The notes under the pieces were generated by a model. That model was given only the letters and a program-made list of their open reading frames with translations, searched no databases and was not told the origin of the DNA. The position numbers were made by a program, and so were the translations under genes. This document shows, piece by piece, positions 1 to 64,000 of a stretch of 64,000 nucleotides of DNA (its first letter is position 1; each line of letters opens with the position of its first letter). The DNA is from Geodermatophilus poikilotrophus. GTDB lineage: Bacteria; Actinomycetota; Actinomycetes; Mycobacteriales; Geodermatophilaceae. The stretch is from the NCBI RefSeq assembly GCF_900111455.1, contig NZ_FOIE01000008.1, positions 62,001 through 126,000 on the forward strand, read 5' to 3'.

Positions 1-1165
1 GCCGGGAGAAGGCGTCGGGCAGGCCGAGCGCGGCGTCGAAGGGCTGCACCGTGACGACGTCGGCGCCGCCCACGCCCGCGGCGAAGCAGGCGACCGTCGT
101 CCGCAGCATGTTGACCCAGGGGTCGCGCCTGGTCGTCATCACCGAGGAGGTGACGGCGTGCTGGCGCTGGCCGCGGGCGTCGGCCGAGGCGCCGCTGACC
201 TCGCCGACCCGGTCCCACAGCCGGCGGGCGGCGCGCAGCGCGGCGATCGTCGTGAACTGGTCGGCACTGGCGGCGTAGCGGAACTCGAGCTGGGCGAAGG
301 CCTCGTCGACCGACAGCCCGCCGTCGGTGAGCGCCCGCAGGTAGGCCACGCCGGCGGCCAGCGAGCAGCCGAGCTCCTCGACGGCCGAGGCGCCGGCGTC
401 GTGGAAGACCGTGCCGTCGACGACGACGGTGCGCCAGCCGGCGGGCGCCCGGCGGGCGACATCGGCGAGGCCGGTGAGGTCCTGCGCCCGTCCCGAGGCG
501 GCGTGCACGCCGAGCGGGTCGAGGCCCAGCGAGCCGCCGGGGGCGAGGTCGGTGCGGCCGTCCACGTGGGCGAGCAGCGCCTCGGCCGCGGGCGGCCCAC
601 CGGAGACCGACACCGGCGCGAGGTCGAGGTAGACGCCGGCGAGGACCTCGCCGAGCGCGTCGATCGGGACCGCGCCCTCGCCGAGCTCCAGCCACAGCGA
701 GGTGACGCCGTTCTCCAGGTCGGCGGCGATCGCCTCCCGGGTCAGCCCGACGTCGGGGTGGGCGTGCCGCTGCCGCACGTCCCAGCTGGCGGACGCGCCG
801 CCCTCGGTACCCCCAGCGGCGGAGACGGCGGGCGAGCCGGCGGGACCGACCGCGGGCCGGCCGCCGCGGACGAACGGCGGGAGCCCCGGGACGCCGACCG
901 CGGCGGGCAGGTCACCGGCGTCCTCGGCCGTGTAGAGCGGGGCGACGCTGACGCCGGTGGCGACCGGCACCCGCAGCGCGTCCTCGACCGGATCCGGCAG
1001 CTCCTCGCGTCCGGCCTTGCGCAGCACCGCGGCGACCAGTTGCCGCCACGCCTCCCGGGTGGCGGCCGGGAAGGCGGCGGCGAGCTGCAGCTCGTCGGGG
1101 ACCTCGTGCTCGGCCGGCACCTCGGCGTCGGCCGGTGCTGCGGTCTGCTGATCGGAGGAACTCAT
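1..1165 (-). CDS. mutA: Methylmalonyl-CoA mutase small subunit, 3' end outside window
   Basis: The first 388 codons are visible and the gene runs off the left edge. The product should be the small, non-catalytic subunit of adenosylcobalamin-dependent methylmalonyl-CoA mutase, which with MutB interconverts methylmalonyl-CoA and succinyl-CoA in propionate metabolism. The sequence shows family landmarks in order: AAFPAATREAW (residues 30-40), SVAPLYT (73-79), PGLPPFVRG (about 93-101) and WDVRQ (about 128-132), all leading into the TIM barrel. The ATG at 1165 has GGGAG seven bases upstream. mutB would be expected further left on this strand, but that is inference. The C-terminal vestigial B12 domain cannot be inspected here. 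Confidence 0.88.
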   Translation of the reverse strand, partial: MSSSDQQTAAPADAEVPAEHEVPDELQLAAAFPAATREAWRQLVAAVLRKAGREELPDPVEDALRVPVATGVSVAPLYTAEDAGDLPAAVGVPGLPPFVRGGRPAVGPAGSPAVSAAGGTEGGASASWDVRQRHAHPDVGLTREAIAADLENGVTSLWLELGEGAVPIDALGEVLAGVYLDLAPVSVSGGPPAAEALLAHVDGRTDLAPGGSLGLDPLGVHAASGRAQDLTGLADVARRAPAGWRTVVVDGTVFHDAGASAVEELGCSLAAGVAYLRALTDGGLSVDEAFAQLEFRYAASADQFTTIAALRAARRLWDRVGEVSGASADARGQRQHAVTSSVMTTRRDPWVNMLRTTVACFAAGVGGADVVTVQPFDAALGLPDAFSR

Positions 1166-1205
1166 CGTCGGGCTCCCGGCGTCGTCGGCTGGTGCGCGTC
1201 AGTGT

Positions 1206-2453
1206 CTACCGTCGCGCAACCGGACCGGAACCGCTGGGTTGCGGCGTCGGGCCAGGCGGCGGAGCGCCGGCGTCGGCGGAGAGCGCGTGCAGCGCCGTGC
1301 GGGCCAGCAGTCGCACGCCGACCCCGATGGCCCGCTCGTCGACGTCGAACGTGCCCCGGTGCAGGTCCAGCGGGGCTCCCCCGCCGTGGGTGCCCAGCCG
1401 GGCCAGCGCGATGGGCACGACGTCGGCGAACCAGCCGAAGTCCTCCCCGCCCATGCTCTGCGGGGACAGCCGCAGCCCCTCGCTGCCGACCGTCTCCAGC
1501 GCGGCCGAGCGCAGCAGCGCGACCGCCCGCGGGTCGTTGACCACCGGCGGCACCCCCCGGACGTAGTCGACCTCGACGTCGGCGCCGGTGGTGGCGGCGA
1601 CCCGCTCCACCAGGGAGCGCAGCAGCGTCTCGGCGTCCTGCCAGGCGTCGCGGTCGAGCACCCGGACCGTGCCGCTCAGGTGGCCGCGCTGCGGGATGGC
1701 GTTGGCCGCCACCCCGGCCTTGACCGCGCCCCACACCAGCGACATCCCGGCGCGCGGGTCGACCTGCCGGGACAGCAGCGCCGGCAGGTCGGTGATCAGC
1801 CGGCCGAGGGCGTCGACCAGGTCGACGGTCAGCTGCGGGCGCGCGGTGTGCCCGCCGGGGCCGGTGAGGGTGACGTCCATCCGGTCGCAGGCGGCGGTGA
1901 TGGCGCCGGTGCGCAGTCCCACGCTGCCGGCCGGGAGGGAGGGGTCGCAGTGCAGGGCGAAGGCGCGGGACGCCCCGTCCAGCACGCCGGCGGCCACCAC
2001 CCCGGTGGCCCCGCCCGGCACGGTCTCCTCGGCCGGCTGGAAGACGCAGCGCACGGTGCCGGGCAGGTCGTCGAGCGAGTTCAGGGCCAGCGCGGCGCCG
2101 AGCAGGACGGTGGTGTGCACGTCGTGCCCGCAGGCGTGGCAGGCGTTCTCGCGGGTGGAGGCGTAGGGGACGTCCTTGAGGTCGGCCAGCGGCAGCGCGT
2201 CGATGTCCGCGCGCAGCACCACGATCGGGTCCCCGGCGCCCACCTCGACGACCAGCCCGGTGCCGGAGGGCAGCCGCCGGGGCTCCAGGCCGGCGTTGCG
2301 CAGCCGCTGCTCGAGGAAGGACGTCGTCTCGAACTCGGCGTAGGACAGCTCGGGGTGGGCGTGCAGGTGCCGGCGCACGGCGACCAGCTGCGAGTGCCGC
2401 TCGGCGGCCCACTCGTCGACCGCCGTCCCCAGTTCCTCCGGGAACTGGGTCAT
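1206..2453 (-). CDS. M20-family amidohydrolase (zinc aminoacyl/amide hydrolase)
   Basis: A 415-residue cytosolic metallohydrolase of the M20D amidohydrolase group (AmiA/AmiB, HipO, IAA-amino acid hydrolase relatives), which cleaves N-acyl amino acids or related amides. Visible landmarks are HLHAHPE (29-35), RADIDALP (81-88), the metal-binding CGHDVHT (108-114), a PAEE motif near 140-143 with the general-base Glu, and HCDP near 168. Full family length with no gap. The natural substrate cannot be read from sequence. Its position two genes from purine nucleoside phosphorylase matches the amiA1/amiB1-deoD order I recall from mycobacteria. ATG start at 2453; the upstream neighbour ybdK ends 47 bases away. 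Confidence 0.85.
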   Translation of the reverse strand: MTQFPEELGTAVDEWAAERHSQLVAVRRHLHAHPELSYAEFETTSFLEQRLRNAGLEPRRLPSGTGLVVEVGAGDPIVVLRADIDALPLADLKDVPYASTRENACHACGHDVHTTVLLGAALALNSLDDLPGTVRCVFQPAEETVPGGATGVVAAGVLDGASRAFALHCDPSLPAGSVGLRTGAITAACDRMDVTLTGPGGHTARPQLTVDLVDALGRLITDLPALLSRQVDPRAGMSLVWGAVKAGVAANAIPQRGHLSGTVRVLDRDAWQDAETLLRSLVERVAATTGADVEVDYVRGVPPVVNDPRAVALLRSAALETVGSEGLRLSPQSMGGEDFGWFADVVPIALARLGTHGGGAPLDLHRGTFDVDERAIGVGVRLLARTALHALSADAGAPPPGPTPQPSGSGPVARR

Positions 2454-2470
2454 GCGGCAGCGCCGCTCAC

Positions 2471-2504
2471 GCTGCGGTGCCCGTCATGCTGCCGTGCCCC
2501 TCAT
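2471..2504. repeat. Two-copy 17-bp imperfect tandem repeat
   Basis: Two adjacent 17-base units (2471-2487 and 2488-2504) differ at two positions. They lie between the stop of the YbdK-like ligase (2501) and the amidohydrolase start, so the second unit forms the end of the ligase gene. This is probably a local duplication; I see no further role. Confidence 0.5.
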
Positions 2505-3706
2505 GCCGCGTGGCCCCCGCTGCAGTCGGCCGGGCCGGGCACCGGCCCCGGCGGCCGGTCGGCCGGTCCGCTGCTGGGCAGGCCGTCGCGCAGCTCGGCC
2601 AGCAGGCTGTCGACGACGGCGGTCAGGTCGCCGTCGGAGGCCGCGGCGACCGCGCGCTGCCGCTGGTAGGAGGCGCCGACGGCCAGGATCCGGTGGACGT
2701 CGGCCAGCTCGTCCTCGCAGTCCAGCCGGCGAGCGGTGGGCTCGAGCTCCTCGACCAGGTCGGTGATCGCCTGGCGCACCGGCCGCACCGTGCCCTTGTC
2801 GTCGACGACGATGTCGGCGTCCAGCCCGTAGCGGGCCGCCCGCCACTTGTTCTCCTGCAGCACCCACGACGCCGGGACCGGCAGGGTGTAGCCGCGGTCG
2901 AGCTGGGTGTCGAACTGCTCGACCAGGCACTGGGAGAGGGCCGCGACGGCACCGATCTCGTCGAGGGTCGGCAGCCCGTCGCAGATGCGCAGCTCGACGG
3001 TGCCGAAGTCCGGGTGCGGGCGGATGTCCCACCACACCTCGCGGACGCTCTCGATCGCGCGCGTGGAGATCAGCGTCTCCATGTACTCCTCGAAGCGGTC
3101 CCAGCCCGAGAGCTGGTAGGGCAGCCCCGCGGTCGGCATCCCCTCGAAGACCTTCGAGCGGGCCGAGGCCAGGCCCGTGTCGCAGCCGACCCAGAACGGG
3201 GAGGACGCCGACAGCGCCAGGAAGTGCGGCACGTACTGGGTGAGCGCGTTGACGATCGGGATCGCCTTCTCCGGCGCGCGGACGCCGACGTGCACGTGGA
3301 CGCCGAAGATCTGCAGCCGGCGGGCCAGCCACTGCATCTTCTCGACCAGCTGCAGGTAGCGCTCCTTGGGCGAGATCTGCTGCGTCTGCCAGTCGGTGAT
3401 CGGGTGGGTGCCGGCGCACATCAGGCCCAGGCCGCGGCGCTCGGCGGCCGCCCGCACCTCGGCGACGGTGCCGGCCAGGTCGGCCTTGGCCTCCGCGACG
3501 GTGGTGCAGATGCCGGTGATGACCTCGACGGTCGACTGCAGCAGCTCGTGCTTGGCCTTGGGGTGCTCCTCGGCGCCCTCGGGCCGGATCTCCTCGAGGA
3601 TCTCCACCGCCCCGGCGGTCAGCTGCCGCGTCCGCAGGTCGACGAGCTGCAGCTCCCACTCGACGCCGAGGCTGGCTCGCTCGGAGGACCGGAAGGGGAT
3701 CTGCAC
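2501..3706 (-). CDS. YbdK-type carboxylate-amine ligase (glutamate-cysteine ligase family 2)
   Basis: A 401-residue ATP-dependent carboxylate-amine ligase of the YbdK/GCS2 family. Family members join a carboxylate, often glutamate, to an amine and some have weak glutamate-cysteine ligase activity; actinobacteria make mycothiol, so a glutathione role should not be assumed. The sequence has the N-terminal GVEWELQLVD strand (14-23, metal/ATP Glu residues), the central HVHVGV (137-142), and the later ELRICD segment, in the usual order and length. It starts with GTG at 3706, seven bases after the hexamer TAGACT (see promoter). The upstream M16-like gene ends at 3717, so the -10-like box overlaps that stop codon. 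Confidence 0.8.
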   Translation of the reverse strand: MQIPFRSSERASLGVEWELQLVDLRTRQLTAGAVEILEEIRPEGAEEHPKAKHELLQSTVEVITGICTTVAEAKADLAGTVAEVRAAAERRGLGLMCAGTHPITDWQTQQISPKERYLQLVEKMQWLARRLQIFGVHVHVGVRAPEKAIPIVNALTQYVPHFLALSASSPFWVGCDTGLASARSKVFEGMPTAGLPYQLSGWDRFEEYMETLISTRAIESVREVWWDIRPHPDFGTVELRICDGLPTLDEIGAVAALSQCLVEQFDTQLDRGYTLPVPASWVLQENKWRAARYGLDADIVVDDKGTVRPVRQAITDLVEELEPTARRLDCEDELADVHRILAVGASYQRQRAVAAASDGDLTAVVDSLLAELRDGLPSSGPADRPPGPVPGPADCSGGHAA

Positions 3707-3713
3707 GCTGGGC

Positions 3714-3719
3714 AGTCTA
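3714..3719 (-). promoter_or_regulatory. -10-like box TAGACT, likely leaderless start of the YbdK-like gene
   Basis: TAGACT ends seven bases before the GTG at 3706. There is no Shine-Dalgarno match in the seven-base spacer, so a leaderless transcript is inferred. Confidence 0.5.
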
Positions 3720-5288
3720 GGGACGAGCTGCCGTCCCGGCCGCCGGAGAAGCCGTCCCGACCAGGTCGTCCCCCGCGGTCCTCGGACGCGGCAGCCAGCG
3801 GGCGACCGGCACGCGCGCCTGCACCGCCGCGACGGCCCGCCGTCCGAAGCGCTCCTCGTCCACGACCGCGCTGCACATGTTGCGCCCGACGACGACGACG
3901 GCCCGCCCGTCCTGGGTGGGCAGCGCGGCCTCGACCAGCTCCCACGGGATGCTGTGGACGTCGCCGTCGCTGTCGCGGTGGGCCAGCTCCCGCTCCCCCA
4001 CCACGAGGGCGACCCGGCTCTCCCGGGAGAACAGCCGGGTCAGGGCCGAGGGGCGGAACGTCTGCCCCGCCGGCAGCCGGTCCTGCACGGTGCACACGGA
4101 CCGGCGCTCGACCGGCTCGCCGGGACCGGCGTAGTCGACCTCCTCGGGCACGTGCAGGATCGCCGTGGGTGCCGTGCCGCGCAGCGCCGCCGCGACCCGC
4201 TCGGGGGTCATCGCCCGCCACGCCTCCAGCACGTCCTGCACCGGGCGGAACGGCAGGCCGCCGACCGCGCAGTAGGCGGCGTCGGCCAGCTCGGACTCCA
4301 CGACGGCGCGCTCGTCGGCGTCCAGCTCCTCCTCGAAGCCGGCCACCGCGTGCGCGAGCTCGGCCTCGGTCGGGCCGGACGCGCACAGCTCCGTGTACGC
4401 CTGCCAGAGCAGGCCGGCCACGGCGTCCTCCCGGCCCTCGCGGGCGTCGACGACGACGGCGACCTCGCGGCGGTCGGCCGTGACGTCCAGGGCCATCGAG
4501 TCGACGGAGTAGCTCAGGCCGCGGGCGAGGCGCGCGGTGTCCCGGAGCCGCTCCTTGAGCACCTCCACGCCCACCGTCAGCGCGGGGTCCCCCGCACCGC
4601 CCGCGGACAGCAGCAGGCCGACGCCGGCGCCGTGCCCCCTAGTCCACACCGGCCCGGTCTGCGGCCGCGCGGCCGGGACGAGCCGCTCGGGACGCGGGCC
4701 GTCCGGCAGCGGCAGCCGGAGCCCGGCCGGCAGCGGCCCGGCGCACCACAGCGCGGCGTTGCCGCGGACGAACCAGCGGCGGGCGTGCGCCCGCACGGTC
4801 TCCTCGGTGAGGTACTCCGGGCCGGGCCCGTCGGCCACGGCGAGGCCGGGGCCGACCAGCCCGAAGCGGGCGGCCCACAGCGCGCCGAGGGTGGAGTGGG
4901 CCGTCGAGCAGTTCTCCGCCTGCAGGACGCCGACCTCGAGCTCCATCCGCTCGGTGGGCAGGTCGGCCAGCGCGCGGCAGATGCCCTCCAGGAACGCGCC
5001 CACGGCCTCCGGCCGGCCGGTCGCGAAGAAGGTCGTGGTGTCCACGTCGGTGACGGCGTTGCAGCGCAGGTGCGACTTGGGCAGCGCGCCCATCGCCAGG
5101 TGCTCGACGAGGTGGGTCACCTCGATGGTCGCGAACGTCTCGTCCCGCAGCCCCACGCCGAAGACGAGGGCCGCGGTGGTCCGCGCCGGGCCGCCGGTGG
5201 CGAAGACGGGGACGCCGTCGATGTCGATGCGCTGCACCTCGACACAGTCGACCGCCCGCCCTCCGGCCTCCAGCGGACACGCCCGCAA
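3717..5288 (-). CDS. Stand-alone M16-like (insulinase/processing-peptidase fold) protein
   Basis: A protein of up to 523 residues with an N-terminal M16 metalloprotease signature. The inverted zinc motif HLVEH lies at 59-63 and a Glu at 125, in the segment LEVGVLQAEN, sits where processing peptidases have their third zinc ligand, so all metal ligands look intact. No signal peptide is seen. A second, diverged M16-like half appears in the middle, but the total is short for a two-domain pitrilysin. The open frame begins with TTG at 5288; an in-frame GTG at 5237 is an equally plausible start because neither has a good ribosome site. It diverges from the purine nucleoside phosphorylase gene. Substrate unknown. 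Confidence 0.65.
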   Translation of the reverse strand: MRACPLEAGGRAVDCVEVQRIDIDGVPVFATGGPARTTAALVFGVGLRDETFATIEVTHLVEHLAMGALPKSHLRCNAVTDVDTTTFFATGRPEAVGAFLEGICRALADLPTERMELEVGVLQAENCSTAHSTLGALWAARFGLVGPGLAVADGPGPEYLTEETVRAHARRWFVRGNAALWCAGPLPAGLRLPLPDGPRPERLVPAARPQTGPVWTRGHGAGVGLLLSAGGAGDPALTVGVEVLKERLRDTARLARGLSYSVDSMALDVTADRREVAVVVDAREGREDAVAGLLWQAYTELCASGPTEAELAHAVAGFEEELDADERAVVESELADAAYCAVGGLPFRPVQDVLEAWRAMTPERVAAALRGTAPTAILHVPEEVDYAGPGEPVERRSVCTVQDRLPAGQTFRPSALTRLFSRESRVALVVGERELAHRDSDGDVHSIPWELVEAALPTQDGRAVVVVGRNMCSAVVDEERFGRRAVAAVQARVPVARWLPRPRTAGDDLVGTASPAAGTAARP

Positions 5289-5336
5289 CGGGACACCTGG
5301 GACAGGTGTGCCCCGTCACCCACGCGCGCCCTGCGT

Positions 5337-5342
5337 TAGCGT
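5337..5342 (+). promoter_or_regulatory. -10-like box TAGCGT, likely leaderless start of punA
   Basis: TAGCGT is followed by exactly six bases and then the GTG at 5349, leaving no room for a 5' leader. Confidence 0.55.
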
Positions 5343-5348
5343 CCGAGC

Positions 5349-6158
5349 GTGAGTGCACCCCCCGCCACCGACCCCGCCGCCCTGGCCGCCCGCGCGGCCG
5401 ACGACCTGACCAGCGCGCTCGGCAGCGGCCACGAGGTCGCCGTCGTCATGGGGTCGGGCTGGGCCCCTGCCGCGGACGCCTTCGGCACCGTCGAGGGCAG
5501 CGTCGCCATCGGCGAGCTGCCCGGCTTCGCCGCCCCGACCGCGGTGGGCCACGGCGGGGAGGTCCGCTCGGTGCGGGTGGGCGACCGCGGGGTGCTGCTC
5601 TTCCTCGGCCGCACGCACCTCTACGAGGGCCACGGCGTGGAACCGGTCGTGCACGGCGTGCGGACGGCGGCCGCGGCGGGTGTGCGCACCGTCGTCCTCA
5701 CCAACGCCGCCGGCGGGCTGGCGCCCGACCACCGCGTGGGCCAGGCGGTCCTGATCAGCGACCACCTCAACCTCACCGCCCGCTCCCCGCTGGTCGGCGC
5801 CACGTTCGTCGACCTCACCGACCTGTACTCGGCGCGGCTGCGGTCGCTGGCCCGCGGGCTGGACCCGGCGCTGACCGAGGGCGTCTACGCGGCGCTGCCC
5901 GGGCCGCACTACGAGACGCCGGCCGAGATCCGGATGCTGCGCACGCTCGGCGCGGACCTGGTGGGCATGTCGACGGCGCTGGAGGCGATCGCCGCGCGCG
6001 CCGCCGGGCTGGAGGTGCTGGGTCTGTCGATGGTCACCAACGCCGCCGCCGGCATCACCGGGGAGAAGCTCGACCACGAGGAGGTCCTCGCGGCCGGCAA
6101 GGCGGCGGCCGGCCGGCTCGGCGAGTTCCTCGTCCGGTTCATCGGGCGGCTGCCGTGA
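5349..6158 (+). CDS. punA: Purine nucleoside phosphorylase (trimeric type)
   Basis: A 269-residue enzyme that phosphorolyses purine (deoxy)ribonucleosides to the free base and (deoxy)ribose 1-phosphate. Family landmarks are present in order: GSGW phosphate loop (35-38), GRTHLYEGH (87-95), TNAAGG (118-123), GPHYET with the base-binding Glu shortly after (185-193), VGMST (205-209) and SMVTNAAAG (227-235). Length fits the low-molecular-mass trimeric class rather than hexameric DeoD. It starts a plus-strand run with a sugar reductase and a phosphosugar mutase; the mutase could convert the ribose 1-phosphate made here. Confidence 0.93.
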
Positions 6159-6207
6159 CGGCGGTGGCCGCGGTCGTCTCCACGGCGAGCGCCGGAGGGG
6201 GTCCCCG

Positions 6208-7032
6208 GTGAGCGGGACGGTCCTGCTCACCGGCGCGGCCGGGCGGATCGGCGCGGTGCTGCGCGGCGGCCTGCCCGAGCGCGGCTGGGCGCTGCGCTCA
6301 CTGGACGTCGTCCCGATCGTCGATCCCCGCCCCGGCGAGGAGCACGTCGTCGCCGACACCACCGACCTGGCCGCGATGACCGGGGCCGTCTCCGGCGCCG
6401 CCGCCGTCGTCCACCTGGCGGGTGTCTCCGGCGAGTCGACCTGGGCGGCCGTCTCGCACGCCAACATCGACGGCACCCACTGCGTGCTGGAGGCGGCGCG
6501 GCGGGCCGGCGTCCCCCGGGTCGTGCTCGCGTCGAGCAACCACGCCACCGGGTTCACCCCGCGCCCGGCCTCCGGTCCCCTGCGCGAGGACGACGGCCTG
6601 CCGCGGCCGGACACCTTCTACGGGGTGTCCAAGGTGGCGGTGGAGGCGCTCGGGTCGCTGTACGCCGACCGGTACGGCCTGGACGTCGTCTGCCTGCGGA
6701 TCGGCACCGCCGCCCCCGAGCCCACGACGACCCGTCACCTGTCGACGTGGCTCTCCCCCACCGACCAGGTGTCGCTGGTCGACGCCGCGCTGCGGGCGCC
6801 GTCCCCCGGGTTCGCCGTGGTGTGGGGTGTCTCGGCCAACACCCGCGGCTGGTGGGACCTGACCGCCGCCCGTGCGCTGGGCTACGAGCCGGCCGACGAC
6901 GCGGAGGTCTTCGCCGAGGCGCTGGTCGAGGTGCACGGCGAGCCGGACCTCGCCGATCCGGTGCACGCCCGGGTGGGCGGCGAGTTCACGACGGCCGAGT
7001 TCGACGCCGAGCAGGTCGAGGAGCGTCCGTGA
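6208..7032 (+). CDS. udh: Uronate dehydrogenase-like SDR/NAD-dependent epimerase family protein
   Basis: A 274-residue extended short-chain dehydrogenase. The Rossmann motif TGAAGRIG lies at 8-15 and the catalytic YGVSK at 138-142, preceded by ASSNH (108-112). The combination of SSNH, YGVSK and the later LSTW closely resembles the bacterial uronate dehydrogenases that oxidise galacturonate or glucuronate with NAD+ to the aldarolactone; function is inferred from that resemblance. The start GTG at 6208 follows a GGAGGGGG run about six bases upstream. Its stop overlaps the next gene's start by four bases, implying translational coupling with the phosphosugar mutase. Confidence 0.75.
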   Translation: MSGTVLLTGAAGRIGAVLRGGLPERGWALRSLDVVPIVDPRPGEEHVVADTTDLAAMTGAVSGAAAVVHLAGVSGESTWAAVSHANIDGTHCVLEAARRAGVPRVVLASSNHATGFTPRPASGPLREDDGLPRPDTFYGVSKVAVEALGSLYADRYGLDVVCLRIGTAAPEPTTTRHLSTWLSPTDQVSLVDAALRAPSPGFAVVWGVSANTRGWWDLTAARALGYEPADDAEVFAEALVEVHGEPDLADPVHARVGGEFTTAEFDAEQVEERP

Positions 7033-8648
7033 CCCTGCTCGACACCGCCCGCGCCTGGGCCGACGCCGATCCGCACGACGGCGACCGCGCGGAGATCGAG
7101 GCGCTGATCGAGGCGGAGGACCGGACCGAGCTGGAGCGCCGTTTCGCCGGGCCGCTGACCTTCGGCACCGCCGGGTTGCGCGGGCCGCTGCGCGCCGGGC
7201 CGGCCGGGATGAACGCCGCCGTGGTGACCCGTGCGGCCGCCGGGCTGGGCCGTTGGCTGGCCGACTCCGGGCACGCGGGCGGCGGCGTGGTGGTCGGCTT
7301 CGACGCGCGCCGGCGCTCCGACGAGTTCGCCCGGGTCACCGCCGAGGTGCTCACCGGCGCCGGGTTCGCCGTCCAGGTGCTGCCGCGGCCGCTGCCGACG
7401 CCGGTGCTGTCCTTCGCCGTCCGGCACCTGGGCTGCGTGGCCGGGGTGATGGTGACCGCCAGCCACAACCCGCCCGACGACAACGGCTACAAGGTCTACC
7501 TCGGCGACGGCGCCCAGCTGGTGCCGCCGGCCGACCGGGAGATCGAGGCGGCGATCGCCGCGGTGGGGCCGGCGCGCGAGGTGCCGGGGTCCGACGACTG
7601 GCTGACCCTCGGGGACGACGTCGAGGCCGACTACGTGGCGGCGGTGGTCCGCGCGCTGGACCCCGGCCGGGTGCCGGACCGCGACCGCCTCGTCGTCGCC
7701 TACACGGCGATGCACGGGGTGGGCGCGGAGACGACCCGTTCGGTGTTCGCCGCCGCGGGCCTGGCGGCGCCGGTGAGCGTGCCCGAGCAGGACGAGCCCG
7801 ACCCGGCGTTCCCGACTGTCGCCTTCCCCAACCCGGAGGAGCCGGGTGCGGTCGACCTGCTGACCGCGCTGGCGGAGCGGGTGGGCGCCGACGTGGCGAT
7901 CGCCGAGGACCCCGACGCCGACCGCTGCTCGGTGGTCAGCGGCGGGCGCCAGCTCACCGGTGACGAGGTGGGCGGGCTGCTGGCCGACTGGCTGCTGCGC
8001 CGGGGGGTGCGCGGCACGTACGCCGCGTCGCTCGTCAGCGGCTCGCTGCTGCACGCGCTGGCCACCGCGCACGGCGTCCGGTTCGCCGAGACGCCGACCG
8101 GCTTCAAGTGGATCGTCCGGGCGGGCACGGACGACGAGCCGCTGGTCTTCGGCTACGAGGAGGCACTGGGCTACGCCGTGGCGCCTCAGGTGGTGAAGGA
8201 CAAGGACGGGATCTCCGCCGCGCTCGCCGTCGCGCTGCTGGCCGCGGAGCTCAGGTCCTCCGGCCGAACGCTGACCGACCGGCTCGACGAGCTGGCGCTG
8301 GAGCACGGGCTGTTCGCCACCGGGCAGCTCTCGGTGCGGGTGGAGGACCTCTCCCGCATCGGGGCGATGATGGCGCGGCTGCGGTCCTCGCAGCCTGCGC
8401 AGCTGCTGGGGCGCCCGGTCGTCGCCTCCGACCTGCTCGACGAGACCCCCGCTGTGGACGCCGTCCGGCTGCTCGGCGACGGGGTGCGGGTGATCGTGCG
8501 ACCCAGCGGCACCGAGCCGAAGCTCAAGGCCTACCTGGAGACCGTCGTCCCCGTGCACGAGGACGCCGGGATCATCGCCGCCCGCGGCCGGGGTGCCGAC
8601 GAGCTCGACCGGCTGCGCGACGAGATGTCGGCGGCACTGGGGCTGTAG
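7029..8648 (+). CDS. pmmB: Phosphoglucomutase/phosphomannomutase family enzyme
   Basis: A 539-residue alpha-D-phosphohexomutase that moves phosphate between C1 and C6 (hexoses) or C1 and C5 (pentoses). The four active-site loops are all visible: TASHNP with the phosphoserine at 145, metal loop DPDADR (294-299), sugar-specificity loop EEALGY (377-382) and phosphate loop RPSGTEPK (491-498). The length matches the PGM2-like subgroup, whose members also act on ribose and deoxyribose 1-phosphate. That would suit its place downstream of purine nucleoside phosphorylase. GTG at 7029 overlaps the preceding stop (GTGA); a longer open frame upstream is only an extension through the udh gene. Confidence 0.88.
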   Translation: MTLLDTARAWADADPHDGDRAEIEALIEAEDRTELERRFAGPLTFGTAGLRGPLRAGPAGMNAAVVTRAAAGLGRWLADSGHAGGGVVVGFDARRRSDEFARVTAEVLTGAGFAVQVLPRPLPTPVLSFAVRHLGCVAGVMVTASHNPPDDNGYKVYLGDGAQLVPPADREIEAAIAAVGPAREVPGSDDWLTLGDDVEADYVAAVVRALDPGRVPDRDRLVVAYTAMHGVGAETTRSVFAAAGLAAPVSVPEQDEPDPAFPTVAFPNPEEPGAVDLLTALAERVGADVAIAEDPDADRCSVVSGGRQLTGDEVGGLLADWLLRRGVRGTYAASLVSGSLLHALATAHGVRFAETPTGFKWIVRAGTDDEPLVFGYEEALGYAVAPQVVKDKDGISAALAVALLAAELRSSGRTLTDRLDELALEHGLFATGQLSVRVEDLSRIGAMMARLRSSQPAQLLGRPVVASDLLDETPAVDAVRLLGDGVRVIVRPSGTEPKLKAYLETVVPVHEDAGIIAARGRGADELDRLRDEMSAALGL

Positions 8649-9340
8649 TGGACGTCCGCGCGCTGGTCTTCGACGTCTTCGGCACCGTCGTGGACTGGCG
8701 CGGCGGCGTCGCCCGCGAGATGCGCAGGCTGCTGGGCTCGGCGGTGGACGCGGAAGCCCTCGCCGACGACTGGCGCGGGCGCTACGTGCCGTCGATGGAA
8801 CGGGTGCGCTCCGGGGAGCTGCCGTGGACGCCGCTGGACGCGCTGCACCGTTCCTCGCTCACCGCTGTGCTCGCGGACGCCGGACTGGCTTCCGTCCCCG
8901 CCGAGGTCCGCGACGAGCTGGTGCTCGCCTGGCACCGGCTGGACCCGTGGCCGGACGCGGTGCCCGGGCTGCGCCGGCTGGCGCGCACGTACGTGCTGGC
9001 GCCGCTGTCGAACGGCAACGTGGCCCTGCAGGTGGACCTGGCGCGGCGGTCCGGGCTGCCGTGGGACGCCGTGCTGGGCGCCGAGGTGGTGCGGCACTAC
9101 AAGCCCGACCCGGAGGTCTACGACTCCGCGGCGGAGCTGCTCGGGGTGCCCCCGTCATCGGTGGTCATGGTCGCCGCACACCTCGACGACCTCGCCGCGG
9201 CGCGGGCGCGGGGGCTGCGGACGGCGTACGTGCACCGGCCGGACGAGTTCGGCGGCCGCGTCGTGCCGCCGTCCACCGATCCGGACGCGGACCTGTCGGT
9301 GGCCTCGTTCGAGGAGCTGGCCGAGGCGCTGGGCACCTGA
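8648..9340 (+). CDS. HAD-superfamily hydrolase, haloacid dehalogenase type II
   Basis: A 230-residue cytosolic HAD hydrolase. The nucleophile Asp9 sits in LVFDVFGT, followed by SNGN (121-124), Lys152 in YKPDPEVY, and the AAHLDDLAAAR segment (about 176-186) that is typical of the L-2-haloacid dehalogenase subgroup. Members hydrolyse 2-haloacids, but many actinobacterial homologues have no tested substrate and may be phosphatases. The GTG start shares one base with the stop of the mutase gene. It is the last gene of the punA-led run, and a repeat copy begins 17 bases after its stop. Confidence 0.8.
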   Translation: MDVRALVFDVFGTVVDWRGGVAREMRRLLGSAVDAEALADDWRGRYVPSMERVRSGELPWTPLDALHRSSLTAVLADAGLASVPAEVRDELVLAWHRLDPWPDAVPGLRRLARTYVLAPLSNGNVALQVDLARRSGLPWDAVLGAEVVRHYKPDPEVYDSAAELLGVPPSSVVMVAAHLDDLAAARARGLRTAYVHRPDEFGGRVVPPSTDPDADLSVASFEELAEALGT

Positions 9341-9356
9341 CGACCGCCGTCTCTGC

Positions 9357-9420
9357 GGGCGTTCCTCGTGGGTTGCCGGTGTTGCAGTGCCGGCAGAGCG
9401 CGAGCAAGCCCGGCAATGCG
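9357..9420 (-). repeat. Copy 1 of a ~64-bp inverted repeat pair
   Basis: Reverse complement matches 11101-11164 at roughly 50 of 62 aligned positions. The pair brackets the two exported-protein genes at 9511-11012. In one frame both copies would encode a peptide beginning ALPGLL with CRxC, followed by GNxRG, but neither lies in a convincing gene. Confidence 0.6.
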
Positions 9421-9510
9421 TTCGGGTGGTTGTCCACAGCGGCGCGTGCCCGTCACGGCGGCACTCCGTAGTCTCCCGGCGACCGGTGATCGACACGGGG
9501 GTGGACGACG

Positions 9511-10095
9511 GTGACACGGCGCTGGACGCTGCGGCTGGTGGCAGGCCTCGCGGCCGGCGCGGTCGTGCTGAGCGGGTGCTCGGAGCGGCAGGAGGCGAGC
9601 GACACCCTGCCCGGCGCTGACGCCTCGCCCAGCGCGTCGGAGCCGGACCTGCCGCCCTTGGGCCCGCCGGACCTACCGATGCCCGCCGAGGCGAGGACAC
9701 CCACCCAGGATGGGGCGCGGGCGTTCTTCGAGTACTACATCGAGGTCTACAATCACGCCTTCGCGAGCATGGACTCTTTCTACTTTCGCGACCTTGGGTT
9801 CAACTGCGCGGACTGCAACTTGATTGCCGACCAATTGGACTCGGACATGGCTGCAGGCTTGCAGTACGAGGGTGGCAGTCTACGCATTGACAGCATGTCA
9901 CCACCCTCAGTAGAGGGGAATGTAGCCCAGTTGGCACTCATATTCACCCAAGCGCCATTAACAGTCACCGATTCAACCACGGGGGAATCGCTGCGAGAGC
10001 TCAGCTCTGGCGAGGTGCGCAGCCCGTCGGGAGGTGCCGTTCTAGCCTGGCAGGCCACGCGCAGCACTTGGGTTGTTACTCAGTGGGACGCATGA
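9511..10095 (+). CDS. DUF6318-like lipoprotein
   Basis: A 194-residue predicted lipoprotein. A positively charged N-terminus and hydrophobic stretch end in the lipobox LSGC with the lipidated Cys at 23; a Pro/Ser/Asp-rich linker follows, then a globular domain opening with PAEARTPTQDGARAFFEYYI. That opening is typical of DUF6318 proteins, which have no established function. The protein should be anchored on the outside of the membrane. From about base 9740 the gene becomes distinctly less GC-rich than its neighbours, with codons such as ATT, TTA and TTT. Its stop overlaps the next start (ATGA), so the two exported proteins are probably coupled. Confidence 0.72.
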   Translation: MTRRWTLRLVAGLAAGAVVLSGCSERQEASDTLPGADASPSASEPDLPPLGPPDLPMPAEARTPTQDGARAFFEYYIEVYNHAFASMDSFYFRDLGFNCADCNLIADQLDSDMAAGLQYEGGSLRIDSMSPPSVEGNVAQLALIFTQAPLTVTDSTTGESLRELSSGEVRSPSGGAVLAWQATRSTWVVTQWDA

Positions 10096-11012
10096 GGGGA
10101 ACCAAGCGCGCAGCGGTCATCGTGGCCCTGTTGGGGACTATGGCGCTTCCTGCAACCTCGGCATACGCCGACCATTGTGCGCGAGGGCGCGCTTGCGTTC
10201 ATACGGAATTGGTCGACCAGGCCGCACAGGTCTCCGCCGGCCACGTCTCAACGCCTGACTCGAATGGCCTACGAGCCGCCAGCATCGGCGCACCGACTGG
10301 TCCGACTCTCTTCACGTGGCGCCTCCGTGATCCTTGCACGCGCACGGACGCCGCTGCGGGAGTCGCCTGCGACTCGCGGACCCGCGCCTGCCCGCAGGTC
10401 GAGGGGCGTGTCATCCAATTTCTCGTCGTGCAAAGGCAACGACTCGCACAAGTGGACGGAAGCGCAGTCGAGGATATTGCACCACCCGCGGGTGCGGTTC
10501 CTGGCTCCGTTTACGGGCCTGTGATCGTCGATGGCGGAACTTGCGTCGACATCACGGCGCTGAACCCGCCGCCGTCACCGGCTGAGGTCTACCGCTACTT
10601 CCAGACCCTGCCCCTGCCGGACCTGCCCACCCAGCAGCAGCCACCAGGCAACGCGCTGGCCGGCCTGCCCGTCGTCTTCTACACCGACGGCCCGACCACC
10701 CAGACCTTCACCGTGGACATCCGCGGTTTCACCGTCGACATCGTCGCCACCGCGAGCGCCTTCTCCTGGGACACCGGCGACGGTGCCGTCCTGAGGACCA
10801 CCGACCCCGGCGCGCCGTACCCCGACCACACGATCAGCCACGACTACCGCAGCGGCACCTACACCGCCGCTCTGACCACCACCTGGAGCGGTACCTACAG
10901 CGTCGACGGCGGCGCCACCGCCGACGTCCCCGGCACCACGACCACCGACGGCCCGCCGGCCACCTTCACCGTGCTGCAGGCCAACCCCGTCCTCACCAAC
11001 CCCTTCGACTGA
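10092..11012 (+). CDS. Secreted PKD-like domain protein of unknown function
   Basis: A 306-residue secreted protein. The signal peptide spans residues 1-26 (charged start, hydrophobic core, cleavage after SAYA). The N-terminal third is Cys-containing and matches nothing I recognise. The C-terminal half contains a PKD-like beta-sandwich: WDTGDG, then HDYRSGTYTAALTTTW, the usual xDFGDG...HxYxxxGxYxVxLxV pattern. The ATG at 10092 overlaps the lipoprotein stop; a slightly longer open frame exists but would skip this clear signal peptide. The first half is lower in GC and the PKD half returns to background, so the gene looks mosaic. Possibly a surface adhesion partner of the lipoprotein. Confidence 0.68.
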   Translation: MRGTKRAAVIVALLGTMALPATSAYADHCARGRACVHTELVDQAAQVSAGHVSTPDSNGLRAASIGAPTGPTLFTWRLRDPCTRTDAAAGVACDSRTRACPQVEGRVIQFLVVQRQRLAQVDGSAVEDIAPPAGAVPGSVYGPVIVDGGTCVDITALNPPPSPAEVYRYFQTLPLPDLPTQQQPPGNALAGLPVVFYTDGPTTQTFTVDIRGFTVDIVATASAFSWDTGDGAVLRTTDPGAPYPDHTISHDYRSGTYTAALTTTWSGTYSVDGGATADVPGTTTTDGPPATFTVLQANPVLTNPFD

Positions 11013-11031
11013 CCCGCTCGTGCGGTGTTGC

Positions 11032-11067
11032 ACCCCCTTCTGCGCCGTTGCAGCAGCGCGAAGGGGT
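11032..11067 (+). terminator. Stem-loop after the PKD-like gene
   Basis: Arms 11034-11039 and 11061-11066 pair (CCCCTT/AAGGGG), with an inner GCGC/GCGC helix (42-45 with 56-59). It starts about 20 bases after the stop at 11012 and has no T-run. Confidence 0.5.
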
Positions 11068-11081
11068 CAGGCACAGCGGGA

Positions 11082-11120
11082 GAGCAACCCGGCGGGACCC
11101 GGCACTGCCGGGGTTGCTCG
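11082..11120. terminator. Second strong stem-loop in the 11.0-11.2 kb gap
   Basis: GAGCAACCCGGC pairs with GCCGGGGTTGCTC (one bulged base) around a short loop. It partly overlaps repeat copy 2 and lies between a plus-strand gene end and the minus-strand DUF805 gene end, so it could serve both. Confidence 0.45.
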
Positions 11121-11164
11121 TGTTCTGCCGGGGCTGCAGCAGCGGCAACGCGCGAGGAGCGCCG
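11101..11164 (+). repeat. Copy 2 of the ~64-bp inverted repeat pair
   Basis: Partner of 9357-9420 in opposite orientation. No further copy was seen in this window. Confidence 0.6.
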
Positions 11165-11185
11165 GCAGTGCGCCGGGCGCGGGGT

Positions 11186-11587
11186 TCACCAGGGCTGCGG
11201 CGTCGGCTGACCGGGCGGAGAGCCGTACCGGTTCGGCACCGGGTGCCCGGCCAGGAAGCCGTTCTGGACGAACAGCACGAGCCACCCGACGAGGGGCACC
11301 AGCGCCCAGAGCAGCCACCACGCCGAGTGGCCGCGGTCGTGCAGCCGGGTGACCGAGGAACTCACGGACGGGACGATCGTCAGCAGCGAGACGAGCGCGG
11401 TGAGCGGACCCCCGACGTAGGCCCAGGGGTCGCCGGAGTCGACCGTCGTCGAGAAGACGGGGTACCCCAGCGAGGCGTCCGCGACGTTGGCCAGCAGACC
11501 CAGCCCGGCGAGCGGCAGCGCGTAGTGCAGCCACCAGGTGGTCCGGTCGATCCGTCCGCGCCGCACGTACCACTCGCCGAGACCCAC
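11186..11587 (-). CDS. DUF805-family small membrane protein
   Basis: A 133-residue integral membrane protein with three to four hydrophobic segments. The family fingerprint is clear: an N-terminal RGRIDRTTWW, the RLHDRGHSAWW motif near residue 80, and a C-terminal NRYGSPP tail. DUF805 (YhaH-like) proteins sit in the cytoplasmic membrane and have no firmly known function. The GTG start at 11587 has GGAG five bases upstream. It is followed by the stem-loop cluster at 11.03-11.12 kb and preceded by an oxidoreductase gene on the same strand, with about 85 bases between them. Confidence 0.8.
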   Translation of the reverse strand: MGLGEWYVRRGRIDRTTWWLHYALPLAGLGLLANVADASLGYPVFSTTVDSGDPWAYVGGPLTALVSLLTIVPSVSSSVTRLHDRGHSAWWLLWALVPLVGWLVLFVQNGFLAGHPVPNRYGSPPGQPTPQPW

Positions 11588-11672
11588 GTCCGCTCCTGTC
11601 CCGCCCCACCGTGAGGCACCACGAGCAGGGTGCCGTCCCGACCGCCGCAGGGGCGCACGCGGGACCGCGGCC

Positions 11673-12578
11673 TCACCCCGACGGGGGTCGGGCCGGAACC
11701 GGCTCCCGGCAGCCGGACTCCAGCGCGCGGGCCGCGGTCGCCAGCACCGCGACGACGTCCCGCGCGAAGCCGACGTCGCAGGGGTGCGTCCCGCCGGTCA
11801 CCGCTGCCGCCTCGAGTTCGTCCACCGCGGCGGCGAGCGACTCGACCGGGCTCTCGGTGTCCGGCAGCAGCACGAGCCGGCCGGCGTCCCCGTGCACGAA
11901 GAACTCGACGCCCGTCGACATCGGCGCGACGGTGTGCGACAGGGTCAGCGTCGAGGCGACACCGGGCGTGGCGTGCTGCAGCACCAGGTGCACGGTGTCG
12001 CCGGCGCCGGCCCCGGCCTGCACGGAGACCACCGGGCCGAGCGTGGGCAGCAGCAGCGAGAGCGCGTGCGGGCCGATGTCCCACAGCGCGCCGTGCTCGC
12101 GGCGCCAGGCCGAGTCGAAGGGGCTGCCGGCCAGCGCGCTCAGCCACGAGCCGGCGCCCCCGGCCAGGCGGGTGCGGGCGGCCTGGCTGAGCCAGGTCGA
12201 CGTCCCGGCCTGGAAGCGGAAGGTGAAGAACACGACCGAGGCGACGCCCGCGGAGCGCACCGCGGTGACCACCCGGTCGGCCTCGTCGAGCGAGAGCCCG
12301 ATCGGCTTCTCCAGCAGCAGGTGCTTCCCGGCGGCCGCGGCCTGCTCGGCGAGCCCCACCTGCACCGAGGGCGGGACGGCGATCGCCACGGCGTCGACCT
12401 GGTCGAGCAGCGCGGCCAGGTCCGAGAAGCCGGGGACGTCGAACTCCGCGCCGACCTCCCCGGCCTTGACCGGGTCGCGGCCCCACACGCCGACGAGCTC
12501 GGCGGTCGGGTGCTCGGCCAGGGCGGCCGCGTGGACCGTCCGTGCCCAGTGGCCGGTGCCGAGCACCCCGAAGCGCAC
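11673..12578 (-). CDS. Gfo/Idh/MocA-family NAD(P)-dependent oxidoreductase
   Basis: A 301-residue soluble oxidoreductase. The N-terminal Rossmann fold shows GTGHWA (7-12) and the family's EKP motif (90-92, where Lys contacts substrate and cofactor), and the C-terminal alpha/beta domain has WDIGPHALSLL in the usual place. Such enzymes oxidise or reduce sugars, inositols or their derivatives; no specific substrate can be assigned. The GTG start at 12578 lies just two bases after the stop codon of upp, so the two are co-transcribed. I rejected the very long open frame that fuses it to upstream sequence because the Rossmann fold begins exactly at this GTG. Confidence 0.82.
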   Translation of the reverse strand: MRFGVLGTGHWARTVHAAALAEHPTAELVGVWGRDPVKAGEVGAEFDVPGFSDLAALLDQVDAVAIAVPPSVQVGLAEQAAAAGKHLLLEKPIGLSLDEADRVVTAVRSAGVASVVFFTFRFQAGTSTWLSQAARTRLAGGAGSWLSALAGSPFDSAWRREHGALWDIGPHALSLLLPTLGPVVSVQAGAGAGDTVHLVLQHATPGVASTLTLSHTVAPMSTGVEFFVHGDAGRLVLLPDTESPVESLAAAVDELEAAAVTGGTHPCDVGFARDVVAVLATAARALESGCREPVPARPPSG

Positions 12579-12580
12579 GG

Positions 12581-13204
12581 TCAGACCGCCCCGAACTGAC
12601 GGTCGCCGGCGTCCCCGAGGCCCGGGACGATGTAGGCCTTGTCGTTGAGCCCCTCGTCGACCGAGGCGGTGAACACCCGCAGCGGCAGCCCGCTCTCCTC
12701 CAGCCGGCGGATCCCCTCGGGGGCGGCGAGCGCGCAGAGGACGGTGATCGAGGTGGCGCCGCGCCCGGTCAGCAGGCCGCAGCAGTGCACCAGCGACCCC
12801 CCGGTGGCCAGCATCGGGTCGAGCACGAAGACCTCGCGGTCCACCAGGGACGCCGGCAGCGAGGCCATGTACGCCTCCGGCTGGAACGTCTCCTCGTTGC
12901 GGGCCAGGCCGACGAAGCCCATCTGCGACTCCGGCAGCATCCCGTGCGCGGTGTCGGCCATCCCCAGCCCGGCCCGCAGCACCGGCACGATCAGCGGCGG
13001 CGCGGCCAGCCGGTAGCCGGTGGTCGCGGTGACCGGCGTGGTGATCTGCTCCTCGGCTACCGGCAGGTCGCGGGTGGCCTCGTAGACCAGCATCTGGGTC
13101 AGCTCGGCCAGCGCCGCGCGGAACGCCGCGTTGTCGGTCCGCTCGTCCCGCATGCGGGTCAGACGGGCACGGGCCAGCGGGTGGTCGACGACGGTCAGCT
13201 GCAC
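12581..13204 (-). CDS. upp: Uracil phosphoribosyltransferase
   Basis: A 207-residue cytosolic salvage enzyme that makes UMP and pyrophosphate from uracil and PRPP. The PRPP loop DPMLATGGS lies at 129-137 and the uracil-binding GDAGDRQFG close to the C-terminus; [10 protein letters not shown] (73-82) is also typical. Length is normal. The GTG start at 13204 is preceded by TACGGT seven bases upstream, indicating a leaderless mRNA. Uracil produced by nucleoside phosphorolysis or uptake elsewhere in this window is its likely substrate. It is the first gene of a two-gene unit with the oxidoreductase. Confidence 0.93.
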
Positions 13205-13211
13205 GCGGGCC

Positions 13212-13217
13212 ACCGTA
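13212..13217 (-). promoter_or_regulatory. -10-like box TACGGT, likely leaderless start of upp
   Basis: The hexamer ends seven bases before the GTG at 13204. Confidence 0.5.
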
Positions 13218-13262
13218 GCGGCCGGGTGGACCCCACCTCCTGGCGCTGGCACGATCCCCGGC

Positions 13263-13295
13263 GTGACGACGACGCAGGAGTGGCGCCGCCGGTAG
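13263..13295 (+). other. Possible 10-codon upstream ORF before the GNAT-deoC operon
   Basis: A GTG-initiated frame of ten codons ([10 protein letters not shown]) lies seven bases after a -10-like CACGAT (13250-13255). A perfect 8-bp hairpin follows (13315-13322 with 13330-13337), then the GNAT gene at 13374. The layout resembles a leader-peptide arrangement, but no T-run is present and the peptide has no obvious regulatory residue run. Low certainty. Confidence 0.25.
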
Positions 13296-13373
13296 GTGGC
13301 TGCCCTCGTCGTCCGGCCCACCCGTCCCCGGTGGGCCGCGCACCCGGTCCGCCTCCGTCCGAGGAGACCGCCC

Positions 13374-13835
13374 GTGCCCTCGATCGAGCTCCGCCCCCTC
13401 CCGCCCGGCGCGGCCGGCGAGCTGCTCGCGCTGCAGCGCGCCGCCCACGTCCCCGAGGCCCAGCTGTACGACGACGTCCGGCTGCCGGCCCTGGTCTGGC
13501 CCCTCGACGAGCTGGCCGACGAGCTCACCCGCAGCAGCTGCCTGGGAGCACGTGCGGGCAGCCGGCTCGTCGGCGCGGTGCGCGCCCACGAGCGGGACGG
13601 CGTCCTGCACGTCGGCCGGCTCGTCGTCGCGCCGGACCTGCAGGGCCGGGGCATCGGCACGCGGCTGCTGCCGGCCGCGGAGCACGGGACGCGGCTCCCC
13701 CGGGCCACCCTGTTCACCGGCGCGCGCAGCACCGCCGACCTGCGGCTGTCCCGCCGGCACGGCTGCGTGGACGCCCACCGCGAGACCGTGCGCCCCGGCC
13801 TGCAGCTCGTTCACCTGGTCGAGGAGCTGCGGTGA
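13374..13835 (+). CDS. GNAT-family N-acetyltransferase
   Basis: A 153-residue acetyl-CoA-dependent acyltransferase. The acetyl-CoA pyrophosphate loop is the clear signature: [18 protein letters not shown], with QGRGIG at residues 90-95. Acceptor substrate unknown. The start is set by GAGGAG (13361-13366) seven bases before the GTG; an upstream GTG at 13296 lacks a ribosome site and would add 26 basic residues. Its stop overlaps the start of the methyltransferase gene (GTGA). It heads a tightly packed plus-strand operon that runs through deoC and two aldehyde dehydrogenases. Confidence 0.82.
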
Positions 13836-14587
13836 GCGAGCTGCGCGGCGCGACCGACATCGGGGACTTCCTGGTCAGCGCCCGGTCGTTCGACGAGTAC
13901 CGCGCGATGTTCGCCCTGACCGACGCCGACCTGCGCGGCCGGGCCCTCGACTGCCCCGGCGGAGGTGCGTCGTTCACCGCGGCGGCCCGGGTCCGCGGCG
14001 CGGACGCGTTCGCGGTGGACCCCGTCTACGCGAGCCCACCGCGCGAGCTCGTGGCCCGCCTCGACGCGGAGCTGGCCCGCGGCAGCGCCTGGGCCACCGC
14101 CAACGCCGAGCGCTACGTCTGGGGCTTCCACGGCGACCCCGCCGCCCACGCCCGGCTCCGGGCCGAGTCGGCGGCGGCCTTCGCACGGCACCTCGCCGAG
14201 CACCCGGGCCACCACGTGGCGGCGGCCCTGCCGGACCTGCCGTTCGGCGACGGCGCCTTCGACCTGGTGCTCTCCTCGCACCTGCTGTTCACCTACGCCG
14301 ACCGGCTCGACGCCCGGTTCCACGCCGCCGCCCTGCGGGAGATGGCCCGGGTCGGCGCCGAGGTGCGCGTCTACCCCCTGGTCGACCAGGCCGGCCGGGC
14401 CCTGCCCGACCTGCTGGCCTCGGTGGTGGCCGAGCTCGGCGACGCCGGTGTGCGAGCGGAGGTCGAGGACGTCCCCTACGAGTTCCAGCGCGGCGCCCGC
14501 AGCATGCTCCGGCTGGGCCCGGTCCCCCCTCGCACGGGTGTGCGGGGCGCGGGCGCACCGGCGGCGGGAGGGAGAATGCCCGCATGA
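13832..14587 (+). CDS. Class I SAM-dependent methyltransferase-like protein
   Basis: A 251-residue protein with a methyltransferase-type Rossmann fold. Motif I is LDCPGGGASF (39-48), an unusual variant in which Cys-Pro replaces the common Asp/Glu-x-Gly; an acidic AVDP (61-64) could bind the SAM ribose, and LPFGDGAFDLVLSSHLLF follows, the usual motif II/III region. The substrate is unknown. The C-terminus ends in a Gly/Ala/Pro-rich tail that overlaps the start of deoC by four bases. Close actinobacterial relatives I recall are labelled only as SAM-dependent methyltransferase. Confidence 0.7.
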   Translation: MSELRGATDIGDFLVSARSFDEYRAMFALTDADLRGRALDCPGGGASFTAAARVRGADAFAVDPVYASPPRELVARLDAELARGSAWATANAERYVWGFHGDPAAHARLRAESAAAFARHLAEHPGHHVAAALPDLPFGDGAFDLVLSSHLLFTYADRLDARFHAAALREMARVGAEVRVYPLVDQAGRALPDLLASVVAELGDAGVRAEVEDVPYEFQRGARSMLRLGPVPPRTGVRGAGAPAAGGRMPA

Positions 14588-15579
14588 CCCACGTGCTCGA
14601 CCCCGACGCGCCGGCAGCGGCGAACCCGCCGCGGCGCGAGCCCCCGGCGCCGTACCGCGACGTGACCCGGTCCGACGCCGCCTTCCGGGCCTTCCTGCAC
14701 GGCCTGCCGGGGGTGGACCAGGTCGGCGCGGAGTCGCGGGTCGCCGTCCTCGGCACCCGGTCGATCAAGACCACCGCCAAGGCGTGGGCGATCGACACCG
14801 CCATCTCGATGGTCGACCTCACCACGCTCGAGGGCGCCGACACCCCGGGCAGGGTCCGCAGCCTGGCCGCCAAGGCCCGCCGTCCCGACCCGGGTGACCC
14901 GACGACACCGCCGGTCGCGGCGGTCTGCGTCTACGGCGACCTGGCCGGCGTCGCGAAGGAGGCCCTGACCGGAACGGGCATCTCCGTCGCCGCCGTCGCC
15001 ACCGCCTTCCCCAGCGGCCGCGCCAGCCGGGCGGTCAAGCTGGCCGACGTCCGCGACGCCGTGGCCAACGGCGCCGACGAGATCGATATGGTCATCGACC
15101 GCGGCGCCTTCCTCGCCGGCCGCCACCTCGACGTGTTCGACGAGATCGTCGCGGTCAAGGAGGCGTGCGGGGACGCGCACCTCAAGGTCATCCTGGAGAC
15201 CGGCGAGCTGGTCACCCTGGACAACGTCCGCCGCGCCTCCTGGCTGGCGATGCTCGCCGGCGGCGACTTCATCAAGACCTCCACCGGCAAGGTCTCCCCC
15301 GCGGCCACCCTGCCGGTCTGCCTGGTCATGCTCGAGGCGGTCCGCGACTTCCGCGCCGCCACCGGCCGCCAGGTCGGCGTCAAGCCCGCGGGCGGCATCC
15401 GGACGACGAAGGACGCGATCAAGCACCTGGTCCTCGTCAACGAGGTCGCCGGGCCCGAGTGGCTCTCCCCCGACTGGTTCCGATTCGGCGCCTCCAGCCT
15501 GCTCAACGACCTGCTCCTGCAGCGGCAGAAGCTGCGCACCGGCCACTACTCCGGCCCCGACCACGTGAGCGTCGACTGA
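14584..15579 (+). CDS. deoC: Deoxyribose-phosphate aldolase
   Basis: A 331-residue class I aldolase that cleaves 2-deoxyribose 5-phosphate into glyceraldehyde 3-phosphate and acetaldehyde. The Schiff-base Lys231 lies in DFIKTSTGK, the second active-site Lys267 in GVKPAGG, and the acidic residue 168 in EIDMVID. It belongs to the longer class with an N-terminal extension. The ATG at 14584 overlaps the previous stop. The aldehyde dehydrogenase that starts three bases after its stop could oxidise the acetaldehyde; this neighbour pair is a common actinobacterial arrangement. Confidence 0.93.
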   Translation: MTHVLDPDAPAAANPPRREPPAPYRDVTRSDAAFRAFLHGLPGVDQVGAESRVAVLGTRSIKTTAKAWAIDTAISMVDLTTLEGADTPGRVRSLAAKARRPDPGDPTTPPVAAVCVYGDLAGVAKEALTGTGISVAAVATAFPSGRASRAVKLADVRDAVANGADEIDMVIDRGAFLAGRHLDVFDEIVAVKEACGDAHLKVILETGELVTLDNVRRASWLAMLAGGDFIKTSTGKVSPAATLPVCLVMLEAVRDFRAATGRQVGVKPAGGIRTTKDAIKHLVLVNEVAGPEWLSPDWFRFGASSLLNDLLLQRQKLRTGHYSGPDHVSVD

Positions 15580-15581
15580 CC

Positions 15582-17024
15582 ATGACCAACCTGTTCGAGT
15601 ACGCCCCCGCTCCCGAGTCACGCTCGATCGTCGACGTCGCGCCGTCCTACGGCCTGTTCGTCGACGGCGAGTTCGTCGACGGCTCCGGGACCCCCTTCAA
15701 GACGGTCAACCCGGCCACCGAGGAGGTCCTCTCCGAGGTCGCCTCGGCCACCGACGCCGACGTCGACCGCGCCGTCCGCGCCGCCCGCCGCGCGTTCACC
15801 CGCGTGTGGGGGCCGATGCGCCCCGCCGACCGCGGCAAGTACCTGTTCCGCATCGCCCGCCTGCTGCAGGAGCGGGCGCGGGAGTTCGCCGTCCTGGAGT
15901 CGCTGGACAACGGCAAGCCGATCCGGGAGTCCCGCGACGTCGACGTCCCCCTAGCCGCGGCGCACTTCTTCTACCACGCGGGGTGGGCCGACAAGCTGGA
16001 CTGGGCGGGCCTGGGCCCCGGCCCCAGGCCGCTCGGCGTGGCCGGCCAGGTCATCCCGTGGAACTTCCCGCTGCTGATGCTGGCGTGGAAGGTCGCCCCG
16101 GCGCTGGCCACCGGCAACACCGTCGTCCTCAAGCCGGCCGAGACCACCCCGCTGACCGCGCTGCTGTTCGCCGAGGTCTGCCGCCAGGCCGACCTGCCGC
16201 CCGGCGTGGTCAACATCGTGACCGGCGCCGGCGACACCGGCCGGGCCGTCGTCGAGCACGAGGACGTCGACAAGGTCGCCTTCACCGGGTCGACCGAGGT
16301 GGGCCGATCGATCGCCCGGGCCGTCGCCGGCACCCGCAAGCGGCTCACCCTCGAGCTCGGCGGCAAGGCGGCCAACATCGTCTTCGACGACGCCCCGATC
16401 GACCAGGCCGTCGAGGGCATCGTGCAGGGCGTCTTCTCCAACCAGGGCCACGTCTGCTGCGCGGGCAGCCGGCTGCTGGTGCAGGAGTCGGTCCACGACG
16501 AGGTCATCGCCTCGCTGCAGCGGCGCATCGGCACGCTGCGCCTCGGCCACCCGCTCGACAAGAACACCGACATCGGCGCGATCAACTCCGCGGAGCAGCT
16601 GGCCCGCATCCGGGAGCTGTCCGAGGTCGGCGAGGCCGAGGGCGCCAACCGCTGGCAGCCGGCCTGCGAGCTGCCCGAGCGCGGCTTCTGGTTCCCGCCG
16701 ACCGTCTTCACCGACGTCTCCCCCGCCCACCGCATCGCCCGTGACGAGGTGTTCGGGCCGGTGCTCTCGGTGCTCACCTTCCGCACGCCCGACGAGGCCG
16801 TGGCCAAGGCCAACAACACCACCTACGGGCTGTCGGCCGGCATCTGGACCGAGAAGGGCTCGCGGATCCTCGCGGTCGCCGACCGGCTGCGCGCCGGCGT
16901 GGTGTGGGCCAACACCTTCAACCAGTTCGACCCGACGTCGCCGTTCGGCGGCTACAAGCAGTCCGGCTACGGCCGCGAGGGCGGCCGCCACGGGCTCGCC
17001 GCGTACCTGGAGGGGGCCCAGTGA
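15582..17024 (+). CDS. NAD(P)-dependent aldehyde dehydrogenase (catalytically complete)
   Basis: A 480-residue ALDH-superfamily enzyme that oxidises an aldehyde to the acid. All core elements are visible: PWNFP (159-163), KPAETTP (184-190), FTGSTEVG (234-241), the general base Glu258 in LELGG, the catalytic nucleophile Cys292 in GHVCCAGSR, and EVFGPV towards the C-terminus. Given the position directly after deoC, acetaldehyde or a deoxyribose-derived aldehyde is the likely substrate (inference). ATG at 15582. Its stop overlaps the GTG of a second, shortened ALDH gene. Confidence 0.88.
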   Translation: MTNLFEYAPAPESRSIVDVAPSYGLFVDGEFVDGSGTPFKTVNPATEEVLSEVASATDADVDRAVRAARRAFTRVWGPMRPADRGKYLFRIARLLQERAREFAVLESLDNGKPIRESRDVDVPLAAAHFFYHAGWADKLDWAGLGPGPRPLGVAGQVIPWNFPLLMLAWKVAPALATGNTVVLKPAETTPLTALLFAEVCRQADLPPGVVNIVTGAGDTGRAVVEHEDVDKVAFTGSTEVGRSIARAVAGTRKRLTLELGGKAANIVFDDAPIDQAVEGIVQGVFSNQGHVCCAGSRLLVQESVHDEVIASLQRRIGTLRLGHPLDKNTDIGAINSAEQLARIRELSEVGEAEGANRWQPACELPERGFWFPPTVFTDVSPAHRIARDEVFGPVLSVLTFRTPDEAVAKANNTTYGLSAGIWTEKGSRILAVADRLRAGVVWANTFNQFDPTSPFGGYKQSGYGREGGRHGLAAYLEGAQ

Positions 17025-17887
17025 GCGACCGGCTCGCCGTCCGCAAGACGTACAAGCTCTACGTCAACGGCGCGTTCCCGCGCTCGGAATCCGGCCGCAC
17101 CTACGAGGTCACCGACGCCAGGGGCGGCTTCCTCGCCAACGCCGCGCAGGCCTCCCGCAAGGACGCCCGGGACGCCGTCGTCGCCGCCCGCACCGCCTTC
17201 GGCAAGTGGTCGGGCGCCACCGCCTACAACCGCGGCCAGGTGCTCTACCGGGTCGCCGAGGTGATGGAGGGGCGGCACGCGCAGTTCTGCGAGGAGGTCG
17301 CCGCCGGCGAGGGTCTGTCGGCGTCCCGGGCGCGGGCCGCCGTCGACGCCGCCGTCGACCGCTGGGTCTGGTACGCCGGGTGGACCGACAAGCTCGGCGC
17401 CGTCCTCGGCGGGGCCAACCCGGTCGCCGGGCCGTACTTCGACTTCTCGCTGCCCGAGCCCACCGGCGTCGTCGCCGTCCTGGCGCCGCAGCGCTCGTCG
17501 CTGCTCGGCCTGGTCAGCGTGCTCGCCCCCGTGCTGGCCGGCGGCAACACCGCCGTCGTCGTCACGTCGCGGACCCGGCCGCTGCCCGCCGTCACCCTCG
17601 GCGAGGTGCTCGCCACCAGCGACGTCCCGGGTGGGGTGGTCAACCTGCTGACCGGGGACGCCGGCGAGATCGGGCCGTGGCTGGCCGAGCACGACGACGT
17701 CGACGCCATCGACCTCACCGGGGCCCCGGCCGACCGCGCCATGGAGCTCGAGCGCCTCGCCGCCGGCAGCATCAAGCGGGTCGTGCGGCCGCCCGCCGAG
17801 GAGCCGGACTGGTCGGCCGACCCGGGGCTGTCCCGGCTGACGCCCTTCCTGGAGACCAAGACCGTCTGGCATCCCATGGGCCTCTGA
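17021..17887 (+). CDS. Short aldehyde dehydrogenase-like protein lacking the catalytic half
   Basis: A 288-residue ALDH-family protein. It contains the N-terminal oligomerisation and NAD-binding portion (KLYVNGAFPRSE near the start; GNTAVVVTS where active enzymes have GNTVVLKPA) but ends after about 260 aligned residues. There is no Cys nucleophile and no conserved Glu in an ELGG motif. It therefore cannot be a standard ALDH by itself. It overlaps the complete ALDH by four bases, so the two are made together, and may serve as a structural or regulatory partner. The gene ends cleanly and looks intact, not frameshifted, and a repeat element begins right after its stop. Confidence 0.75.
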   Translation: MSDRLAVRKTYKLYVNGAFPRSESGRTYEVTDARGGFLANAAQASRKDARDAVVAARTAFGKWSGATAYNRGQVLYRVAEVMEGRHAQFCEEVAAGEGLSASRARAAVDAAVDRWVWYAGWTDKLGAVLGGANPVAGPYFDFSLPEPTGVVAVLAPQRSSLLGLVSVLAPVLAGGNTAVVVTSRTRPLPAVTLGEVLATSDVPGGVVNLLTGDAGEIGPWLAEHDDVDAIDLTGAPADRAMELERLAAGSIKRVVRPPAEEPDWSADPGLSRLTPFLETKTVWHPMGL

Positions 17888-17888
17888 A

Positions 17889-17943
17889 CGGCCCCGTCCA
17901 GAGGCTCGCCGCGAGCTCGCGAGCGGTGGGGAGGACGGGGTCC
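17889..17943 (+). repeat. Covarying stop-codon hairpin element, copy 1
   Basis: Begins one base after the short ALDH stop. Outer arms CCCCGTCC/GGACGGGG, inner arms CTCGCCGC/GCGGTGGG (two G-T pairs), loop GAGCTCGCGA. See finding on the element family. Confidence 0.75.
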
Positions 17944-17952
17944 GTCATCGGG

Positions 17953-17958
17953 CAGGAT
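17953..17958 (+). promoter_or_regulatory. -10-like box CAGGAT before the duplicated acidic protein
   Basis: CAGGAT is followed by six bases and the GTG at 17965. Confidence 0.4.
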
Positions 17959-17964
17959 GGGCGC

Positions 17965-19398
17965 GTGGCCCGGCCCAGCATCGTCCCCATCGCCCTCACC
18001 GTCGACGACCGCACGGGCTTCACCCTGTGGGCCCCGCCGTGGGAGGAGGACGGCGAGGAGTGGCAGGCGTTCCTCGGCACGTCCGAGGGCGACCGGGCCC
18101 GCGTCCACCTCTTCCCGACGCCCGCGGCGCTGGCCGCCTTCTGCCGCACCCGCACCGACCACGACCTCGCCGACCACCCGGTCTGGCCGGTCGTGGTCGG
18201 GCTGGGTGCGGCCGACCTGACGCCTGACGACGACCACCGCTACGACCTCGACGGCGTCTACGACACAGCTGCCGAGAACCCCGACCGGTGGGCCGTCGAG
18301 GAGCTGGCCGCGACCATCGACATCGTCACCCGGCTGGCCGAGTGCCTCGACACGGGCGACGACGAGGACGACGACGAGCTGACCGACCCCGACGACGACC
18401 CCGACGTCGACGACGACATCGAGCTGGAGCGCCGGTCGGGTGGGGACGTGACCCGCGGCGGGGAGTTCGGCGCGCTCGCCGAGCTGGTCTCCCGGCCGGA
18501 GGTCGGGTCGCTCGGGCTCGGCGTCGAGGCCTTCCTCGGCCGCTCCGGCGAGGACGCCTGGGTGGGTGTCGGCGGAGCCCTCGACGACCTGTGGGAGGAC
18601 GTCCTCGAGGAGCTGGGCGCGCACCTGGACTGGACCGGCGGAGGCACGGTCACCATCGAGGACTACCCCTCGGCGGCCGAGGACGACGACGAGGACGACG
18701 AGTTCGAGGACGACGACGACGCCGAGGACGCCGCCCCCGCGACGCGCCCGGCCGGCGGATCGACCGCGGCCTCGGCGGCAGCGGCCGGCGTCAGCACCAT
18801 CGCCCGTCCCGGCCGGATCGCCGCCCCGCCGGCAGAGGTCGCCGAGGCCGCCCGGTTCTGGGAGGCCGTCGGCATCCTGCCGGTGGAGGTGGTCGTGCCG
18901 GAGGGCTCCGGCGTCACGCTGCGCTGCTACGTCGACGACCGGGCCCGCTTCCTCGGCCGGGACGGCGAGGTGTTCCTGTTCGCCTCCCCCGCCGACCTCA
19001 CCCGCTTCTGCCGCGGGGACGAGACCCACGACCTCACCGAGATCGCCTCCTGGCCGGAGGTCGCCGACACCGACACCCGGCCGCTGCCGGCCGACCAGGA
19101 CCGCTACGACCTCACCGAGCTCACCGAGGTGCTCGCCGAGGTCGCCGGCGGCGCGGCCGGGCTGGTCGACCACCGCGTCCTCGCCCAGCAGGTCGAGGGC
19201 GTCCGCGACGTCGCCGAGTACGCCGGGCTCACCCGCGTCGACGAGCTGCTGCGCCCGGACGCCCCGCTCGGCCAGGCGGTGGCGCGCGGCGAGCGGCAGC
19301 CCGACGCCCCGCTGCGGGCCGAGGACGCCGCGGTGCTGCGCCCGGACTGGGACGAGGTCGTCACCGAGGTCAGCCGGGCGCTGGTCTTCCGCGACTGA
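17965..19398 (+). CDS. Acidic two-repeat protein of unknown function
   Basis: A 477-residue soluble protein with no recognised catalytic motif. It holds two copies of a ~50-residue unit. The first (about 47-100) has VHLFPTPAALAAFC, HDL, W and RYDL; the second (about 336-386) has VFLFASPADLTRFC, HDL, W and RYDL at nearly identical spacings. Between them lie two highly acidic stretches (about 130-155 and 238-255) rich in Asp and Glu. Homologues in related genomes are, as I recall, sometimes labelled primosomal protein, which nothing in this sequence supports. The GTG at 17965 follows a -10-like box by six bases. It sits between the deoC operon and a convergent DEAD-box helicase. Confidence 0.7.
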   Translation: MARPSIVPIALTVDDRTGFTLWAPPWEEDGEEWQAFLGTSEGDRARVHLFPTPAALAAFCRTRTDHDLADHPVWPVVVGLGAADLTPDDDHRYDLDGVYDTAAENPDRWAVEELAATIDIVTRLAECLDTGDDEDDDELTDPDDDPDVDDDIELERRSGGDVTRGGEFGALAELVSRPEVGSLGLGVEAFLGRSGEDAWVGVGGALDDLWEDVLEELGAHLDWTGGGTVTIEDYPSAAEDDDEDDEFEDDDDAEDAAPATRPAGGSTAASAAAAGVSTIARPGRIAAPPAEVAEAARFWEAVGILPVEVVVPEGSGVTLRCYVDDRARFLGRDGEVFLFASPADLTRFCRGDETHDLTEIASWPEVADTDTRPLPADQDRYDLTELTEVLAEVAGGAAGLVDHRVLAQQVEGVRDVAEYAGLTRVDELLRPDAPLGQAVARGERQPDAPLRAEDAAVLRPDWDEVVTEVSRALVFRD

Positions 19399-19525
19399 CG
19401 GAGGGCTCCCGCTCGCCGACCGCCCGCAGGCCCGCGGCGGGGCCCCGAGGGAGGCCGCCGTCCTCCGGTCACCCCACCCCTGGGTCGGTGGGATCGCAGG
19501 GGGCACGTCACACGCACCACGAACG

Positions 19526-19563
19526 GCAGCGGCCGGCCCCGGGGATCCGGGACCGGCCGCTGC
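19526..19563. terminator. Bidirectional hairpin between convergent genes
   Basis: GCAGCGGCCGG pairs perfectly with CCGGCCGCTGC (the match continues with one mismatch) around a short loop. It lies between the acidic protein (plus, ends 19398) and the helicase (minus, ends 19579). Confidence 0.6.
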
Positions 19564-19578
19564 TCCGTGGATCGGTGC

Positions 19579-21081
19579 TCAGTCGGCGGCGGGCCGCCGG
19601 CCCTGACCGCGGTACGAGCTGGGACGACGCTCGCCGTAGGGGCGGTCGCCGTTCCCGCGGGAACGCTCGCCGTACGGCCGCTCACCGAACGCCGGACGGT
19701 CGCCGTCCCGGCGCGGCCGCTCCCCGTGGGGACGGCGCGGCCGGTCACCGTCGCGGCGCGGGCGCTCGCCGTCCCGGCGGGGACGCCGGCCGCCCGGGCC
19801 GCCGGAGGGACGCCGGGACTCGCGCACCGGGCGCTCCACCGGCTCGACGTGCACGCCGCTGGCGACGAGCTCGGCGATCGGGGCGTCGCCCGGACGGACC
19901 CGGGAGACCACGGGCTCCACCTTGGCCTGGCGGAACCGGCGCTTGGCCTGGCCCACCTGGTCGGGCAGCAGCAGCGAGACCACGACACCGCCGGCGCCGG
20001 CGCGGGCGGTGCGGCCCGAGCGGTGCAGGTAGGTCTTGTGGTCCGCCGGCGGGTCGTAGTGCAGCACCAGCGAGACGTCGTCGACGTGGATGCCGCGGGC
20101 GGCGACGTCGGTGGCGACCAGCACCGGGCTGCGGGCGTCGGTGAACTCCTCCAACGCCCGGCGGCGGGCACCCTGCGGCAGTCCGCCGTGGATGGCCTCG
20201 GCCTTGATGCCCGCGGCCTGCAGGTTGCCGGCGAGCCGGTCGGCGCCGAGCTGGGTGCGCACGAAGATGAGCGTGCGGCCCGGCCGGGCGGCCAGCTGCT
20301 CGGTCACCGGCACCTTGTCGCGGAAGGCGAGGCTGTAGGCCAGGTGCTCGGCCGGCGGGGCGTCGTCCCCGGCGCGCTTGACCTCGTGCCGGGCCGGGTC
20401 CTTGAGGTAGCGGCGCACCAGCGTGTCCACCTCGCCGTCCAGCGTGGCCGAGAACAGCAGCCGCTGGGCGTCGGGGCGGGTCTGGTCGAGCAGCTCCTGC
20501 ACGACCGGCAGGAAGCCGAGGTCGGACATGAAGTCGGCCTCGTCGATGACGGTCACGGAGACCTCGTCGAGGGTGACCTCGCCCTGGCCGATGAGGTCCT
20601 GCAGCCGGCCGGGGGTGGCGATGACGGCGTCCACGCCGCGGCGCAGCTGCTGGATCTGCCGGTACATCGAGGCACCGCCGTAGACGGTGGTCAGCTGGAC
20701 GCCGATGGACTGCCCCAGCGGCGACAGGTTGTCGAACACCTGCTGGGCCAGCTCGCGCGTCGGCACGAGGACCAGCGCGCGCGGAGCACGCGGGCCCCGC
20801 CGGGCGGTCTCGCCCAGGCGGGCGAGCAGCGGCAGGCCGAAAGCCAGCGTCTTGCCCGAGCCGGTGGCGGCCTTGCCCAGCACGTCGCGCCCGGCGAGGG
20901 CGTCGGGCAGGGCGGAGGCCTGGATGGCGAAGGGGTGCCGGATGTCGCGCCGCTCGAGCGCGGTCACCAGCTGCTGGGGCAGGCCCAGCTGGGCGAAGGT
21001 CGGGCCGCTCGGCTCGGCGGGGACCTCGACCTCGGTGATCTCAGGGGTGGTCTGGACGTCGACAGTGTCGAACGTGGTCAT
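19579..21081 (-). CDS. DEAD-box ATP-dependent RNA helicase
   Basis: A 500-residue RNA helicase. Motifs are intact and in order: AATGSGKT (71-78), PTREL (107-111), TPGR (156-159), DEAD (180-183), SAT (211-213) and HRSGRTAR (353-360). After about residue 425 it becomes an Arg/Gly/Asp/Glu-rich tail with repeated RRDGERP and RRDGDRP units and GERPYGE variants, a typical low-complexity RNA-binding extension. It would act in ribosome assembly or mRNA turnover. The open frame extends 25 codons upstream, but the ATG at 21081 is where similarity begins. Long leader sequence (21082-21300) separates it from add; no structured element was recognised there. Confidence 0.9.
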   Translation of the reverse strand: MTTFDTVDVQTTPEITEVEVPAEPSGPTFAQLGLPQQLVTALERRDIRHPFAIQASALPDALAGRDVLGKAATGSGKTLAFGLPLLARLGETARRGPRAPRALVLVPTRELAQQVFDNLSPLGQSIGVQLTTVYGGASMYRQIQQLRRGVDAVIATPGRLQDLIGQGEVTLDEVSVTVIDEADFMSDLGFLPVVQELLDQTRPDAQRLLFSATLDGEVDTLVRRYLKDPARHEVKRAGDDAPPAEHLAYSLAFRDKVPVTEQLAARPGRTLIFVRTQLGADRLAGNLQAAGIKAEAIHGGLPQGARRRALEEFTDARSPVLVATDVAARGIHVDDVSLVLHYDPPADHKTYLHRSGRTARAGAGGVVVSLLLPDQVGQAKRRFRQAKVEPVVSRVRPGDAPIAELVASGVHVEPVERPVRESRRPSGGPGGRRPRRDGERPRRDGDRPRRPHGERPRRDGDRPAFGERPYGERSRGNGDRPYGERRPSSYRGQGRRPAAD

Positions 21082-21313
21082 GCGGGTGTGGGACTCCGAT
21101 GCTTCTCGGCGCGCGTCCCGTGGTGGTGCGCGGACACCGTCGATCGGCGTCCTCACTGGCGATCACGACGTCAGGAGACGCTGCGGATCTGCACGGATGC
21201 GCTTCTGCCCGGACGGACCGTCCGGAGAGGATGACCGGCGACTGCCGGTACACCTACCGTAGCAGCGCAGGTCGAGCCGGGATTCCCGCGATCGGGGGTG
21301 GCCCCCGCCACGC

Positions 21314-22390
21314 TCAGCCGCGCAGCGCCGCGTACCCCGGGCGGACGACGTCGGCCAGCAGCCGGGCCCGCTCCTCGTCGGTCAGGAAGGCGGCGGCCAC
21401 CGCCCGCTCGGTCACCGTCCGGACGTCGTCCCAGCCCCAGCCGAACGCGCCGGCCACGTCGGTGAGCTCGCTGGTGACCGAGACGCCGCTCATCAGCCGG
21501 TTGTCGGTGTTGACGGTGACCGCGAAGCCCAGCCGGTGCAGCCGGTCGACCGGGTGCCCGGCCAGCGACGGGTAGGCGCCGGTCTGCACGTTGGACGACG
21601 GCGCGACCTCCAGCGGCACCCGCGCGTCGAGGACCCGCTGCGCCACCGGCCCGAGGGTGCCGTCCTCGGCGACCTCGTCGGCGATGCGCACGCCGTGGCC
21701 GAGCCGCTCGGCGCGGGCGCCGTCGAGTGCTGCGACGATGCTGTCGACGCCGGCCGCCTCGCCGGCGTGCACGGTGCGGTGCGCGCCGGCACGGTCCAGC
21801 AGCGCGATGGCCGACGGGTGCCGGTCGGGCGGGAAGCCGATCTCCGGGCCGGCCAGGTCGAAGCCGACCACCCCGGCGTCGCGGTGGCGGACCACCAGGC
21901 CGGCGACCTCGTCCCAGCGGTCGTTCTGCCGCATGGCGCACAGCAGCGTGCCGACGGTGATCGGCGTGCCCTGGGCCGCGGCCTCGGCGCCGCCCTTCGC
22001 GAAGCCGTCGAGGATCGCCTCGACGGCCTCCTCGATCGGCGTGCCCCCCTCGGTGAGCAGCTCGGGCGCCATGCGGACCTCGGCGTACACGACGCCGTCG
22101 GCGGCCAGGTCGAGGGCGCACTCGCGGGCCACCCGGCTGACCGCCTCGGGTCGTTGCATCACCGCGACGGTGTGCGCGAAGGTCTCCAGGTAGCGCACCA
22201 GCGAGCCGGAGTCGGCGGCCTGCCGGAACCAGCGGCCCAGCTCCTCGGCGTCGTCCGCCGGGAGGTCCCGGTAGCCGGCCTCTTCGGCGAGCTCGAGCAC
22301 CGTCTGCGGCCGCAGCCCGCCGTCCAGGTGGTCGTGCAGCAGCACCTTCGGCGCGCGGCGGATCGAGTCGGCGTTCAGCGGTGCGGGCAC
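21314..22390 (-). CDS. add: Adenosine deaminase
   Basis: A 358-residue zinc hydrolase converting adenosine and deoxyadenosine to inosine and deoxyinosine. The N-terminal metal motif LLHDHLDGG (17-25, His19 and His21), a central HAGEA, LGHGVRI and a C-terminal VNTDNRLM (the SLNTDDP equivalent) are all present. The pattern is very close to the mycobacterial enzyme as I remember it. The GTG at 22390 gives the expected short N-terminus and is six bases after a weak -10-like GAGAAT; the longer open frame upstream is unsupported. The inosine product is a substrate for PunA. Confidence 0.9.
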   Translation of the reverse strand: MPAPLNADSIRRAPKVLLHDHLDGGLRPQTVLELAEEAGYRDLPADDAEELGRWFRQAADSGSLVRYLETFAHTVAVMQRPEAVSRVARECALDLAADGVVYAEVRMAPELLTEGGTPIEEAVEAILDGFAKGGAEAAAQGTPITVGTLLCAMRQNDRWDEVAGLVVRHRDAGVVGFDLAGPEIGFPPDRHPSAIALLDRAGAHRTVHAGEAAGVDSIVAALDGARAERLGHGVRIADEVAEDGTLGPVAQRVLDARVPLEVAPSSNVQTGAYPSLAGHPVDRLHRLGFAVTVNTDNRLMSGVSVTSELTDVAGAFGWGWDDVRTVTERAVAAAFLTDEERARLLADVVRPGYAALRG

Positions 22391-22434
22391 CTCCCCATTC
22401 TCGTCAGCGGCGCGCGCCGGCTTGAGCCGGGGAC

Positions 22435-23253
22435 TCAGCCCTCGCGGTCCTGCCAGCGGAAGGTCACCGCGCAGAGCACGAGCCCGGCGACGCACCAGAG
22501 GCCCAGCACCAGCGCCACGGTGCCGAGCTCCCACGACCCGGCCGGCTCGCGGGCGGCCAGCGCGTCGGGGAGGAACACCGAGCGCAGCCCCTGGGCCAGC
22601 CACTTCACCGGGAAGACGGCGGCCACGTCCTGCAGCCAGCCGGGCACCTGGTCGAAGGGCATGAAGACGCCGGAGACGAACTCGATCACCAGCGCGATGG
22701 GGGTGACCGTCGCCGACGCCGACCGGCCGTTGCGGGCCAGCGTCGACACCACGATGCCCAGCAGGGTGCACGCGGCGGCGCCGAGCACCGACACCCAGGC
22801 GAAGGTCAGCCAGTCGGTGCCCGAGGGCAGGTCGATGCCGTAGACGAGGACGCCGACCAGCACCAGCAGCGCGATGGTCGCGACCGCCACCGCGAGCACC
22901 TGCACGACCTTGCCGGCGAAGTAGGCGCTGGCCGGCATCGGCGTCCCGCGGAGGCTCTTCAGCGTGCCGTCGGAGCGCTCGCCGGCGATGTGGATCGCCA
23001 TGTTCTGCAGACTGGCCCCGACGATGCCCGCGGTGATCACCCCGGCCATGAAGTACTGCGGGAAGTCGACCCCGGCGCCGAGGTCGTAGTCGAGCACCGC
23101 GCCCAGGCCCAGCAGCAGGATCACCGGGAAGACGAGGGTGAAGACCACCGACTCCCGCTGCCGGAAGAACTCCTTGAGCTCGACGCCGGCGCGGGTCAGG
23201 CAGACCCGGCCGAGCGGGGGCAGCGCAGCGCGCTCCGGGGCGGTGGTGGTCAC
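22435..23253 (-). CDS. ABC-2 type transporter permease
   Basis: A 272-residue membrane protein with six predicted helices, of the ABC-2 (DrrB/NodJ-like) class. An N-terminal cytoplasmic segment (KEFFRQRESVVFTLVFPVI) leads into the first helix, and the conserved EXFXRTL-type region appears as ERSDGTLKSLRGTPM (about 93-107). With the ATPase encoded just upstream it should form an exporter for drugs, lipids or other hydrophobic substrates; the substrate is unknown. Its GTG start at 23253 overlaps the stop of the ATPase gene by four bases. Confidence 0.85.
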   Translation of the reverse strand: MTTTAPERAALPPLGRVCLTRAGVELKEFFRQRESVVFTLVFPVILLLGLGAVLDYDLGAGVDFPQYFMAGVITAGIVGASLQNMAIHIAGERSDGTLKSLRGTPMPASAYFAGKVVQVLAVAVATIALLVLVGVLVYGIDLPSGTDWLTFAWVSVLGAAACTLLGIVVSTLARNGRSASATVTPIALVIEFVSGVFMPFDQVPGWLQDVAAVFPVKWLAQGLRSVFLPDALAAREPAGSWELGTVALVLGLWCVAGLVLCAVTFRWQDREG

Positions 23254-24224
23254 GACGACACCCCCTGGCTCCGCTCGGCTCCTCGCCGACCGACGGCCGC
23301 TGCGGTGCCCCCTCCCTCGGGGACCTGTCCGATCATCTTCAGGTAGACGTCCTCGAGCGTGGGCCGGGCGACGGTCAGGTCGGGCACCTCGCCGGGGAAG
23401 CGGGCGGCGAGCTCCCGCACGAACGCGGTCGGCGTCGCGGTCTCGGCGGAGCGCCGGACGCCGTCCTCGGTCCAGCTGACGACGGCGGGTGCGGTGCCCC
23501 GCCCACCCAGTGCGGCGGGGACGGCCACCTCGGCGAGCTGGCCGCGCGCGAGGACGCCGACCCGGTCGGCCAGCGCCTCGGCCTCGTCGAGGTAGTGCGT
23601 GGTGAGCAGCATCGTGGTGCCCAGGTCGCGCAGCGAGCGGATCAGCGCCCAGAACTGCCGCCGCGCCTCGGGGTCGAAGCCGGTGGTCGGCTCGTCGAGG
23701 AAGAGCAGCCGCGGCCGGCCGACGATGCCCAGCGCCACGTCCAGCCGCCGGCGCTGACCCCCGGACAGGGTGCGGCCGCGCGCCCCCGCCTCGGCGGTGA
23801 GCCCGACCAGCTCCATCACCTCGTCGGGGTCGCGCGGCTCGGCGTAGTAGGACGCCCGCGCCTTCAGCAGCTCGCGGACCGACAGCTGGCTGTCCCCCGC
23901 GCCGGACTGCAGCACGATGCCCAGCTGCGCCCTCCAGCGCCGTCCGCCCCGGGCCGGGTCCACGCCGAGGACGCGCACGTCGCCGCCGTCCCGCTTCCGG
24001 TAGCCCTCCAGCACCTCGACGGTGGTGGTCTTGCCGGCGCCGTTGGGGCCCAGCAGCGCGAAGATCTCGCCGCGCCGGATGTCGAGGTCCAGGCCGTCGA
24101 CGGCGGCGCGGTCGCCGTAGCGCTTCACCAGGCCGCGGACGGAGATGGCGGCGTCCGGGTCAGGCTCGCTCCCGGGTCCCGCCGCGAGCGTGCGGGTGGT
24201 GGGGAGGAGGGAGTCCTTCTGCAC
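23250..24224 (-). CDS. ABC transporter ATP-binding protein (DrrA-like)
   Basis: A 324-residue ATPase with Walker A GPNGAGKT (59-66), signature LSGGQ (153-157) and Walker B LFLDEP (174-179), followed by TTHYLDEAEALADR. A ~90-residue C-terminal extension ending near TLEDVYLKMIGQ is typical of the DrrA exporter class. It powers the ABC-2 permease with which it overlaps. The GTG at 24224 was chosen because it follows a -10-like CACTGT by six bases; an open frame extends further upstream without support. A 13-base palindrome covers that box and may be a repressor site. Confidence 0.85.
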   Translation of the reverse strand: MQKDSLLPTTRTLAAGPGSEPDPDAAISVRGLVKRYGDRAAVDGLDLDIRRGEIFALLGPNGAGKTTTVEVLEGYRKRDGGDVRVLGVDPARGGRRWRAQLGIVLQSGAGDSQLSVRELLKARASYYAEPRDPDEVMELVGLTAEAGARGRTLSGGQRRRLDVALGIVGRPRLLFLDEPTTGFDPEARRQFWALIRSLRDLGTTMLLTTHYLDEAEALADRVGVLARGQLAEVAVPAALGGRGTAPAVVSWTEDGVRRSAETATPTAFVRELAARFPGEVPDLTVARPTLEDVYLKMIGQVPEGGGTAAAVGRRGAERSQGVSS

Positions 24225-24226
24225 GA

Positions 24227-24239
24227 GGACACAGTGTCC
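24227..24239. promoter_or_regulatory. Perfect palindrome GGACACAGTGTCC over the ABC-exporter promoter
   Basis: Six-base arms with a one-base centre, placed two bases before the proposed GTG and overlapping the candidate -10 hexamer. Position and symmetry suit a TetR- or MarR-type operator; no regulator gene is adjacent. Confidence 0.45.
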
Positions 24240-24344
24240 CCGGCCGGTCGGGAGGAGCGCGTCCACCCCTCCCCCGGCTGCGACGGACGGGATGCCCCAC
24301 CTGCCGACGACCACGGCCAGGACGGGCGGGCCGCCGGGCCGGGC

Positions 24345-25618
<1,274 letters not shown>

Positions 25619-25622
<4 letters not shown>

Positions 25623-26023
25623 CGAGCCGCCTTCTCCAGGTCGTCGGGCCCGAAGGCGTCGGGCAGCACCTCGCGCATCGGCACGATCCCCAGCGACACC
25701 GTCTCGATGAGCATCTCCGGGCCGCCGTGCTCCCACAGCAGCTGCCGGCACCGCCCGCAGGGCATGAGCGGCTGCCCGTCGCCGCCGACGCAGGCCACCG
25801 CCACCAGCCGGCCGCCGCCGGTGCGGGCGAGGTCGCTGACCATCCCGCACTCGGCGCACAGGCCCAGCCCGTAGCTGGCGTTCTCCACGTTGCAGCCGGT
25901 CACCACGCGGCCGTCGTCCACCAGCCCGGCGACGCCCACCGGGAACCGGGAGTACGGCGCGTAGGCGTGCGTCATGGCCTCCCGAGCGGCCGCGCGCAGC
26001 GCCTCCCAGTCAGGGTCACCCAC
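25619..26023 (-). CDS. cdd: Cytidine deaminase
   Basis: A 134-residue homotetrameric-type zinc deaminase converting cytidine and deoxycytidine to uridine and deoxyuridine. The catalytic CAE (Cys56 zinc ligand, Glu58 proton shuttle) and PCGRC (zinc ligands Cys89 and Cys92) are intact, and CNVENASYG (44-52) is the substrate-binding segment. GTG start at 26023 shares one base with the stop of the upstream permease gene. Uridine from this step feeds uridine/thymidine phosphorolysis and then Upp. Confidence 0.94.
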
Positions 26024-27300
26024 TAGTGCTCTCCTCGTCGGTAGACCAACCCGTCGGCCTTGGGCATGCGCAGGCGTTGGGAGGCCAGCGAGAGCACCAG
26101 CAGCGTCGTCAGGTGCGGGGTGAAGAAGACGATGCCCTCGGGCAGCCGGTCGATGGTCAGGAAGCCGACCAGCGCGGCGGCGGCGAAGACACCGGCCAGC
26201 ACCGCCTGCACCGGCTTGCGGCGCACCGCCTGGTGGACCGCGACCCCGGCCAGCAGGACGGCGATGAGCAGCAGCAGGGCCACCACCGCGGTCTGGCTGC
26301 GCAGCTGCAGGGCGTCGGCGAAGCCGAACAGGCCCGCGCCGGCCGCCAGGCCGCCGGGGCGCCAGTTGCCGAAGATCAGCGCGGCCAGGCCGATGAAGCC
26401 GCGGCCGCCGGTCTGCCCCTCGCGGTAGATGCCGGCGACGAACACCAGGAACACGCCGCCGAGGCCGGCCAGCGCGCCGGAGGTGATGACCGCGAGGTAC
26501 TTCAGCCGGTAGACGGGCACCCCGAGGGAGTCCGCCGCGGCCGGGTTCTCACCGCACGAGCGCAGCCGCAGGCCGAACGCGGTGTGCCACAGCAGCAGGT
26601 AGGACAGCGGGACCAGCAGGACGGCGAACAGGGTCAGCAGGCCGACGCCGCTGGTCAGCCCGCGCAGCAGGCCGGCCAGGTCGCTCAGCAGGAACCAGCC
26701 CCGGCGCTCGAGGTCGCCGAGCAGGTCCGGCCCGGAGGACAGCAGCGGCAACGACAACGACGGCGGGTCGCTGGCCAGGGCCGGCGACTGCGTCGGGCCG
26801 CCCCCGGTGTCCTCGGTGAACAGCAGCTCGGAGAGGAAGCGGACGACGCCCGCGGCGAGGATGTTGATCGCCACGCCGGAGACGACGTGGTCGACGCCGA
26901 AGGTGACCGTGGCGATGGCGTGCAGCAGGCCGCCGGCCGCGCCGAAGACGACCCCGCCGACGACCGCGCCGACCCAGCCCCACTGGTAGCCGGCCCACCC
27001 GGCGCCCCAGGTGCCGAGGACCATCATCCCCTCGAGGCCGATGTTGACCACGCCCGCGCGCTCGGACCAGAGCCCGCCGAGGGCGGCCAGGCCGATGGGG
27101 ACGGCGAGCAGCAGCGCCGCCGCGAGGGTCGACGAGGAGGTGAGCTCCTGCTCCCCCGAGACGACCCGGACCAGCGAGAACAGCAGCCACAGGCCGGCGA
27201 GCAGCCAGAGCACCCGCCGGGCCCGGCCGCCGCCGGTGAGCAGATCGGTCAGGGGGCCCCGGCTGGGCCGGCCGGTGCGGGTCGTTGCCGTGGTGCTCAT
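26023..27300 (-). CDS. Nucleoside ABC transporter permease (YufQ/NupQ-type)
   Basis: A 425-residue integral membrane permease of the simple-sugar/nucleoside ABC family (BPD_transp_2). Features include SERAGVVNIGLEGMM (the conserved RxGxxNIGxEG cytoplasmic-side motif, about 80-95), EN..AADSLGVPVYRLKYLAV (the EAA-like coupling helix) and about nine hydrophobic segments. It pairs with the next permease upstream and the double-ATPase protein to form the BMP-dependent importer. ATG at 27300 overlaps the previous stop. Together with cdd and deoA directly downstream, nucleosides are the likely cargo. Confidence 0.87.
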   Translation of the reverse strand: MSTTATTRTGRPSRGPLTDLLTGGGRARRVLWLLAGLWLLFSLVRVVSGEQELTSSSTLAAALLLAVPIGLAALGGLWSERAGVVNIGLEGMMVLGTWGAGWAGYQWGWVGAVVGGVVFGAAGGLLHAIATVTFGVDHVVSGVAINILAAGVVRFLSELLFTEDTGGGPTQSPALASDPPSLSLPLLSSGPDLLGDLERRGWFLLSDLAGLLRGLTSGVGLLTLFAVLLVPLSYLLLWHTAFGLRLRSCGENPAAADSLGVPVYRLKYLAVITSGALAGLGGVFLVFVAGIYREGQTGGRGFIGLAALIFGNWRPGGLAAGAGLFGFADALQLRSQTAVVALLLLIAVLLAGVAVHQAVRRKPVQAVLAGVFAAAALVGFLTIDRLPEGIVFFTPHLTTLLVLSLASQRLRMPKADGLVYRRGEH

Positions 27301-28508
27301 GCCTGCACGTCCTCAGGGGTGCCGGGGGCGCCGGTGCGGACCCGCTGCCCGCCGTCCGGGCCGGGAGGCGGTGGCGCGCCGTCGTCCCCGCCGGCGTCCC
27401 GGCCGGGACCGGCGGAGGCACCGGCCCGCTCGGCCGAGCGCAGGGCCAGGCGGCGGGCGATCTCGTTGGCGATGACGACGGCGAGCACGATCGTGCCCTG
27501 GATGATCGTCACGACCGAGGACGGGATGTCGGCGAACTGCAGCGGCAGCGCGGCCCGGTCGAGGAAGGCGAACAGCAGCGCGGCCAGCGCGATGCCGACC
27601 GGGGTGCTGCGCCCCAGCAGCGCGACGGCGATGCCGAGGAAGCCCAGCCCGGCGGTGAACTCGGTGCCGTAGTCGTACTGCGAGCCGAGCAGGTCGGGCA
27701 GGCCGATCAGCCCCGCGATGCCGCCGGAGATCAGCATGGTCTTGACCACCATGCCGCGGGCGTCGACGCCGCTGGCGGTGGCCGCCGAGGGCGACAGGCC
27801 GGTGGCGCGCAGGTCGAACCCGAAGCGGGTGCGCTGGAGCAGCACGGCGACGACGACGCCGACCACGACCGCCACCACCAGGAAGCCGTAGAGGCCGCTG
27901 CGCGGGGCGGCCAGGCCCAGCGCGGTGAGCAGCCCGTTGAGGCTCGGCACCCGGCCGGACTCGGGGATCTCGCTGGTCGTGACGATCGAGGCACCCGGCG
28001 GGCTGCCGCGCAGCGGGCCGGTGAGCAGGAACGACGCCAGGCCCAGGGCGATGAAGTTGAGCATGATCGAGCTGATGACCTCGCTCACGCCGCGGGTCAC
28101 CTTGAGCACGCCGACGATGCCGGCCCACACGGCGCCGACCACCATCGCGACGACCACGACCAGCAGCACGTGCAGCGGGCCGGGCAGCGCCACGGCCGCC
28201 CCAGCCGCGGCGGCCAGGATGGTGGCCATCCGGTACTGGCCCTCCACGCCGATGTTGAACAGCCCCATCCGGAAGGCGACGGCCACGGCCAGTCCGGCGA
28301 GGAACAGCGGCACCGCCCGGTTGAGGACCACGACGATCGACTGCACCTGCTGCGAGGGGCTGTCGCCGAGGTCGACCATCACCCGGAACGCCTCGATCGG
28401 GTCCTCCCCGATGAGCGCGATGACGACCGCGGAGATCACCAGCGCGACGAGGACGGCGAGCACCGGGCCGAGCAGCGAGAGCCCCAGCCGGCGGGCGAGG
28501 CCGCTCAT
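27297..28508 (-). CDS. Nucleoside ABC transporter permease (YufP/NupP-type)
   Basis: A 403-residue membrane permease, partner of the 26.0 kb permease. RMGLFNIGVEGQYRMA is the matching NIGxEG motif, and SPSAATASGVDARGMVVKTML the coupling-helix region. About eight to nine hydrophobic segments; the C-terminal ~40 residues are Gly/Pro-rich and cytosolic. The ATG at 28508 overlaps the ATPase stop (ATGA). A longer in-frame opening upstream reads through the ATPase gene and was rejected. Gene order ATPase-permease-permease with an upstream BMP protein is the standard layout for this importer family. Confidence 0.87.
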   Translation of the reverse strand: MSGLARRLGLSLLGPVLAVLVALVISAVVIALIGEDPIEAFRVMVDLGDSPSQQVQSIVVVLNRAVPLFLAGLAVAVAFRMGLFNIGVEGQYRMATILAAAAGAAVALPGPLHVLLVVVVAMVVGAVWAGIVGVLKVTRGVSEVISSIMLNFIALGLASFLLTGPLRGSPPGASIVTTSEIPESGRVPSLNGLLTALGLAAPRSGLYGFLVVAVVVGVVVAVLLQRTRFGFDLRATGLSPSAATASGVDARGMVVKTMLISGGIAGLIGLPDLLGSQYDYGTEFTAGLGFLGIAVALLGRSTPVGIALAALLFAFLDRAALPLQFADIPSSVVTIIQGTIVLAVVIANEIARRLALRSAERAGASAGPGRDAGGDDGAPPPPGPDGGQRVRTGAPGTPEDVQA

Positions 28509-30076
28509 GCCGCACCCGCCGTCGTCCGTGCGCCGGTCATGTGCCCGCCGAGCTCCTCGGGGGTCACCCGCCGCGGGTCCAGCGAGGCGACCAGCCGGCC
28601 GCGCAGCATGACGTGCAGGGTGTCCGACAGGCCGATCAGCTCGTCGAGGTCGGCCGAGATGAGCACGATCCCCAGCCCCTCGGCGCGGGCGTCCTTGAGC
28701 AGCTCCCAGATGACCGCCTGGGCGCCGACGTCGACGCCGCGGGTCGGGTGGGCGGCGACGAGCAGCCGCGGCTTCGCGCTCATCTCCCGCCCGACGATCA
28801 GCTTCTGCTGGTTGCCGCCGGAGAGGGCGACGGCGAGGGTGTCCGGCCCCGGGGCGCGGACGTCGTACTCGCGCATGATGCGGGCGGTGTCGGCCCGGGC
28901 GCCGCGGCGGTCGATGAAGGTCCCCCGCACCGCCGGCGGGCGGGTCTGGTGGCCGAGGATGCGGTTCTCCCACAGCGGCGCGTCCAGGAGCATGCCCTGG
29001 CGGTGCCGGTCCTCGGGGATGAAGCCGACGCCGCCCTCGCGGCGGACCCGGGTGCTCCAGCCGGTGACGTCCTCCCCGCCGAGGAGCACCGACCCCGCGG
29101 TCAGCGGGCGCAGCCCCATGATTGCGTCGACGAGCTCGGCCTGGCCGTTGCCCTCGACGCCGGCGATGCCGACGACCTCGCCCTCCCGCACGGTGAGCGT
29201 GACGTCGTCCACCACGGGGCGCCGGCCGGCGTCGGTGACCGTGACGCCGACCATCTGCAGCACCGGGACCTCGCGCACGGTCGACGTGCGGACCTCCGGG
29301 GAGGGCAGCTCGGCGCCGACCATCAGCTCGGCCAGCTGCCTGGCCGTCGTCGTCCTCGGGTCGGCCGTGCCCACCGTGGTGCCGCGCCGGATGACGGTGA
29401 TCGAGTCGGCGACGCGGCGCACCTCGTCGAGCTTGTGCGAGATGAAGATGACCGTCAGGCCCTCGCGCTTGAGCTCGGCGAGGTTGGCGAACAGCTCGTC
29501 GACCTCCTGGGGGACCAGCACGGCGGTCGGCTCGTCGAGGATCAGCGTGCGGGCGTCGCGGTAGAGCACCTTCGCGATCTCCACCCGCTGCCGGTCGCCG
29601 ACACCGAGGTCCTCCACGAGGGCGTCGGGCCGCAGCCCGAGGGAGTAGCGGTCGGAGATGTCGGTGATCCGGCGGCGCGCCTCGGCGAGGTCCAGCCGGC
29701 CGGCCCTCGTGGGCTCGCTGCCGAGGACGATGTTCTCCAGGACGGTGAAGTTGTCGGCCAGCATGAAGTGCTGGTGGACCATGCCGATGCCGGCCGCGAT
29801 GGCGTCGGCCGGGCTGCGGAAGGCCACCTCGCGGCCGTCGACGAGGATCTGGCCCTCGTCGGGACGGTGCTCGCCGTAGAGGGTCTTCATGAGCGTCGAC
29901 TTGCCGGCGCCGTTCTCGCCCACGACGGCGTGCACCTCGCCGCGGCGTACCCGCAGCTCGATGTCCCTGTTCGCCACCACGCCCGGGAAGCGCTTGGTGA
30001 TCCCCCGCAGCTCGACGGCGAGGGGGACGTCGTCCGCGCTTCCGTGCCCGTCGGCGGGCGAGTCTGCTGAGGCCAT
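28505..30076 (-). CDS. Nucleoside/simple-sugar ABC importer ATPase with two ATPase domains
   Basis: A 523-residue protein with two fused nucleotide-binding domains. The first has Walker A GENGAGKS (53-60) and Walker B LILDEPTA, with a non-canonical signature LGVGDRQR. The second has a degenerate Walker A (GVEGNGQ, no Lys) but a good signature LSGGNQQK and AAHPTRGVDVGA, the usual asymmetry of this family. It energises the two downstream permeases. The start ATG at 30076 has GAGGAG eight bases upstream, so the longer upstream frame is rejected. A strong hairpin separates it from the binding-protein gene. Confidence 0.9.
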   Translation of the reverse strand: MASADSPADGHGSADDVPLAVELRGITKRFPGVVANRDIELRVRRGEVHAVVGENGAGKSTLMKTLYGEHRPDEGQILVDGREVAFRSPADAIAAGIGMVHQHFMLADNFTVLENIVLGSEPTRAGRLDLAEARRRITDISDRYSLGLRPDALVEDLGVGDRQRVEIAKVLYRDARTLILDEPTAVLVPQEVDELFANLAELKREGLTVIFISHKLDEVRRVADSITVIRRGTTVGTADPRTTTARQLAELMVGAELPSPEVRTSTVREVPVLQMVGVTVTDAGRRPVVDDVTLTVREGEVVGIAGVEGNGQAELVDAIMGLRPLTAGSVLLGGEDVTGWSTRVRREGGVGFIPEDRHRQGMLLDAPLWENRILGHQTRPPAVRGTFIDRRGARADTARIMREYDVRAPGPDTLAVALSGGNQQKLIVGREMSAKPRLLVAAHPTRGVDVGAQAVIWELLKDARAEGLGIVLISADLDELIGLSDTLHVMLRGRLVASLDPRRVTPEELGGHMTGARTTAGAA

Positions 30077-30238
30077 GCCGGCATCTCCTCGCTGTGGACC
30101 CGCCGGTGGGCGGGGAGTCACTACGGATGGCACCGGCGCGCGGGATCAGCCGCTCCGCCGGGACCTGGGGCCCAGGGGCCGTGGGTATGGTGCCCCACCT
30201 GCCGGGCTCCGTCCGAGCCCGGGGCGACCCCGGAACAC

Positions 30239-30271
30239 CGCGGGCCCGGGCGATTCCCGCCCGGGCCCGCG
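30239..30271. terminator. 14-bp stem-loop between the BMP lipoprotein and ATPase genes
   Basis: Arms 30239-30252 and 30258-30271 are fully complementary around ATTCC. Lying after the binding-protein stop and before the ATPase start on the minus strand, it could protect or partially terminate the transcript and so raise binding protein over transporter. Confidence 0.6.
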
Positions 30272-30311
30272 TCGCAGGGTGGTCAGCCGTGCGGGAACAC
30301 CCGCTCGGGTG

Positions 30312-31391
30312 TCACTCGACCGTCGTCGGGACCGTGATGGTGCCGTCGGTGATCTGCTGCGAGTACTGCTGGACGTCGTCCTGGATGTCGTCGATGAAGC
30401 CGCCCGACGTGGCCAGGCCGATGCCCTCGGTGGACAGGTCGCTCAGCACGTCCTGGGCGCCCTGGACGTTGCCCTCGGCGTAGTCGTTGATGAACTGCTC
30501 CACCGCGTTGTCGACCCGCTTGAGCATCGAGGTCATGACCACCGGCTGCAGCTCCGGCTCGACGGTCAGGTACTGGTCGGAGTCGACGCCGATCGCCCGG
30601 TTGCCGGAAGCGAGGGCGGCCTGGAAGACGCCGGTGCCCGAGCCGCCCGCGGCGTGGAAGATGATGTCCGCGCCGGCGTCGTACATGCCCTGCGCCACGA
30701 TCTGGCCGCGGGCGGGGTCGCTGAACCCGGAGAAGTCACCGGCCGGCGAGATGTACTGCCGGTCGATGCGGATCTGCGGGTTGACCGCCTGCGCGCCGGC
30801 GACGTAGCCGGCCTCGAACTTCTCGATCAGCGGGCTCTCCACGCCACCGACGAAGCCGATGTGGCCGCTCTCGCTCTTCAGCGCGGCCGCGACGCCGGCC
30901 AGGAAGGAACCCTCCTCCTCGGCGAAGACCAGGCCGGTGACGTTGTCGCCCTTGGCGCCGTCGGCGTTCGAGCCGTCGACCTGGGCGAACGTGGTGTCCG
31001 GGAACTGCGGGGCGACCTCGGCGATGACGTCGTCGTAGGCGAAGCCGACCGCGATGACCGGGTTGAAGCCCTGCTCGGCCAGCTGGGTGAGCAGCTCGGC
31101 GCGGTTGGAGGCGTCCTCGTTCGGGCTGAGCTCCTGCAGATCGGCGCCGAGGGCGTCGGCGGCCGCCGAGGCGCCGGCGTAGGCCGAGTCGTTGAACGAC
31201 TGGTCCCCGCGACCGCCCTCGTCGTAGGCCAGGCCGATCCGGAGGTCCTCGGTGGCGGCGCCGCCGCCCCCGCCGCTGCCGGTGCCGGTGCCGGTGGGCT
31301 CGTCGCTGGCACAGGCCGCCAGGGCCATGCTGCCGGCCAGCAGCAGGGCCATGGCCTGGGCGCTGGCCTTCATCCTCCGCGCTCGGCGCAA
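30312..31391 (-). CDS. BMP-family nucleoside-binding lipoprotein
   Basis: A ~359-residue lipoprotein of the BmpA/PnrA (Med) family, which captures nucleosides outside the membrane for the ABC importer encoded downstream. A lipobox LAAC follows the signal helix and a Gly-rich linker; the mature domain shows RIGLAYDEGGRGDQSFND, AVGFAY, FVGGVESPLIEKFEAGY and IIFHAAGGSGTGVF, all typical. I favour the TTG at 31391 as start since GAGGAG precedes it by six bases and it gives the signal peptide its basic RRARR end; the ATG at 31373 is the alternative. A -10-like TAGCGT lies at 31505-31510. Confidence 0.88.
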   Translation of the reverse strand: MRRARRMKASAQAMALLLAGSMALAACASDEPTGTGTGSGGGGGAATEDLRIGLAYDEGGRGDQSFNDSAYAGASAAADALGADLQELSPNEDASNRAELLTQLAEQGFNPVIAVGFAYDDVIAEVAPQFPDTTFAQVDGSNADGAKGDNVTGLVFAEEEGSFLAGVAAALKSESGHIGFVGGVESPLIEKFEAGYVAGAQAVNPQIRIDRQYISPAGDFSGFSDPARGQIVAQGMYDAGADIIFHAAGGSGTGVFQAALASGNRAIGVDSDQYLTVEPELQPVVMTSMLKRVDNAVEQFINDYAEGNVQGAQDVLSDLSTEGIGLATSGGFIDDIQDDVQQYSQQITDGTITVPTTVE

Positions 31392-31504
31392 GACGATCTC
31401 CTCTCTGGGGGGACGGGCCGCACGGACGAGGCGGTCCGCCCCGGTGGCTCGGGGTCGTGCGTGGCTGCCGGCGGACGCCGGTCCCTCCAGCACGCGACGA
31501 GCGC

Positions 31505-31510
31505 ACGCTA
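31505..31510 (-). promoter_or_regulatory. Candidate -10 TAGCGT for the nucleoside uptake operon
   Basis: TAGCGT on the minus strand about 114 bases before the BMP start would give a leader of roughly 105 bases. No -35 match is convincing. The rest of 31392-31635 shows only this and the oppositely oriented box of the next gene. Confidence 0.3.
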
Positions 31511-31622
31511 GCTCCGCCCGGTGGCTCCGCCGAACCCCGCGTCGGAGACCGAGACGGGATCGTTGCCAACGCCGCGGCCGCAGTGGTCTGCGCCACCCGC
31601 GCCGCAGCACCGGGCCGGGGGC

Positions 31623-31628
31623 TAGCGT
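31623..31628 (+). promoter_or_regulatory. -10-like box TAGCGT, likely leaderless start of the D,D-carboxypeptidase gene
   Basis: TAGCGT, seven bases, then the ATG at 31636. Confidence 0.5.
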
Positions 31629-31635
31629 GCCCGCC

Positions 31636-32952
31636 ATGCGACGACCGGTGGCACGGCTGGCCGCCGCGGTGCTGGCGACGGGGCTGCTGCTCGGCGGCGC
31701 GGGGCCCGCGGTGGCGGAGGACACCCGGCCCACCGCCGATCCGTCCGCGCCCACGCCCACCGCACCCCCGCCCGGCGGACCGCCCCAGGGCAGCGGGCCC
31801 GGCGGGGTGACCGTCGGCGGTGCGGAGCTCGACACCCGCGGCACCGTCGTGGTCGACGAGGCTCCCCCGCTGCCCGACGAGGTGGTCGCGCCCGGATGGC
31901 TGGTGGCCGACGCGGGGAGCGGGGCGGTGCTGGCCGCCCGCGACCCGCACGGCCGCTACCAGCCCGCCAGCACGCTCAAGGCCCTGACCCTGCTGACCCT
32001 CCTGCCGCTGCTGGACCCCGCCGAGGTCGTCGAGGGCACGGTCGAGGACGAGGCGGTGGAGGGCAGCCGGGTCGGCATGGTCGCCGGTGGGCGCTACCCG
32101 GTGTCGCTGCTCTACCAGGCGCTGGTGATGCAGTCGGGCAACGACGCGGCCAACGCCCTGGCCCGCGCCGCGGGGGGCACCGACGTCACCGTGCGCGCCA
32201 TGAACGAGGTGGCCGAGTCGATCGGCGCCTTCGACACCGTGGCCGGGACGCCGTCCGGGCTGGACGTGGCCGGCCAGTCCTCGTCGCCCTACGACCTCGC
32301 CCTGGTCTTCCGCCGGCTGGTCGAGGACCCGGACACGGTCGCGCTGCTGCAGACGAGGCTCGCGGAGATGCCCGCGGTCGAGGGCCGCTACCCCGGCTTC
32401 CAGATCCACAACCAGAACCCGCTGGCCGGCACACCCGGCAACCTCGGCGGCAAGACCGGCTTCACCGACGCCGCCCGGCACACCTTCGTCACCGCGGCCG
32501 AGCGCGACGGCCGGCGGCTGGTGGTCAGCGTGATGGGGACCGAGAACGCGCCACTGCGCGCCGCCGACCAGGCCGCGTTGCTGCTGGACTGGGGCTTCGC
32601 CGCCCCGGCCGGGACCGAGGGCGTGGGCCGACTGGTCGACTCCGCCGCCGACGTCTCCCCGCTCCTCCCCACCTCGCTCCCCGGCCCGGCCGAGGTGGCC
32701 GCCGCCCCCGCGCCCGAGGCCGCGGACGAGCCATCCGTGCTGGTGCCGGTGTCGCTGGCCGTGACCGCCATCGGCATCGTCGCCGCCACGGTGGTCGGCG
32801 TCCGGCGGGCGATCGAGGTGGTCCCCGCGCCGGTCAGCCGGGCGCCGGAGCGGGCCGGCCGTCCACGGCCGGGACCACCGGCTCGCGGCCCTCGGCCACC
32901 ACGCGCGCGTCCCCCTGCACCTGGGGCAGGGTCGCCGTCCACGCGGCCGTGA
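31636..32952 (+). CDS. D-alanyl-D-alanine carboxypeptidase (S11 family)
   Basis: A 438-residue exported penicillin-binding protein that trims the terminal D-Ala of peptidoglycan stem peptides. The signal peptide ends near GPAVAED (about residue 28) and a Pro/Thr linker follows. The three active-site motifs are present: STLK (Ser112, Lys115), SGN (167-169) and KTG (273-275). A membrane helix near 374-396 (VLVPVSLAVTAIGIVAATVV) anchors the C-terminus. The final ~40 Pro/Arg-rich residues are encoded by sequence that also codes, on the opposite strand, for the YihY protein: a 119-base convergent overlap. Confidence 0.88.
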   Translation: MRRPVARLAAAVLATGLLLGGAGPAVAEDTRPTADPSAPTPTAPPPGGPPQGSGPGGVTVGGAELDTRGTVVVDEAPPLPDEVVAPGWLVADAGSGAVLAARDPHGRYQPASTLKALTLLTLLPLLDPAEVVEGTVEDEAVEGSRVGMVAGGRYPVSLLYQALVMQSGNDAANALARAAGGTDVTVRAMNEVAESIGAFDTVAGTPSGLDVAGQSSSPYDLALVFRRLVEDPDTVALLQTRLAEMPAVEGRYPGFQIHNQNPLAGTPGNLGGKTGFTDAARHTFVTAAERDGRRLVVSVMGTENAPLRAADQAALLLDWGFAAPAGTEGVGRLVDSAADVSPLLPTSLPGPAEVAAAPAPEAADEPSVLVPVSLAVTAIGIVAATVVGVRRAIEVVPAPVSRAPERAGRPRPGPPARGPRPPRARPPAPGAGSPSTRP

Positions 32953-33865
32953 AGAAGGCGAACCGGCAGACGACGTTGATCCAGATCAGGATGCCGACCG
33001 CGCCGCCGAACGCCGAGGCGGTGACGCTGCCCGAGATCAGCGACAGGTAGAGGCTGCCGATCAGCTTCATCGCCTCGAACCCGGCCGCGCCGAACAGCGC
33101 GCCGGGCAGCAGCCGGCGCAGCGGGTACGAGGTGGAGGGCACCACCCGGAGCAGCCAGAGGAAGACGACGACGTCGGTGACGACGGCCAGCCCGAGGCCC
33201 AGGGCCGCGGTGAGCAGGAACAGGCCCGGGGCGTCGTCGAGGCCGAGGACCCGCAGCGCCCAGGAGGTGGCCTGGGTGACCCCGCCGGTCAGGCCGAGGC
33301 TGAGCAGGCCGGCGAGGCCGAAGGCGGCCAGCGCCAGCAGGTCCTGCAGGTTGTCGCGGAGGAACTCCGGGTCGTCGACGCGGCCCTTCCAGATGCGCTC
33401 CATGCCCAGGCGCAGCTTGTCCATCGCGCGCAGCCCGGCGTAGAAGAAGCCGACCAGGCCGATGACCCCGACGACGCGGGCGGAGCCGACCGCGCCGCGC
33501 AGCTCCCCGACGATCTCCGCGCCGGTCGGCCCGGGGAAGGTCTCGCGGATGGTGGCGTAGAGCTCCTGCTGCAGCAGCGCGTTGCCGGCGAGCACCAGCC
33601 CGATGACCGACGCGACGAGCAGCAGCACCGGGACCAGGCCGAGGAACACGAAGTAGGTGACGCCGGCGGCCATGAGGTCGCCCTGGGTGCGCTGGTAGCG
33701 GCCGCCGGCGCGGGCCAGGTGGTCGACCCACGGGAGGCGGCGGCGCAGCTGCGTGACCCGCGCCTGCCAGCGGCCGGGCAGCTGGGTCACCCGCGACCAG
33801 CGGCCGCCGGGAGGCTGGTCCTCGGCGGGCGGAGGGGCGGACCGCTCGGTCCGGGTGGCACTCAC
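32834..33865 (-). CDS. YihY/BrkB-family membrane protein
   Basis: A 343-residue inner-membrane protein with six hydrophobic helices and cytosolic tails. Family hallmarks are DLMAAGVTYFVFLGLVPVLL after a ~65-residue basic N-terminus, FYAGLRAMDKLRLGMERIW and the late helix region GGAVGILIWINVVCRFAFFTAAW. YihY/BrkB proteins were once called ribonuclease BN; their role remains unproven. The GTG at 33865 was selected because CAGACT sits seven bases upstream and longer extension would enter a repeat element. The 3' end overlaps the carboxypeptidase gene. Confidence 0.85.
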   Translation of the reverse strand: MSATRTERSAPPPAEDQPPGGRWSRVTQLPGRWQARVTQLRRRLPWVDHLARAGGRYQRTQGDLMAAGVTYFVFLGLVPVLLLVASVIGLVLAGNALLQQELYATIRETFPGPTGAEIVGELRGAVGSARVVGVIGLVGFFYAGLRAMDKLRLGMERIWKGRVDDPEFLRDNLQDLLALAAFGLAGLLSLGLTGGVTQATSWALRVLGLDDAPGLFLLTAALGLGLAVVTDVVVFLWLLRVVPSTSYPLRRLLPGALFGAAGFEAMKLIGSLYLSLISGSVTASAFGGAVGILIWINVVCRFAFFTAAWTATLPQVQGDARVVAEGREPVVPAVDGRPAPAPG

Positions 33866-33872
33866 CCGCCCC

Positions 33873-33878
33873 AGTCTG
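33873..33878 (-). promoter_or_regulatory. -10-like box CAGACT, likely leaderless start of the YihY gene
   Basis: CAGACT, seven bases, then the GTG at 33865. Confidence 0.45.
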
Positions 33879-33949
33879 CGTGCAGTGCGCACCGGCCGCG
33901 TCCCGGCCCCTGGCGACGTGCTGGAACGGCCCCGCTGCAGGGTCCCGCC

Positions 33950-34038
33950 CGGCCCCGTCCAGAGGCTCACCGCGAGCTTGCGAGTGGTGAGGAGGACGGG
34001 GTCCTCTTACGAACGGTGGGGAGGACGGGGGTCCTCTC
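33950..34038 (+). repeat. Covarying stop-codon hairpin element, copy 2 plus a partial copy
   Basis: Full copy 33950-34006 (outer CCCCGTCC/GGACGGGG, loop GAGCTTGCGA) followed by a right-arm fragment 34011-34038 that ends three bases from the 2H-phosphoesterase stop (34041). Confidence 0.75.
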
Positions 34039-34040
34039 GT

Positions 34041-35689
<1,649 letters not shown>

Positions 35690-36802
35690 TCAGGCGACCG
35701 TCGCTGCCGACCGGGCCTGGTCCAGCGCGGCGAGGAAGACGTCGTCCTCCTCGGGCGTGCCGACCGTCACCCGGATCCCCTCCCCGGCGAACGGCCGGGT
35801 GATGACCGCCCGGGACTCCAGCGCGGCCGCCAGCCCGGCGGCCTCCTCCCCGAGCGGGAGCCACACGAAGTTGGCCTGGCTGTCGGACACGTCGAGGTCG
35901 CGCTCGCGCAGCGCGGCGGTCAGCCGCTCCCGCTCGGCGGTGACCGCGGCGCACCGCCGCCGCACCTCGTCCTCGCTGGCCAGCGCGGCGACCGCGGCGG
36001 CCTGGGCGAGCGTGGAGACGCTGAACGGCACGTGGGTCCTGCGCACGGCGTCGGCGACGGCCGGGTCCTCGGCCACCAGGTAGCCGACCCGGAGCCCGGC
36101 CAGCCCCCAGGCCTTGGAGAACGTGCGCAGCACCGCGACGTTCGGCCGCCCGCGCATCAGCTCCAACCCGTCGGGGACCTCGGGGTCGGTGACGAACTCG
36201 CGGTAGGCCTCGTCGAGGACGACGAGGGTGTCGGTGGGGACGGCGTCGAGGAACCGCTCGAGCTCCCGCCGGCGCACCGCCGTCCCGGTGGGGTTGTTCG
36301 GGTTGCAGACGAAGACGACCCGGGTGCTCCCGTCGACGGCGGCCGCCATCGCCTCGAGGTCGTGGGTGTCGGCCGGGCCGCCGGGGCGACCGGGCACCAG
36401 CGGCACCTGCACGGCCCGTGCCCCGGCCACCCGGGCCAGCAGCGGGTACATCTCGAAGGAGCGCCAGGCGAAGGCGATGCTGGTCCCCGGGTCGTTGAAC
36501 GCCTGCGCCAGCTGCTGGCAGAGCATCACCGCGCCGCAGCCGGTCACGACCTGGTCGGGGTCGACGCCGTAGCGCTCGGCGAGGGCGGCGGTGAGGACGA
36601 CCGCGCCGTTGTCGGGGTACCGGTTGGTCTCCCCCGCGGTGGCGGCCAGGGCCTCGACGACGGCCGGCAGCGGCGGGAACGCCACCTCGTTGCTGGCCAG
36701 CTTCACCGCCCGCTCGACGCCGATCTCCCGGGCGAGGTCGGCGGGGTTGCGGCCCGGCCGGTAGGCGGGCAGCTGCTGCACCGCCGGTCGTGCGCTGACC
36801 AC
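35690..36802 (-). CDS. pat: Aromatic amino acid / histidinol-phosphate aminotransferase
   Basis: A 370-residue fold-type I PLP aminotransferase. CNPNNPTG (166-173), DEAY (197-200) and the PLP lysine Lys230 in TFSKAWGLAGLRVGY are present. It is HisC-like, but starting with VVSARPAVQQLPAYRPG and lacking any his genes nearby, it fits the actinobacterial phenylalanine/aromatic aminotransferase (Pat) subgroup better; histidinol phosphate cannot be excluded. GTG at 36802 has AGGAGG seven bases upstream. It diverges from galE. Confidence 0.8.
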   Translation of the reverse strand: MVSARPAVQQLPAYRPGRNPADLAREIGVERAVKLASNEVAFPPLPAVVEALAATAGETNRYPDNGAVVLTAALAERYGVDPDQVVTGCGAVMLCQQLAQAFNDPGTSIAFAWRSFEMYPLLARVAGARAVQVPLVPGRPGGPADTHDLEAMAAAVDGSTRVVFVCNPNNPTGTAVRRRELERFLDAVPTDTLVVLDEAYREFVTDPEVPDGLELMRGRPNVAVLRTFSKAWGLAGLRVGYLVAEDPAVADAVRRTHVPFSVSTLAQAAAVAALASEDEVRRRCAAVTAERERLTAALRERDLDVSDSQANFVWLPLGEEAAGLAAALESRAVITRPFAGEGIRVTVGTPEEDDVFLAALDQARSAATVA

Positions 36803-36859
36803 GTCCGATCCTCCTGACCGCGCCTCCGCGTCGCGCCCATGGGCGACCGCGCGCGGACT

Positions 36860-36865
36860 TAGGGT
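36860..36865 (+). promoter_or_regulatory. -10-like box TAGGGT, likely leaderless start of galE
   Basis: TAGGGT, six bases, then the ATG at 36872. Confidence 0.55.
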
Positions 36866-36871
36866 GGGCGC

Positions 36872-37873
36872 ATGCGCGTTCTCGTCGCCGGTGGAGCCGG
36901 CTACATCGGCAGCGTAGTCACCGCCGCTCTCCTCGAGGGGGGTCACGAGGTGACCGTCCTCGACGACCTGTCGACCGGGCACGCCGACGCCGTCCCCTCG
37001 GGGGCCCGGTTCGTGCAGGCGTCGCTGCACGACTCCGCGCCGGTCCTCGCCGACGTCCGCCCGGAGGCGGTCCTGCACTTCGCGGCCAAGAGCCTGGTCG
37101 GCGAGTCGCAGGTCGAGCCGGGGATCTACTGGGACACCAACGTGTGCGGAACGCTCGCGCTGCTCGAGGCCATGCGCGCGGCCGACTGCCGGCGGATCGT
37201 CTTCTCCTCCACCGCGGCCACCTACGGCGAGCCCGAGCAGGTGCCGATCCGCGAGGACGCCCCGACCCGGCCGACCAACACCTACGGCGCCACCAAGCTC
37301 GCCGTCGACGCGATGCTGACCTCGTACGCGGCCGCGTACGACTTCGCGGCAGTGAGCCTGCGCTACTTCAACGTGGCCGGCGCCGCCTACGGCCTCGGCG
37401 AGCGGCACACCACCGAGACCCACCTCATCCCGATCGCGCTGCAGGTGGTGGCCGGTCAGCGGGAGCACCTGACGATCTACGGCGAGGACTACCCGACCGA
37501 GGACGGCACCTGCATCCGGGACTACATCCACGTCGAGGACCTCAGCGACGCCCACCTGCTCGCGCTGACCGCGCCGTCCCCGGGCGAGCACCGCATCTAC
37601 AACCTGGGCAACGGCACCGGCTTCTCCGTGCAGCAGGTGGTCGACGCCGTCCGCGAGGTCACCGGGCACCCGGTGCCGGTCGAGGTCGGACAGCGGCGGG
37701 CCGGGGACCCCGCGCAGCTGGTGGCCTCCAGCGACCGGATCCGCAGCGACCTGGGCTGGGCGCCGAAGCACACCGACCTGACCGGCATCGTCCGCGACGC
37801 CTGGGAGTTGAAGGACCCTTCTGCTCCCCACCACTCGCACGCTCGTGGCGGGCCCCTGCAGAAGGGCCGTTAG
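36872..37873 (+). CDS. galE: UDP-glucose 4-epimerase
   Basis: A 333-residue extended SDR that interconverts UDP-glucose and UDP-galactose. Rossmann GGAGYIGS (7-14), SST (112-114) and the catalytic Tyr138/Lys142 in YGATK are intact. The last ~20 residues, beginning [15 protein letters not shown], are translated from a hairpin element. An out-of-frame TGA at 37809-37811, placed exactly where other copies of the element have the upstream gene's stop, suggests a one-base shift near the 3' end let the gene read into the element. Function should be unaffected because the catalytic domain is complete. Confidence 0.92.
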
Positions 37874-37904
37874 CTCGCGGCGGGCCCCTGCAGAGGGGCC
37901 GTCA
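37808..37904 (-). repeat. Covarying stop-codon hairpin element, copy 3 plus partial copy
   Basis: Full copy 37808-37873 (minus orientation; outer CCCTTCTGC/GCAGAAGGG, inner CCCGCCAC/GTGGTGGG) encodes the GalE tail. A second left-arm fragment (37874-37904) reaches the stop of the CNNM gene. Confidence 0.75.
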
Positions 37905-39236
37905 GCTGCCGATCGTGGTGGTCGGCACCTGGGCCGGGTCGACCTCGGGCTCCGGGGCGCGGCTGACCGAGATCCGCGCGATCCGCCGTCCGTCGAGCTC
38001 CAGGACGGTGAGCGTGCGCCCCTCGACCTCGACGCTGTCGCCGACGACGGGCAGCCGGCCGAGGTCGGCGAGCACGTAGCCGGCGACGGTCTCGTAGGGC
38101 CCCTCGGGCAGCTGCAGGCCGGTCGCCTCGCGGAAGTCGTCGAGGTTGAGCAGCCCGTCGAGCTCCTGCGGGCCGTCCGGCCGCTCGTCCCTGCCCTCGG
38201 TGACGCCCTCGTCGTACTCGTCGTAGATCTCGCCGATGACCTCCTCGATGAGGTCCTCGAGGGTGACGATCCCGTCGGTGCCGCCGTACTCGTCGACGAC
38301 GATCGCCAGGTGCTGGTTCTCCCGCCGCATCTCCGACAGGGCGGTGAGGACGCCGGCGGTGCCCGGCAGCCGCTTGACCTCGCGGACCAGGTCGCCGACG
38401 GTCGCCGCGCGTCCGGCCGGGTGGTTGGGCAGGAACAGGTCGCGGACGTGCACGAAGCCCAGGACGTCGTCCTCGTCGCGGCCGACGACCGGGTAGCGGG
38501 AGTGGCTGGAGTCGTGCACCTGCTTGGCGGCCCGGCTGGCGGTCATCGACGCGTCGAGGAAGTCCACCTCGGTGCGCGGGGTCATGACCTCGCGCACCTC
38601 GCGGTCACCGGCCCGGAAGACCTCACCGATGAGCCGGCGCTCGTCGGAGCTCAGCGACTCGTGCGCCGTGACCAGGTCGCGCAGCTCCTCCTGGCTGATC
38701 GACTCCCCGCTGGCGGTCGGGTCCCCGCCCACCAGCCGGACGAGCAGGTTGGTCGACTTCGACAGCAGCCAGATGACCGGGCGCGACAGCTTGGCGATCG
38801 CGTTGAGCGGCGCCGCGACGAGCAGGGAGAAGCCCTCGGCTCGCTGCAGCGCCAGGCGCTTGGGGGTCAGCTCGCCGACCACCAGGGACAGGTAGCTGAT
38901 CGCGATGGTGACCAGCACGAAGGCCAGCGGGTCGGCCAGCCGGGCGCGCATGCCGAGGGTGATGAACCACTCGCCGAGCGGCTGGGACAGCGTGCTGGCA
39001 CCGAACGCGGCGGAGAAGAAGCCGGCCAGGGTGACGCCGACCTGGACGGCGGCGAGGAAGCGGTTGGGGTCGCTGAGCAGCCGCTGCACCGCCTGCCCGC
39101 GGCGTCCCCCCGACTCGGCCAGCGCGCGCACCTGCGACTCGCGCAGGGACACCAGGGCGATCTCCGCCCCCGAGAAGGCGCCGCCTATCAGGACGAAGAC
39201 GACGACCATCAGGATGTTGAGCCAGACGTCGCTCAC
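37902..39236 (-). CDS. CNNM/HlyC-CorC family transporter with CBS pair
   Basis: A 444-residue membrane protein: a DUF21/CNNM transmembrane domain (about 1-180, starting SDVWLNILMVVVFVLIGG, with VVGELTPK), two CBS domains (about 200-330, including EVMTPRTEVDFLD and IVVDEYGGTDGIVTLEDLIEEV) and a C-terminal CorC_HlyC domain (about 355-430). The family exports or resists Mg2+/Co2+; hemolysin is a historical label. I chose the GTG at 39236 (GGGAG about nine bases upstream, normal N-terminus) over one at 39293. Its stop nearly touches the hairpin element after galE. Confidence 0.87.
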   Translation of the reverse strand: MSDVWLNILMVVVFVLIGGAFSGAEIALVSLRESQVRALAESGGRRGQAVQRLLSDPNRFLAAVQVGVTLAGFFSAAFGASTLSQPLGEWFITLGMRARLADPLAFVLVTIAISYLSLVVGELTPKRLALQRAEGFSLLVAAPLNAIAKLSRPVIWLLSKSTNLLVRLVGGDPTASGESISQEELRDLVTAHESLSSDERRLIGEVFRAGDREVREVMTPRTEVDFLDASMTASRAAKQVHDSSHSRYPVVGRDEDDVLGFVHVRDLFLPNHPAGRAATVGDLVREVKRLPGTAGVLTALSEMRRENQHLAIVVDEYGGTDGIVTLEDLIEEVIGEIYDEYDEGVTEGRDERPDGPQELDGLLNLDDFREATGLQLPEGPYETVAGYVLADLGRLPVVGDSVEVEGRTLTVLELDGRRIARISVSRAPEPEVDPAQVPTTTIGS

Positions 39237-39333
39237 CGGCGGCGCACTCCCGTCGAGTGGGGCTGGGGGACGACGTCCATGCTGCCCGCTCACCCCCGCG
39301 GGAGCACCACCCGGGCGACGTCGGGCGGCCCAC

Positions 39334-39349
39334 AGTGACCTCGGTCACC
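39334..39349. promoter_or_regulatory. CRP/GlxR-like site AGTGACCTCGGTCACC
   Basis: Matches TGTGA-N6-TCACA at eight of ten defined positions, with perfect GTGA/TCAC arms. It lies between the divergent CNNM and CAP genes. Confidence 0.45.
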
Positions 39350-39384
39350 CCCTACTGCCGATCACGCTCTGCGTACGGCTACTC

Positions 39385-39413
39385 TTGCCAGAGTAACGAT
39401 TCGTGATCTAGCA
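39385..39413 (+). promoter_or_regulatory. Weak sigma70-type promoter candidate for the CAP gene
   Basis: TTGCCA (39385-39390) and CTAGCA (39408-39413) with a 17-base spacer, about 20 bases before the GTG at 39434. The -35 is good, the -10 poor. Confidence 0.3.
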
Positions 39414-39433
39414 CCTGGTGAGGATCAGCCCTC

Positions 39434-40330
39434 GTGCACCACATGCCGGCGGGTCCGCCGCTCTCTTCCCGCATCGCCGCGTCGCTCTCCCGGTGGGCTC
39501 GTCTGCTCCGCCTGCCGCGCCTCGTGCCCCTGCTGCTCGTGGTCGGTGCGGTCGCCGTCGTGACGGTCGGGGCGCCGATGGTGTCCGGGGCGGTGACCAG
39601 CTTCACCGACCCGGTGGCGCTCGAGTCGACCGCGACCTCGGCCGGCGCTCCCCCCGCGACGACCGGCACCGGCGGGTCCTCGTCGTCCCGTGGGTCGGCG
39701 GACGCCCCGCTCGTGCAGATGGGCGTCGACGGCGACCCGGCGCCGCAGACCCCCGGGACAGCACCGGCGCCCCCGTCGGCCGGGACGTCGACCCCCGTGG
39801 TCCCGCCCGTCGCGGCGGCGGAGGCCCCGGAGCCGACGTCGCGGTCCACCGGGGTCCCCGCTGCGGAGGAGCCCGCCGGCGCGGTCGAGCTCCCCGCCGT
39901 CGAGGCCGAGACCGGGCGGGCGCCCGTGGGGCAGGCGGCCGCCGCCGCAGCCGACCCCACCGCGGAGGCCGCGGTGCTGGCGCTGGTCAACGAGGCCCGC
40001 GCCGGCGCCGGCTGCGGCGCCCTCACCGCCGACCCGGCCCTGGCCGCGGTGGCGCGGGCGCACAGCGCGGACATGCGCGACCGCGACTACTTCTCGCACA
40101 CCAGCCCCGAGGGGCTGTCCCCGTTCGACCGCGCCGAGCGGGCCGGCGTGGACTACTCGCGGGCGGAGAACATCGCCTTCGGTCAGGCCGACGCCGCCGC
40201 GGTGATGGAGGCCTGGCTGGAGAGCCCGGGCCACCGCGAGAACATCCTCGACTGCGAGCTCACGAGGCTCGGCGTGGGCGTCGCCGAGGGCCCAGGCGGC
40301 CCCTGGTGGACCCAGCTCTTCGGCGCCTGA
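39434..40330 (+). CDS. Secreted/anchored CAP (SCP-like) domain protein
   Basis: A 298-residue protein with an N-terminal membrane segment (LVPLLLVVGAVAVVTVGAP, about 31-49), a ~120-residue Ala/Pro/Thr/Ser-rich disordered linker, and a C-terminal CAP domain (about 170-298). The domain has EARAGAGCGAL, HSADMRDRDYFSHTSPEG, AENIAFG and WLESPGHRENIL, the standard bacterial SCP-like pattern. Such proteins act outside the cell, with roles in adhesion or lipid binding that are mostly unproven. Start GTG 39434 (an ATG three codons later is possible). A CRP-like site lies about 85 bases upstream. Confidence 0.85.
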   Translation: MHHMPAGPPLSSRIAASLSRWARLLRLPRLVPLLLVVGAVAVVTVGAPMVSGAVTSFTDPVALESTATSAGAPPATTGTGGSSSSRGSADAPLVQMGVDGDPAPQTPGTAPAPPSAGTSTPVVPPVAAAEAPEPTSRSTGVPAAEEPAGAVELPAVEAETGRAPVGQAAAAAADPTAEAAVLALVNEARAGAGCGALTADPALAAVARAHSADMRDRDYFSHTSPEGLSPFDRAERAGVDYSRAENIAFGQADAAAVMEAWLESPGHRENILDCELTRLGVGVAEGPGGPWWTQLFGA

Positions 40331-40394
40331 GAGAGGACCCTCCTGCCCCCACCACTCGCAGGCTCGCGGCGGGGACCCTGCAGGAGGGCCGGGC
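40331..40394 (-). repeat. Covarying stop-codon hairpin element, copy 4
   Basis: Starts at the first base after the CAP gene stop. Outer CCCTCCTGC/GCAGGAGGG, loop GAGCCTGCGA read on the minus strand. Confidence 0.78.
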
Positions 40395-40570
40395 CCGGTC
40401 AGAGGGCGCTCAGCGTGTGTCCACCGGGCCACGAGGGCCGCAGGGTCCCTGAGGTCGGCGGGCGGTCAGGTGCAGGACCGTCCAGCCCGCGGCGACGAGC
40501 GCGTCGAGCCGGCGCCGGTCCGGACGAACTGTCCCCGGTCACCGCGCCGGGCGCCGTCGTACTCGGCCCC
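40395..40570 (-). pseudogene. Decayed C-terminal remnant of a DUF559 (VSR endonuclease-like) protein
   Basis: On the minus strand three consecutive frames spell parts of one family: AEYDGARRGDRGQFVRT, then RLDALVAAGWTVLHLTA, then ADLRDPAALVARWTHAERP. Read together they match the end of actinobacterial DUF559 proteins (EYDG...LNALxAAGWTVLHxTA...LRDP). Two single-base frameshifts separate the pieces, and nothing upstream continues the gene because the icd terminator lies there. It is therefore a dead fragment, squeezed between the CAP gene's hairpin element and the icd terminator. Confidence 0.7.
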
Positions 40571-40580
40571 GTGAGGGCAC

Positions 40581-40614
40581 GGTGGCCCCCTCACCCGGAG
40601 GTGAGGGGGCCACC
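40581..40614. terminator. 15-bp perfect hairpin downstream of icd
   Basis: Arms 40581-40595 and 40600-40614 are fully complementary with a CGGA tetraloop, 15 bases beyond the icd stop on the minus strand. Confidence 0.7.
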
Positions 40615-40629
40615 GTCAGGACAGGACGC

Positions 40630-41844
40630 TCAGGCCATGGCCTTCTGCAGGTTGCCGTCGATGGCCGCCAGGAAGTCCTGGGTGGTCAGCCACGGCTGGT
40701 CCTTGCTGATCAGCAGGGCGAGGTCTTTGGTCATCTGGCCGCTCTCGACGGTGTCGATGCAGACCTTCTCCAGGGTCTCCGCGAAGCGGGTCACCTCGGG
40801 CGTGTCGTCCAGCTTGCCGCGGTGGGCCAGGCCCCGGGTCCAGGCGAAGATCGACGCGATCGGGTTGGTCGAGGTCTCCTTGCCCTGCTGGTGCTGCCGG
40901 AAGTGCCGGGTCACCGTGCCGTGGGCGGCCTCGGCCTCGACGGTTCGGCCGTCGGGGCTCATCAGCACCGAGGTCATCAGGCCCAGCGAGCCGAAGCCCT
41001 GCGCCACGGTGTCGGACTGGACGTCGCCGTCGTAGTTCTTGCAGGCCCAGACGTAACCGCCCTCCCACTTGAGGGACGCCGCCACCATGTCGTCGATGAG
41101 CCGGTGCTCGTAGGTGATCCCGGCCTGCTCGAACTGGTCCTTGAACTCGGACTCGAAGACCTCGGCGAACAGGTCCTTGAACCGCCCGTCGTAGGCCTTG
41201 AGGATCGTGTTCTTGGTCGAGAGGTAGACCGGGTAGCCGCGCTGCAGGCCGTAGTTCATCGAGGCCCGCGCGAAGTCGCGGATCGACTCGTCGAGGTTGT
41301 ACATCGCCATCGCGACGCCCCCGCCGGGGGACTGGAACACCTCGTGCTGGATCGGCTCGCCGCCGTCCTTGGGCTGGAAGGTGATCGTCAGCGTGCCCTC
41401 ACCGGGGAACCGGAAGTCCGTGGCCCGGTACTGGTCACCGAAGGCGTGACGGCCGACGACGATCGGCTTGGTCCAGCCAGGCACCAGCCGCGGCACGTTC
41501 TGCATGATGATCGGCTCGCGGAAGATGACACCGCCGAGGATGTTGCGGATCGTCCCGTTCGGGGACCGCCACATCTTCTTGAGACCGAACTCCTCGACGC
41601 GGGCCTCGTCGGGGGTGATCGTCGCGCACTTGACGCCGACGCCGTGGCGCTTGATGGCCTCGGCCGCGTCGACGGTGATCTGGTCGTCGGTCTCGTCGCG
41701 CTTCTCGATGCCCAGGTCGTAGTACTCGAGGTCGACGTCGAGGTACGGGAGGATCAGCTGGTCCTTGATGAACTGCCAGATGATGCGGGTCATCTCGTCA
41801 CCGTCGAGCTCGACGACGGTGCCCTCGACCTTGATCTTGCTCAC
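40630..41844 (-). CDS. icd: NADP-dependent isocitrate dehydrogenase
   Basis: A 404-residue TCA-cycle enzyme oxidising isocitrate to 2-oxoglutarate. Sequence features such as ELDGDEMTR near the N-terminus, SPNGTIRN (substrate Ser/Asn/Arg), YDGDVQSD, and AAHGTVTRH identify the eukaryote-like dimeric IDH type. GTG start at 41844, with GAGGAG five bases upstream. Terminates at a perfect 15-bp hairpin. mdh lies 114 bases upstream on the same strand, so the two may form a TCA pair, though the palindrome in that gap could give icd its own control. Confidence 0.95.
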
Positions 41845-41904
41845 GCGTTCTCCTCGCTAGCGCTCGTCGGCCGCGTTCGCGGCCGCTGCTCTGTCCACTG
41901 GTGC

Positions 41905-41914
41905 GCTTGCAAGC
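41905..41914. promoter_or_regulatory. Palindrome GCTTGCAAGC upstream of icd
   Basis: A perfect 10-base palindrome inside wider GTGCG/CGCAC arms in the mdh-icd gap, 60 bases before the icd start. Resembles the TTGCAA core of RamB-type sites; very tentative. Confidence 0.25.
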
Positions 41915-41958
41915 TCACGCACTGTGCGTTCTCTTCCCTGCAGCACTGACCGGGACGG

Positions 41959-42912
41959 TCAGAGGTCGGCCACGTCGGACTGCTTGGCGCGCACCGCCTC
42001 GGCCGCCTCGCGCAGCCCGGCGAGCTCGCTCTCGGTCAGGTCGCCCTCGACCACCCGGCGGATCCCGTCGCGGCCGATCTCGGCCTCGACCCCCAGGTAG
42101 ACCCCGGAGATGCCGTACTCGCCGTCGACCCAGGCGCACACCGGCATGACCGCTCCGGAGTCCTCCATGACCGCGCGCGCCATGCGGGCGGCGGCCGCGG
42201 AGGGGGCGTAGTAGGCCGAGCCGGTCTTGAGCAGCGCCACGACCTCGGCACCACCGTTGCGGGTCCGGTCGACGAGGTGCTCGATGCGGTCGGCGGGCAG
42301 CACGTCGGCCAGCGGCTTGCCGTCGACGGTGCAGCGCGAGGGCACCGGCACCATCGTGTCGCCGTGCGAGCCGAGGGTCAGGGTGCGCACCGAGCCCACC
42401 GGGACGCCGAGCTCCTCGGCGACGTTGTTGCTGAACCGGGCGGTGTCGAGCATGCCGGCCTGGCCCATCACCCGGTTCTTGGGGAAGCCGGTGGCGAGCT
42501 GGGCGAGCGCGGTCATCTCGTCCAGCGGGTTGGAGACCACGATGACGACGGCGTCCGGCGAGGTCTGCGCGATGTTCTCGGCGACCTGCCGGACGATCTT
42601 CGCGTTGGTCTCGATGAGGTCCATCCGGCTCATGCCGGGCTTGCGCGGCAGGCCCGCGGTGATGACGACGACGTCGGAGCCCTCGGTGCCCTCGTAGGAC
42701 CCGCCGCCGACGCCGACGACCCTGGTCTCGAAGCCCTCGATGGGCCGGGACTGGTTCATGTCGAGGGCCAGGCCCTCGGGTTTGCCCTCCACGATGTCGG
42801 TCAGCACGACCGTCTCGAAGACGTCGTACTCCGCGAGGCGGAGGGCGGTGGTCGAGCCGTAGAACCCGGCACCGACGACGGTCACCTTGCCGTTCCTGGG
42901 CTGCTCTGCCAT
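41959..42912 (-). CDS. mdh: Malate dehydrogenase (LDH-like)
   Basis: A 317-residue NAD-dependent enzyme interconverting malate and oxaloacetate. NAD-binding GAGFYGS (14-20), Asp39 in LTDI for NAD preference, the substrate-specificity loop GLPRKPGMSR with Arg90 and Arg96 (the malate-type Arg), and the catalytic His183 in GSHGDTM are visible. It is the LDH-like group III type. The ATG at 42912 follows TAGGTT by six bases, indicating a leaderless mRNA. Confidence 0.94.
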   Translation of the reverse strand: MAEQPRNGKVTVVGAGFYGSTTALRLAEYDVFETVVLTDIVEGKPEGLALDMNQSRPIEGFETRVVGVGGGSYEGTEGSDVVVITAGLPRKPGMSRMDLIETNAKIVRQVAENIAQTSPDAVVIVVSNPLDEMTALAQLATGFPKNRVMGQAGMLDTARFSNNVAEELGVPVGSVRTLTLGSHGDTMVPVPSRCTVDGKPLADVLPADRIEHLVDRTRNGGAEVVALLKTGSAYYAPSAAAARMARAVMEDSGAVMPVCAWVDGEYGISGVYLGVEAEIGRDGIRRVVEGDLTESELAGLREAAEAVRAKQSDVADL

Positions 42913-42918
42913 GGCGGC

Positions 42919-42924
42919 AACCTA
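42919..42924 (-). promoter_or_regulatory. -10-like box TAGGTT, likely leaderless start of mdh
   Basis: TAGGTT, six bases, then the ATG at 42912. Confidence 0.55.
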
Positions 42925-42967
42925 TCGCTGGGCGGGGTCCCGCGCCCGGTCGGGGTGCGGCCCCCGT

Positions 42968-43017
42968 GCACGGTCCCGTCACGGGCCTGCGAGCGGCGGG
43001 GGACGAGGGGTCCTCGT
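42968..43017 (+). repeat. Covarying stop-codon hairpin element, copy 5 (shortened)
   Basis: Abuts the DUF3017 gene stop (43018). Retains GGCCTGCGAGCGGCGGGGG but the outer arms are shorter and less regular than in other copies. Confidence 0.6.
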
Positions 43018-43317
43018 TCAGCCGCCCGGGATCGCCAGCGTGAAGGCGGTCAGCAGGACGCCGACGCCGACCAGCAGGACGACGTCCACCGGCCGGCTGC
43101 GGACCGCGAGGAAGCCGACCCGGCGCAGCGGGAGCAGCAGCCGCAGCACTCCCCCACCGACCAGGGCCAGCCCGACGACGACCAGCCCGCGCCGCCAGTG
43201 CTCGAAGGTGACCATGAGCAGCCCGGTGCCCACCGTGAGCAGCACGACCAGCAGCGGCAGCTGCCGCAGCAGGCCGGCCAGGAACGGCCGGCGGGTGTAG
43301 AGCGGGGGGCGGGTCAC
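43018..43317 (-). CDS. DUF3017-type small membrane protein
   Basis: A 99-residue protein with three hydrophobic helices (about 18-36, 45-62, 78-95) separated by basic loops (EHWRRG; PLRRVGFLAVRSRP). This size, topology and position directly after folD match actinobacterial DUF3017 proteins, which have no known function. The GTG at 43317 lies two bases after the folD stop, so it is co-transcribed. It is only visible as the tail of a longer open frame that reads back through folD; I chose the start from the spacing and the typical length. Confidence 0.65.
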   Translation of the reverse strand: MTRPPLYTRRPFLAGLLRQLPLLVVLLTVGTGLLMVTFEHWRRGLVVVGLALVGGGVLRLLLPLRRVGFLAVRSRPVDVVLLVGVGVLLTAFTLAIPGG

Positions 43318-43319
43318 GG

Positions 43320-44189
43320 TCAGGCGGACAGGACGTCCGCGGCGGCGGCCTGCTCGGCGGCGAGGACGACGTTCTGCAGCAGCATCGCCCGGGTCATCGG
43401 CCCCACCCCGCCCGGGTTCGGGGCGACGTGACCGGCGACGTCGACGACGTCCCGCGCCACGTCCCCGGCGATCCTGCCGTCGACCCGGCTGACGCCGACG
43501 TCGAGGACGGCGGCGCCCGGCTTGACGACGTCCCGGGTGACCAGGCCAGGGACCCCGGCCGCGGCGACCACGACGTCGGCACGGCGCAGGTGCGCGGCGA
43601 GGTCGCGGGTGCCGGTGTGGCAGAGGGTCACCGTGGCGTTCTCGCTGCGCCGGGTGAGCAGCAGCCCCAGCGGCCGGCCCACGGTGATGCCCCGGCCGAC
43701 GACGACGACCTCGGCGCCGGCGATCGGCACGTCGTAGCGGCGCAGCAGCTCGACGATGCCCACCGGCGTGCACGGCAGCGGTCCCGGGACGTTGAGGACG
43801 AGCCGGCCGAGGTTCACCGGGTGCAGGCCGTCGGCGTCCTTGGCCGGGTCCATCCGCTCGAGGACGGCGCTCTCCTCGATGCCCGCGGGCAGCGGCAGCT
43901 GGACGATGTAGCCGGTGCAGGCCGGGTCGGCGTTGAGCTCGTCGACGACGGCGAGGACGTCGGCCTGGGTCGCGGTGGCCGGCAGCTCGCGCTGGATGCT
44001 CGCGATGCCGACCTGCGCGCAGTCCTTGTGCTTGGCGTCGACGTACCAGCGGCTGCCCGGGTCGTCACCGACGAGCAGCGTGCCCAGTCCGGGGCGGTGG
44101 CCGGCCGCGGTGAGGGCGGCGACCCGCTCGGTCAGCTCCGTGCGGATGGCCGCTGCTGTCGCCTTGCCGTCGAGAGTCGTCGCCTGCAC
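43320..44189 (-). CDS. folD: Bifunctional methylenetetrahydrofolate dehydrogenase/cyclohydrolase
   Basis: A 289-residue one-carbon enzyme converting methylene-THF to formyl-THF with [13 protein letters not shown] (with the catalytic Lys), [20 protein letters not shown] and the cofactor motif [12 protein letters not shown] are all present. Formyl-THF is needed by PurN and PurH, whose genes are 1.5-4 kb away. The start GTG at 44189 is seven bases after CAGACT, while the longer frame to 44228 has no support. Confidence 0.94.
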
Positions 44190-44196
44190 GGCCGAC

Positions 44197-44202
44197 AGTC
44201 TG
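44197..44202 (-). promoter_or_regulatory. -10-like box CAGACT, likely leaderless start of folD
   Basis: CAGACT, seven bases, then the GTG at 44189. Confidence 0.5.
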
Positions 44203-44287
44203 CCGGAGGGGGGTCCGGGCGGAGCCACCCCGCCCTAGGCTCGCGGGTGCGGGCGTCTCCCCGCCCGTGGTTGCGCGAGGAGTGCAC

Positions 44288-44911
44288 ATGAGCGAGCGCG
44301 AGCAGACCCCGGCCGGCGGGGTGCGGGGCCCCGACGACTGGCGGGAACAGACGATCCCCGGCATCCAGCCGGTGGCCGCCCCGGTGTGGGCCGGCGCCCC
44401 CGGTCCGCCGCCGCCACCGGGGTACGCCCCGCGCCCGGCCCCGGAGTACTCGACCACGCCGGTCCGGGTGCGGCGCCCCGACAGCCTGGCCAGCCTGCTG
44501 CTGCTCATGGCCGGCATCGCCGCGGGTGTCAGCCTGCTGCTGCGCTGGCCGCCGATGAGCGACCTCACCGGCTGGGACCTGGTCCGCCGCGGCTTCGACG
44601 ACGCCGCCGACGGTGGCGTCGCGGCGCTGTTCGACAACGGGTCCTGGCAGCCGATGGCCGTCGTCCTGGGCGGCGGGGTGCTGTTCCTGCTGGGCCTGCT
44701 CGTCGTCCTCCCGGCCCGCTCGCACCGCTTCCTCGGGGTGCTGGCGCTGCTGGTGAGCCTGGCGGCCGGCGCCGGGGTGCTGGTGCCGCTGGCCGGCGTC
44801 GACTGGGACCCCGCCGCGATCGACACGGGGTTCTGGTTCGCCGCCGCCGTCCCGGTGCTCGGCCTGCTCGGCGCGCTGAAGGCCCTGCTCACCGGCCCCC
44901 GCTGGCGGTGA
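44288..44911 (+). CDS. Hypothetical four-helix membrane protein with Pro-rich N-terminus
   Basis: A 207-residue protein with a ~65-residue hydrophilic, Pro-rich N-terminus (APGPPPPPGYAPRPAP) and four hydrophobic segments (about 72-86, 122-140, 146-165, 176-194). No enzyme motif is visible. The ATG at 44288 has an AGGAG about seven bases upstream, and a TAGGCT hexamer lies some 50 bases before it (44234-44239). Its stop abuts, with no gap, the stop of the convergent pentapeptide-repeat gene. Function unknown. Confidence 0.7.
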   Translation: MSEREQTPAGGVRGPDDWREQTIPGIQPVAAPVWAGAPGPPPPPGYAPRPAPEYSTTPVRVRRPDSLASLLLLMAGIAAGVSLLLRWPPMSDLTGWDLVRRGFDDAADGGVAALFDNGSWQPMAVVLGGGVLFLLGLLVVLPARSHRFLGVLALLVSLAAGAGVLVPLAGVDWDPAAIDTGFWFAAAVPVLGLLGALKALLTGPRWR

Positions 44912-45550
44912 TCAGTCGACGACGAGGGCACCCTGGGCCCGCGCGACCTGGACGGCCTGGACCAGGTCGAGGCGGACGCCGGTCAGCTCGAACGCCCGCC
45001 AGTCCACCGCGTCGGTCGAGGCGCTGCGCAGGTCGGCGCCGCGCAGCGCCGCGCCCTGCAGCCGGGCCCGGTCGAGGTCGGCGCCGGTGAGGTCGCACTC
45101 GCGCAGGTCGGCGCCGGTCAGGTCGGCCTCCCGGAACCGCTGACCGGCCAGCACCAGGCCGGAGAGGTCGGCGCCGCGCAGCGAGGTCCAGCTCCAGTCG
45201 CTGTCGGTCGTGGTCATCGGGCGCAGCTGCGCGCCGGGGAACTGCGAGCCGGTCAGCTTGCAGCCGTCCCACGTGACGTCGAACAGCCGCGCGCGGTCGA
45301 ACCGGCAGGACAGGAACGCCGTCCCCAGGTGCTTGGCCCCGCCCATCCGCACCCCGGTGAGCACGCACGCGTCGAAGACGCACCGTCGGGTGACCAGCTC
45401 CTCCAGCCCGGCGTCGTCGAACCGGCAGCGGCTGAACGTGACTCCGTCGAGCTCGGCACCCCACCAGTCGACGCGCGCGAAGTCCTCGGCCTCGACGACG
45501 GCGCCGGCCTCGGGCGGGCCCACGTGCGGCCGCGGCCCGGTGGAGGGCAC
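44912..45550 (-). CDS. Pentapeptide repeat protein
   Basis: A 212-residue protein made largely of A(D/N)LxX-type pentapeptides. The clearest run is ADLSG, ADLTGADLRECDLTGADLDRARL and ALRGADL, with earlier diverged units such as AELDG and CRFDDAGL. It should fold as a right-handed quadrilateral beta-helix; some relatives protect gyrase as DNA mimics, but no function can be assigned. The GTG at 45550 was chosen because the 21 extra codons of the longest frame are encoded by a hairpin element. Confidence 0.78.
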   Translation of the reverse strand: MPSTGPRPHVGPPEAGAVVEAEDFARVDWWGAELDGVTFSRCRFDDAGLEELVTRRCVFDACVLTGVRMGGAKHLGTAFLSCRFDRARLFDVTWDGCKLTGSQFPGAQLRPMTTTDSDWSWTSLRGADLSGLVLAGQRFREADLTGADLRECDLTGADLDRARLQGAALRGADLRSASTDAVDWRAFELTGVRLDLVQAVQVARAQGALVVD

Positions 45551-45612
45551 GCGGCCCCCTCGCAGGGGCCCGCCGCGAGCCTGCGAGCGGTGGGGGGCGA
45601 GGGGGTCCTCCA
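45551..45612 (+). repeat. Covarying stop-codon hairpin element, copy 6
   Basis: Directly abuts the purH stop (45613-45615). Outer CCCCCTCGC/GCGAGGGGG, inner CCCGCCGC/GCGGTGGG, loop GAGCCTGCGA. Confidence 0.78.
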
Positions 45613-47163
45613 TCAGTGGGCGAAGTGCCGGGTGCCGGTCAGGTAGACCGGGATGCCGACGGCCGCCGCGGCCGCGACGACCTCCTCGTCGCGCACCGAC
45701 CCGCCCGGCTGCACGACCGCCCGCACCCCGGCGTCGAGCAGCACCTGCAGGCCGTCGGCGAAGGGGAAGAACGCGTCGGAGGCGGCGACCGACCCGGCGG
45801 CCCGCTCCCCCGCCCGGGCGACGGCCAGCCGGGCGGAGTCGACCCGGTTCACCTGGCCCATGCCGACGCCGACGGTGGCCTTGTCGTGGGCCAGCAGGAT
45901 GGCGTTGCTCTTCACCGCGCGGACCGAGCGCCAGGCGAACACCAGGTCGTCGAGGCCGGCGGCGTCCAGCGGCTCGCCGGTCGCGAGGGTCCAGGTGGTG
46001 GGGTCGTCGCCGGGGGCGTCGATGCGGTCGGCGCTCTGCACCAGCAGCCCGCCGCTGATCGGGCGCAGCTCAGTCGCTCCCTGCGCCGCCTCGCCCAGCC
46101 GGAGCAGCCGGATGTTCTTCTTCGCGGTGAGCACCTGCAGCGCGTCCTCGGTGAAGGACGGCGCGACGACGACCTCGGTGAACACCTCGGCCACCTGCTC
46201 GGCCGTGGTGAGGTCGACCTCGCGGTTGGCCGCGATCACGCCGCCGAAGGCCGAGACCGGGTCGCACGCGTGCGCCTTGCGGTGTGCCGCGGCGACGTCG
46301 GTGCCGACGGCGATGCCGCAGGGGTTGGCGTGCTTGATGATCGCCACGCAGGGGTCGGCGTGGTCGTGCGCGGCCCGCCAGGCGGCGTCGGTGTCGACGT
46401 AGTTGTTGTAGGACATCTGCTTGCCGTGCAGCTGCTCGGCGTGCGCGAGCCCCGGCCGGCCGCTGCGGTAGAGCGCCGCCTGCTGGTGCGGGTTCTCGCC
46501 GTAGCGCAGCACGTCGGCACGCTCCCAGCTCGCCGCCACCCACGTGGGGAACACCGACTCCTCGTCGGGTGCGACGACGCTGCCCAGCCACGAGGCGACG
46601 GCGATGTCGTAGCTCGCCGTGTGCCGGAACGCCGCGACGGCCAGCCGCTGCCGCTCGGCGAGCGTGAAGCCCCCGGCGGAGACCGCGGCCAGGACGTCGC
46701 CGTAGCGGGCCGGGTCGACCACCACGGCCACCGACGGGTGGTTCTTCGCCGACGCGCGGACCATCGCGGGGCCGCCGATGTCGATCTGCTCCACGCACTC
46801 GTCCGGGCTCGCGCCGGAGGCCACCGTCTCGGTGAAGGGGTAGAGGTTGACGACGACGAGGTCGAACGGCGCGATGCCGAGGTCCTCGAGCTGCTGCACG
46901 TGCTCGGGCTTCCGGCGGTCGGCCAGGATGCCGGCGTGCACGGCCGGGTGCAGCGTCTTCACCCGCCCGTCGAGGCACTCGGGGAAACCGGTGACCTGCT
47001 CGACCGGGGTGACCGGCACCCCGGCCCCGGCGATCCGGCGGGCGGTCGCGCCGGTGCTGACCAGCTCGACGCCGGCATCGGCCAGGCCGCGGGCCAGCTC
47101 CTCGATGCCGGTCTTGTCGTAGACGCCGAGCAGGGCGCGGCGGATCGGGGTGCGGTCGCTCAT
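45613..47163 (-). CDS. purH: Bifunctional AICAR formyltransferase/IMP cyclohydrolase
   Basis: A 516-residue enzyme for the last two steps of IMP synthesis. The N-terminal IMP cyclohydrolase (MGS-like) domain runs to about residue 150 with [17 protein letters not shown] and STGATARRI; the AICAR transformylase domain follows with [28 protein letters not shown] and the catalytic Lys-His pair in IKHANPCG. The ATG at 47163 overlaps the purN stop (ATGA), giving a purN-purH operon. Formyl donor comes from FolD. Confidence 0.95.
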
Positions 47164-47777
47164 CGGGGGTCCTCCGGGGTCTGGGTGCAGAGGCGGGTGA
47201 CCACGCGCGCCACCGTCTCCACCAGGAGCTCGCGCTCCACGTCCTTGATCCGTTCGTGCAGGCGCGCCTCGTCGTCCCCGGGGAGGACGGGTACCTCGCG
47301 CTGGGCGATGACCGGTCCGGTGTCGACGCCGGCGTCCACCCAGTGCACCGTGCTGCCGGTGACCTCGGCCCCGGCGGCGAGCGCGTCGCGGACGGCGTGC
47401 GCGCCCGGGAAGGCCGGCAGCAGCGCGGGGTGGGTGTTGAGCAGCCGGCCACCGTGAGCGGCGAGGACGGCGGGGCCGACGATCTTCATGAAGCCGGCGG
47501 AGACCACCAGATCGGGTCGGTGCACGGCGATGGCGGCGGCCAGCGCGGAGTCCCACGCGGCCCGGTCGGGGTGGTCGCGCAGCGCGCACGTGAAGGTGGC
47601 GATGCCGCGGCGCCGCGCGTGCTCGAGCCCTGGGGCGTCCCGGTCGCTGCCGACGGCGACCACGGCGGCCGGGTAGCCCGGGTCCTCTGCGGCCGTCAGG
47701 AGTGCCTCGCACAGCGTCCCGGTCCCCGACAGCAGGACGACGACCCGCGCCCGCGCGGACTGCTCGAGAGCGGGCAC
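47160..47777 (-). CDS. purN: Phosphoribosylglycinamide formyltransferase
   Basis: A 205-residue formyl-THF-dependent GAR transformylase (purine step 3). VLLSGTGT (14-21), the catalytic Asn114/His116 in NTHPALLP, and Asp152 in [13 protein letters not shown] are intact. The first strand has SGTGT where many enzymes have SGxGSN. The GTG at 47777 follows TAGGGT by seven bases, with a hairpin element just upstream of that box. First gene of the purN-purH unit. Confidence 0.93.
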
Positions 47778-47784
47778 GGCAGCG

Positions 47785-47790
47785 ACCCTA
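47785..47790 (-). promoter_or_regulatory. -10-like box TAGGGT, likely leaderless start of purN
   Basis: TAGGGT, seven bases, then the GTG at 47777. Confidence 0.55.
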
Positions 47791-47850
47791 TAAGGACCCC
47801 GTCCTCCTCATCCCTCGCACGCTCGGGACGAGCCTCTAGACGGGGCCGGC
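47791..47850 (-). repeat. Covarying stop-codon hairpin element, copy 7
   Basis: Between the DUF6350 stop (47875) and the purN promoter. Inner helix CTCGTCCC/GGGATGAG carries a T-A pair where other copies have C-G, a compensatory change. Confidence 0.78.
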
Positions 47851-47874
47851 GCGGGATGGGGGCCGGGCACTCCC

Positions 47875-49065
47875 TCAGGCCAGCGAGCGCCAGCGAGTGA
47901 CCGCGGCCGCGACCGCGGCGGCCACACCGGCCTGCAGCGCCACCGCAAGCCCCGTCGCGACCGGTGGCGCCCCGACGTCGGCCAGCGCGCCGTCGCCGAG
48001 CGAGCCACCGGCCACCCAGGCGAACAGGCCGCAGGCCAGTCCGAGCAGCAGGCCCGCCAGCACCCCCCACGACCCGGCGACGACCGAGCCCCCGTGGCCC
48101 AGCCGCCGGCCCAGCGTCGTGCCGGCGACCAGGCCCGCGAGCGCGGGCACCACCTGCGAGGCGAAGGCCAGCAACGGCACCGCCTGGGTGTCGGGCAGCG
48201 CGGCCAGCAGCGGCAGCGCCGGGACGGCCCCGAGCGTCACCCCGTGCACGGAGACGAGGGTGCCGCTGCCGACGGCGAAGCCCGGGCCGGCGGCCACGCC
48301 GATCGCGGCGGCGGCGGCGTTGGGCAGCAGCAGGACGCCGAGCACCAGCAGCCCGACCGCGCCCGCGCCGGACCCGCCGAGGGACCGCGACAGCGCGGCG
48401 TAGCCCCCGGTGTCCGCGGCCAGGGCCACCGCCACCACGAGCAGGCCGAGGGAGACGGCGGTCAGCAGCCCGGCCGCTGCCGCGCGCAGCAGTGGCCGCA
48501 CCGGGCCGGGCGCGGCGTCCAGGGCGTCGTCGAGCAGGCCGGAGTCGCGCGCCGTCCCCCAGCCGACGGCGAACAGGGCGAGGACCGCACTCCCGATCGC
48601 GGACCGCAGCAGGTCGACCTGCGCCCCCTGGGTGTCCACGAGCAGCCCGACCAGCACCGACAGCAGCGTGTGGGTACCGACCGCGGCGGCCAGGGCGGCG
48701 GCGAGCGGCCGGCCGCCGGTGAGGTCGCAGGCGCGGACGACGCCGCGGCCGGCGCTGGACAGGCCCCAGGCGACGGCCATGGTCAGCAGCAGCGGCGCGA
48801 GCACCAGCGGACCGGACCCGAGCGTCACGCCGCCGCCCTGGGCGAGCAGCCAGAGCTGCCCGGCCAGACGCCCGGAGTCCGCGACCGGCAGCCCGCCGGC
48901 CGGATCGAGCGTCTGCACCACGACCGACGCGAGGCCCACGCCGAGCAGGCCGAGCACCGTGACGGCGGCGGCCGCCGCGGCGGCGAGGACCGGGGCGTGC
49001 CGCGACGGGCGGGTGCCCGGGTCCCGCTGCCCGGGCAGGCTCAGTCGGGCGAGCAGGGAGACCAC
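47875..49065 (-). CDS. DUF6350-family polytopic membrane protein
   Basis: A 396-residue, very Ala/Leu/Gly-rich protein with roughly ten hydrophobic helices, starting after a short basic N-terminus (LLARLSLPGQRDPGTRPSRH). Landmarks include NAAAAAIGVAAGPGFAVGSG and SVHGVTLGAVPALPLLAALP, the conserved region of DUF6350. Function unknown. It occupies the same slot between purN and the sucCD region as Rv0955 does in mycobacteria (from memory). GTG at 49065 follows a -10-like GACAGT by six bases; the enormous upstream frame is a GC-rich artefact. Confidence 0.78.
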   Translation of the reverse strand: MVSLLARLSLPGQRDPGTRPSRHAPVLAAAAAAAVTVLGLLGVGLASVVVQTLDPAGGLPVADSGRLAGQLWLLAQGGGVTLGSGPLVLAPLLLTMAVAWGLSSAGRGVVRACDLTGGRPLAAALAAAVGTHTLLSVLVGLLVDTQGAQVDLLRSAIGSAVLALFAVGWGTARDSGLLDDALDAAPGPVRPLLRAAAAGLLTAVSLGLLVVAVALAADTGGYAALSRSLGGSGAGAVGLLVLGVLLLPNAAAAAIGVAAGPGFAVGSGTLVSVHGVTLGAVPALPLLAALPDTQAVPLLAFASQVVPALAGLVAGTTLGRRLGHGGSVVAGSWGVLAGLLLGLACGLFAWVAGGSLGDGALADVGAPPVATGLAVALQAGVAAAVAAAVTRWRSLA

Positions 49066-49071
49066 GCCCCC

Positions 49072-49077
49072 ACTGTC
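49072..49077 (-). promoter_or_regulatory. -10-like box GACAGT before the DUF6350 gene
   Basis: GACAGT, six bases, then the GTG at 49065. Confidence 0.4.
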
Positions 49078-49142
49078 CCAAGGCCGGGCCGGGGATCGCC
49101 GGAGCACGCGCCCGACGATCCCGGCGCAGTGCGGCAGGAGGG

Positions 49143-50297
49143 CTACGCGGACGGGTCGGGCCCGGCACCGGAGGCGGTGGAGCCGCCGGGTCGGCCGGGA
49201 CCGCGGTCGCCCTGCGACGGCGCCGGAGCGGCGCCCGGCCAGGGCTGCTCCGGCAGCGACGGCGACTGCTGCCCGTGGGCGGGCTGCTGCCCCAGGGGCT
49301 GCCACGGCTGACCCGGCTGCTGCTGGGGCGGCCAGCTCGCGCTCCCGACGGCCGCAACCGGCCGGGTGCGGAGCCGACGCAGCAGCGTGAGGACGGCGAC
49401 GGTGAGGGCCGCGGCCGCGGCGAGGACGGTGAGCAGCGCGGACACGCTGAAGCCGCCCTCGAAGGTGCTCAGCCACTCGACCAGGGTCAGCAGGAGGGCC
49501 AGCGAGGTCAGTCCCACGGTCACGAAGCCATGGGGGAACGGCAGGCCGACGTCCACGACGGTGGGCAGCAGCGCCCACACCGCGGCGAGGACGAGCAGCA
49601 CGGCGGCGGTCGTGACCAGCACGAAGTCGAAACCGTTGATCGACTCGGCGAAACCGAAGCCCAGGTCGAAGGTGAACCACGGGAGGGTGGCGAACAGCAG
49701 GAACGCCGCCGCGCTGAGCGCCACCAGGTAGTCGCCCCGATCCGGCCTCGTCCGGTCGGAGCCGACCCCGGTGCCGCTGCCGGCCGGCTGCCCGTACGGC
49801 TGTGGCACCGGCGCCTGCTGGCCGGGGGGCTGACCCCACGGCGGCTGCTGGCCGTACTGGGGCTGGCCGTACTGGGGCAGGCCGTACTGGGGCAGGCCGT
49901 AGCCCGGCGGCGAGCCCCACGGCTGCTGCCCGTACTGGGGCTGCCCGTACTGGGCCTGCCCGTAGCCGGGCCAGCCGTGGTCCTGCGGCGGGTACTGCGC
50001 GCTGTAGCCCGGCTGGCCCTCGTGCTGCTCCGCGTAGTAGCCCGGTTGCTGCCCGTACCCGGGCTGACCGTACGGCGGCTGGCCGTAGCCGGGCTGACCG
50101 TACGGCGGCTGCCGCCCGGGGCCGGGCCGACCGTGGTCCTGCGGCGGGTACTGCGCGCCGTAGCCCGGCTGCCGGCCGTACGGGGGCTGCTCCTGCTGCG
50201 GCTGCCCCGGCACGGGCGGCTCGTCGTCCGGACGGCGCTCCCCCTCGCCCGGCTGCTGCCCGTACCCGCCCGGCGGCTGCGGCGGCTGACTGGTCAT
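49143..50297 (-). CDS. Membrane protein with QPGYGQ-rich repetitive N-terminus
   Basis: A 384-residue protein. Residues 1-175 are Gln/Pro/Gly/Tyr-rich with repeated units such as [21 protein letters not shown] and AQYPPQDHG (the latter twice); residues about 190-320 hold four hydrophobic helices; the tail is again Pro/Gln/Gly-rich. It takes the place of mycobacterial Rv0954 (34-kDa antigen family, DUF5336), which likewise combines four helices with a disordered PGYGQ-like region; homology is inferred from topology and position. The disordered part is presumably cytosolic or exposed and may phase-separate or self-associate. ATG at 50297. Confidence 0.72.
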
Positions 50298-50414
50298 CGC
50301 GGGGCGCTCCTCGGTGGGGGCTGGGAACTGCGCGGATCGTGGACACCGCCCGCAGGGCGTGCAGCCGCGGCGTCGCCATCATCCCCCGTCGGGCCGCCGC
50401 CGAGCCGCAGACGC

Positions 50415-50453
50415 GGCTGCCCGGGGACCCCGGTGCGGGGTCCCCGGGCAGCC
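50415..50453. terminator. 18-bp perfect hairpin downstream of sucD
   Basis: Arms 50415-50432 and 50436-50453 are fully complementary with a three-base GTG loop. With hairpin element copy 8 between it and sucD, the sucD transcript has two tandem stops. Confidence 0.75.
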
Positions 50454-50463
50454 GGTGACGTGC

Positions 50464-50512
50464 TGGGACCCTGCCGTGGGCCTGCGAGTGGCGGGGCGGA
50501 GGAGTCCTCCGA
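50464..50512 (+). repeat. Covarying stop-codon hairpin element, copy 8 (degenerate arms)
   Basis: Abuts the sucD stop. Loop region GGCCTGCGAGTGGCGGGG kept; outer arms only partly complementary. Confidence 0.6.
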
Positions 50513-51391
50513 TCAGGCGCCGACGATCTCCCGCATGAGGCGGGCGGTCTCCGACGGGGTCTTGCCGACGCGGACGCCGGCGGCCTCGAGGGCCTCCTGC
50601 TTCGCCTGCGCGGTACCGGCCGAGCCCGAGACGATGGCGCCGGCGTGGCCCATCGTCTTGCCCTCGGGCGCGGTGAAGCCGGCGACGTAGCCGACGACCG
50701 GCTTGGTGACGTTGGCCCTGATGAAGTCCGCGGCCCGCTCCTCGGCGTCGCCACCGATCTCACCGATCATGACGATGGCCTCGGTCTCCGGGTCGTCCTG
50801 GAAGGCCTGCAGGCAGTCGATGTGCGTGGTGCCGATGACCGGGTCGCCACCGATGCCGACGCAGGTGGAGAAGCCGATGTCCCGGAGCTCGTACATCATC
50901 TGGTAGGTCAGCGTGCCGGACTTGCTGACCAGCCCGATCCTGCCCTGCTTGGTGATGTTGGCCGGGATGATGCCGGCGTTCGAGCGCCCGGGGCTGATCA
51001 GGCCCGGGCAGTTCGGGCCGATGATCCGGGTCGAACCCCCCTGGGCGTGGGCCCAGAAGTAGGTCGAGTCGTGCACCGGGATGCCCTCGGTGATGACGAC
51101 GGCCAGCCCGATCTGGGCGTCGACGGCCTCGATGACGGCGTTCTTCGCGCCGGCCGGCGGCACGAAGATGACGCTGACGTCGGCGCCGGTCTCCTTCATC
51201 GCCTCGGCGACGTTGCCGAACACCGGGACGCCGGCGCCGTCGAAGTCGACGCTCTGGCCGGCCTTCTTCGGGTTCACGCCACCGACGATCGCCGTCCCCG
51301 AGGCCAGCATGCGCTGGGTGTGCTTGCGCCCCTCGGAGCCGGTCATGCCCTGGACGATGACCTTGCTGTTCTCGTTGAGGAAGATCGACAT
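50513..51391 (-). CDS. sucD: Succinyl-CoA synthetase alpha subunit
   Basis: A 292-residue subunit that carries the phosphohistidine. CoA-binding GMTGSEG (15-21; most relatives have GxTGxxG), PNCPG and the active-site His249 in [10 protein letters not shown] are present. ATG at 51391; the longest frame adds 19 codons that come from a hairpin element and is rejected. Partner sucC is directly upstream on the same strand, with that element filling the 90-base gap, which is unusual for an obligate pair and may tune the ratio of the two. Confidence 0.95.
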
Positions 51392-51419
51392 CTCTCTGGT
51401 GTCCTGTTCAGAGGAGGAC

Positions 51420-51482
51420 GGAGCGGCCCCCTTCCAGGGGCCCGCCACGAGCCTGCGAGTGGTGGGGAGGAAGGGGATCCTT
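51420..51482 (+). repeat. Covarying stop-codon hairpin element, copy 9, inside the sucC-sucD operon
   Basis: Abuts the sucC stop (51483). Outer CCCCCTTCC/GGAAGGGG, inner CCCGCCAC/GTGGTGGG, loop GAGCCTGCGA. Confidence 0.78.
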
Positions 51483-52643
51483 CTAGGCGGCGAGCTCGGC
51501 GGCCCGGCGGGCGGCGCCGTCCATCGTGTCCACCAGGGTCACCAGCGGGTGGTTGGCCTCGGCGAGGATCCGCCGGCCCTCCTCGACGTTGTTGCCGTCG
51601 AGCCGGACGACCAGCGGCTTGGTCGCCTCGTCGCCGAGCATCTGCAGCGCGTGCACGATGCCGTTGGCGACCGCGTCGCAGGCGGTGATCCCGCCGAAGA
51701 CGTTGACGAAGACGCTCTTCACAGCGGGGTCGGACAGGATGATGTGCAGGCCGTTGGCCATGACCTCGGCCGAGGCACCACCACCGATGTCGAGGAAGTT
51801 GGCCGGCTTCACGCCACCGAACTCCTCACCGGCGTAGGCGACGACGTCCAGGGTGCTCATCACGAGCCCTGCACCGTTGCCGATGATGCCGACCTGACCC
51901 TCGAGCTTGACGTAGTTGAGGTCCTTCTCCTTGGCCGCGGCCTCCAGCGGGTCGGCGGCGGCACTGTCCTCCAGGGCCTCGTGCTCCTGGTGCCGGAAGC
52001 GGGCGTTCTCGTCGAGGGTGACCTTCGCGTCCAGCGCGAGGACGGTGCCGTCGGGGGCCTTGGCCAGCGGGTTGACCTCGACCAGGGTGGCGTCCTCCTG
52101 GGCGAAGACCTCCCACAGCTGGACGGCGATGGCGATCACCTGGTCGCGCACCGCGGCGGGGAAGCCGGCAGCGTCGACGATCTCGGTGGCCTTGGCGGTG
52201 TCGACGCCGGTGGTGGCGTCCACGGGGATGCGGGCCAGCGCCTCGGGGCGCTCGACGGCGAGCTGCTCGATCTCCATGCCGCCCTCGACGCTGGCCATGG
52301 CCAGGAAGGTGCGGTTGGCGCGGTCGAGCAGGTAGGAGAAGTAGTACTCCTCGGCGATGTCACTGGCCTGGGCGACCATCACGCGGTGGGTGATGTGGCC
52401 CTTGATGTCCAGGCCGAGGATGTCCTGGGCACGCGCCCGGGCGTCCTCGGCGTCGTCGGCGAGCTTGACGCCGCCGGCCTTGCCGCGGCCACCGGTCTTC
52501 ACCTGCGCCTTGACGACGACGGTGGTGCCGATCTCGCGGGCGATCGCCTCCGCCTGCTCGGGGGTCTCGGCGACGCCGCCGGGGAGCACGGGGACACCGT
52601 GCGAGGCCAACAGGTCACGGGCCTGGTACTCGAAGAGATCCAC
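51483..52643 (-). CDS. sucC: Succinyl-CoA synthetase beta subunit (ADP-forming)
   Basis: A 386-residue ATP-grasp subunit, forming succinate and ATP from succinyl-CoA with Suc[20 protein letters not shown] at the N-terminus, [17 protein letters not shown] (nucleotide-binding), LVEVNPL with the metal-binding residues and the [12 protein letters not shown] phosphohistidine-site loop are seen. GTG start at 52643; TACGGT lies eight bases upstream (52652-52657), so a leaderless transcript is possible. A product of methylmalonyl-CoA mutase is the substrate of this complex. Confidence 0.95.
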
Positions 52644-52793
52644 GAACAGGCACCGTATCCCCCGCGCGATCCGGGCCGTGCACCGGCGCTGGGAGGGTGG
52701 GCGGCATCACACGGCGCCGGCCACCCGGACTCCCCTGGTGACGAGGAGCCGGAGCCACGCGCTGGTCCGCCGCCGTCCCTGCGATCGCCCTGC

Positions 52794-53210
52794 TCACGGC
52801 CCGGGTGACCGCGGTGGCTCCCCGATGAGCTGCCCGCGCAGCCAGCCGGCGACCTCCGCCGGCGCGGTGCCGGGCGGGAAGAACCGGATTCCCCCGGGCA
52901 GCTCGGCGTCCGCTCCGCAGGCGAAGACGACGACGTCGTCCACGCCGCGGTCGGCGAGCAGCGCGGCGAGCCGGGCCAGCCGCTCGGCCGGGTCGGCGGG
53001 GAGCACCGGCAGGCCGACGGCGTCGACGTCCTCCTGGACGACCGTGTCGGCGAGCCGCTCGAGGGAGGACCGGCCGGCGTGCACGACCTCCATCCCGGTG
53101 TCGCGCAGGCCGCGGGCGAGGGCCACGGTGGCGTGGTCCTCCCCGCCGTCGCCCAACGCCCCGACCACCACCCGGACGCGCTCCTCGCCGGTCGCGCCGG
53201 GTGCGCTCAC
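52794..53210 (-). CDS. Cobalamin-binding-domain-like protein lacking the DxHxxG histidine
   Basis: A 138-residue single-domain protein resembling the C-terminal B12-binding domain of methylmalonyl-CoA mutase: VRVVVGALGDGGEDHATVALARGLRDTGMEVVHAG, then an VDAVGLPVLP strand and VVVFACGAD. The segment where mutases have DGHDRG reads DGGEDHA, so the cobalt-ligating His is not in the expected place; B12 would have to bind base-on or not at all. Its GTG at 53210 overlaps the stop of an upstream membrane-protein gene. It lies just past sucC and may be a regulator or a degenerate subunit. Confidence 0.62.
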   Translation of the reverse strand: MSAPGATGEERVRVVVGALGDGGEDHATVALARGLRDTGMEVVHAGRSSLERLADTVVQEDVDAVGLPVLPADPAERLARLAALLADRGVDDVVVFACGADAELPGGIRFFPPGTAPAEVAGWLRGQLIGEPPRSPGP

Positions 53211-54250
53211 CGCTCGGGGGTCGGGCGCAGCCGCCAGGCCAGCACCGTGAGGACGACGTAGCCGACGCCGGCCAACAGCAGCCCGACGCCGGGCAGGGTC
53301 CACTCCAGCTCGTCGGAGACCGCTGCGTCGCGCAGACCGGTCAGCCCGGCGGCGAGGACGACGACGGCGATGGCCAGCAGCGCGCCGACCGCGGCCAGCC
53401 GTGGGCGCAGCGACGGCGCCAGCACCGAGCAGAGGACGACGGCACCGGCCAGCAGCAGTCCGCCGAGCAGGGCCAGCCCGGGCCGCTCGAGCAGCCCCTG
53501 CGGACCCTCCTGCTCGACGACGACCTGCAGCCCGGTCATCGGGTCGGTGACGATCCGGTCGGGGACGTCGGCGGCCGGCAGCACCAGGCACAGCACGGCG
53601 CCCACCCCCAACAGCACCGCGGCACCGGCCAGCGCCGGGCGGGCGGGGTCGAGCGAGCCCGCGTCCTCCATGACGGTGCGCCCCCAGGCCGCGACGGCGA
53701 ACGCACCGGCCAGGACGGTGAGCCCGAGGGCGACGGCGCCCAGCACCCACCCGAGCCCGACGTCGACCGCGCTGGTGAGGACCCGCTGCCCGGCGATCAC
53801 CTCGATCCCCGGCCGGACGGTGGAGGTGCTGGCCCGGTAGAGCTCGATCAGCAGCAGTCCGACGGACAGCGCGCCGCCGATCGAGGCGAAGGCGAGTCCG
53901 AAGCGGGGCACCCGGCCGGCGGCGAGGCCGCCACCGACCGCCACGGCGGTCAGCGGCACCACCAGGCCGGCGAGCAGGCTGGCTGCACCGGCGGACTGGG
54001 AGACCTCCGTGCCCCCGATGACGAGGTAGGTGGGGAACAGCCCGGCTGCGCCGACCACCCCCGCGAGGACGAGGAGCACACCTGTCAGGCGTGCGGTCGG
54101 CGGCGGGTCGCCCACGACCAGCCCGTCGGCCGGCGCCGCGGGGGTCGGCTCGGACGGCCGGCGGGGACCGGAGGGGCGGGCGGACGGACGCGCCGTCCCC
54201 CCTGCAGACCTGGTCGAGCGGTCGCGGGTGGAGCCATCGCGGGCGACCAC
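53207..54250 (-). CDS. Hypothetical polytopic membrane protein
   Basis: A 347-residue protein with a ~50-residue hydrophilic N-terminus rich in Arg, Ser and Pro, then about eight hydrophobic helices (beginning LTGVLLVLAGVVGAAGLFP). A soluble loop containing PDRIVTDPMTGLQVVVEQEGPQ faces one side before the last helices. No family recognised. GTG at 54250 has AGGGGG about five bases upstream; a longer frame to 54313 is less likely. Coupled by a four-base overlap to the B12-domain-like protein, so the two probably work together. A CRP-like site sits in the divergent promoter region. Confidence 0.62.
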   Translation of the reverse strand: MVARDGSTRDRSTRSAGGTARPSARPSGPRRPSEPTPAAPADGLVVGDPPPTARLTGVLLVLAGVVGAAGLFPTYLVIGGTEVSQSAGAASLLAGLVVPLTAVAVGGGLAAGRVPRFGLAFASIGGALSVGLLLIELYRASTSTVRPGIEVIAGQRVLTSAVDVGLGWVLGAVALGLTVLAGAFAVAAWGRTVMEDAGSLDPARPALAGAAVLLGVGAVLCLVLPAADVPDRIVTDPMTGLQVVVEQEGPQGLLERPGLALLGGLLLAGAVVLCSVLAPSLRPRLAAVGALLAIAVVVLAAGLTGLRDAAVSDELEWTLPGVGLLLAGVGYVVLTVLAWRLRPTPER

Positions 54251-54298
54251 GGTTCCCCCTTCGTCTCGGTCACGAACCGGCCACGCTCGTGGCGTCGA

Positions 54299-54314
54299 TG
54301 TGACGAACACCACA
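54299..54314. promoter_or_regulatory. CRP/GlxR-like site TGTGACGAACACCACA
   Basis: Nine of ten defined positions match TGTGA-N6-TCACA. It lies between the divergent membrane-protein gene (start 54250) and the lipase gene (start 54407). Confidence 0.45.
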
Positions 54315-54406
54315 CAGCAGATTTACCGTCGGGTGAACTGGGCATCCCACGGAGGCCTCCAACCCCGGGGGACCAGCCCGGTCAACGGTCCTGACGGGGA
54401 GGAACG

Positions 54407-55303
54407 ATGCACGCACTCAGCGACCCGGAGCCCGATCCAGCGTCGCACACGGGTGCCGTGGCGCCCGGAGCGCCACGGCACCCGCTGCGCTCGCTGATGA
54501 CCCGGGCCGCGCTGACCGGCGGGATCACCGAACTGGCCCTCGTCGGGGCGCACGTGCTGATGTACCCCCTCGGCACCCGAGCCGACCGGCTGCGGCCGGA
54601 CCCGCGGTGTCGCCCGGGCGAGCAGCCGCCCGCGGTCCGCGCCCTCTTCGCCGCCGACCCGCTGGCCGCCCGCGTCCCCGTCGTCCTGGTGCACGGCCTG
54701 ATCGACAATCACTCGGTCTTCGCGGTGATGCGGCGCAGCCTGCGCCGTCGCGGCTTCACCTCCGTCTGCTCGTGGAACTACAGCCCGCTGCTGGCCGACG
54801 TCGGGCGCGGCGCCGCCGACCTCGGCCGGCACCTGCAGCGCATCTGCGAGCAGACCGGGTACGAGCGGGTGCACGTCGTGGGGCACAGCCTCGGCGGCCT
54901 GCTGGCCCGCTACCACGTGCAGCGCCAGGGCGGTGACCAGCACGTCGAGTCGCTGGTGACGCTCGGGACGCCGCACCAGGGGTCGGTGCTGGCGCACCTG
55001 CTGCCCACCCCGCTGGTCCGCCAGCTGCGCCCGGGCTCCGTGGTGCTGCGGGAGCTCGCCGAGCCCGCGCCGGGGGTGCGCACCTCCGTGATCGCCGTCT
55101 ACAGCGACCTCGACCAGGTCGTCGTCCCGACCAGCGCCGGTCGCTGCGACCACCCGGACCTGCAGGCCCGCAACGTGCTGGTCCGCGGGGTCGGCCACAT
55201 GTCGTTGCCCTTCCACCGCACCGTGCTCGACGAGGTCGCCACGACCCTCGCCGGCCGCCGGCAGCCGCACGCCGACGTCCCCGCCCCGGCCGCCGTCGCC
55301 TGA
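54407..55303 (+). CDS. Alpha/beta-hydrolase, lipase-like
   Basis: A 298-residue serine hydrolase. VVLVHGLIDN (92-101) supplies the oxyanion HG, GHSLGG (159-164) holds the nucleophile Ser161, and a YSDLDQVV segment and GVGHMSLP supply the likely Asp and His. TLGTPHQGS after the nucleophile is typical of triacylglycerol lipases (LipA/EstA-like). There is a hydrophobic stretch near 38-53 but no clear signal peptide. The ATG at 54407 has GGGGAGG five bases upstream. Two consecutive hairpins follow its stop. Confidence 0.82.
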   Translation: MHALSDPEPDPASHTGAVAPGAPRHPLRSLMTRAALTGGITELALVGAHVLMYPLGTRADRLRPDPRCRPGEQPPAVRALFAADPLAARVPVVLVHGLIDNHSVFAVMRRSLRRRGFTSVCSWNYSPLLADVGRGAADLGRHLQRICEQTGYERVHVVGHSLGGLLARYHVQRQGGDQHVESLVTLGTPHQGSVLAHLLPTPLVRQLRPGSVVLRELAEPAPGVRTSVIAVYSDLDQVVVPTSAGRCDHPDLQARNVLVRGVGHMSLPFHRTVLDEVATTLAGRRQPHADVPAPAAVA

Positions 55304-55363
55304 GAGGGCCCCGTCCTCCTCACCCCTCGCAGGCTCGGGGCGAGCCGCTGGACGGGGCCGGCC
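55304..55363 (-). repeat. Covarying stop-codon hairpin element, copy 10
   Basis: Starts right after the lipase stop. Inner helix CTCGCCCC/GGGGTGAG: CC/GG replaces the GC or AC/GT of other copies, again compensatory. Confidence 0.78.
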
Positions 55364-55386
55364 GGGGACGGGCCGCCTCATGCCCC

Positions 55387-55419
55387 CCGCCCGCCACACC
55401 CGTCACGCGTGGCGGGCGG
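55387..55419. terminator. 11-bp perfect hairpin, second after the lipase gene
   Basis: Arms 55387-55397 and 55409-55419 fully complementary, 11-base loop. Confidence 0.6.
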
Positions 55420-55643
55420 TCGTGCGTTGCGACACCGCCACTCCCGTCACACCGGTCCCACCGGGCGCAGACACGTCGACACTCCGCGCCGGTGACCCGT
55501 CGCCGACCTGACTGATCGTTACGGTCCGATCACGGCGCCGGTACCCACCGGCAGGCGTCCCCGGACGTCTCCGCCGCCGTCGCTCCCCCGACGGAACGCC
55601 TCCGCGGCGCCCGCTCGGGGAGCGCTCACGAAGAAGGTGCCCC
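55420..55643 (+). other. Upstream region of the M23 peptidase gene
   Basis: No gene is supported in this stretch. The only structure noticed is TGATCG...CGATCA (55513-55518 and 55527-55532), six-base arms eight bases apart and about 110 bases before the start, a possible regulator site. I looked for the c-di-AMP (ydaO-type) riboswitch that often precedes actinobacterial wall hydrolases and did not see its conserved blocks. Confidence 0.3.
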
Positions 55644-56462
55644 GTGACCCGCTCGACCGGCCCCGCGCTGCTGGAGCGACCGGGCACCGACCGTCAGCCC
55701 GCCGCCGACGTCGTCCGCGCCCTCCTCGCCGCCAGGACCGGCGCGGCACCGGCCGCCGAGACCCCCGAGCCGGACGCCGCCGAGCAGCCGCTCTCCGGCC
55801 GGGGCCGCCGCCTGCCCCGCCCGCCCGGCCGGCGCGGTCCGATCTGGCTCGCCGCGCTCGTCGCCGGCGCCGTCGTCGCCGCCCTACCCAGCACGCTGGG
55901 TTCGGACACGGCCGGGCTGTCGGTCAGCGCGGCCGACTACGGCCTGGGAGTCGCCTCCGAGGTCGGGTTCAGCGGCGACATGGAGGACGCCGGCGTGCGC
56001 CGCGGGATCACCGAGGCCGAGGCGCAGGCCCGGCTCGGCGAGCTGGCCGCCTCCCGCGCCGCCCGCGAACCCACGACCGTGCTGCCCGCCCAGGGCCGGC
56101 TCACCACCTGCTTCTGCATGCGCTGGGGCACGATGCACTACGGCATCGACCTCGCCGGGCCGCTGGGCACGCCGATCCACTCGGCCACCGACGGCGTCGT
56201 CATCCGCGCCGGCCGGGCCTCCGGGTACGGCAACGCCGTCTACATCCAGGACCCCGACGGCAACGTGCACGTCTACGGCCACATGCGCTACTACGACGTC
56301 GAGGCCGGCGACCTCGTGCACGCCGGCGACCAGATCGCGAAGATCGGCAACGAGGGCCAGTCCACCGGGCCGCACCTGCACTACCAGATCCACCGCGGGA
56401 GCATGAACGGCCGACCGATCGACCCGCAGGAGTTCCTCGCCGAGCGCGGCGTCACCGTGTGA
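55644..56462 (+). CDS. Membrane-anchored M23 (LytM-type) metallopeptidase
   Basis: A 272-residue cell-wall hydrolase or LytM factor. A ~65-residue Arg/Pro-rich cytosolic N-terminus precedes one membrane helix (about 67-84); the rest is outside. The M23 domain is complete: His165 and Asp169 in HYGIDLAG, His213 in YGHMRY, and HLH (244-246) in GPHLHYQ. An extra pair of cysteines, CFC (156-158), precedes the first zinc ligand. GTG at 55644. In mycobacteria an M23 gene (Rv0950c, from memory) also lies between uvrD1 and sucC. A short 7-bp hairpin (56466-56482) follows the stop. Confidence 0.85.
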   Translation: MTRSTGPALLERPGTDRQPAADVVRALLAARTGAAPAAETPEPDAAEQPLSGRGRRLPRPPGRRGPIWLAALVAGAVVAALPSTLGSDTAGLSVSAADYGLGVASEVGFSGDMEDAGVRRGITEAEAQARLGELAASRAAREPTTVLPAQGRLTTCFCMRWGTMHYGIDLAGPLGTPIHSATDGVVIRAGRASGYGNAVYIQDPDGNVHVYGHMRYYDVEAGDLVHAGDQIAKIGNEGQSTGPHLHYQIHRGSMNGRPIDPQEFLAERGVTV

Positions 56463-56465
56463 TCC

Positions 56466-56482
56466 GTCGGCCTCCGGCCGAC
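56466..56482. terminator. Short hairpin between M23 peptidase and pcrA genes
   Basis: GTCGGCC/GGCCGAC with a TCC loop, four bases after the M23 stop in a convergent gap. The rest of 56483-56626 shows nothing I can support. Confidence 0.4.
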
Positions 56483-56626
56483 ACCGCGGCCAGGTTGCCG
56501 TACCCCGCTGCGCGGAGCGCGTCCTGCGCCTCGTCGTGGACCCTCCGGGCCCACTCCTCGACACACCTCGCGGGGCGCTCCCCTCAGGCGTCGCGGGACC
56601 CGGGTGCCGTCCGCCCGCGCCTCGGG

Positions 56627-58936
56627 TCAGAGCTTGACCAGCGGGGCGTAGCGCAGGACGAGGCGCTTGGTGCCGCCGGAGCCGAAGTCCACGGTCGCCT
56701 GCGCCTTGTCGCCGATGCCGTTAACCTCCACGACGGTGCCCAGCCCGAAGGCGTCGTGGCTCACCCGGTCCCCGACCTCGACGGAGATGACCGCCCGGTT
56801 TCCCGCGCCGCCGCGCAGCCCGCCGGTGGACAGCCCGGTGGCCGCCACCCGCTGCTGCGCCGACCGGTAGCCGGTGCTGGGCGCCGGCACGGGCTCCTTG
56901 CCCGCCCACTGCACGGTGTCCGACGGCAGCTCGTCGAGGAAGCGGGACGGCGGGTTGTACGCCGGCTGCCCCCAGCTGGTGCGCACCGTGGCCCGCGAGA
57001 TGAACAGCCGCTGCCGCGCCCGGGTGATGCCGACGTAGGCCAGCCGGCGCTCCTCCTCCAGCTCGCGCGGGTCCCCGAGAGCGCGCAGGTGCGGGAAGAC
57101 GCCGTCCTCCATGCCGGTCAGGAAGACGACCGGGAACTCCAGGCCCTTGGCGGTGTGCAGGGTCATCAGCGTGACGACGCCGGCGTCGTCCCCGGCGACG
57201 GGGATCTGGTCGGCGTCGGCGACCAGCGACACCTGCTCGAGGAAGTCGGTGACCGAGCCGCCGGGGTTGGCCGCCTCGAACTCCGCGGCCACCGAGATGA
57301 GCTCGTTGAGGTTGTCGACGCGGCCCTCGTCCTGCGGGTCGGTGCTGGCCTGCAGCTCGGCGAGGTAGCCGGTGCGGTCGAGGATGCTCTCCAGCAGCGC
57401 CGCCGGGCCGGAGCCGGTCTCGGCCAGCTGCTCGAACTCCTCCAGCAGCGCGACGAACTCCTGGACCGCCTTGAGCGACCGCGGCGCCAGGGTGGTGACC
57501 TCCGAGCACCGCCGCAGCGCCGAGCCGAATGCGATCCGCTCCCGGTCGGCGAAGGACTCGATGCAGCCCTCGGCCTTGTCGCCGATCCCCCGCTTGGGCA
57601 CGTTGATGATCCGGCGCAGGCTGACGACGTCGGCCGGGTTGGCCACCAGCTTCAGGTAGGCCAGCGCGTCCCGGACCTCCTTGCGCTCGTAGAAGCGCAC
57701 CCCGCCGACGACCTTGTAGGGCATGCCGACGCGGATGAACACCTCCTCGAAGACACGGGAGGCGTTGTTGGTCCGGTAGAAGACCGCGATGTCCTTGGGC
57801 CTGACCTCCCCCTCGTCGACGAGCGCGTCGATCTGCTCGGCGACCCAGGCGGCCTCGTCGTGCTCGTTCTCGGCGACGTAGCCCTCGATCAGCTCGCCGT
57901 CGCCGGCGTCGGTCCACAGGTTCTTGGGCCGGCGGCCGGTGTTCTTGGCGATGACCTGGTTGGCCGCCTTGAGGATGCGCTGCGTGGAGCGGTAGTTCTG
58001 CTCCAGCAGGATCGTCGTGGCCTGCGGGTAGTCCCGCTCGAACTCGTCGATGTTGCGGATCGTCGCCCCGCGGAAGGCGTAGATCGACTGGTCGGCGTCA
58101 CCGACGACGCACAGCTCGGCCGGCGGCACCGGGCCCGCCGTAGCGCCACCCGACCCACCCACCAGCTCGCGGACCAGCACGTACTGCGCGTGGTTGGTGT
58201 CCTGGTACTCGTCGACCAGCACGTGCCGGAAGCGGCGGCGGTAGTGCTCGGCGACGTCCGGGAACGCCTGCAGCAGGTGCACCGTCGTCATGATCAGGTC
58301 GTCGAAGTCCATGGCGTGCGCCTCGCGCAGCCGCCGCTGGTAGAGCGTGTAGGCCTCCTTCAGCACCTTCTCCGGCGCTGTCTGGGGGCTGAAGGACTCC
58401 TCGTCGACGAGCTCGTTCTTCAGGTTCGACACCTGCGCGGCCAGGCTGCGGCCGGGGTAGCGCTTGGCGTCGAGGTCCAGGTCGCGGGCGACCATCGTCA
58501 TGAGCCGGACCGAGTCGCCCTGGTCGTAGATCGTGAACGACGACTTCAGGCCCAGCTTGGCGGCCTCGGCGCGCAGGATGCGCACGCACATCGAGTGGAA
58601 CGTCGACACCCACATCGCCCGGGCGCGCGGGCCGACGAGCGCGGCGACCCGCTCCTTCATCTCCCCGGCGGCCTTGTTAGTGAAGGTGATCGCCAGGACC
58701 TCGCCGGGCTGCACGCCGCGAGCGCCGAGCAGGTAGGCGATCCGGTGGGCCAGCACCCGGGTCTTGCCCGAGCCGGCCCCGGCGACGATGAGCAGCGGGC
58801 TGCCCTCGTGGACGACGGCCTGCCGCTGTGGCCCGTTGAGGCCGGCGAGCATGCGGTCCAGCTCCCGCCCCACCGAGCCGGAGGCGGAGCGCTGGAGGGA
58901 CGCGGTGCCGGGGAGGGTCTGCTGGACGCTGCTCAT
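56627..58936 (-). CDS. pcrA: ATP-dependent DNA helicase PcrA/UvrD
   Basis: A 769-residue superfamily 1A 3'-5' helicase for repair and replication restart. Walker A GAGSGKT (53-59), TFTNKAA, VDEYQDTN (motif II), GDADQSIYAFRGA (motif III), QNYRST (motif IV), VTLMTLHTAKGLEFPVVF (motif V) and VGITRARQRL (motif VI) are all intact. The C-terminus ends in a Tudor/KOW-like segment (VGDRVSHDAFGLGTVVEV) used for RNA-polymerase contact. The ATG at 58936 was chosen because TACAGT sits nine bases upstream and the additional 40 codons of the longest frame look non-coding. Confidence 0.95.
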   Translation of the reverse strand: MSSVQQTLPGTASLQRSASGSVGRELDRMLAGLNGPQRQAVVHEGSPLLIVAGAGSGKTRVLAHRIAYLLGARGVQPGEVLAITFTNKAAGEMKERVAALVGPRARAMWVSTFHSMCVRILRAEAAKLGLKSSFTIYDQGDSVRLMTMVARDLDLDAKRYPGRSLAAQVSNLKNELVDEESFSPQTAPEKVLKEAYTLYQRRLREAHAMDFDDLIMTTVHLLQAFPDVAEHYRRRFRHVLVDEYQDTNHAQYVLVRELVGGSGGATAGPVPPAELCVVGDADQSIYAFRGATIRNIDEFERDYPQATTILLEQNYRSTQRILKAANQVIAKNTGRRPKNLWTDAGDGELIEGYVAENEHDEAAWVAEQIDALVDEGEVRPKDIAVFYRTNNASRVFEEVFIRVGMPYKVVGGVRFYERKEVRDALAYLKLVANPADVVSLRRIINVPKRGIGDKAEGCIESFADRERIAFGSALRRCSEVTTLAPRSLKAVQEFVALLEEFEQLAETGSGPAALLESILDRTGYLAELQASTDPQDEGRVDNLNELISVAAEFEAANPGGSVTDFLEQVSLVADADQIPVAGDDAGVVTLMTLHTAKGLEFPVVFLTGMEDGVFPHLRALGDPRELEEERRLAYVGITRARQRLFISRATVRTSWGQPAYNPPSRFLDELPSDTVQWAGKEPVPAPSTGYRSAQQRVAATGLSTGGLRGGAGNRAVISVEVGDRVSHDAFGLGTVVEVNGIGDKAQATVDFGSGGTKRLVLRYAPLVKL

Positions 58937-59029
58937 GACCACACCACTGTAGTTCGGCCGGGAACGCGGCCCGCCGTCGCGGACCGTCGTCCCCAGGGGC
59001 CGCGCTGGCCACCCCGGTCGGCGGTGTGG

Positions 59030-59035
59030 CAGACT
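59030..59035 (+). promoter_or_regulatory. -10-like box CAGACT for the chorismate mutase leader transcript
   Basis: CAGACT, seven bases, then the GTG of the leader peptide at 59043, so transcript and leader peptide would start together. Confidence 0.5.
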
Positions 59036-59042
59036 CCGCGAC

Positions 59043-59108
59043 GTGCTGCTCGCCACTGTCAGCTTTTACTACGGCCACCGGGATCCGGTGTCCGTCGCCG
59101 CTGGCTGA
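59043..59108 (+). CDS. Aromatic leader peptide (21 aa, contains Phe-Tyr-Tyr)
   Basis: GTG-initiated 21-codon frame: VLLATVSFYYGHRDPVSVAAG. Consecutive TTT TAC TAC codons (59064-59072), with TTT rare in this genome, are followed by a small hairpin (CACCGG/CCGGTG, 59076-59090) and, 16 bases after the stop, a strong terminator. A structural gene for chorismate mutase follows. This is the standard attenuator layout: ribosomes stalling at Phe/Tyr codons would favour read-through into the gene when aromatic amino acids are scarce. The peptide itself needs no function. Coding by leaderless initiation is inferred. Confidence 0.62.
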   Translation: MLLATVSFYYGHRDPVSVAAG

Positions 59109-59124
59109 GCACACGCCGCAACAG

Positions 59125-59158
59125 ACGCCCCGGGCCCGAGGAGCCCGGGGCGTTTCTC
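59125..59158 (+). terminator. Attenuator-type intrinsic terminator before chorismate mutase
   Basis: Perfect 11-bp stem (59125-59135 with 59143-59153), seven-base loop, then TTTCTCGTTCTC, the only T-rich tail of this kind near a hairpin in the window. It lies upstream of the gene it would control, not downstream. Confidence 0.75.
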
Positions 59159-59201
59159 GTTCTCGGGGTCCGACGGCCACCGCCCCGCCCCGGAGGACAC
59201 G

Positions 59202-59489
59202 ATGACCGCCACGCTCCCCACCACGCCCAACCCCGACGCGCCCACCGCCGACACCCGCATCGCCGAGCTGCGCGGTCGGATCGACGACTGCGACGCCGAG
59301 ATCATCGCGCTGTTCCAGCGTCGGCTGGCCGTCTCGCAGGAGATCGGGGAGCTGCGCCGCGCCGCCGGGGGCACCCGGCTGTCGCTGGCCCGCGAGCAGC
59401 AGGTCCTGGCCCGCTTCCAGGCCGCGCTCGGCCAGGACGGCGCCGCGCTCGGCATGATGCTGCTGCGCCAGGGCCGCGGCCGCCTCTGA
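59202..59489 (+). CDS. Chorismate mutase (AroQ type)
   Basis: A 95-residue all-helical enzyme converting chorismate to prephenate, the branch to Phe and Tyr. Helix 1 has IAELRGRIDDCDAEIIALFQRRLAVSQEIG; GGTRLSLAREQQVLARF and LLRQGRGRL match the C-terminal part of the secondary mycobacterial enzyme (Rv0948c) closely as I recall, including its position beside uvrD1. ATG at 59202 has GGAGG about seven bases upstream. Probable control by the Phe-Tyr-Tyr attenuator just upstream. A hairpin element follows its stop. Confidence 0.9.
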   Translation: MTATLPTTPNPDAPTADTRIAELRGRIDDCDAEIIALFQRRLAVSQEIGELRRAAGGTRLSLAREQQVLARFQAALGQDGAALGMMLLRQGRGRL

Positions 59490-59492
59490 AGA

Positions 59493-59558
59493 AGGAGGAG
59501 GGCCCCGTCCCCCTGACCGCTCGCAGGCTCGCAGCGAGCCTCTGGACGGGGCCCGTGG
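59493..59558 (-). repeat. Covarying stop-codon hairpin element, copy 11
   Basis: Between convergent chorismate mutase and SnoaL-like genes. Outer CCCCGTCC/GGACGGGG, loop GAGCCTGCGA on the minus strand. Confidence 0.75.
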
Positions 59559-59586
59559 AGGCCTGCCGGAGGGCCGGTGCCGTCGG

Positions 59587-60024
59587 TCACTGGCGGCGCT
59601 GGTCGGGCGGCGGGAAGTCGGCGTGGCGGTGGACCAGCCACCAGTCGTCCTCGATCCGCCGGTAGACGTGCGTCACCCGGATGGTCATGGGCCGTGCCTC
59701 GCCGCCGTCGATGCGCACCGTGCCCTGCTCGAGGCCGACCGTGTAGGCGAGGTCGCCGCTGACGTCGACCACCTCGTAGCGCGGCACGAGCTCACCGTCG
59801 CCGAACCGGCTGCCGACCCACTCGAAGGTCCGGGTGACGGCGTGGTGCCCCTTCTCGATCGGACCCCAGGCGCCGAACAACGTCACGTCGGCGGAGTCGG
59901 CCCAGCAGGCCGCGTACGGGCCGGGGTTCCCGGCGGCCATCGCCGCCAGGCCGTCGGCAACGCGCTCCAGCGCCCGAGCCAGTGCAGCGTCCACGACCGC
60001 CTCCTCCCCGGTGAACCGTCGCAC
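59587..60024 (-). CDS. SnoaL-like/NTF2-fold protein
   Basis: A 145-residue cone-fold protein of the SnoaL_3/DUF4440 type. PGPYAACWADSADVTLFGAWGPIEKG (loosely, residues 33-60) and a C-terminal THVYRRIEDDWWLVHRHAD are the family's typical first helix-strand and last strands. Such proteins are isomerases, hydrolases or ligand-binding domains; no catalytic assignment is possible. GTG at 60024. It diverges from the CMD-sigma factor pair, whose sigma factor also ends in a SnoaL domain, though the two are not obviously duplicates. Confidence 0.75.
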   Translation of the reverse strand: MRRFTGEEAVVDAALARALERVADGLAAMAAGNPGPYAACWADSADVTLFGAWGPIEKGHHAVTRTFEWVGSRFGDGELVPRYEVVDVSGDLAYTVGLEQGTVRIDGGEARPMTIRVTHVYRRIEDDWWLVHRHADFPPPDQRRQ

Positions 60025-60085
60025 GGTCCACCGGGCGGCAGCCAGGGTCCTCGCGTCCCGCGACCGGGGGGAACCCGCGTCGGCG

Positions 60086-60112
60086 CGTCACGTCCCGCGC
60101 CGCCGTCCCGTC
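60086..60112 (+). promoter_or_regulatory. Candidate ECF41-type promoter (CGTCACG-N16-CGTC)
   Basis: CGTCACG at 60086-60092 and CGTC at 60109-60112 with 16 bases between resemble the ECF41 consensus I remember (TGTCACA-N16-CGTC). It is 35 bases before the CMD gene, the usual ECF41 target. Confidence 0.4.
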
Positions 60113-60146
60113 TCCATGAGCACCACCCGCGGAGAGGACGACGACC

Positions 60147-60701
60147 ATGGCCCGCATCCCGCTCGACCCGCCACGCACCCGCCTGTACCGCCTCGCCGAG
60201 TGGTACGCGCGCCGGACCTACGGCGTGGTGCCCGACCCGCTCGCGGCGATGGCCCACCACCGGCGGGTGCTGCTGACCGACGTCCGGTTCGAGACGTCGC
60301 TGGCCCGGTGGGACCGCCTCGACCGCACGCTGAAGTCCCTCGCCGTCATGGCCTCGGCCGTGACGATCGGCTGCTCCTGGTGCGTCGACTTCGGTCACTG
60401 GATCAGCACCCAGGAGGGCGTGGACCCCGCGAAGCTCCGCGCGGTGCCGCGCTGGCGGGAGAGCGACGTCTTCACCGACCTGGAGCGGCGGGTGATGGCC
60501 TACGCGGAGGCGGTGACGGCCACCCCGCCCGCCGTGACCGACGAGATGGTGTCCGACCTGCGACGCGACCTGGACGACGCCCAGCTGGTCGAGCTGACCA
60601 TGATGGTGGCCGTGGAGAACGTCCGGTCGCGGTTCAACAGCGCGCTCGGGCTGGCCAGCCAGGGCTTCCGGGACCGCTGCGAGCTCCCGGCCACGGCGTG
60701 A
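60147..60701 (+). CDS. Carboxymuconolactone decarboxylase-family protein (COE partner of ECF41)
   Basis: A 184-residue AhpD/CMD-fold protein. The redox motif CSWCVDFGH (76-84: Cys76, Cys79, His84) is intact, as in AhpD-like peroxidase partners. The gene overlaps, by four bases, an ECF41 sigma factor; ECF41 genes are typically linked to a carboxymuconolactone decarboxylase, oxidoreductase or epimerase (COE), which they transcribe. So it is most likely the regulon target. ATG at 60147 with GGAGAGG upstream. Confidence 0.82.
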   Translation: MARIPLDPPRTRLYRLAEWYARRTYGVVPDPLAAMAHHRRVLLTDVRFETSLARWDRLDRTLKSLAVMASAVTIGCSWCVDFGHWISTQEGVDPAKLRAVPRWRESDVFTDLERRVMAYAEAVTATPPAVTDEMVSDLRRDLDDAQLVELTMMVAVENVRSRFNSALGLASQGFRDRCELPATA

Positions 60702-61612
60702 CCGCCCCGGACGCGGGCACCGGGCCCCTGGCGGCCTTCGACCGGCACCGACGGCTGCTGTTCACGGTCGCCTACCAGATGCTGGGCAGCGTCACCGACG
60801 CCGAGGACGTCGTGCAGGACGCGTGGCTCCGGTGGTCGGCGACCGACCGGGCCGACGTCGCCGACCCGCGGGCCTACCTCGTCCGGATCACGTCCCGGCT
60901 GGCCCTCGACCGGTTGGACTCGGCCCGCAGCCGCCGCGAGAGCTACGTCGGGCCGTGGCTGCCGGAGCCCCTGCTCACCGGCTCCGCCCCCGTCGCGGGC
61001 GGAGCTCCCCCGCCCGCCCCGGACGACGCAGCGGTGCTCGGGGACCAGGTCTCGCTCGCCCTGCTGGTGGTCCTCGAGACGCTGTCCCCCGCCGAGCGCG
61101 CCGTCTTCGTCCTCCGGGAGGTGTTCGGCCTGCCGGCGGCGGAGGTGGCCGCGATCCTGGGCCGCAGCGAGGCCGCGGTCCGGCAGACGGCGCACCGCGC
61201 CCGGGAGCACGTGCAGTCACGGCAGCCGCGCTTCGACGCCGACCGGTCGGCCCAGCGGGTCGTCACCGAGCGGTTCCTCGCCGCTTGCGCCGGCGGCGAC
61301 GTCGAGGCGCTGCTGGCCGCGCTGGCTCCGGACGTCGTCCTCGTGACCGACGGCGGGGGCAGGGCGAAGGCGGCGCTGCGGCCCATCGTGGGCGTGGACA
61401 AGGTGGCGCGCTTCCTGCTGGCGACCGCTGCCGAGGGTCTGTCCATCCCGGACCTGCACGTCGAGATCGCCGACGTCAACGGCGCTCCCGGCGTCGTCGC
61501 GTGGGTCCGTGGCGCACCCTTCCTGACGATGTCGCTCGTCCTGGTCGACGGGCTCGTCGAGCAGGTGCTGGTCGTGCGCAACCCCGAGAAGCTGGCCGGT
61601 CTGCAGCGGTGA
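60698..61612 (+). CDS. ECF41-family RNA polymerase sigma factor with SnoaL-like C-terminal domain
   Basis: A 304-residue extracytoplasmic-function sigma factor. Sigma-2 region: FTVAYQMLGSVTDAEDVVQDAWLRW (about 22-46); linker with WLPEPL; sigma-4 region: LSPAERAVFVLREVFGLPAAEVAAILGRS with AVRQTAHRAR; then a ~120-residue SnoaL domain containing DGGGRAKA and NPEKL, close to the DGGGK and NPDKL signatures of ECF41. In this group the C-terminal domain acts as a fused anti-sigma/activator in place of a separate anti-sigma factor, and none is encoded here. GTG at 60698 overlaps the CMD stop. Confidence 0.87.
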   Translation: MTAPDAGTGPLAAFDRHRRLLFTVAYQMLGSVTDAEDVVQDAWLRWSATDRADVADPRAYLVRITSRLALDRLDSARSRRESYVGPWLPEPLLTGSAPVAGGAPPPAPDDAAVLGDQVSLALLVVLETLSPAERAVFVLREVFGLPAAEVAAILGRSEAAVRQTAHRAREHVQSRQPRFDADRSAQRVVTERFLAACAGGDVEALLAALAPDVVLVTDGGGRAKAALRPIVGVDKVARFLLATAAEGLSIPDLHVEIADVNGAPGVVAWVRGAPFLTMSLVLVDGLVEQVLVVRNPEKLAGLQR

Positions 61613-61619
61613 GGGCTGA

Positions 61620-61681
61620 GTGGCCCTCCTGCAGGGTCCCGCCGCGAGCCTGCGAGTGGCGGGGGGCAGGAGGGTCCTCTC
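61620..61681 (+). repeat. Covarying stop-codon hairpin element, copy 12
   Basis: Follows the sigma-factor stop (61612) by seven bases. Outer CCCTCCTGC/GCAGGAGGG, inner CCCGCCGC/GTGGCGGG, loop GAGCCTGCGA. Confidence 0.78.
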
Positions 61682-61683
61682 AC

Positions 61684-61689
61684 TAGGCT
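61684..61689 (+). promoter_or_regulatory. -10-like box TAGGCT, likely leaderless start of the PIG-L gene
   Basis: TAGGCT, seven bases, then the GTG at 61697; it begins three bases after the hairpin element ends. Confidence 0.5.
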
Positions 61690-61696
61690 CGCGCGG

Positions 61697-62431
61697 GTGA
61701 CCTCACCGCAGACCCGCAGGCCCGCCGAGTTCGTGGAGCGCGCGCTGTGCGTGCTCGCCCACCCCGACGACGTCGACTTCGGCAGCGCCGGCACGGTGGC
61801 GACGTGGACGACGGCCGGCACCGAGGTCACCTACCTGATCGTCACCGACGGCGACGCCGGCGGGTTCGACGAGACCCCCCGCGAGCAGATGGGGCCGCTG
61901 CGGCGGGCCGAGCAGGAGGCGGCGGCCAAGGCGGTCGGCGTCACCGACGTGCGCTTCCTCGGCCACCCCGACGGCCGCCTGGAGCTGACCCTGGACCTGC
62001 GCCGCGACATCAGCCGGGTGATCCGCCAGGTGCGCCCGCAGCGGGTGCTCACCAGCTCCCCGGAGCGGATGTGGGACCGGATCGGCGCCAGCCACCCCGA
62101 CCACATGACCGTGGGCGAGTCCACGCTGCGCGCCGTCTACCCCGACGCCCGCAACCCCTTCGCCTTCCCCGAGCTGCTGGCCGACGAGGGCCTCGAGGCC
62201 TGGACGGTGTCCGAGGTGTGGCTGACCGCCAGCCCGCGCGCCGACCACGTCGTCGACGTCACCGACGTCGTCGAGCTCAAGTTCGCCGCGCTCGGGAGCC
62301 ACCTCACCCAGGTGAGCCACCTCGACGACCTCGAGGGCTTCGTCACCGACTGGATGCGCCAGACCGGCCGCCGCCTGGGCCTGCCGCCGGGTCGGCTCGG
62401 CGAGGCCTTCCACGTCGTCCACACGGCGTAA
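61697..62431 (+). CDS. PIG-L/LmbE-family deacetylase
   Basis: A 244-residue zinc N-deacetylase-like protein. AHPDD (21-25, with zinc His and Asp and the catalytic Asp), VTDGDAGGF and SHPDHMTVGE (the third zinc-ligand region) are in the standard order. Relatives include MshB (mycothiol synthesis) and Mca; length is shorter than MshB and the substrate is not clear. GTG at 61697. Right of this gene base composition changes abruptly, marking the border of an acquired segment. Confidence 0.83.
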   Translation: MTSPQTRRPAEFVERALCVLAHPDDVDFGSAGTVATWTTAGTEVTYLIVTDGDAGGFDETPREQMGPLRRAEQEAAAKAVGVTDVRFLGHPDGRLELTLDLRRDISRVIRQVRPQRVLTSSPERMWDRIGASHPDHMTVGESTLRAVYPDARNPFAFPELLADEGLEAWTVSEVWLTASPRADHVVDVTDVVELKFAALGSHLTQVSHLDDLEGFVTDWMRQTGRRLGLPPGRLGEAFHVVHTA

Positions 62432-62437
62432 ATCATC

Positions 62438-63574
62438 TTACGCGATATTGAACGCCTTCCAGAGGCCAGGATGCACAACCAGATCTTCATCCCATCGGAG
62501 GCTGGCTCGAGGACTTCTGAACTTGAACCTGTAGTAGTCGGGGGCGAAACCCGTAGGGCCTCCGGGCGTCAAGTTTCCAAGAAAGCCGTTGTCGAAGAGG
62601 ACTGAGACCAACTCCTCGATATCCAACCGCCGAAACCGGGGATCCCCATCTGCGGTAGATCGGAGCTCAGCTACGGGAAAGTGACGCTTTCGTATAGTGC
62701 CGAGCAACTCCATGGCCCTGATGCGGGAGCCTTCATCGAAGTAAAAGCGAAGCGCATCGTGCGCCTCATCCGTAAAATAGGTTTCCGAGTAGTCGGCGAA
62801 GCCACTGAGGACAGACCGCTCATCCAGTCGACCTGGCTGCGACGCATGCTGCGCGACGATCTTCAGGAGCTGCAAAAGATCCCGGGGCGTATGGCGCGTT
62901 TGCTCGACGACGGACTGGGCGGCCGGTCGGCCCAGAAGCTTGTTTGGAAAGTATGCTTCGACCAGGTTGTGAACCTGGGGCCGATTAAGCCTCGCCCGCT
63001 TGTTTGCCAACCGCATTAAGTGCGTATTCCGCACATCGCGTGGGTTTTGGTACCAGTCCAACTCCAGCGCGAAGTCCCTCCGAATCTTTCCAGCCCTGGG
63101 TGAATCCAATCGTCCGTACACGTCAGTTCTGCACGCCAAGACTACCTTGATCGGCGCATTCCCCTGCCTGGCAACCTCATTCACCGCGTCGACCGCTTGC
63201 AGTAGGCCCGCCAACAACAGTGACCGACCCTCTCCTAGCACCCGCATGTCATCCAAGCCGTCTAGGAACAAGTAGAAGCGCCGCCGACTCTCGAACGATT
63301 CCACTACAGACTGCAGGTACGCTAGCCAGATCCTAATCGCATTCTCGGCGTTCTCGACTTCCATGGTGTGCGTGCGTTCGTAGAACTTGGGCAGCGTAAG
63401 TTTCGACTCAACCTTCGCCGTCTTGAGCCTACGTAGACTTGAAGGACTGCCGGGTTCGACGCCTTCTTCTCGCAGGAGACGCTTCGCCTCACGCACGCGC
63501 TCTCCGGCACGTACTGCCGCGGCACCATCCTCGGCACAACAGTCGACGATGATAGAATAATCAACAAGGTCCAT
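62438..63574 (-). CDS. C-terminal part of a Sll1717-like P-loop ATPase (broken gene)
   Basis: A 378-codon frame in a segment of clearly lower GC than the rest of the window. FYLFLDGLDDMRVL (Walker B-like) and KVVLACRTDVYGRL (sensor-like) identify the second half of a P-loop ATPase, and the downstream part resembles the winged-helix/C-terminal region of the Sll1717 family. No Walker A is encoded in this frame; it lies in a separate frame at 63608-63889. The ATG at 63574 probably is not a true start, because the homologous protein continues upstream in another frame. Function unknown; defence-related ATPases have similar architecture. Probably inactive. Confidence 0.6.
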   Translation of the reverse strand: MDLVDYSIIVDCCAEDGAAAVRAGERVREAKRLLREEGVEPGSPSSLRRLKTAKVESKLTLPKFYERTHTMEVENAENAIRIWLAYLQSVVESFESRRRFYLFLDGLDDMRVLGEGRSLLLAGLLQAVDAVNEVARQGNAPIKVVLACRTDVYGRLDSPRAGKIRRDFALELDWYQNPRDVRNTHLMRLANKRARLNRPQVHNLVEAYFPNKLLGRPAAQSVVEQTRHTPRDLLQLLKIVAQHASQPGRLDERSVLSGFADYSETYFTDEAHDALRFYFDEGSRIRAMELLGTIRKRHFPVAELRSTADGDPRFRRLDIEELVSVLFDNGFLGNLTPGGPTGFAPDYYRFKFRSPRASLRWDEDLVVHPGLWKAFNIA

Positions 63575-63607
63575 GCGTGCTGGTATCTTTGCAGAGCATC
63601 GAAGGAG

Positions 63608-63889
63608 TTAGGCACAATACCCCGTCGCGACATTTATTGGGCCGGTCACCGAATATAAGCCTGGCGTATCCCTGGCCAACAGATGTAGACGTGCACCGAC
63701 GGCGGATTTGCCAGAACCCTTATATCCCAATATGAGATACTCGTGCGAATTGAGAACCCTCAGTTCAATACTGCCGAGGTCATAATATCCATCCCGAAGG
63801 AGGCGAGGCGCATTCTCCATTTCGAACTTTGCTTCAGCGAAGCCAAAATTGAAGTCGGCGAGCGACACCGAGCCGAGCAAATCCCCCAT
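63608..63889 (-). pseudogene. N-terminal part of the same P-loop ATPase, disrupted
   Basis: A 93-codon frame from ATG 63889 with FNFGFAEAKFEMENAPRLL, then YYDL and the Walker A GYKGSGKSA (about 55-63), the normal opening of a Sll1717-type ATPase. It ends at an in-frame TAA (63608-63610). The expected continuation appears in a different frame (GIVPNSFDALQRYQHAWTLL, encoded around 63560-63625) and then returns to the first frame in the downstream ORF. Two compensating single-base shifts within about 70 bases therefore interrupt the gene, unless they are assembly errors. Confidence 0.6.
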
Positions 63890-63954
63890 GTTGAGACACT
63901 AGCGCGAGGGCTACCTTGTCGCCATGGCAGAGGCTCGAAGCGCTTCGGTGCCCG

Positions 63955-64000
63955 TCAGAGCAACCGGTTGGTGGCGGCCCAGCGGGTGAGCTCGTTGCGG
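63955..64000 (-). CDS. C-terminal end of an unidentified protein, cut by window edge
   Basis: Only 14 codons and a TGA are visible: RNELTRWAATNRLL on the minus strand. GC and codon use are back to the chromosomal norm, so this is likely the next host gene beyond the lower-GC segment. The 65 bases between it and the ATPase start (63890-63954) show no recognisable feature. I do not recognise the protein. Confidence 0.35.
   Translation of the reverse strand, partial: RNELTRWAATNRLL

What the first reader, a model, noticed from the sequence alone, without database searches (positions are those of the whole stretch)
17889..61681. A family of at least twelve intergenic hairpin elements whose arms covary around a constant loop, abutting stop codons
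Copies at 17889, 33950, 37808, 40331, 42968, 45551, 47791, 50464, 51420, 55304, 59493 and 61620 (ends given in features), plus partial copies at 34011 and 37874. Written in one orientation they share the loop GAGCCTGCGA flanked by an inner ~8-bp and an outer ~8-9-bp helix. Outer arms differ between copies but stay complementary: CCCCGTCC/GGACGGGG, CCCTCCTGC/GCAGGAGGG, CCCCCTCGC/GCGAGGGGG, CCCCCTTCC/GGAAGGGG, CCCTTCTGC/GCAGAAGGG. Inner arms do the same: CCGC/GCGG, CCAC/GTGG, CCCC/GGGG, TCCC/GGGA. This is direct covariation evidence for a selected stem-loop. Most copies start within ten bases of a stop codon, usually with the loop antisense to that gene. No T-run follows. Possible roles: a terminator class with a protein-recognised loop, an mRNA 3' stabiliser, or a REP-like mobile element. 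I know of no named family matching it.
Basis: seen in the sequence. Interest (0 to 1): 0.82.

Follow-up and report, generated by a model that had tools for sequence, protein, structure and literature searches.

The report
Self-nesting hairpin repeats at gene ends
Hundreds of copies of a 54-base DNA hairpin are scattered through this soil bacterium and its relatives, very often a few bases behind the ends of genes, and they behave like tiny mobile elements whose mover has not been found.

Summary
Eleven of the twelve listed sites match a covariance model built from eight of them (ten strongly, 42960 weakly); 50464 is a half copy, and a further copy lies at 24163. In 116 regular copies 11 of 16 base pairs covary beyond every shuffle, and G·T pairs outnumber A·C 169 to 27, so the selected hairpin lies on the strand reading GAGCNYGCGA.

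Best explanation: a REP-like mobile palindrome. Letter-identical copies have unrelated flanks, filled and empty sites alternate between species, and copies sit inside loops of other copies. The tie to stop codons is sharp: spacing 4 in 44 of 103 placements, 2.2 expected.

A strong terminator class is unlikely: copies lie between groES-groEL, rpsN-rpsH and sucC-sucD. No Y1 transposase (the REP mover) was detected in 38 family genomes, and REP end tags are missing from most copies. Strong matches were found only in one actinomycete family (Geodermatophilus and Blastococcus among it). The mover is unknown.

The parts
17890..17943 (+). full copy, starts 2 nt after the stop of the + gene ending at 17887 (sense orientation); empty site in G024
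24163..24216 (+). full copy not in the finding; overlaps the called start region of an ABC-transporter-like gene (23250-24266, -); no element at the matching place in G024
33951..34004 (+). full copy nested in the loop of an older copy
33928..33950 (+). 5' half of the older outer copy around 33951-34004 (limits read by eye)
34011..34034 (+). 3' half of the same outer copy (limits read by eye); antisense stop at 34041
37814..37867 (-). full copy inside the 3' end of the ORF 36872-37873, which it extends in frame
37874..37900 (-). remnant of a second copy (limits read by eye)
40336..40389 (-). full copy, antisense, 5 nt after the + stop at 40330; no element at this place in G024
42960..43013 (+). 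degenerate copy (39.8 bits), antisense, 4 nt from the stop at 43018
45554..45607 (+). full copy, antisense, behind purH (stop at 45613)
47794..47847 (-). full copy upstream of the purN-like gene 47160-47777
50470..50496 (+). half copy (17 bits, E 0.12) near the stop of the sucD-like gene
51426..51479 (+). full copy, antisense, between sucC (51483-52643) and the sucD-like gene (50513-51391); empty in several congeners
55306..55359 (-). full copy, antisense, 2 nt after the + stop at 55303; empty in G024 and G013
59500..59553 (-). full copy between convergent genes
61623..61676 (+). full copy between tandem + genes; empty in G024

Best explanation
A family of non-autonomous, REP-like mobile palindromes of about 54-57 bp, found in one actinomycete family. 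On one strand each copy folds into a two-tier hairpin: an outer helix of 8-9 bp, a 5/2-nt internal loop, an inner helix of 8 bp with a favoured G·T pair, and the apex GAGCNYGCGA (read here as tandem G·A, two G-C pairs and a 2-nt turn: inference). New copies settle in a preferred orientation at 3' ends of genes, the element's 3' end typically 4 nt from the antisense TGA of a CTGA context, and also in the loops of older copies. Insertion followed by loss of older halves replaces copies at old sites, so both arms change together. Shown: copy number, structure, strand asymmetry, filled and empty sites, identical copies with different flanks, nesting, stop-codon spacing. Inferred: that movement is enzyme-driven and that a single-stranded hairpin is what is recognised. 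Unknown: the enzyme and the exact junction chemistry.
For: 54 copies in 400 kb. Five letter-identical 54-bp copies whose flanks share only TT on the 3' side (recheck). Own sites against G024: 18 of 27 mapped are occupied, 9 not; against G013: 12 of 25 occupied, 13 not. Filled and empty alleles at sucC-sucD and purH across congeners. Nesting: 10 of 167 copies with the 5' half of another copy at left and the 3' half at right, same orientation, 1.4 expected, highest of 1000 shuffles 5 (motifs were chosen after seeing examples). Strand: G·T 169, A·C 27 (68 and 26 without the favoured position); element strand folds better as RNA in 158 of 172. Stop spacing: 44 of 103 at exactly 4, 2.2 expected, highest of 5000 placements 8. 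TGA followed by the element's end motif is preceded by C in 81 of 93, otherwise in 513 of 861. 28 of 38 family genomes have matches, patchily: G066 none, G035 and G073 of the same genus 146 and 150 (at most 150 scored).
Against: No mover was found: Y1 absent, Y2 absent from element carriers (a weaker negative since none of its 14 controls rang), reverse transcriptase absent from the own genome, integron integrase below cut-off everywhere. No target duplication was seen and exact junctions are unclear, since insertion seems to replace neighbouring bases. Two other nesting tests were null or weak: 9-nt complementary flanks 9 against 8.6 expected; geometry 29 against 17.5 expected, highest shuffle 25. 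Opposite-orientation nesting, 5 against 1.4 with a highest shuffle of 6, is not significant. Shared occupancy of many sites could also reflect function.
Confidence: 0.75

Rival explanations
1. Turnover without transposition: old dispersed hairpins are copied onto one another by gene conversion or template switching at replication forks, so arms are swapped in place; spread to new sites is rare or over.
For: Both arms differ at one site while the flanks stay; tandem 5'-half units with differing arms; copies in loops of copies; no mover found.
Against: Identical 54-bp cores with unrelated flanks and sites filled in one species only need insertion at some time; the sharp spacing to stop codons needs an insertion rule or selection.
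Confidence: 0.2
2. A class of transcription terminators with a protein-read loop, placed just behind stop codons.
For: Place behind stops; copies between convergent genes 15 of 49 intergenic and between divergent genes only 2; strong hairpins.
Against: Copies lie between groES and groEL, rpsN and rpsH, nusG and rplK, rplA and rplJ, rpoA and rplQ (the last three are weaker copies of 37-44 bits) and between sucC and a sucD-like gene; some congeners have no element at sucC-sucD, and G013 none at rpoA-rplQ. The better-folding strand is mostly antisense to the adjoining gene. No T-run. Caveat: downstream genes could have promoters of their own.
Confidence: 0.07
3. An mRNA 3' stabiliser or processing signal kept by selection behind stop codons, whatever its origin.
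For: Tight spacing to stops and shared occupancy between species with changed arms.
Against: Patchy loss in sister species; the C before TGA points to a sequence target; the spacing differs between TGA (4) and TAG (2) stops; the selected strand is usually not the mRNA strand of the adjoining gene. It could still be a secondary role.
Confidence: 0.12
4. Chance palindromes of a G+C-rich genome.
For: The loop string alone is as common as in shuffles.
Against: Model matches with E down to 1e-16 (8 are by construction, but 24163, 45554, 40336 and 42960 were not in the model), 154 in the genome and none in 24 same-order genomes of other families.
Confidence: 0.01

Closest known systems
GTAG-type REP sequences with RAYT transposases (PMC3733652: abstract, passages and section 15 seen; PMC2817692: passages seen)
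   Same: High copy number, mostly intergenic, behind genes between tandem and convergent ORFs and often under 20 bp from 3' ends; preserved palindromes with changed arms; GTAG REPs are reported to supply TAG stops, as some copies here seem to. The Coxiella REP printed in PMC2817692 has the same GAGCTTGCGA apex as one variant here.
   Different: 54 bp and two-tiered against 20-40 bp; no constant GTAG tag (its complement CTAC beyond the 3' end in 15 of 145 copies); no Y1 transposase detected in 38 family genomes; insertion into its own loops.
CGTC-type REP sequences (PMC3733652, passages)
   Same: High-copy palindromes behind genes that also lack a dedicated transposase.
   Different: CGTC beyond the 3' end in only 8 of 145 copies; reported loops of 4-5 bases and CCA tails do not fit; the passages on that superfamily list no Actinobacteria and the term does not occur in the text.
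MIRU of mycobacteria, and insertion sequences that target REP or BIME loops (recalled; one search gave listings only)
   Same: As recalled: short intergenic units tied to stop codons; insertion into loops of repeated palindromes.
   Different: No sequence link was tested.
Weak look-alike in genome G358, another family of the class
   Same: Same inner helix layout and apex (44.7 bits), and a second weaker match of 30 bits in 388 kb.
   Different: Shorter outer helix in the better copy; few copies.

Membership tests
GTAG REP | unpaired GTAG tag at one end | tested here: not met
   CTAC (= GTAG on the other strand) within 10 nt beyond the 3' end in 15 of 145 copies; GTAG itself at neither end
GTAG REP | cognate Y1 tyrosine transposase (RAYT) | tested here: not met
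   PF01797: none in the own genome at E<=1, none in 38 family genomes at E<=0.01; controls rang in 10 and 6 of 14
GTAG REP | high copy number, intergenic, behind genes | tested here: met
GTAG REP | single palindrome of 20-40 bp | tested here: not met
   54 bp, two helices with a 5/2-nt internal loop
GTAG REP | frequent head-to-head or tail-to-tail pairs | not tested
   not counted
CGTC REP | unpaired CGTC tag at one end | tested here: not met
   CGTC beyond the 3' end 8 and beyond the 5' end 1 of 145; GACG beyond the 5' end 12 and the 3' end 1
CGTC REP | loop of 4-5 bases | tested here: not met
   10-position apex
MITE | terminal inverted repeats flanked by a target duplication | tested here: inconclusive
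   ends are inverted repeats; no duplication seen in the empty-site pairs printed, but flanks are rearranged
Intrinsic terminator | hairpin followed by a T-run | tested here: not met
   printed copies, by eye, element strand; the other strand was not scored
Intrinsic terminator | ends transcription | not testable with these tools
   gene context speaks against it
Integron attC site | integron integrase in the genome | tested here: not met
   TIGR02249: 0 of 38 genomes over the cut-off; 15 of 38 had weaker matches, read as ordinary tyrosine recombinases
Rfam families | match to a curated covariance model | tested here: not met

The most novel reading that the evidence does not exclude
A hairpin transposon family moved by an undescribed mechanism, neither Y1, Y2 nor reverse transcriptase, that reads a single-stranded G·A-capped hairpin, inserts in one orientation beside CTGA stop codons and into the loops of its own older copies, and so keeps rewriting hundreds of gene ends.
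Probability: 0.35. Interest if true: 0.8.

Novelty: new variant of a known kind. Interest (0 to 1): 0.6.

Why it matters
REPs are the standard case of short repeats thought to be moved by Y1 transposases. Here a very similar way of life, with about 650 copies (extrapolated) and fast turnover, exists in a family where no Y1 model matches, which makes the open question of how transposase-less REPs spread directly testable. It also shows both arms of a hairpin being swapped at fixed gene ends, so part of the covariation here arises by replacement rather than by paired point mutations: a caution for covariation-based RNA discovery.

Tried and rejected
Chance: the loop string alone is as frequent as in shuffles, the whole structure is not. 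Known RNA families: none. Movers looked for: Y1, Y2 (1 of 38, G076, which has no elements; controls rang in 0 of 14), reverse transcriptase (21 of 38 genomes, not the own one, no fit with element counts by eye), integron integrase. Other transposase families were not searched. Phages, plasmids, viral contigs: no match (short queries, so weak). A substitute repeat in element-free or element-poor genomes: none seen in 20-60 kb each, but the same test showed nothing clear in G035, which has elements, so it is weak. Nesting by 9-nt complementary flanks was null and by geometry weak.

Literature: searches gave no listing that describes this element; passages of PMC2267715 and of the G. obscurus genome paper PMC3035280 mention no such repeat. 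The library holds open-licence papers only, so 'not described' is limited to this.

Limits: gene calls come from my own heuristic; stops are more reliable than starts. Spacing work used 145 copies above 33 bits from 18 stretches; 3 lay at edges. A mistake found on checking: read some of L001-L030 on the wrong strand or twice; one search repeats the pair counts correctly (11 covarying pairs, not 12), and no conclusion changed. The spacing and tag counts do not use those loci. Two model searches that I might have spent on other transposase families went to distribution instead.
Full report
CHECK. The window is 74.2% G+C. A covariance model from eight copies gives twelve sites with E below 1e-6 in it: eleven of the twelve listed plus a new one at 24163; 50464 is half a copy. 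In the 8-copy alignment 16 pairs in two helices are 99.2% paired and 7 have changes on both sides. In 116 copies of regular architecture, out of 159 that fitted and 172 examined from the own genome and congeners, 11 of 16 pairs have more double changes than any of 500 shuffles. Eight of the ten apex positions GAGCNYGCGA are nearly invariant; I read the apex as tandem sheared G·A on two G-C pairs with a 2-nt turn (inference).

WHICH STRAND. Pairs were fitted by Watson-Crick matches only, so G·U and A·C were treated alike: 169 G·U against 27 A·C on the strand that reads GAGCNYGCGA, or 68 against 26 without the favoured G·U position. RNA folding is more stable on that strand in 158 of 172 copies. 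Selection has therefore acted on the hairpin of this strand, as single-stranded DNA or as RNA; it is usually not the mRNA strand of the gene it abuts.

NUMBER AND SPREAD. The own genome gives 154 matches with only 150 candidates scored. A 400-kb sample holds 54 at E<1e-3 among 352 called genes, which extrapolates to about 650. All 26 genomes searched in the genus have matches, 8 of 11 searched in other genera of the family, and 0 of 24 in other families of the order. In a spread of 38 family genomes 28 have matches, in 9 of 12 genera, patchily (G066: 0; G035 and G073 of the same genus: 146 and 150). In 296 genomes drawn from the class, with strict filters and 19 candidates scored each, the own genome and one other, G358, match; G358 has a 44.7-bit copy with the same apex and a shorter outer helix and a 30-bit second one in 388 kb. 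Exact copies of the 54-bp consensus lie in 25 stretches of genome contigs, all Geodermatophilus or Blastococcus.

POSITION. Of 53 copies in the sample 49 are intergenic: 32 tandem, 15 convergent, 2 divergent, against 49 divergent among 195 gaps of 60 bp or more. In a wider set of 142 copies 86 end within 10 nt of an antisense stop, 22 are further from one, 4 overlap the gene call by more than 10 nt, and for 30 the next gene is on the element's strand. Spacing to TGA is 4 nt in 47 of 87 and 5 in 10; to TAG it is 2 in 9 of 22, with others at 5 and 8. Random placement in the same gaps gives 2.2 copies at spacing 4, against 44 of 103 observed. TGA stops followed closely by the element's end motif are preceded by C in 81 of 93 cases against 513 of 861 for the rest, which suggests a sequence target (CTGA) more than a demand of translation termination. 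In at least two cases (C8:149365 and sucC) the filled site ends in TAG where empty relatives end in TGA.

MOBILITY. L001-L005 share all 54 bp, then TT on the 3' side, and then differ. Own DNA was compared with G024 (blocks mostly about 90-97% identical) and G013 (mostly about 83-95%). Own copies are matched by an element in the same gap in 18 of 27 and 12 of 25 mapped cases. Empty sites can show the same stop codon followed by unrelated bases (window 40336, 55306). Shared sites often carry quite different arms; the purH and sucC gaps across 20 congeners show the same. Copies sit inside loops of others: 10 of 167 in the same orientation against 1.4 expected, the window's 33951 among them; two blunter tests of nesting were null or weak. 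Tandem 5'-half units with differing arms also occur. In the window a copy is read in frame as the last residues of an epimerase-like ORF, whereas the G024 relative stops after AWETAQK.

MECHANISM. Likeliest: insertion of a hairpin unit next to CTGA or into hairpin loops by an unidentified enzyme, with later loss of older halves. The usual REP mover was not detected, nor Y2 in carriers, reverse transcriptase in the own genome, or a true integron integrase. A strong terminator would cut groES from groEL, rpsN from rpsH, nusG from rplK, rplA from rplJ and rpoA from rplQ and sucC from a sucD-like gene, unless each downstream gene has its own promoter.

COMPARISON. REPs share copy number, place, hairpin nature and the giving of TAG stops (PMC3733652, section 15), and a published REP has the same apex (PMC2817692, passages). 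The GTAG or CGTC tag, the size and the Y1 enzyme do not match. I therefore say that it works like a REP but do not file it under either REP superfamily.

Noticed in passing
window 36872-37873: An epimerase-like ORF whose last residues are encoded by an element (37814-37867); the relative in G024 ends earlier with a TAG directly before its own element.
   Followed up: yes
L131:8757-8801 and L132:16871-16926 (genome G358, another family of the class): Look-alikes with the same apex and inner helix layout, suggesting a wider and older family.
   Followed up: partly
C8:198270 (L040:18270-18323) and matching places in G024 and G013: A copy 5 nt before what looks like the start of a tRNA gene, in the same direction, kept in three species (tRNA read by eye).
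   Followed up: no
C13:135556-135709 (L047) and L061 near 17261: Tandem 5'-half units with the extension GGTGACNTGCTGGAAC; 28 of 145 copies have a TGGAAC-like string just upstream.
   Followed up: partly
C13:100001-140000 (L046, L047): 14 of the 26 copies of the 200-kb C13 sample lie in these 40 kb.
   Followed up: no
5' internal loop of the element (for example 17901-17905): The 5' internal loop (GAGG, GGGG, GGGT) changes together with the inner arm (CTC, CCC), as if a second local pairing were possible (by eye).
   Followed up: no
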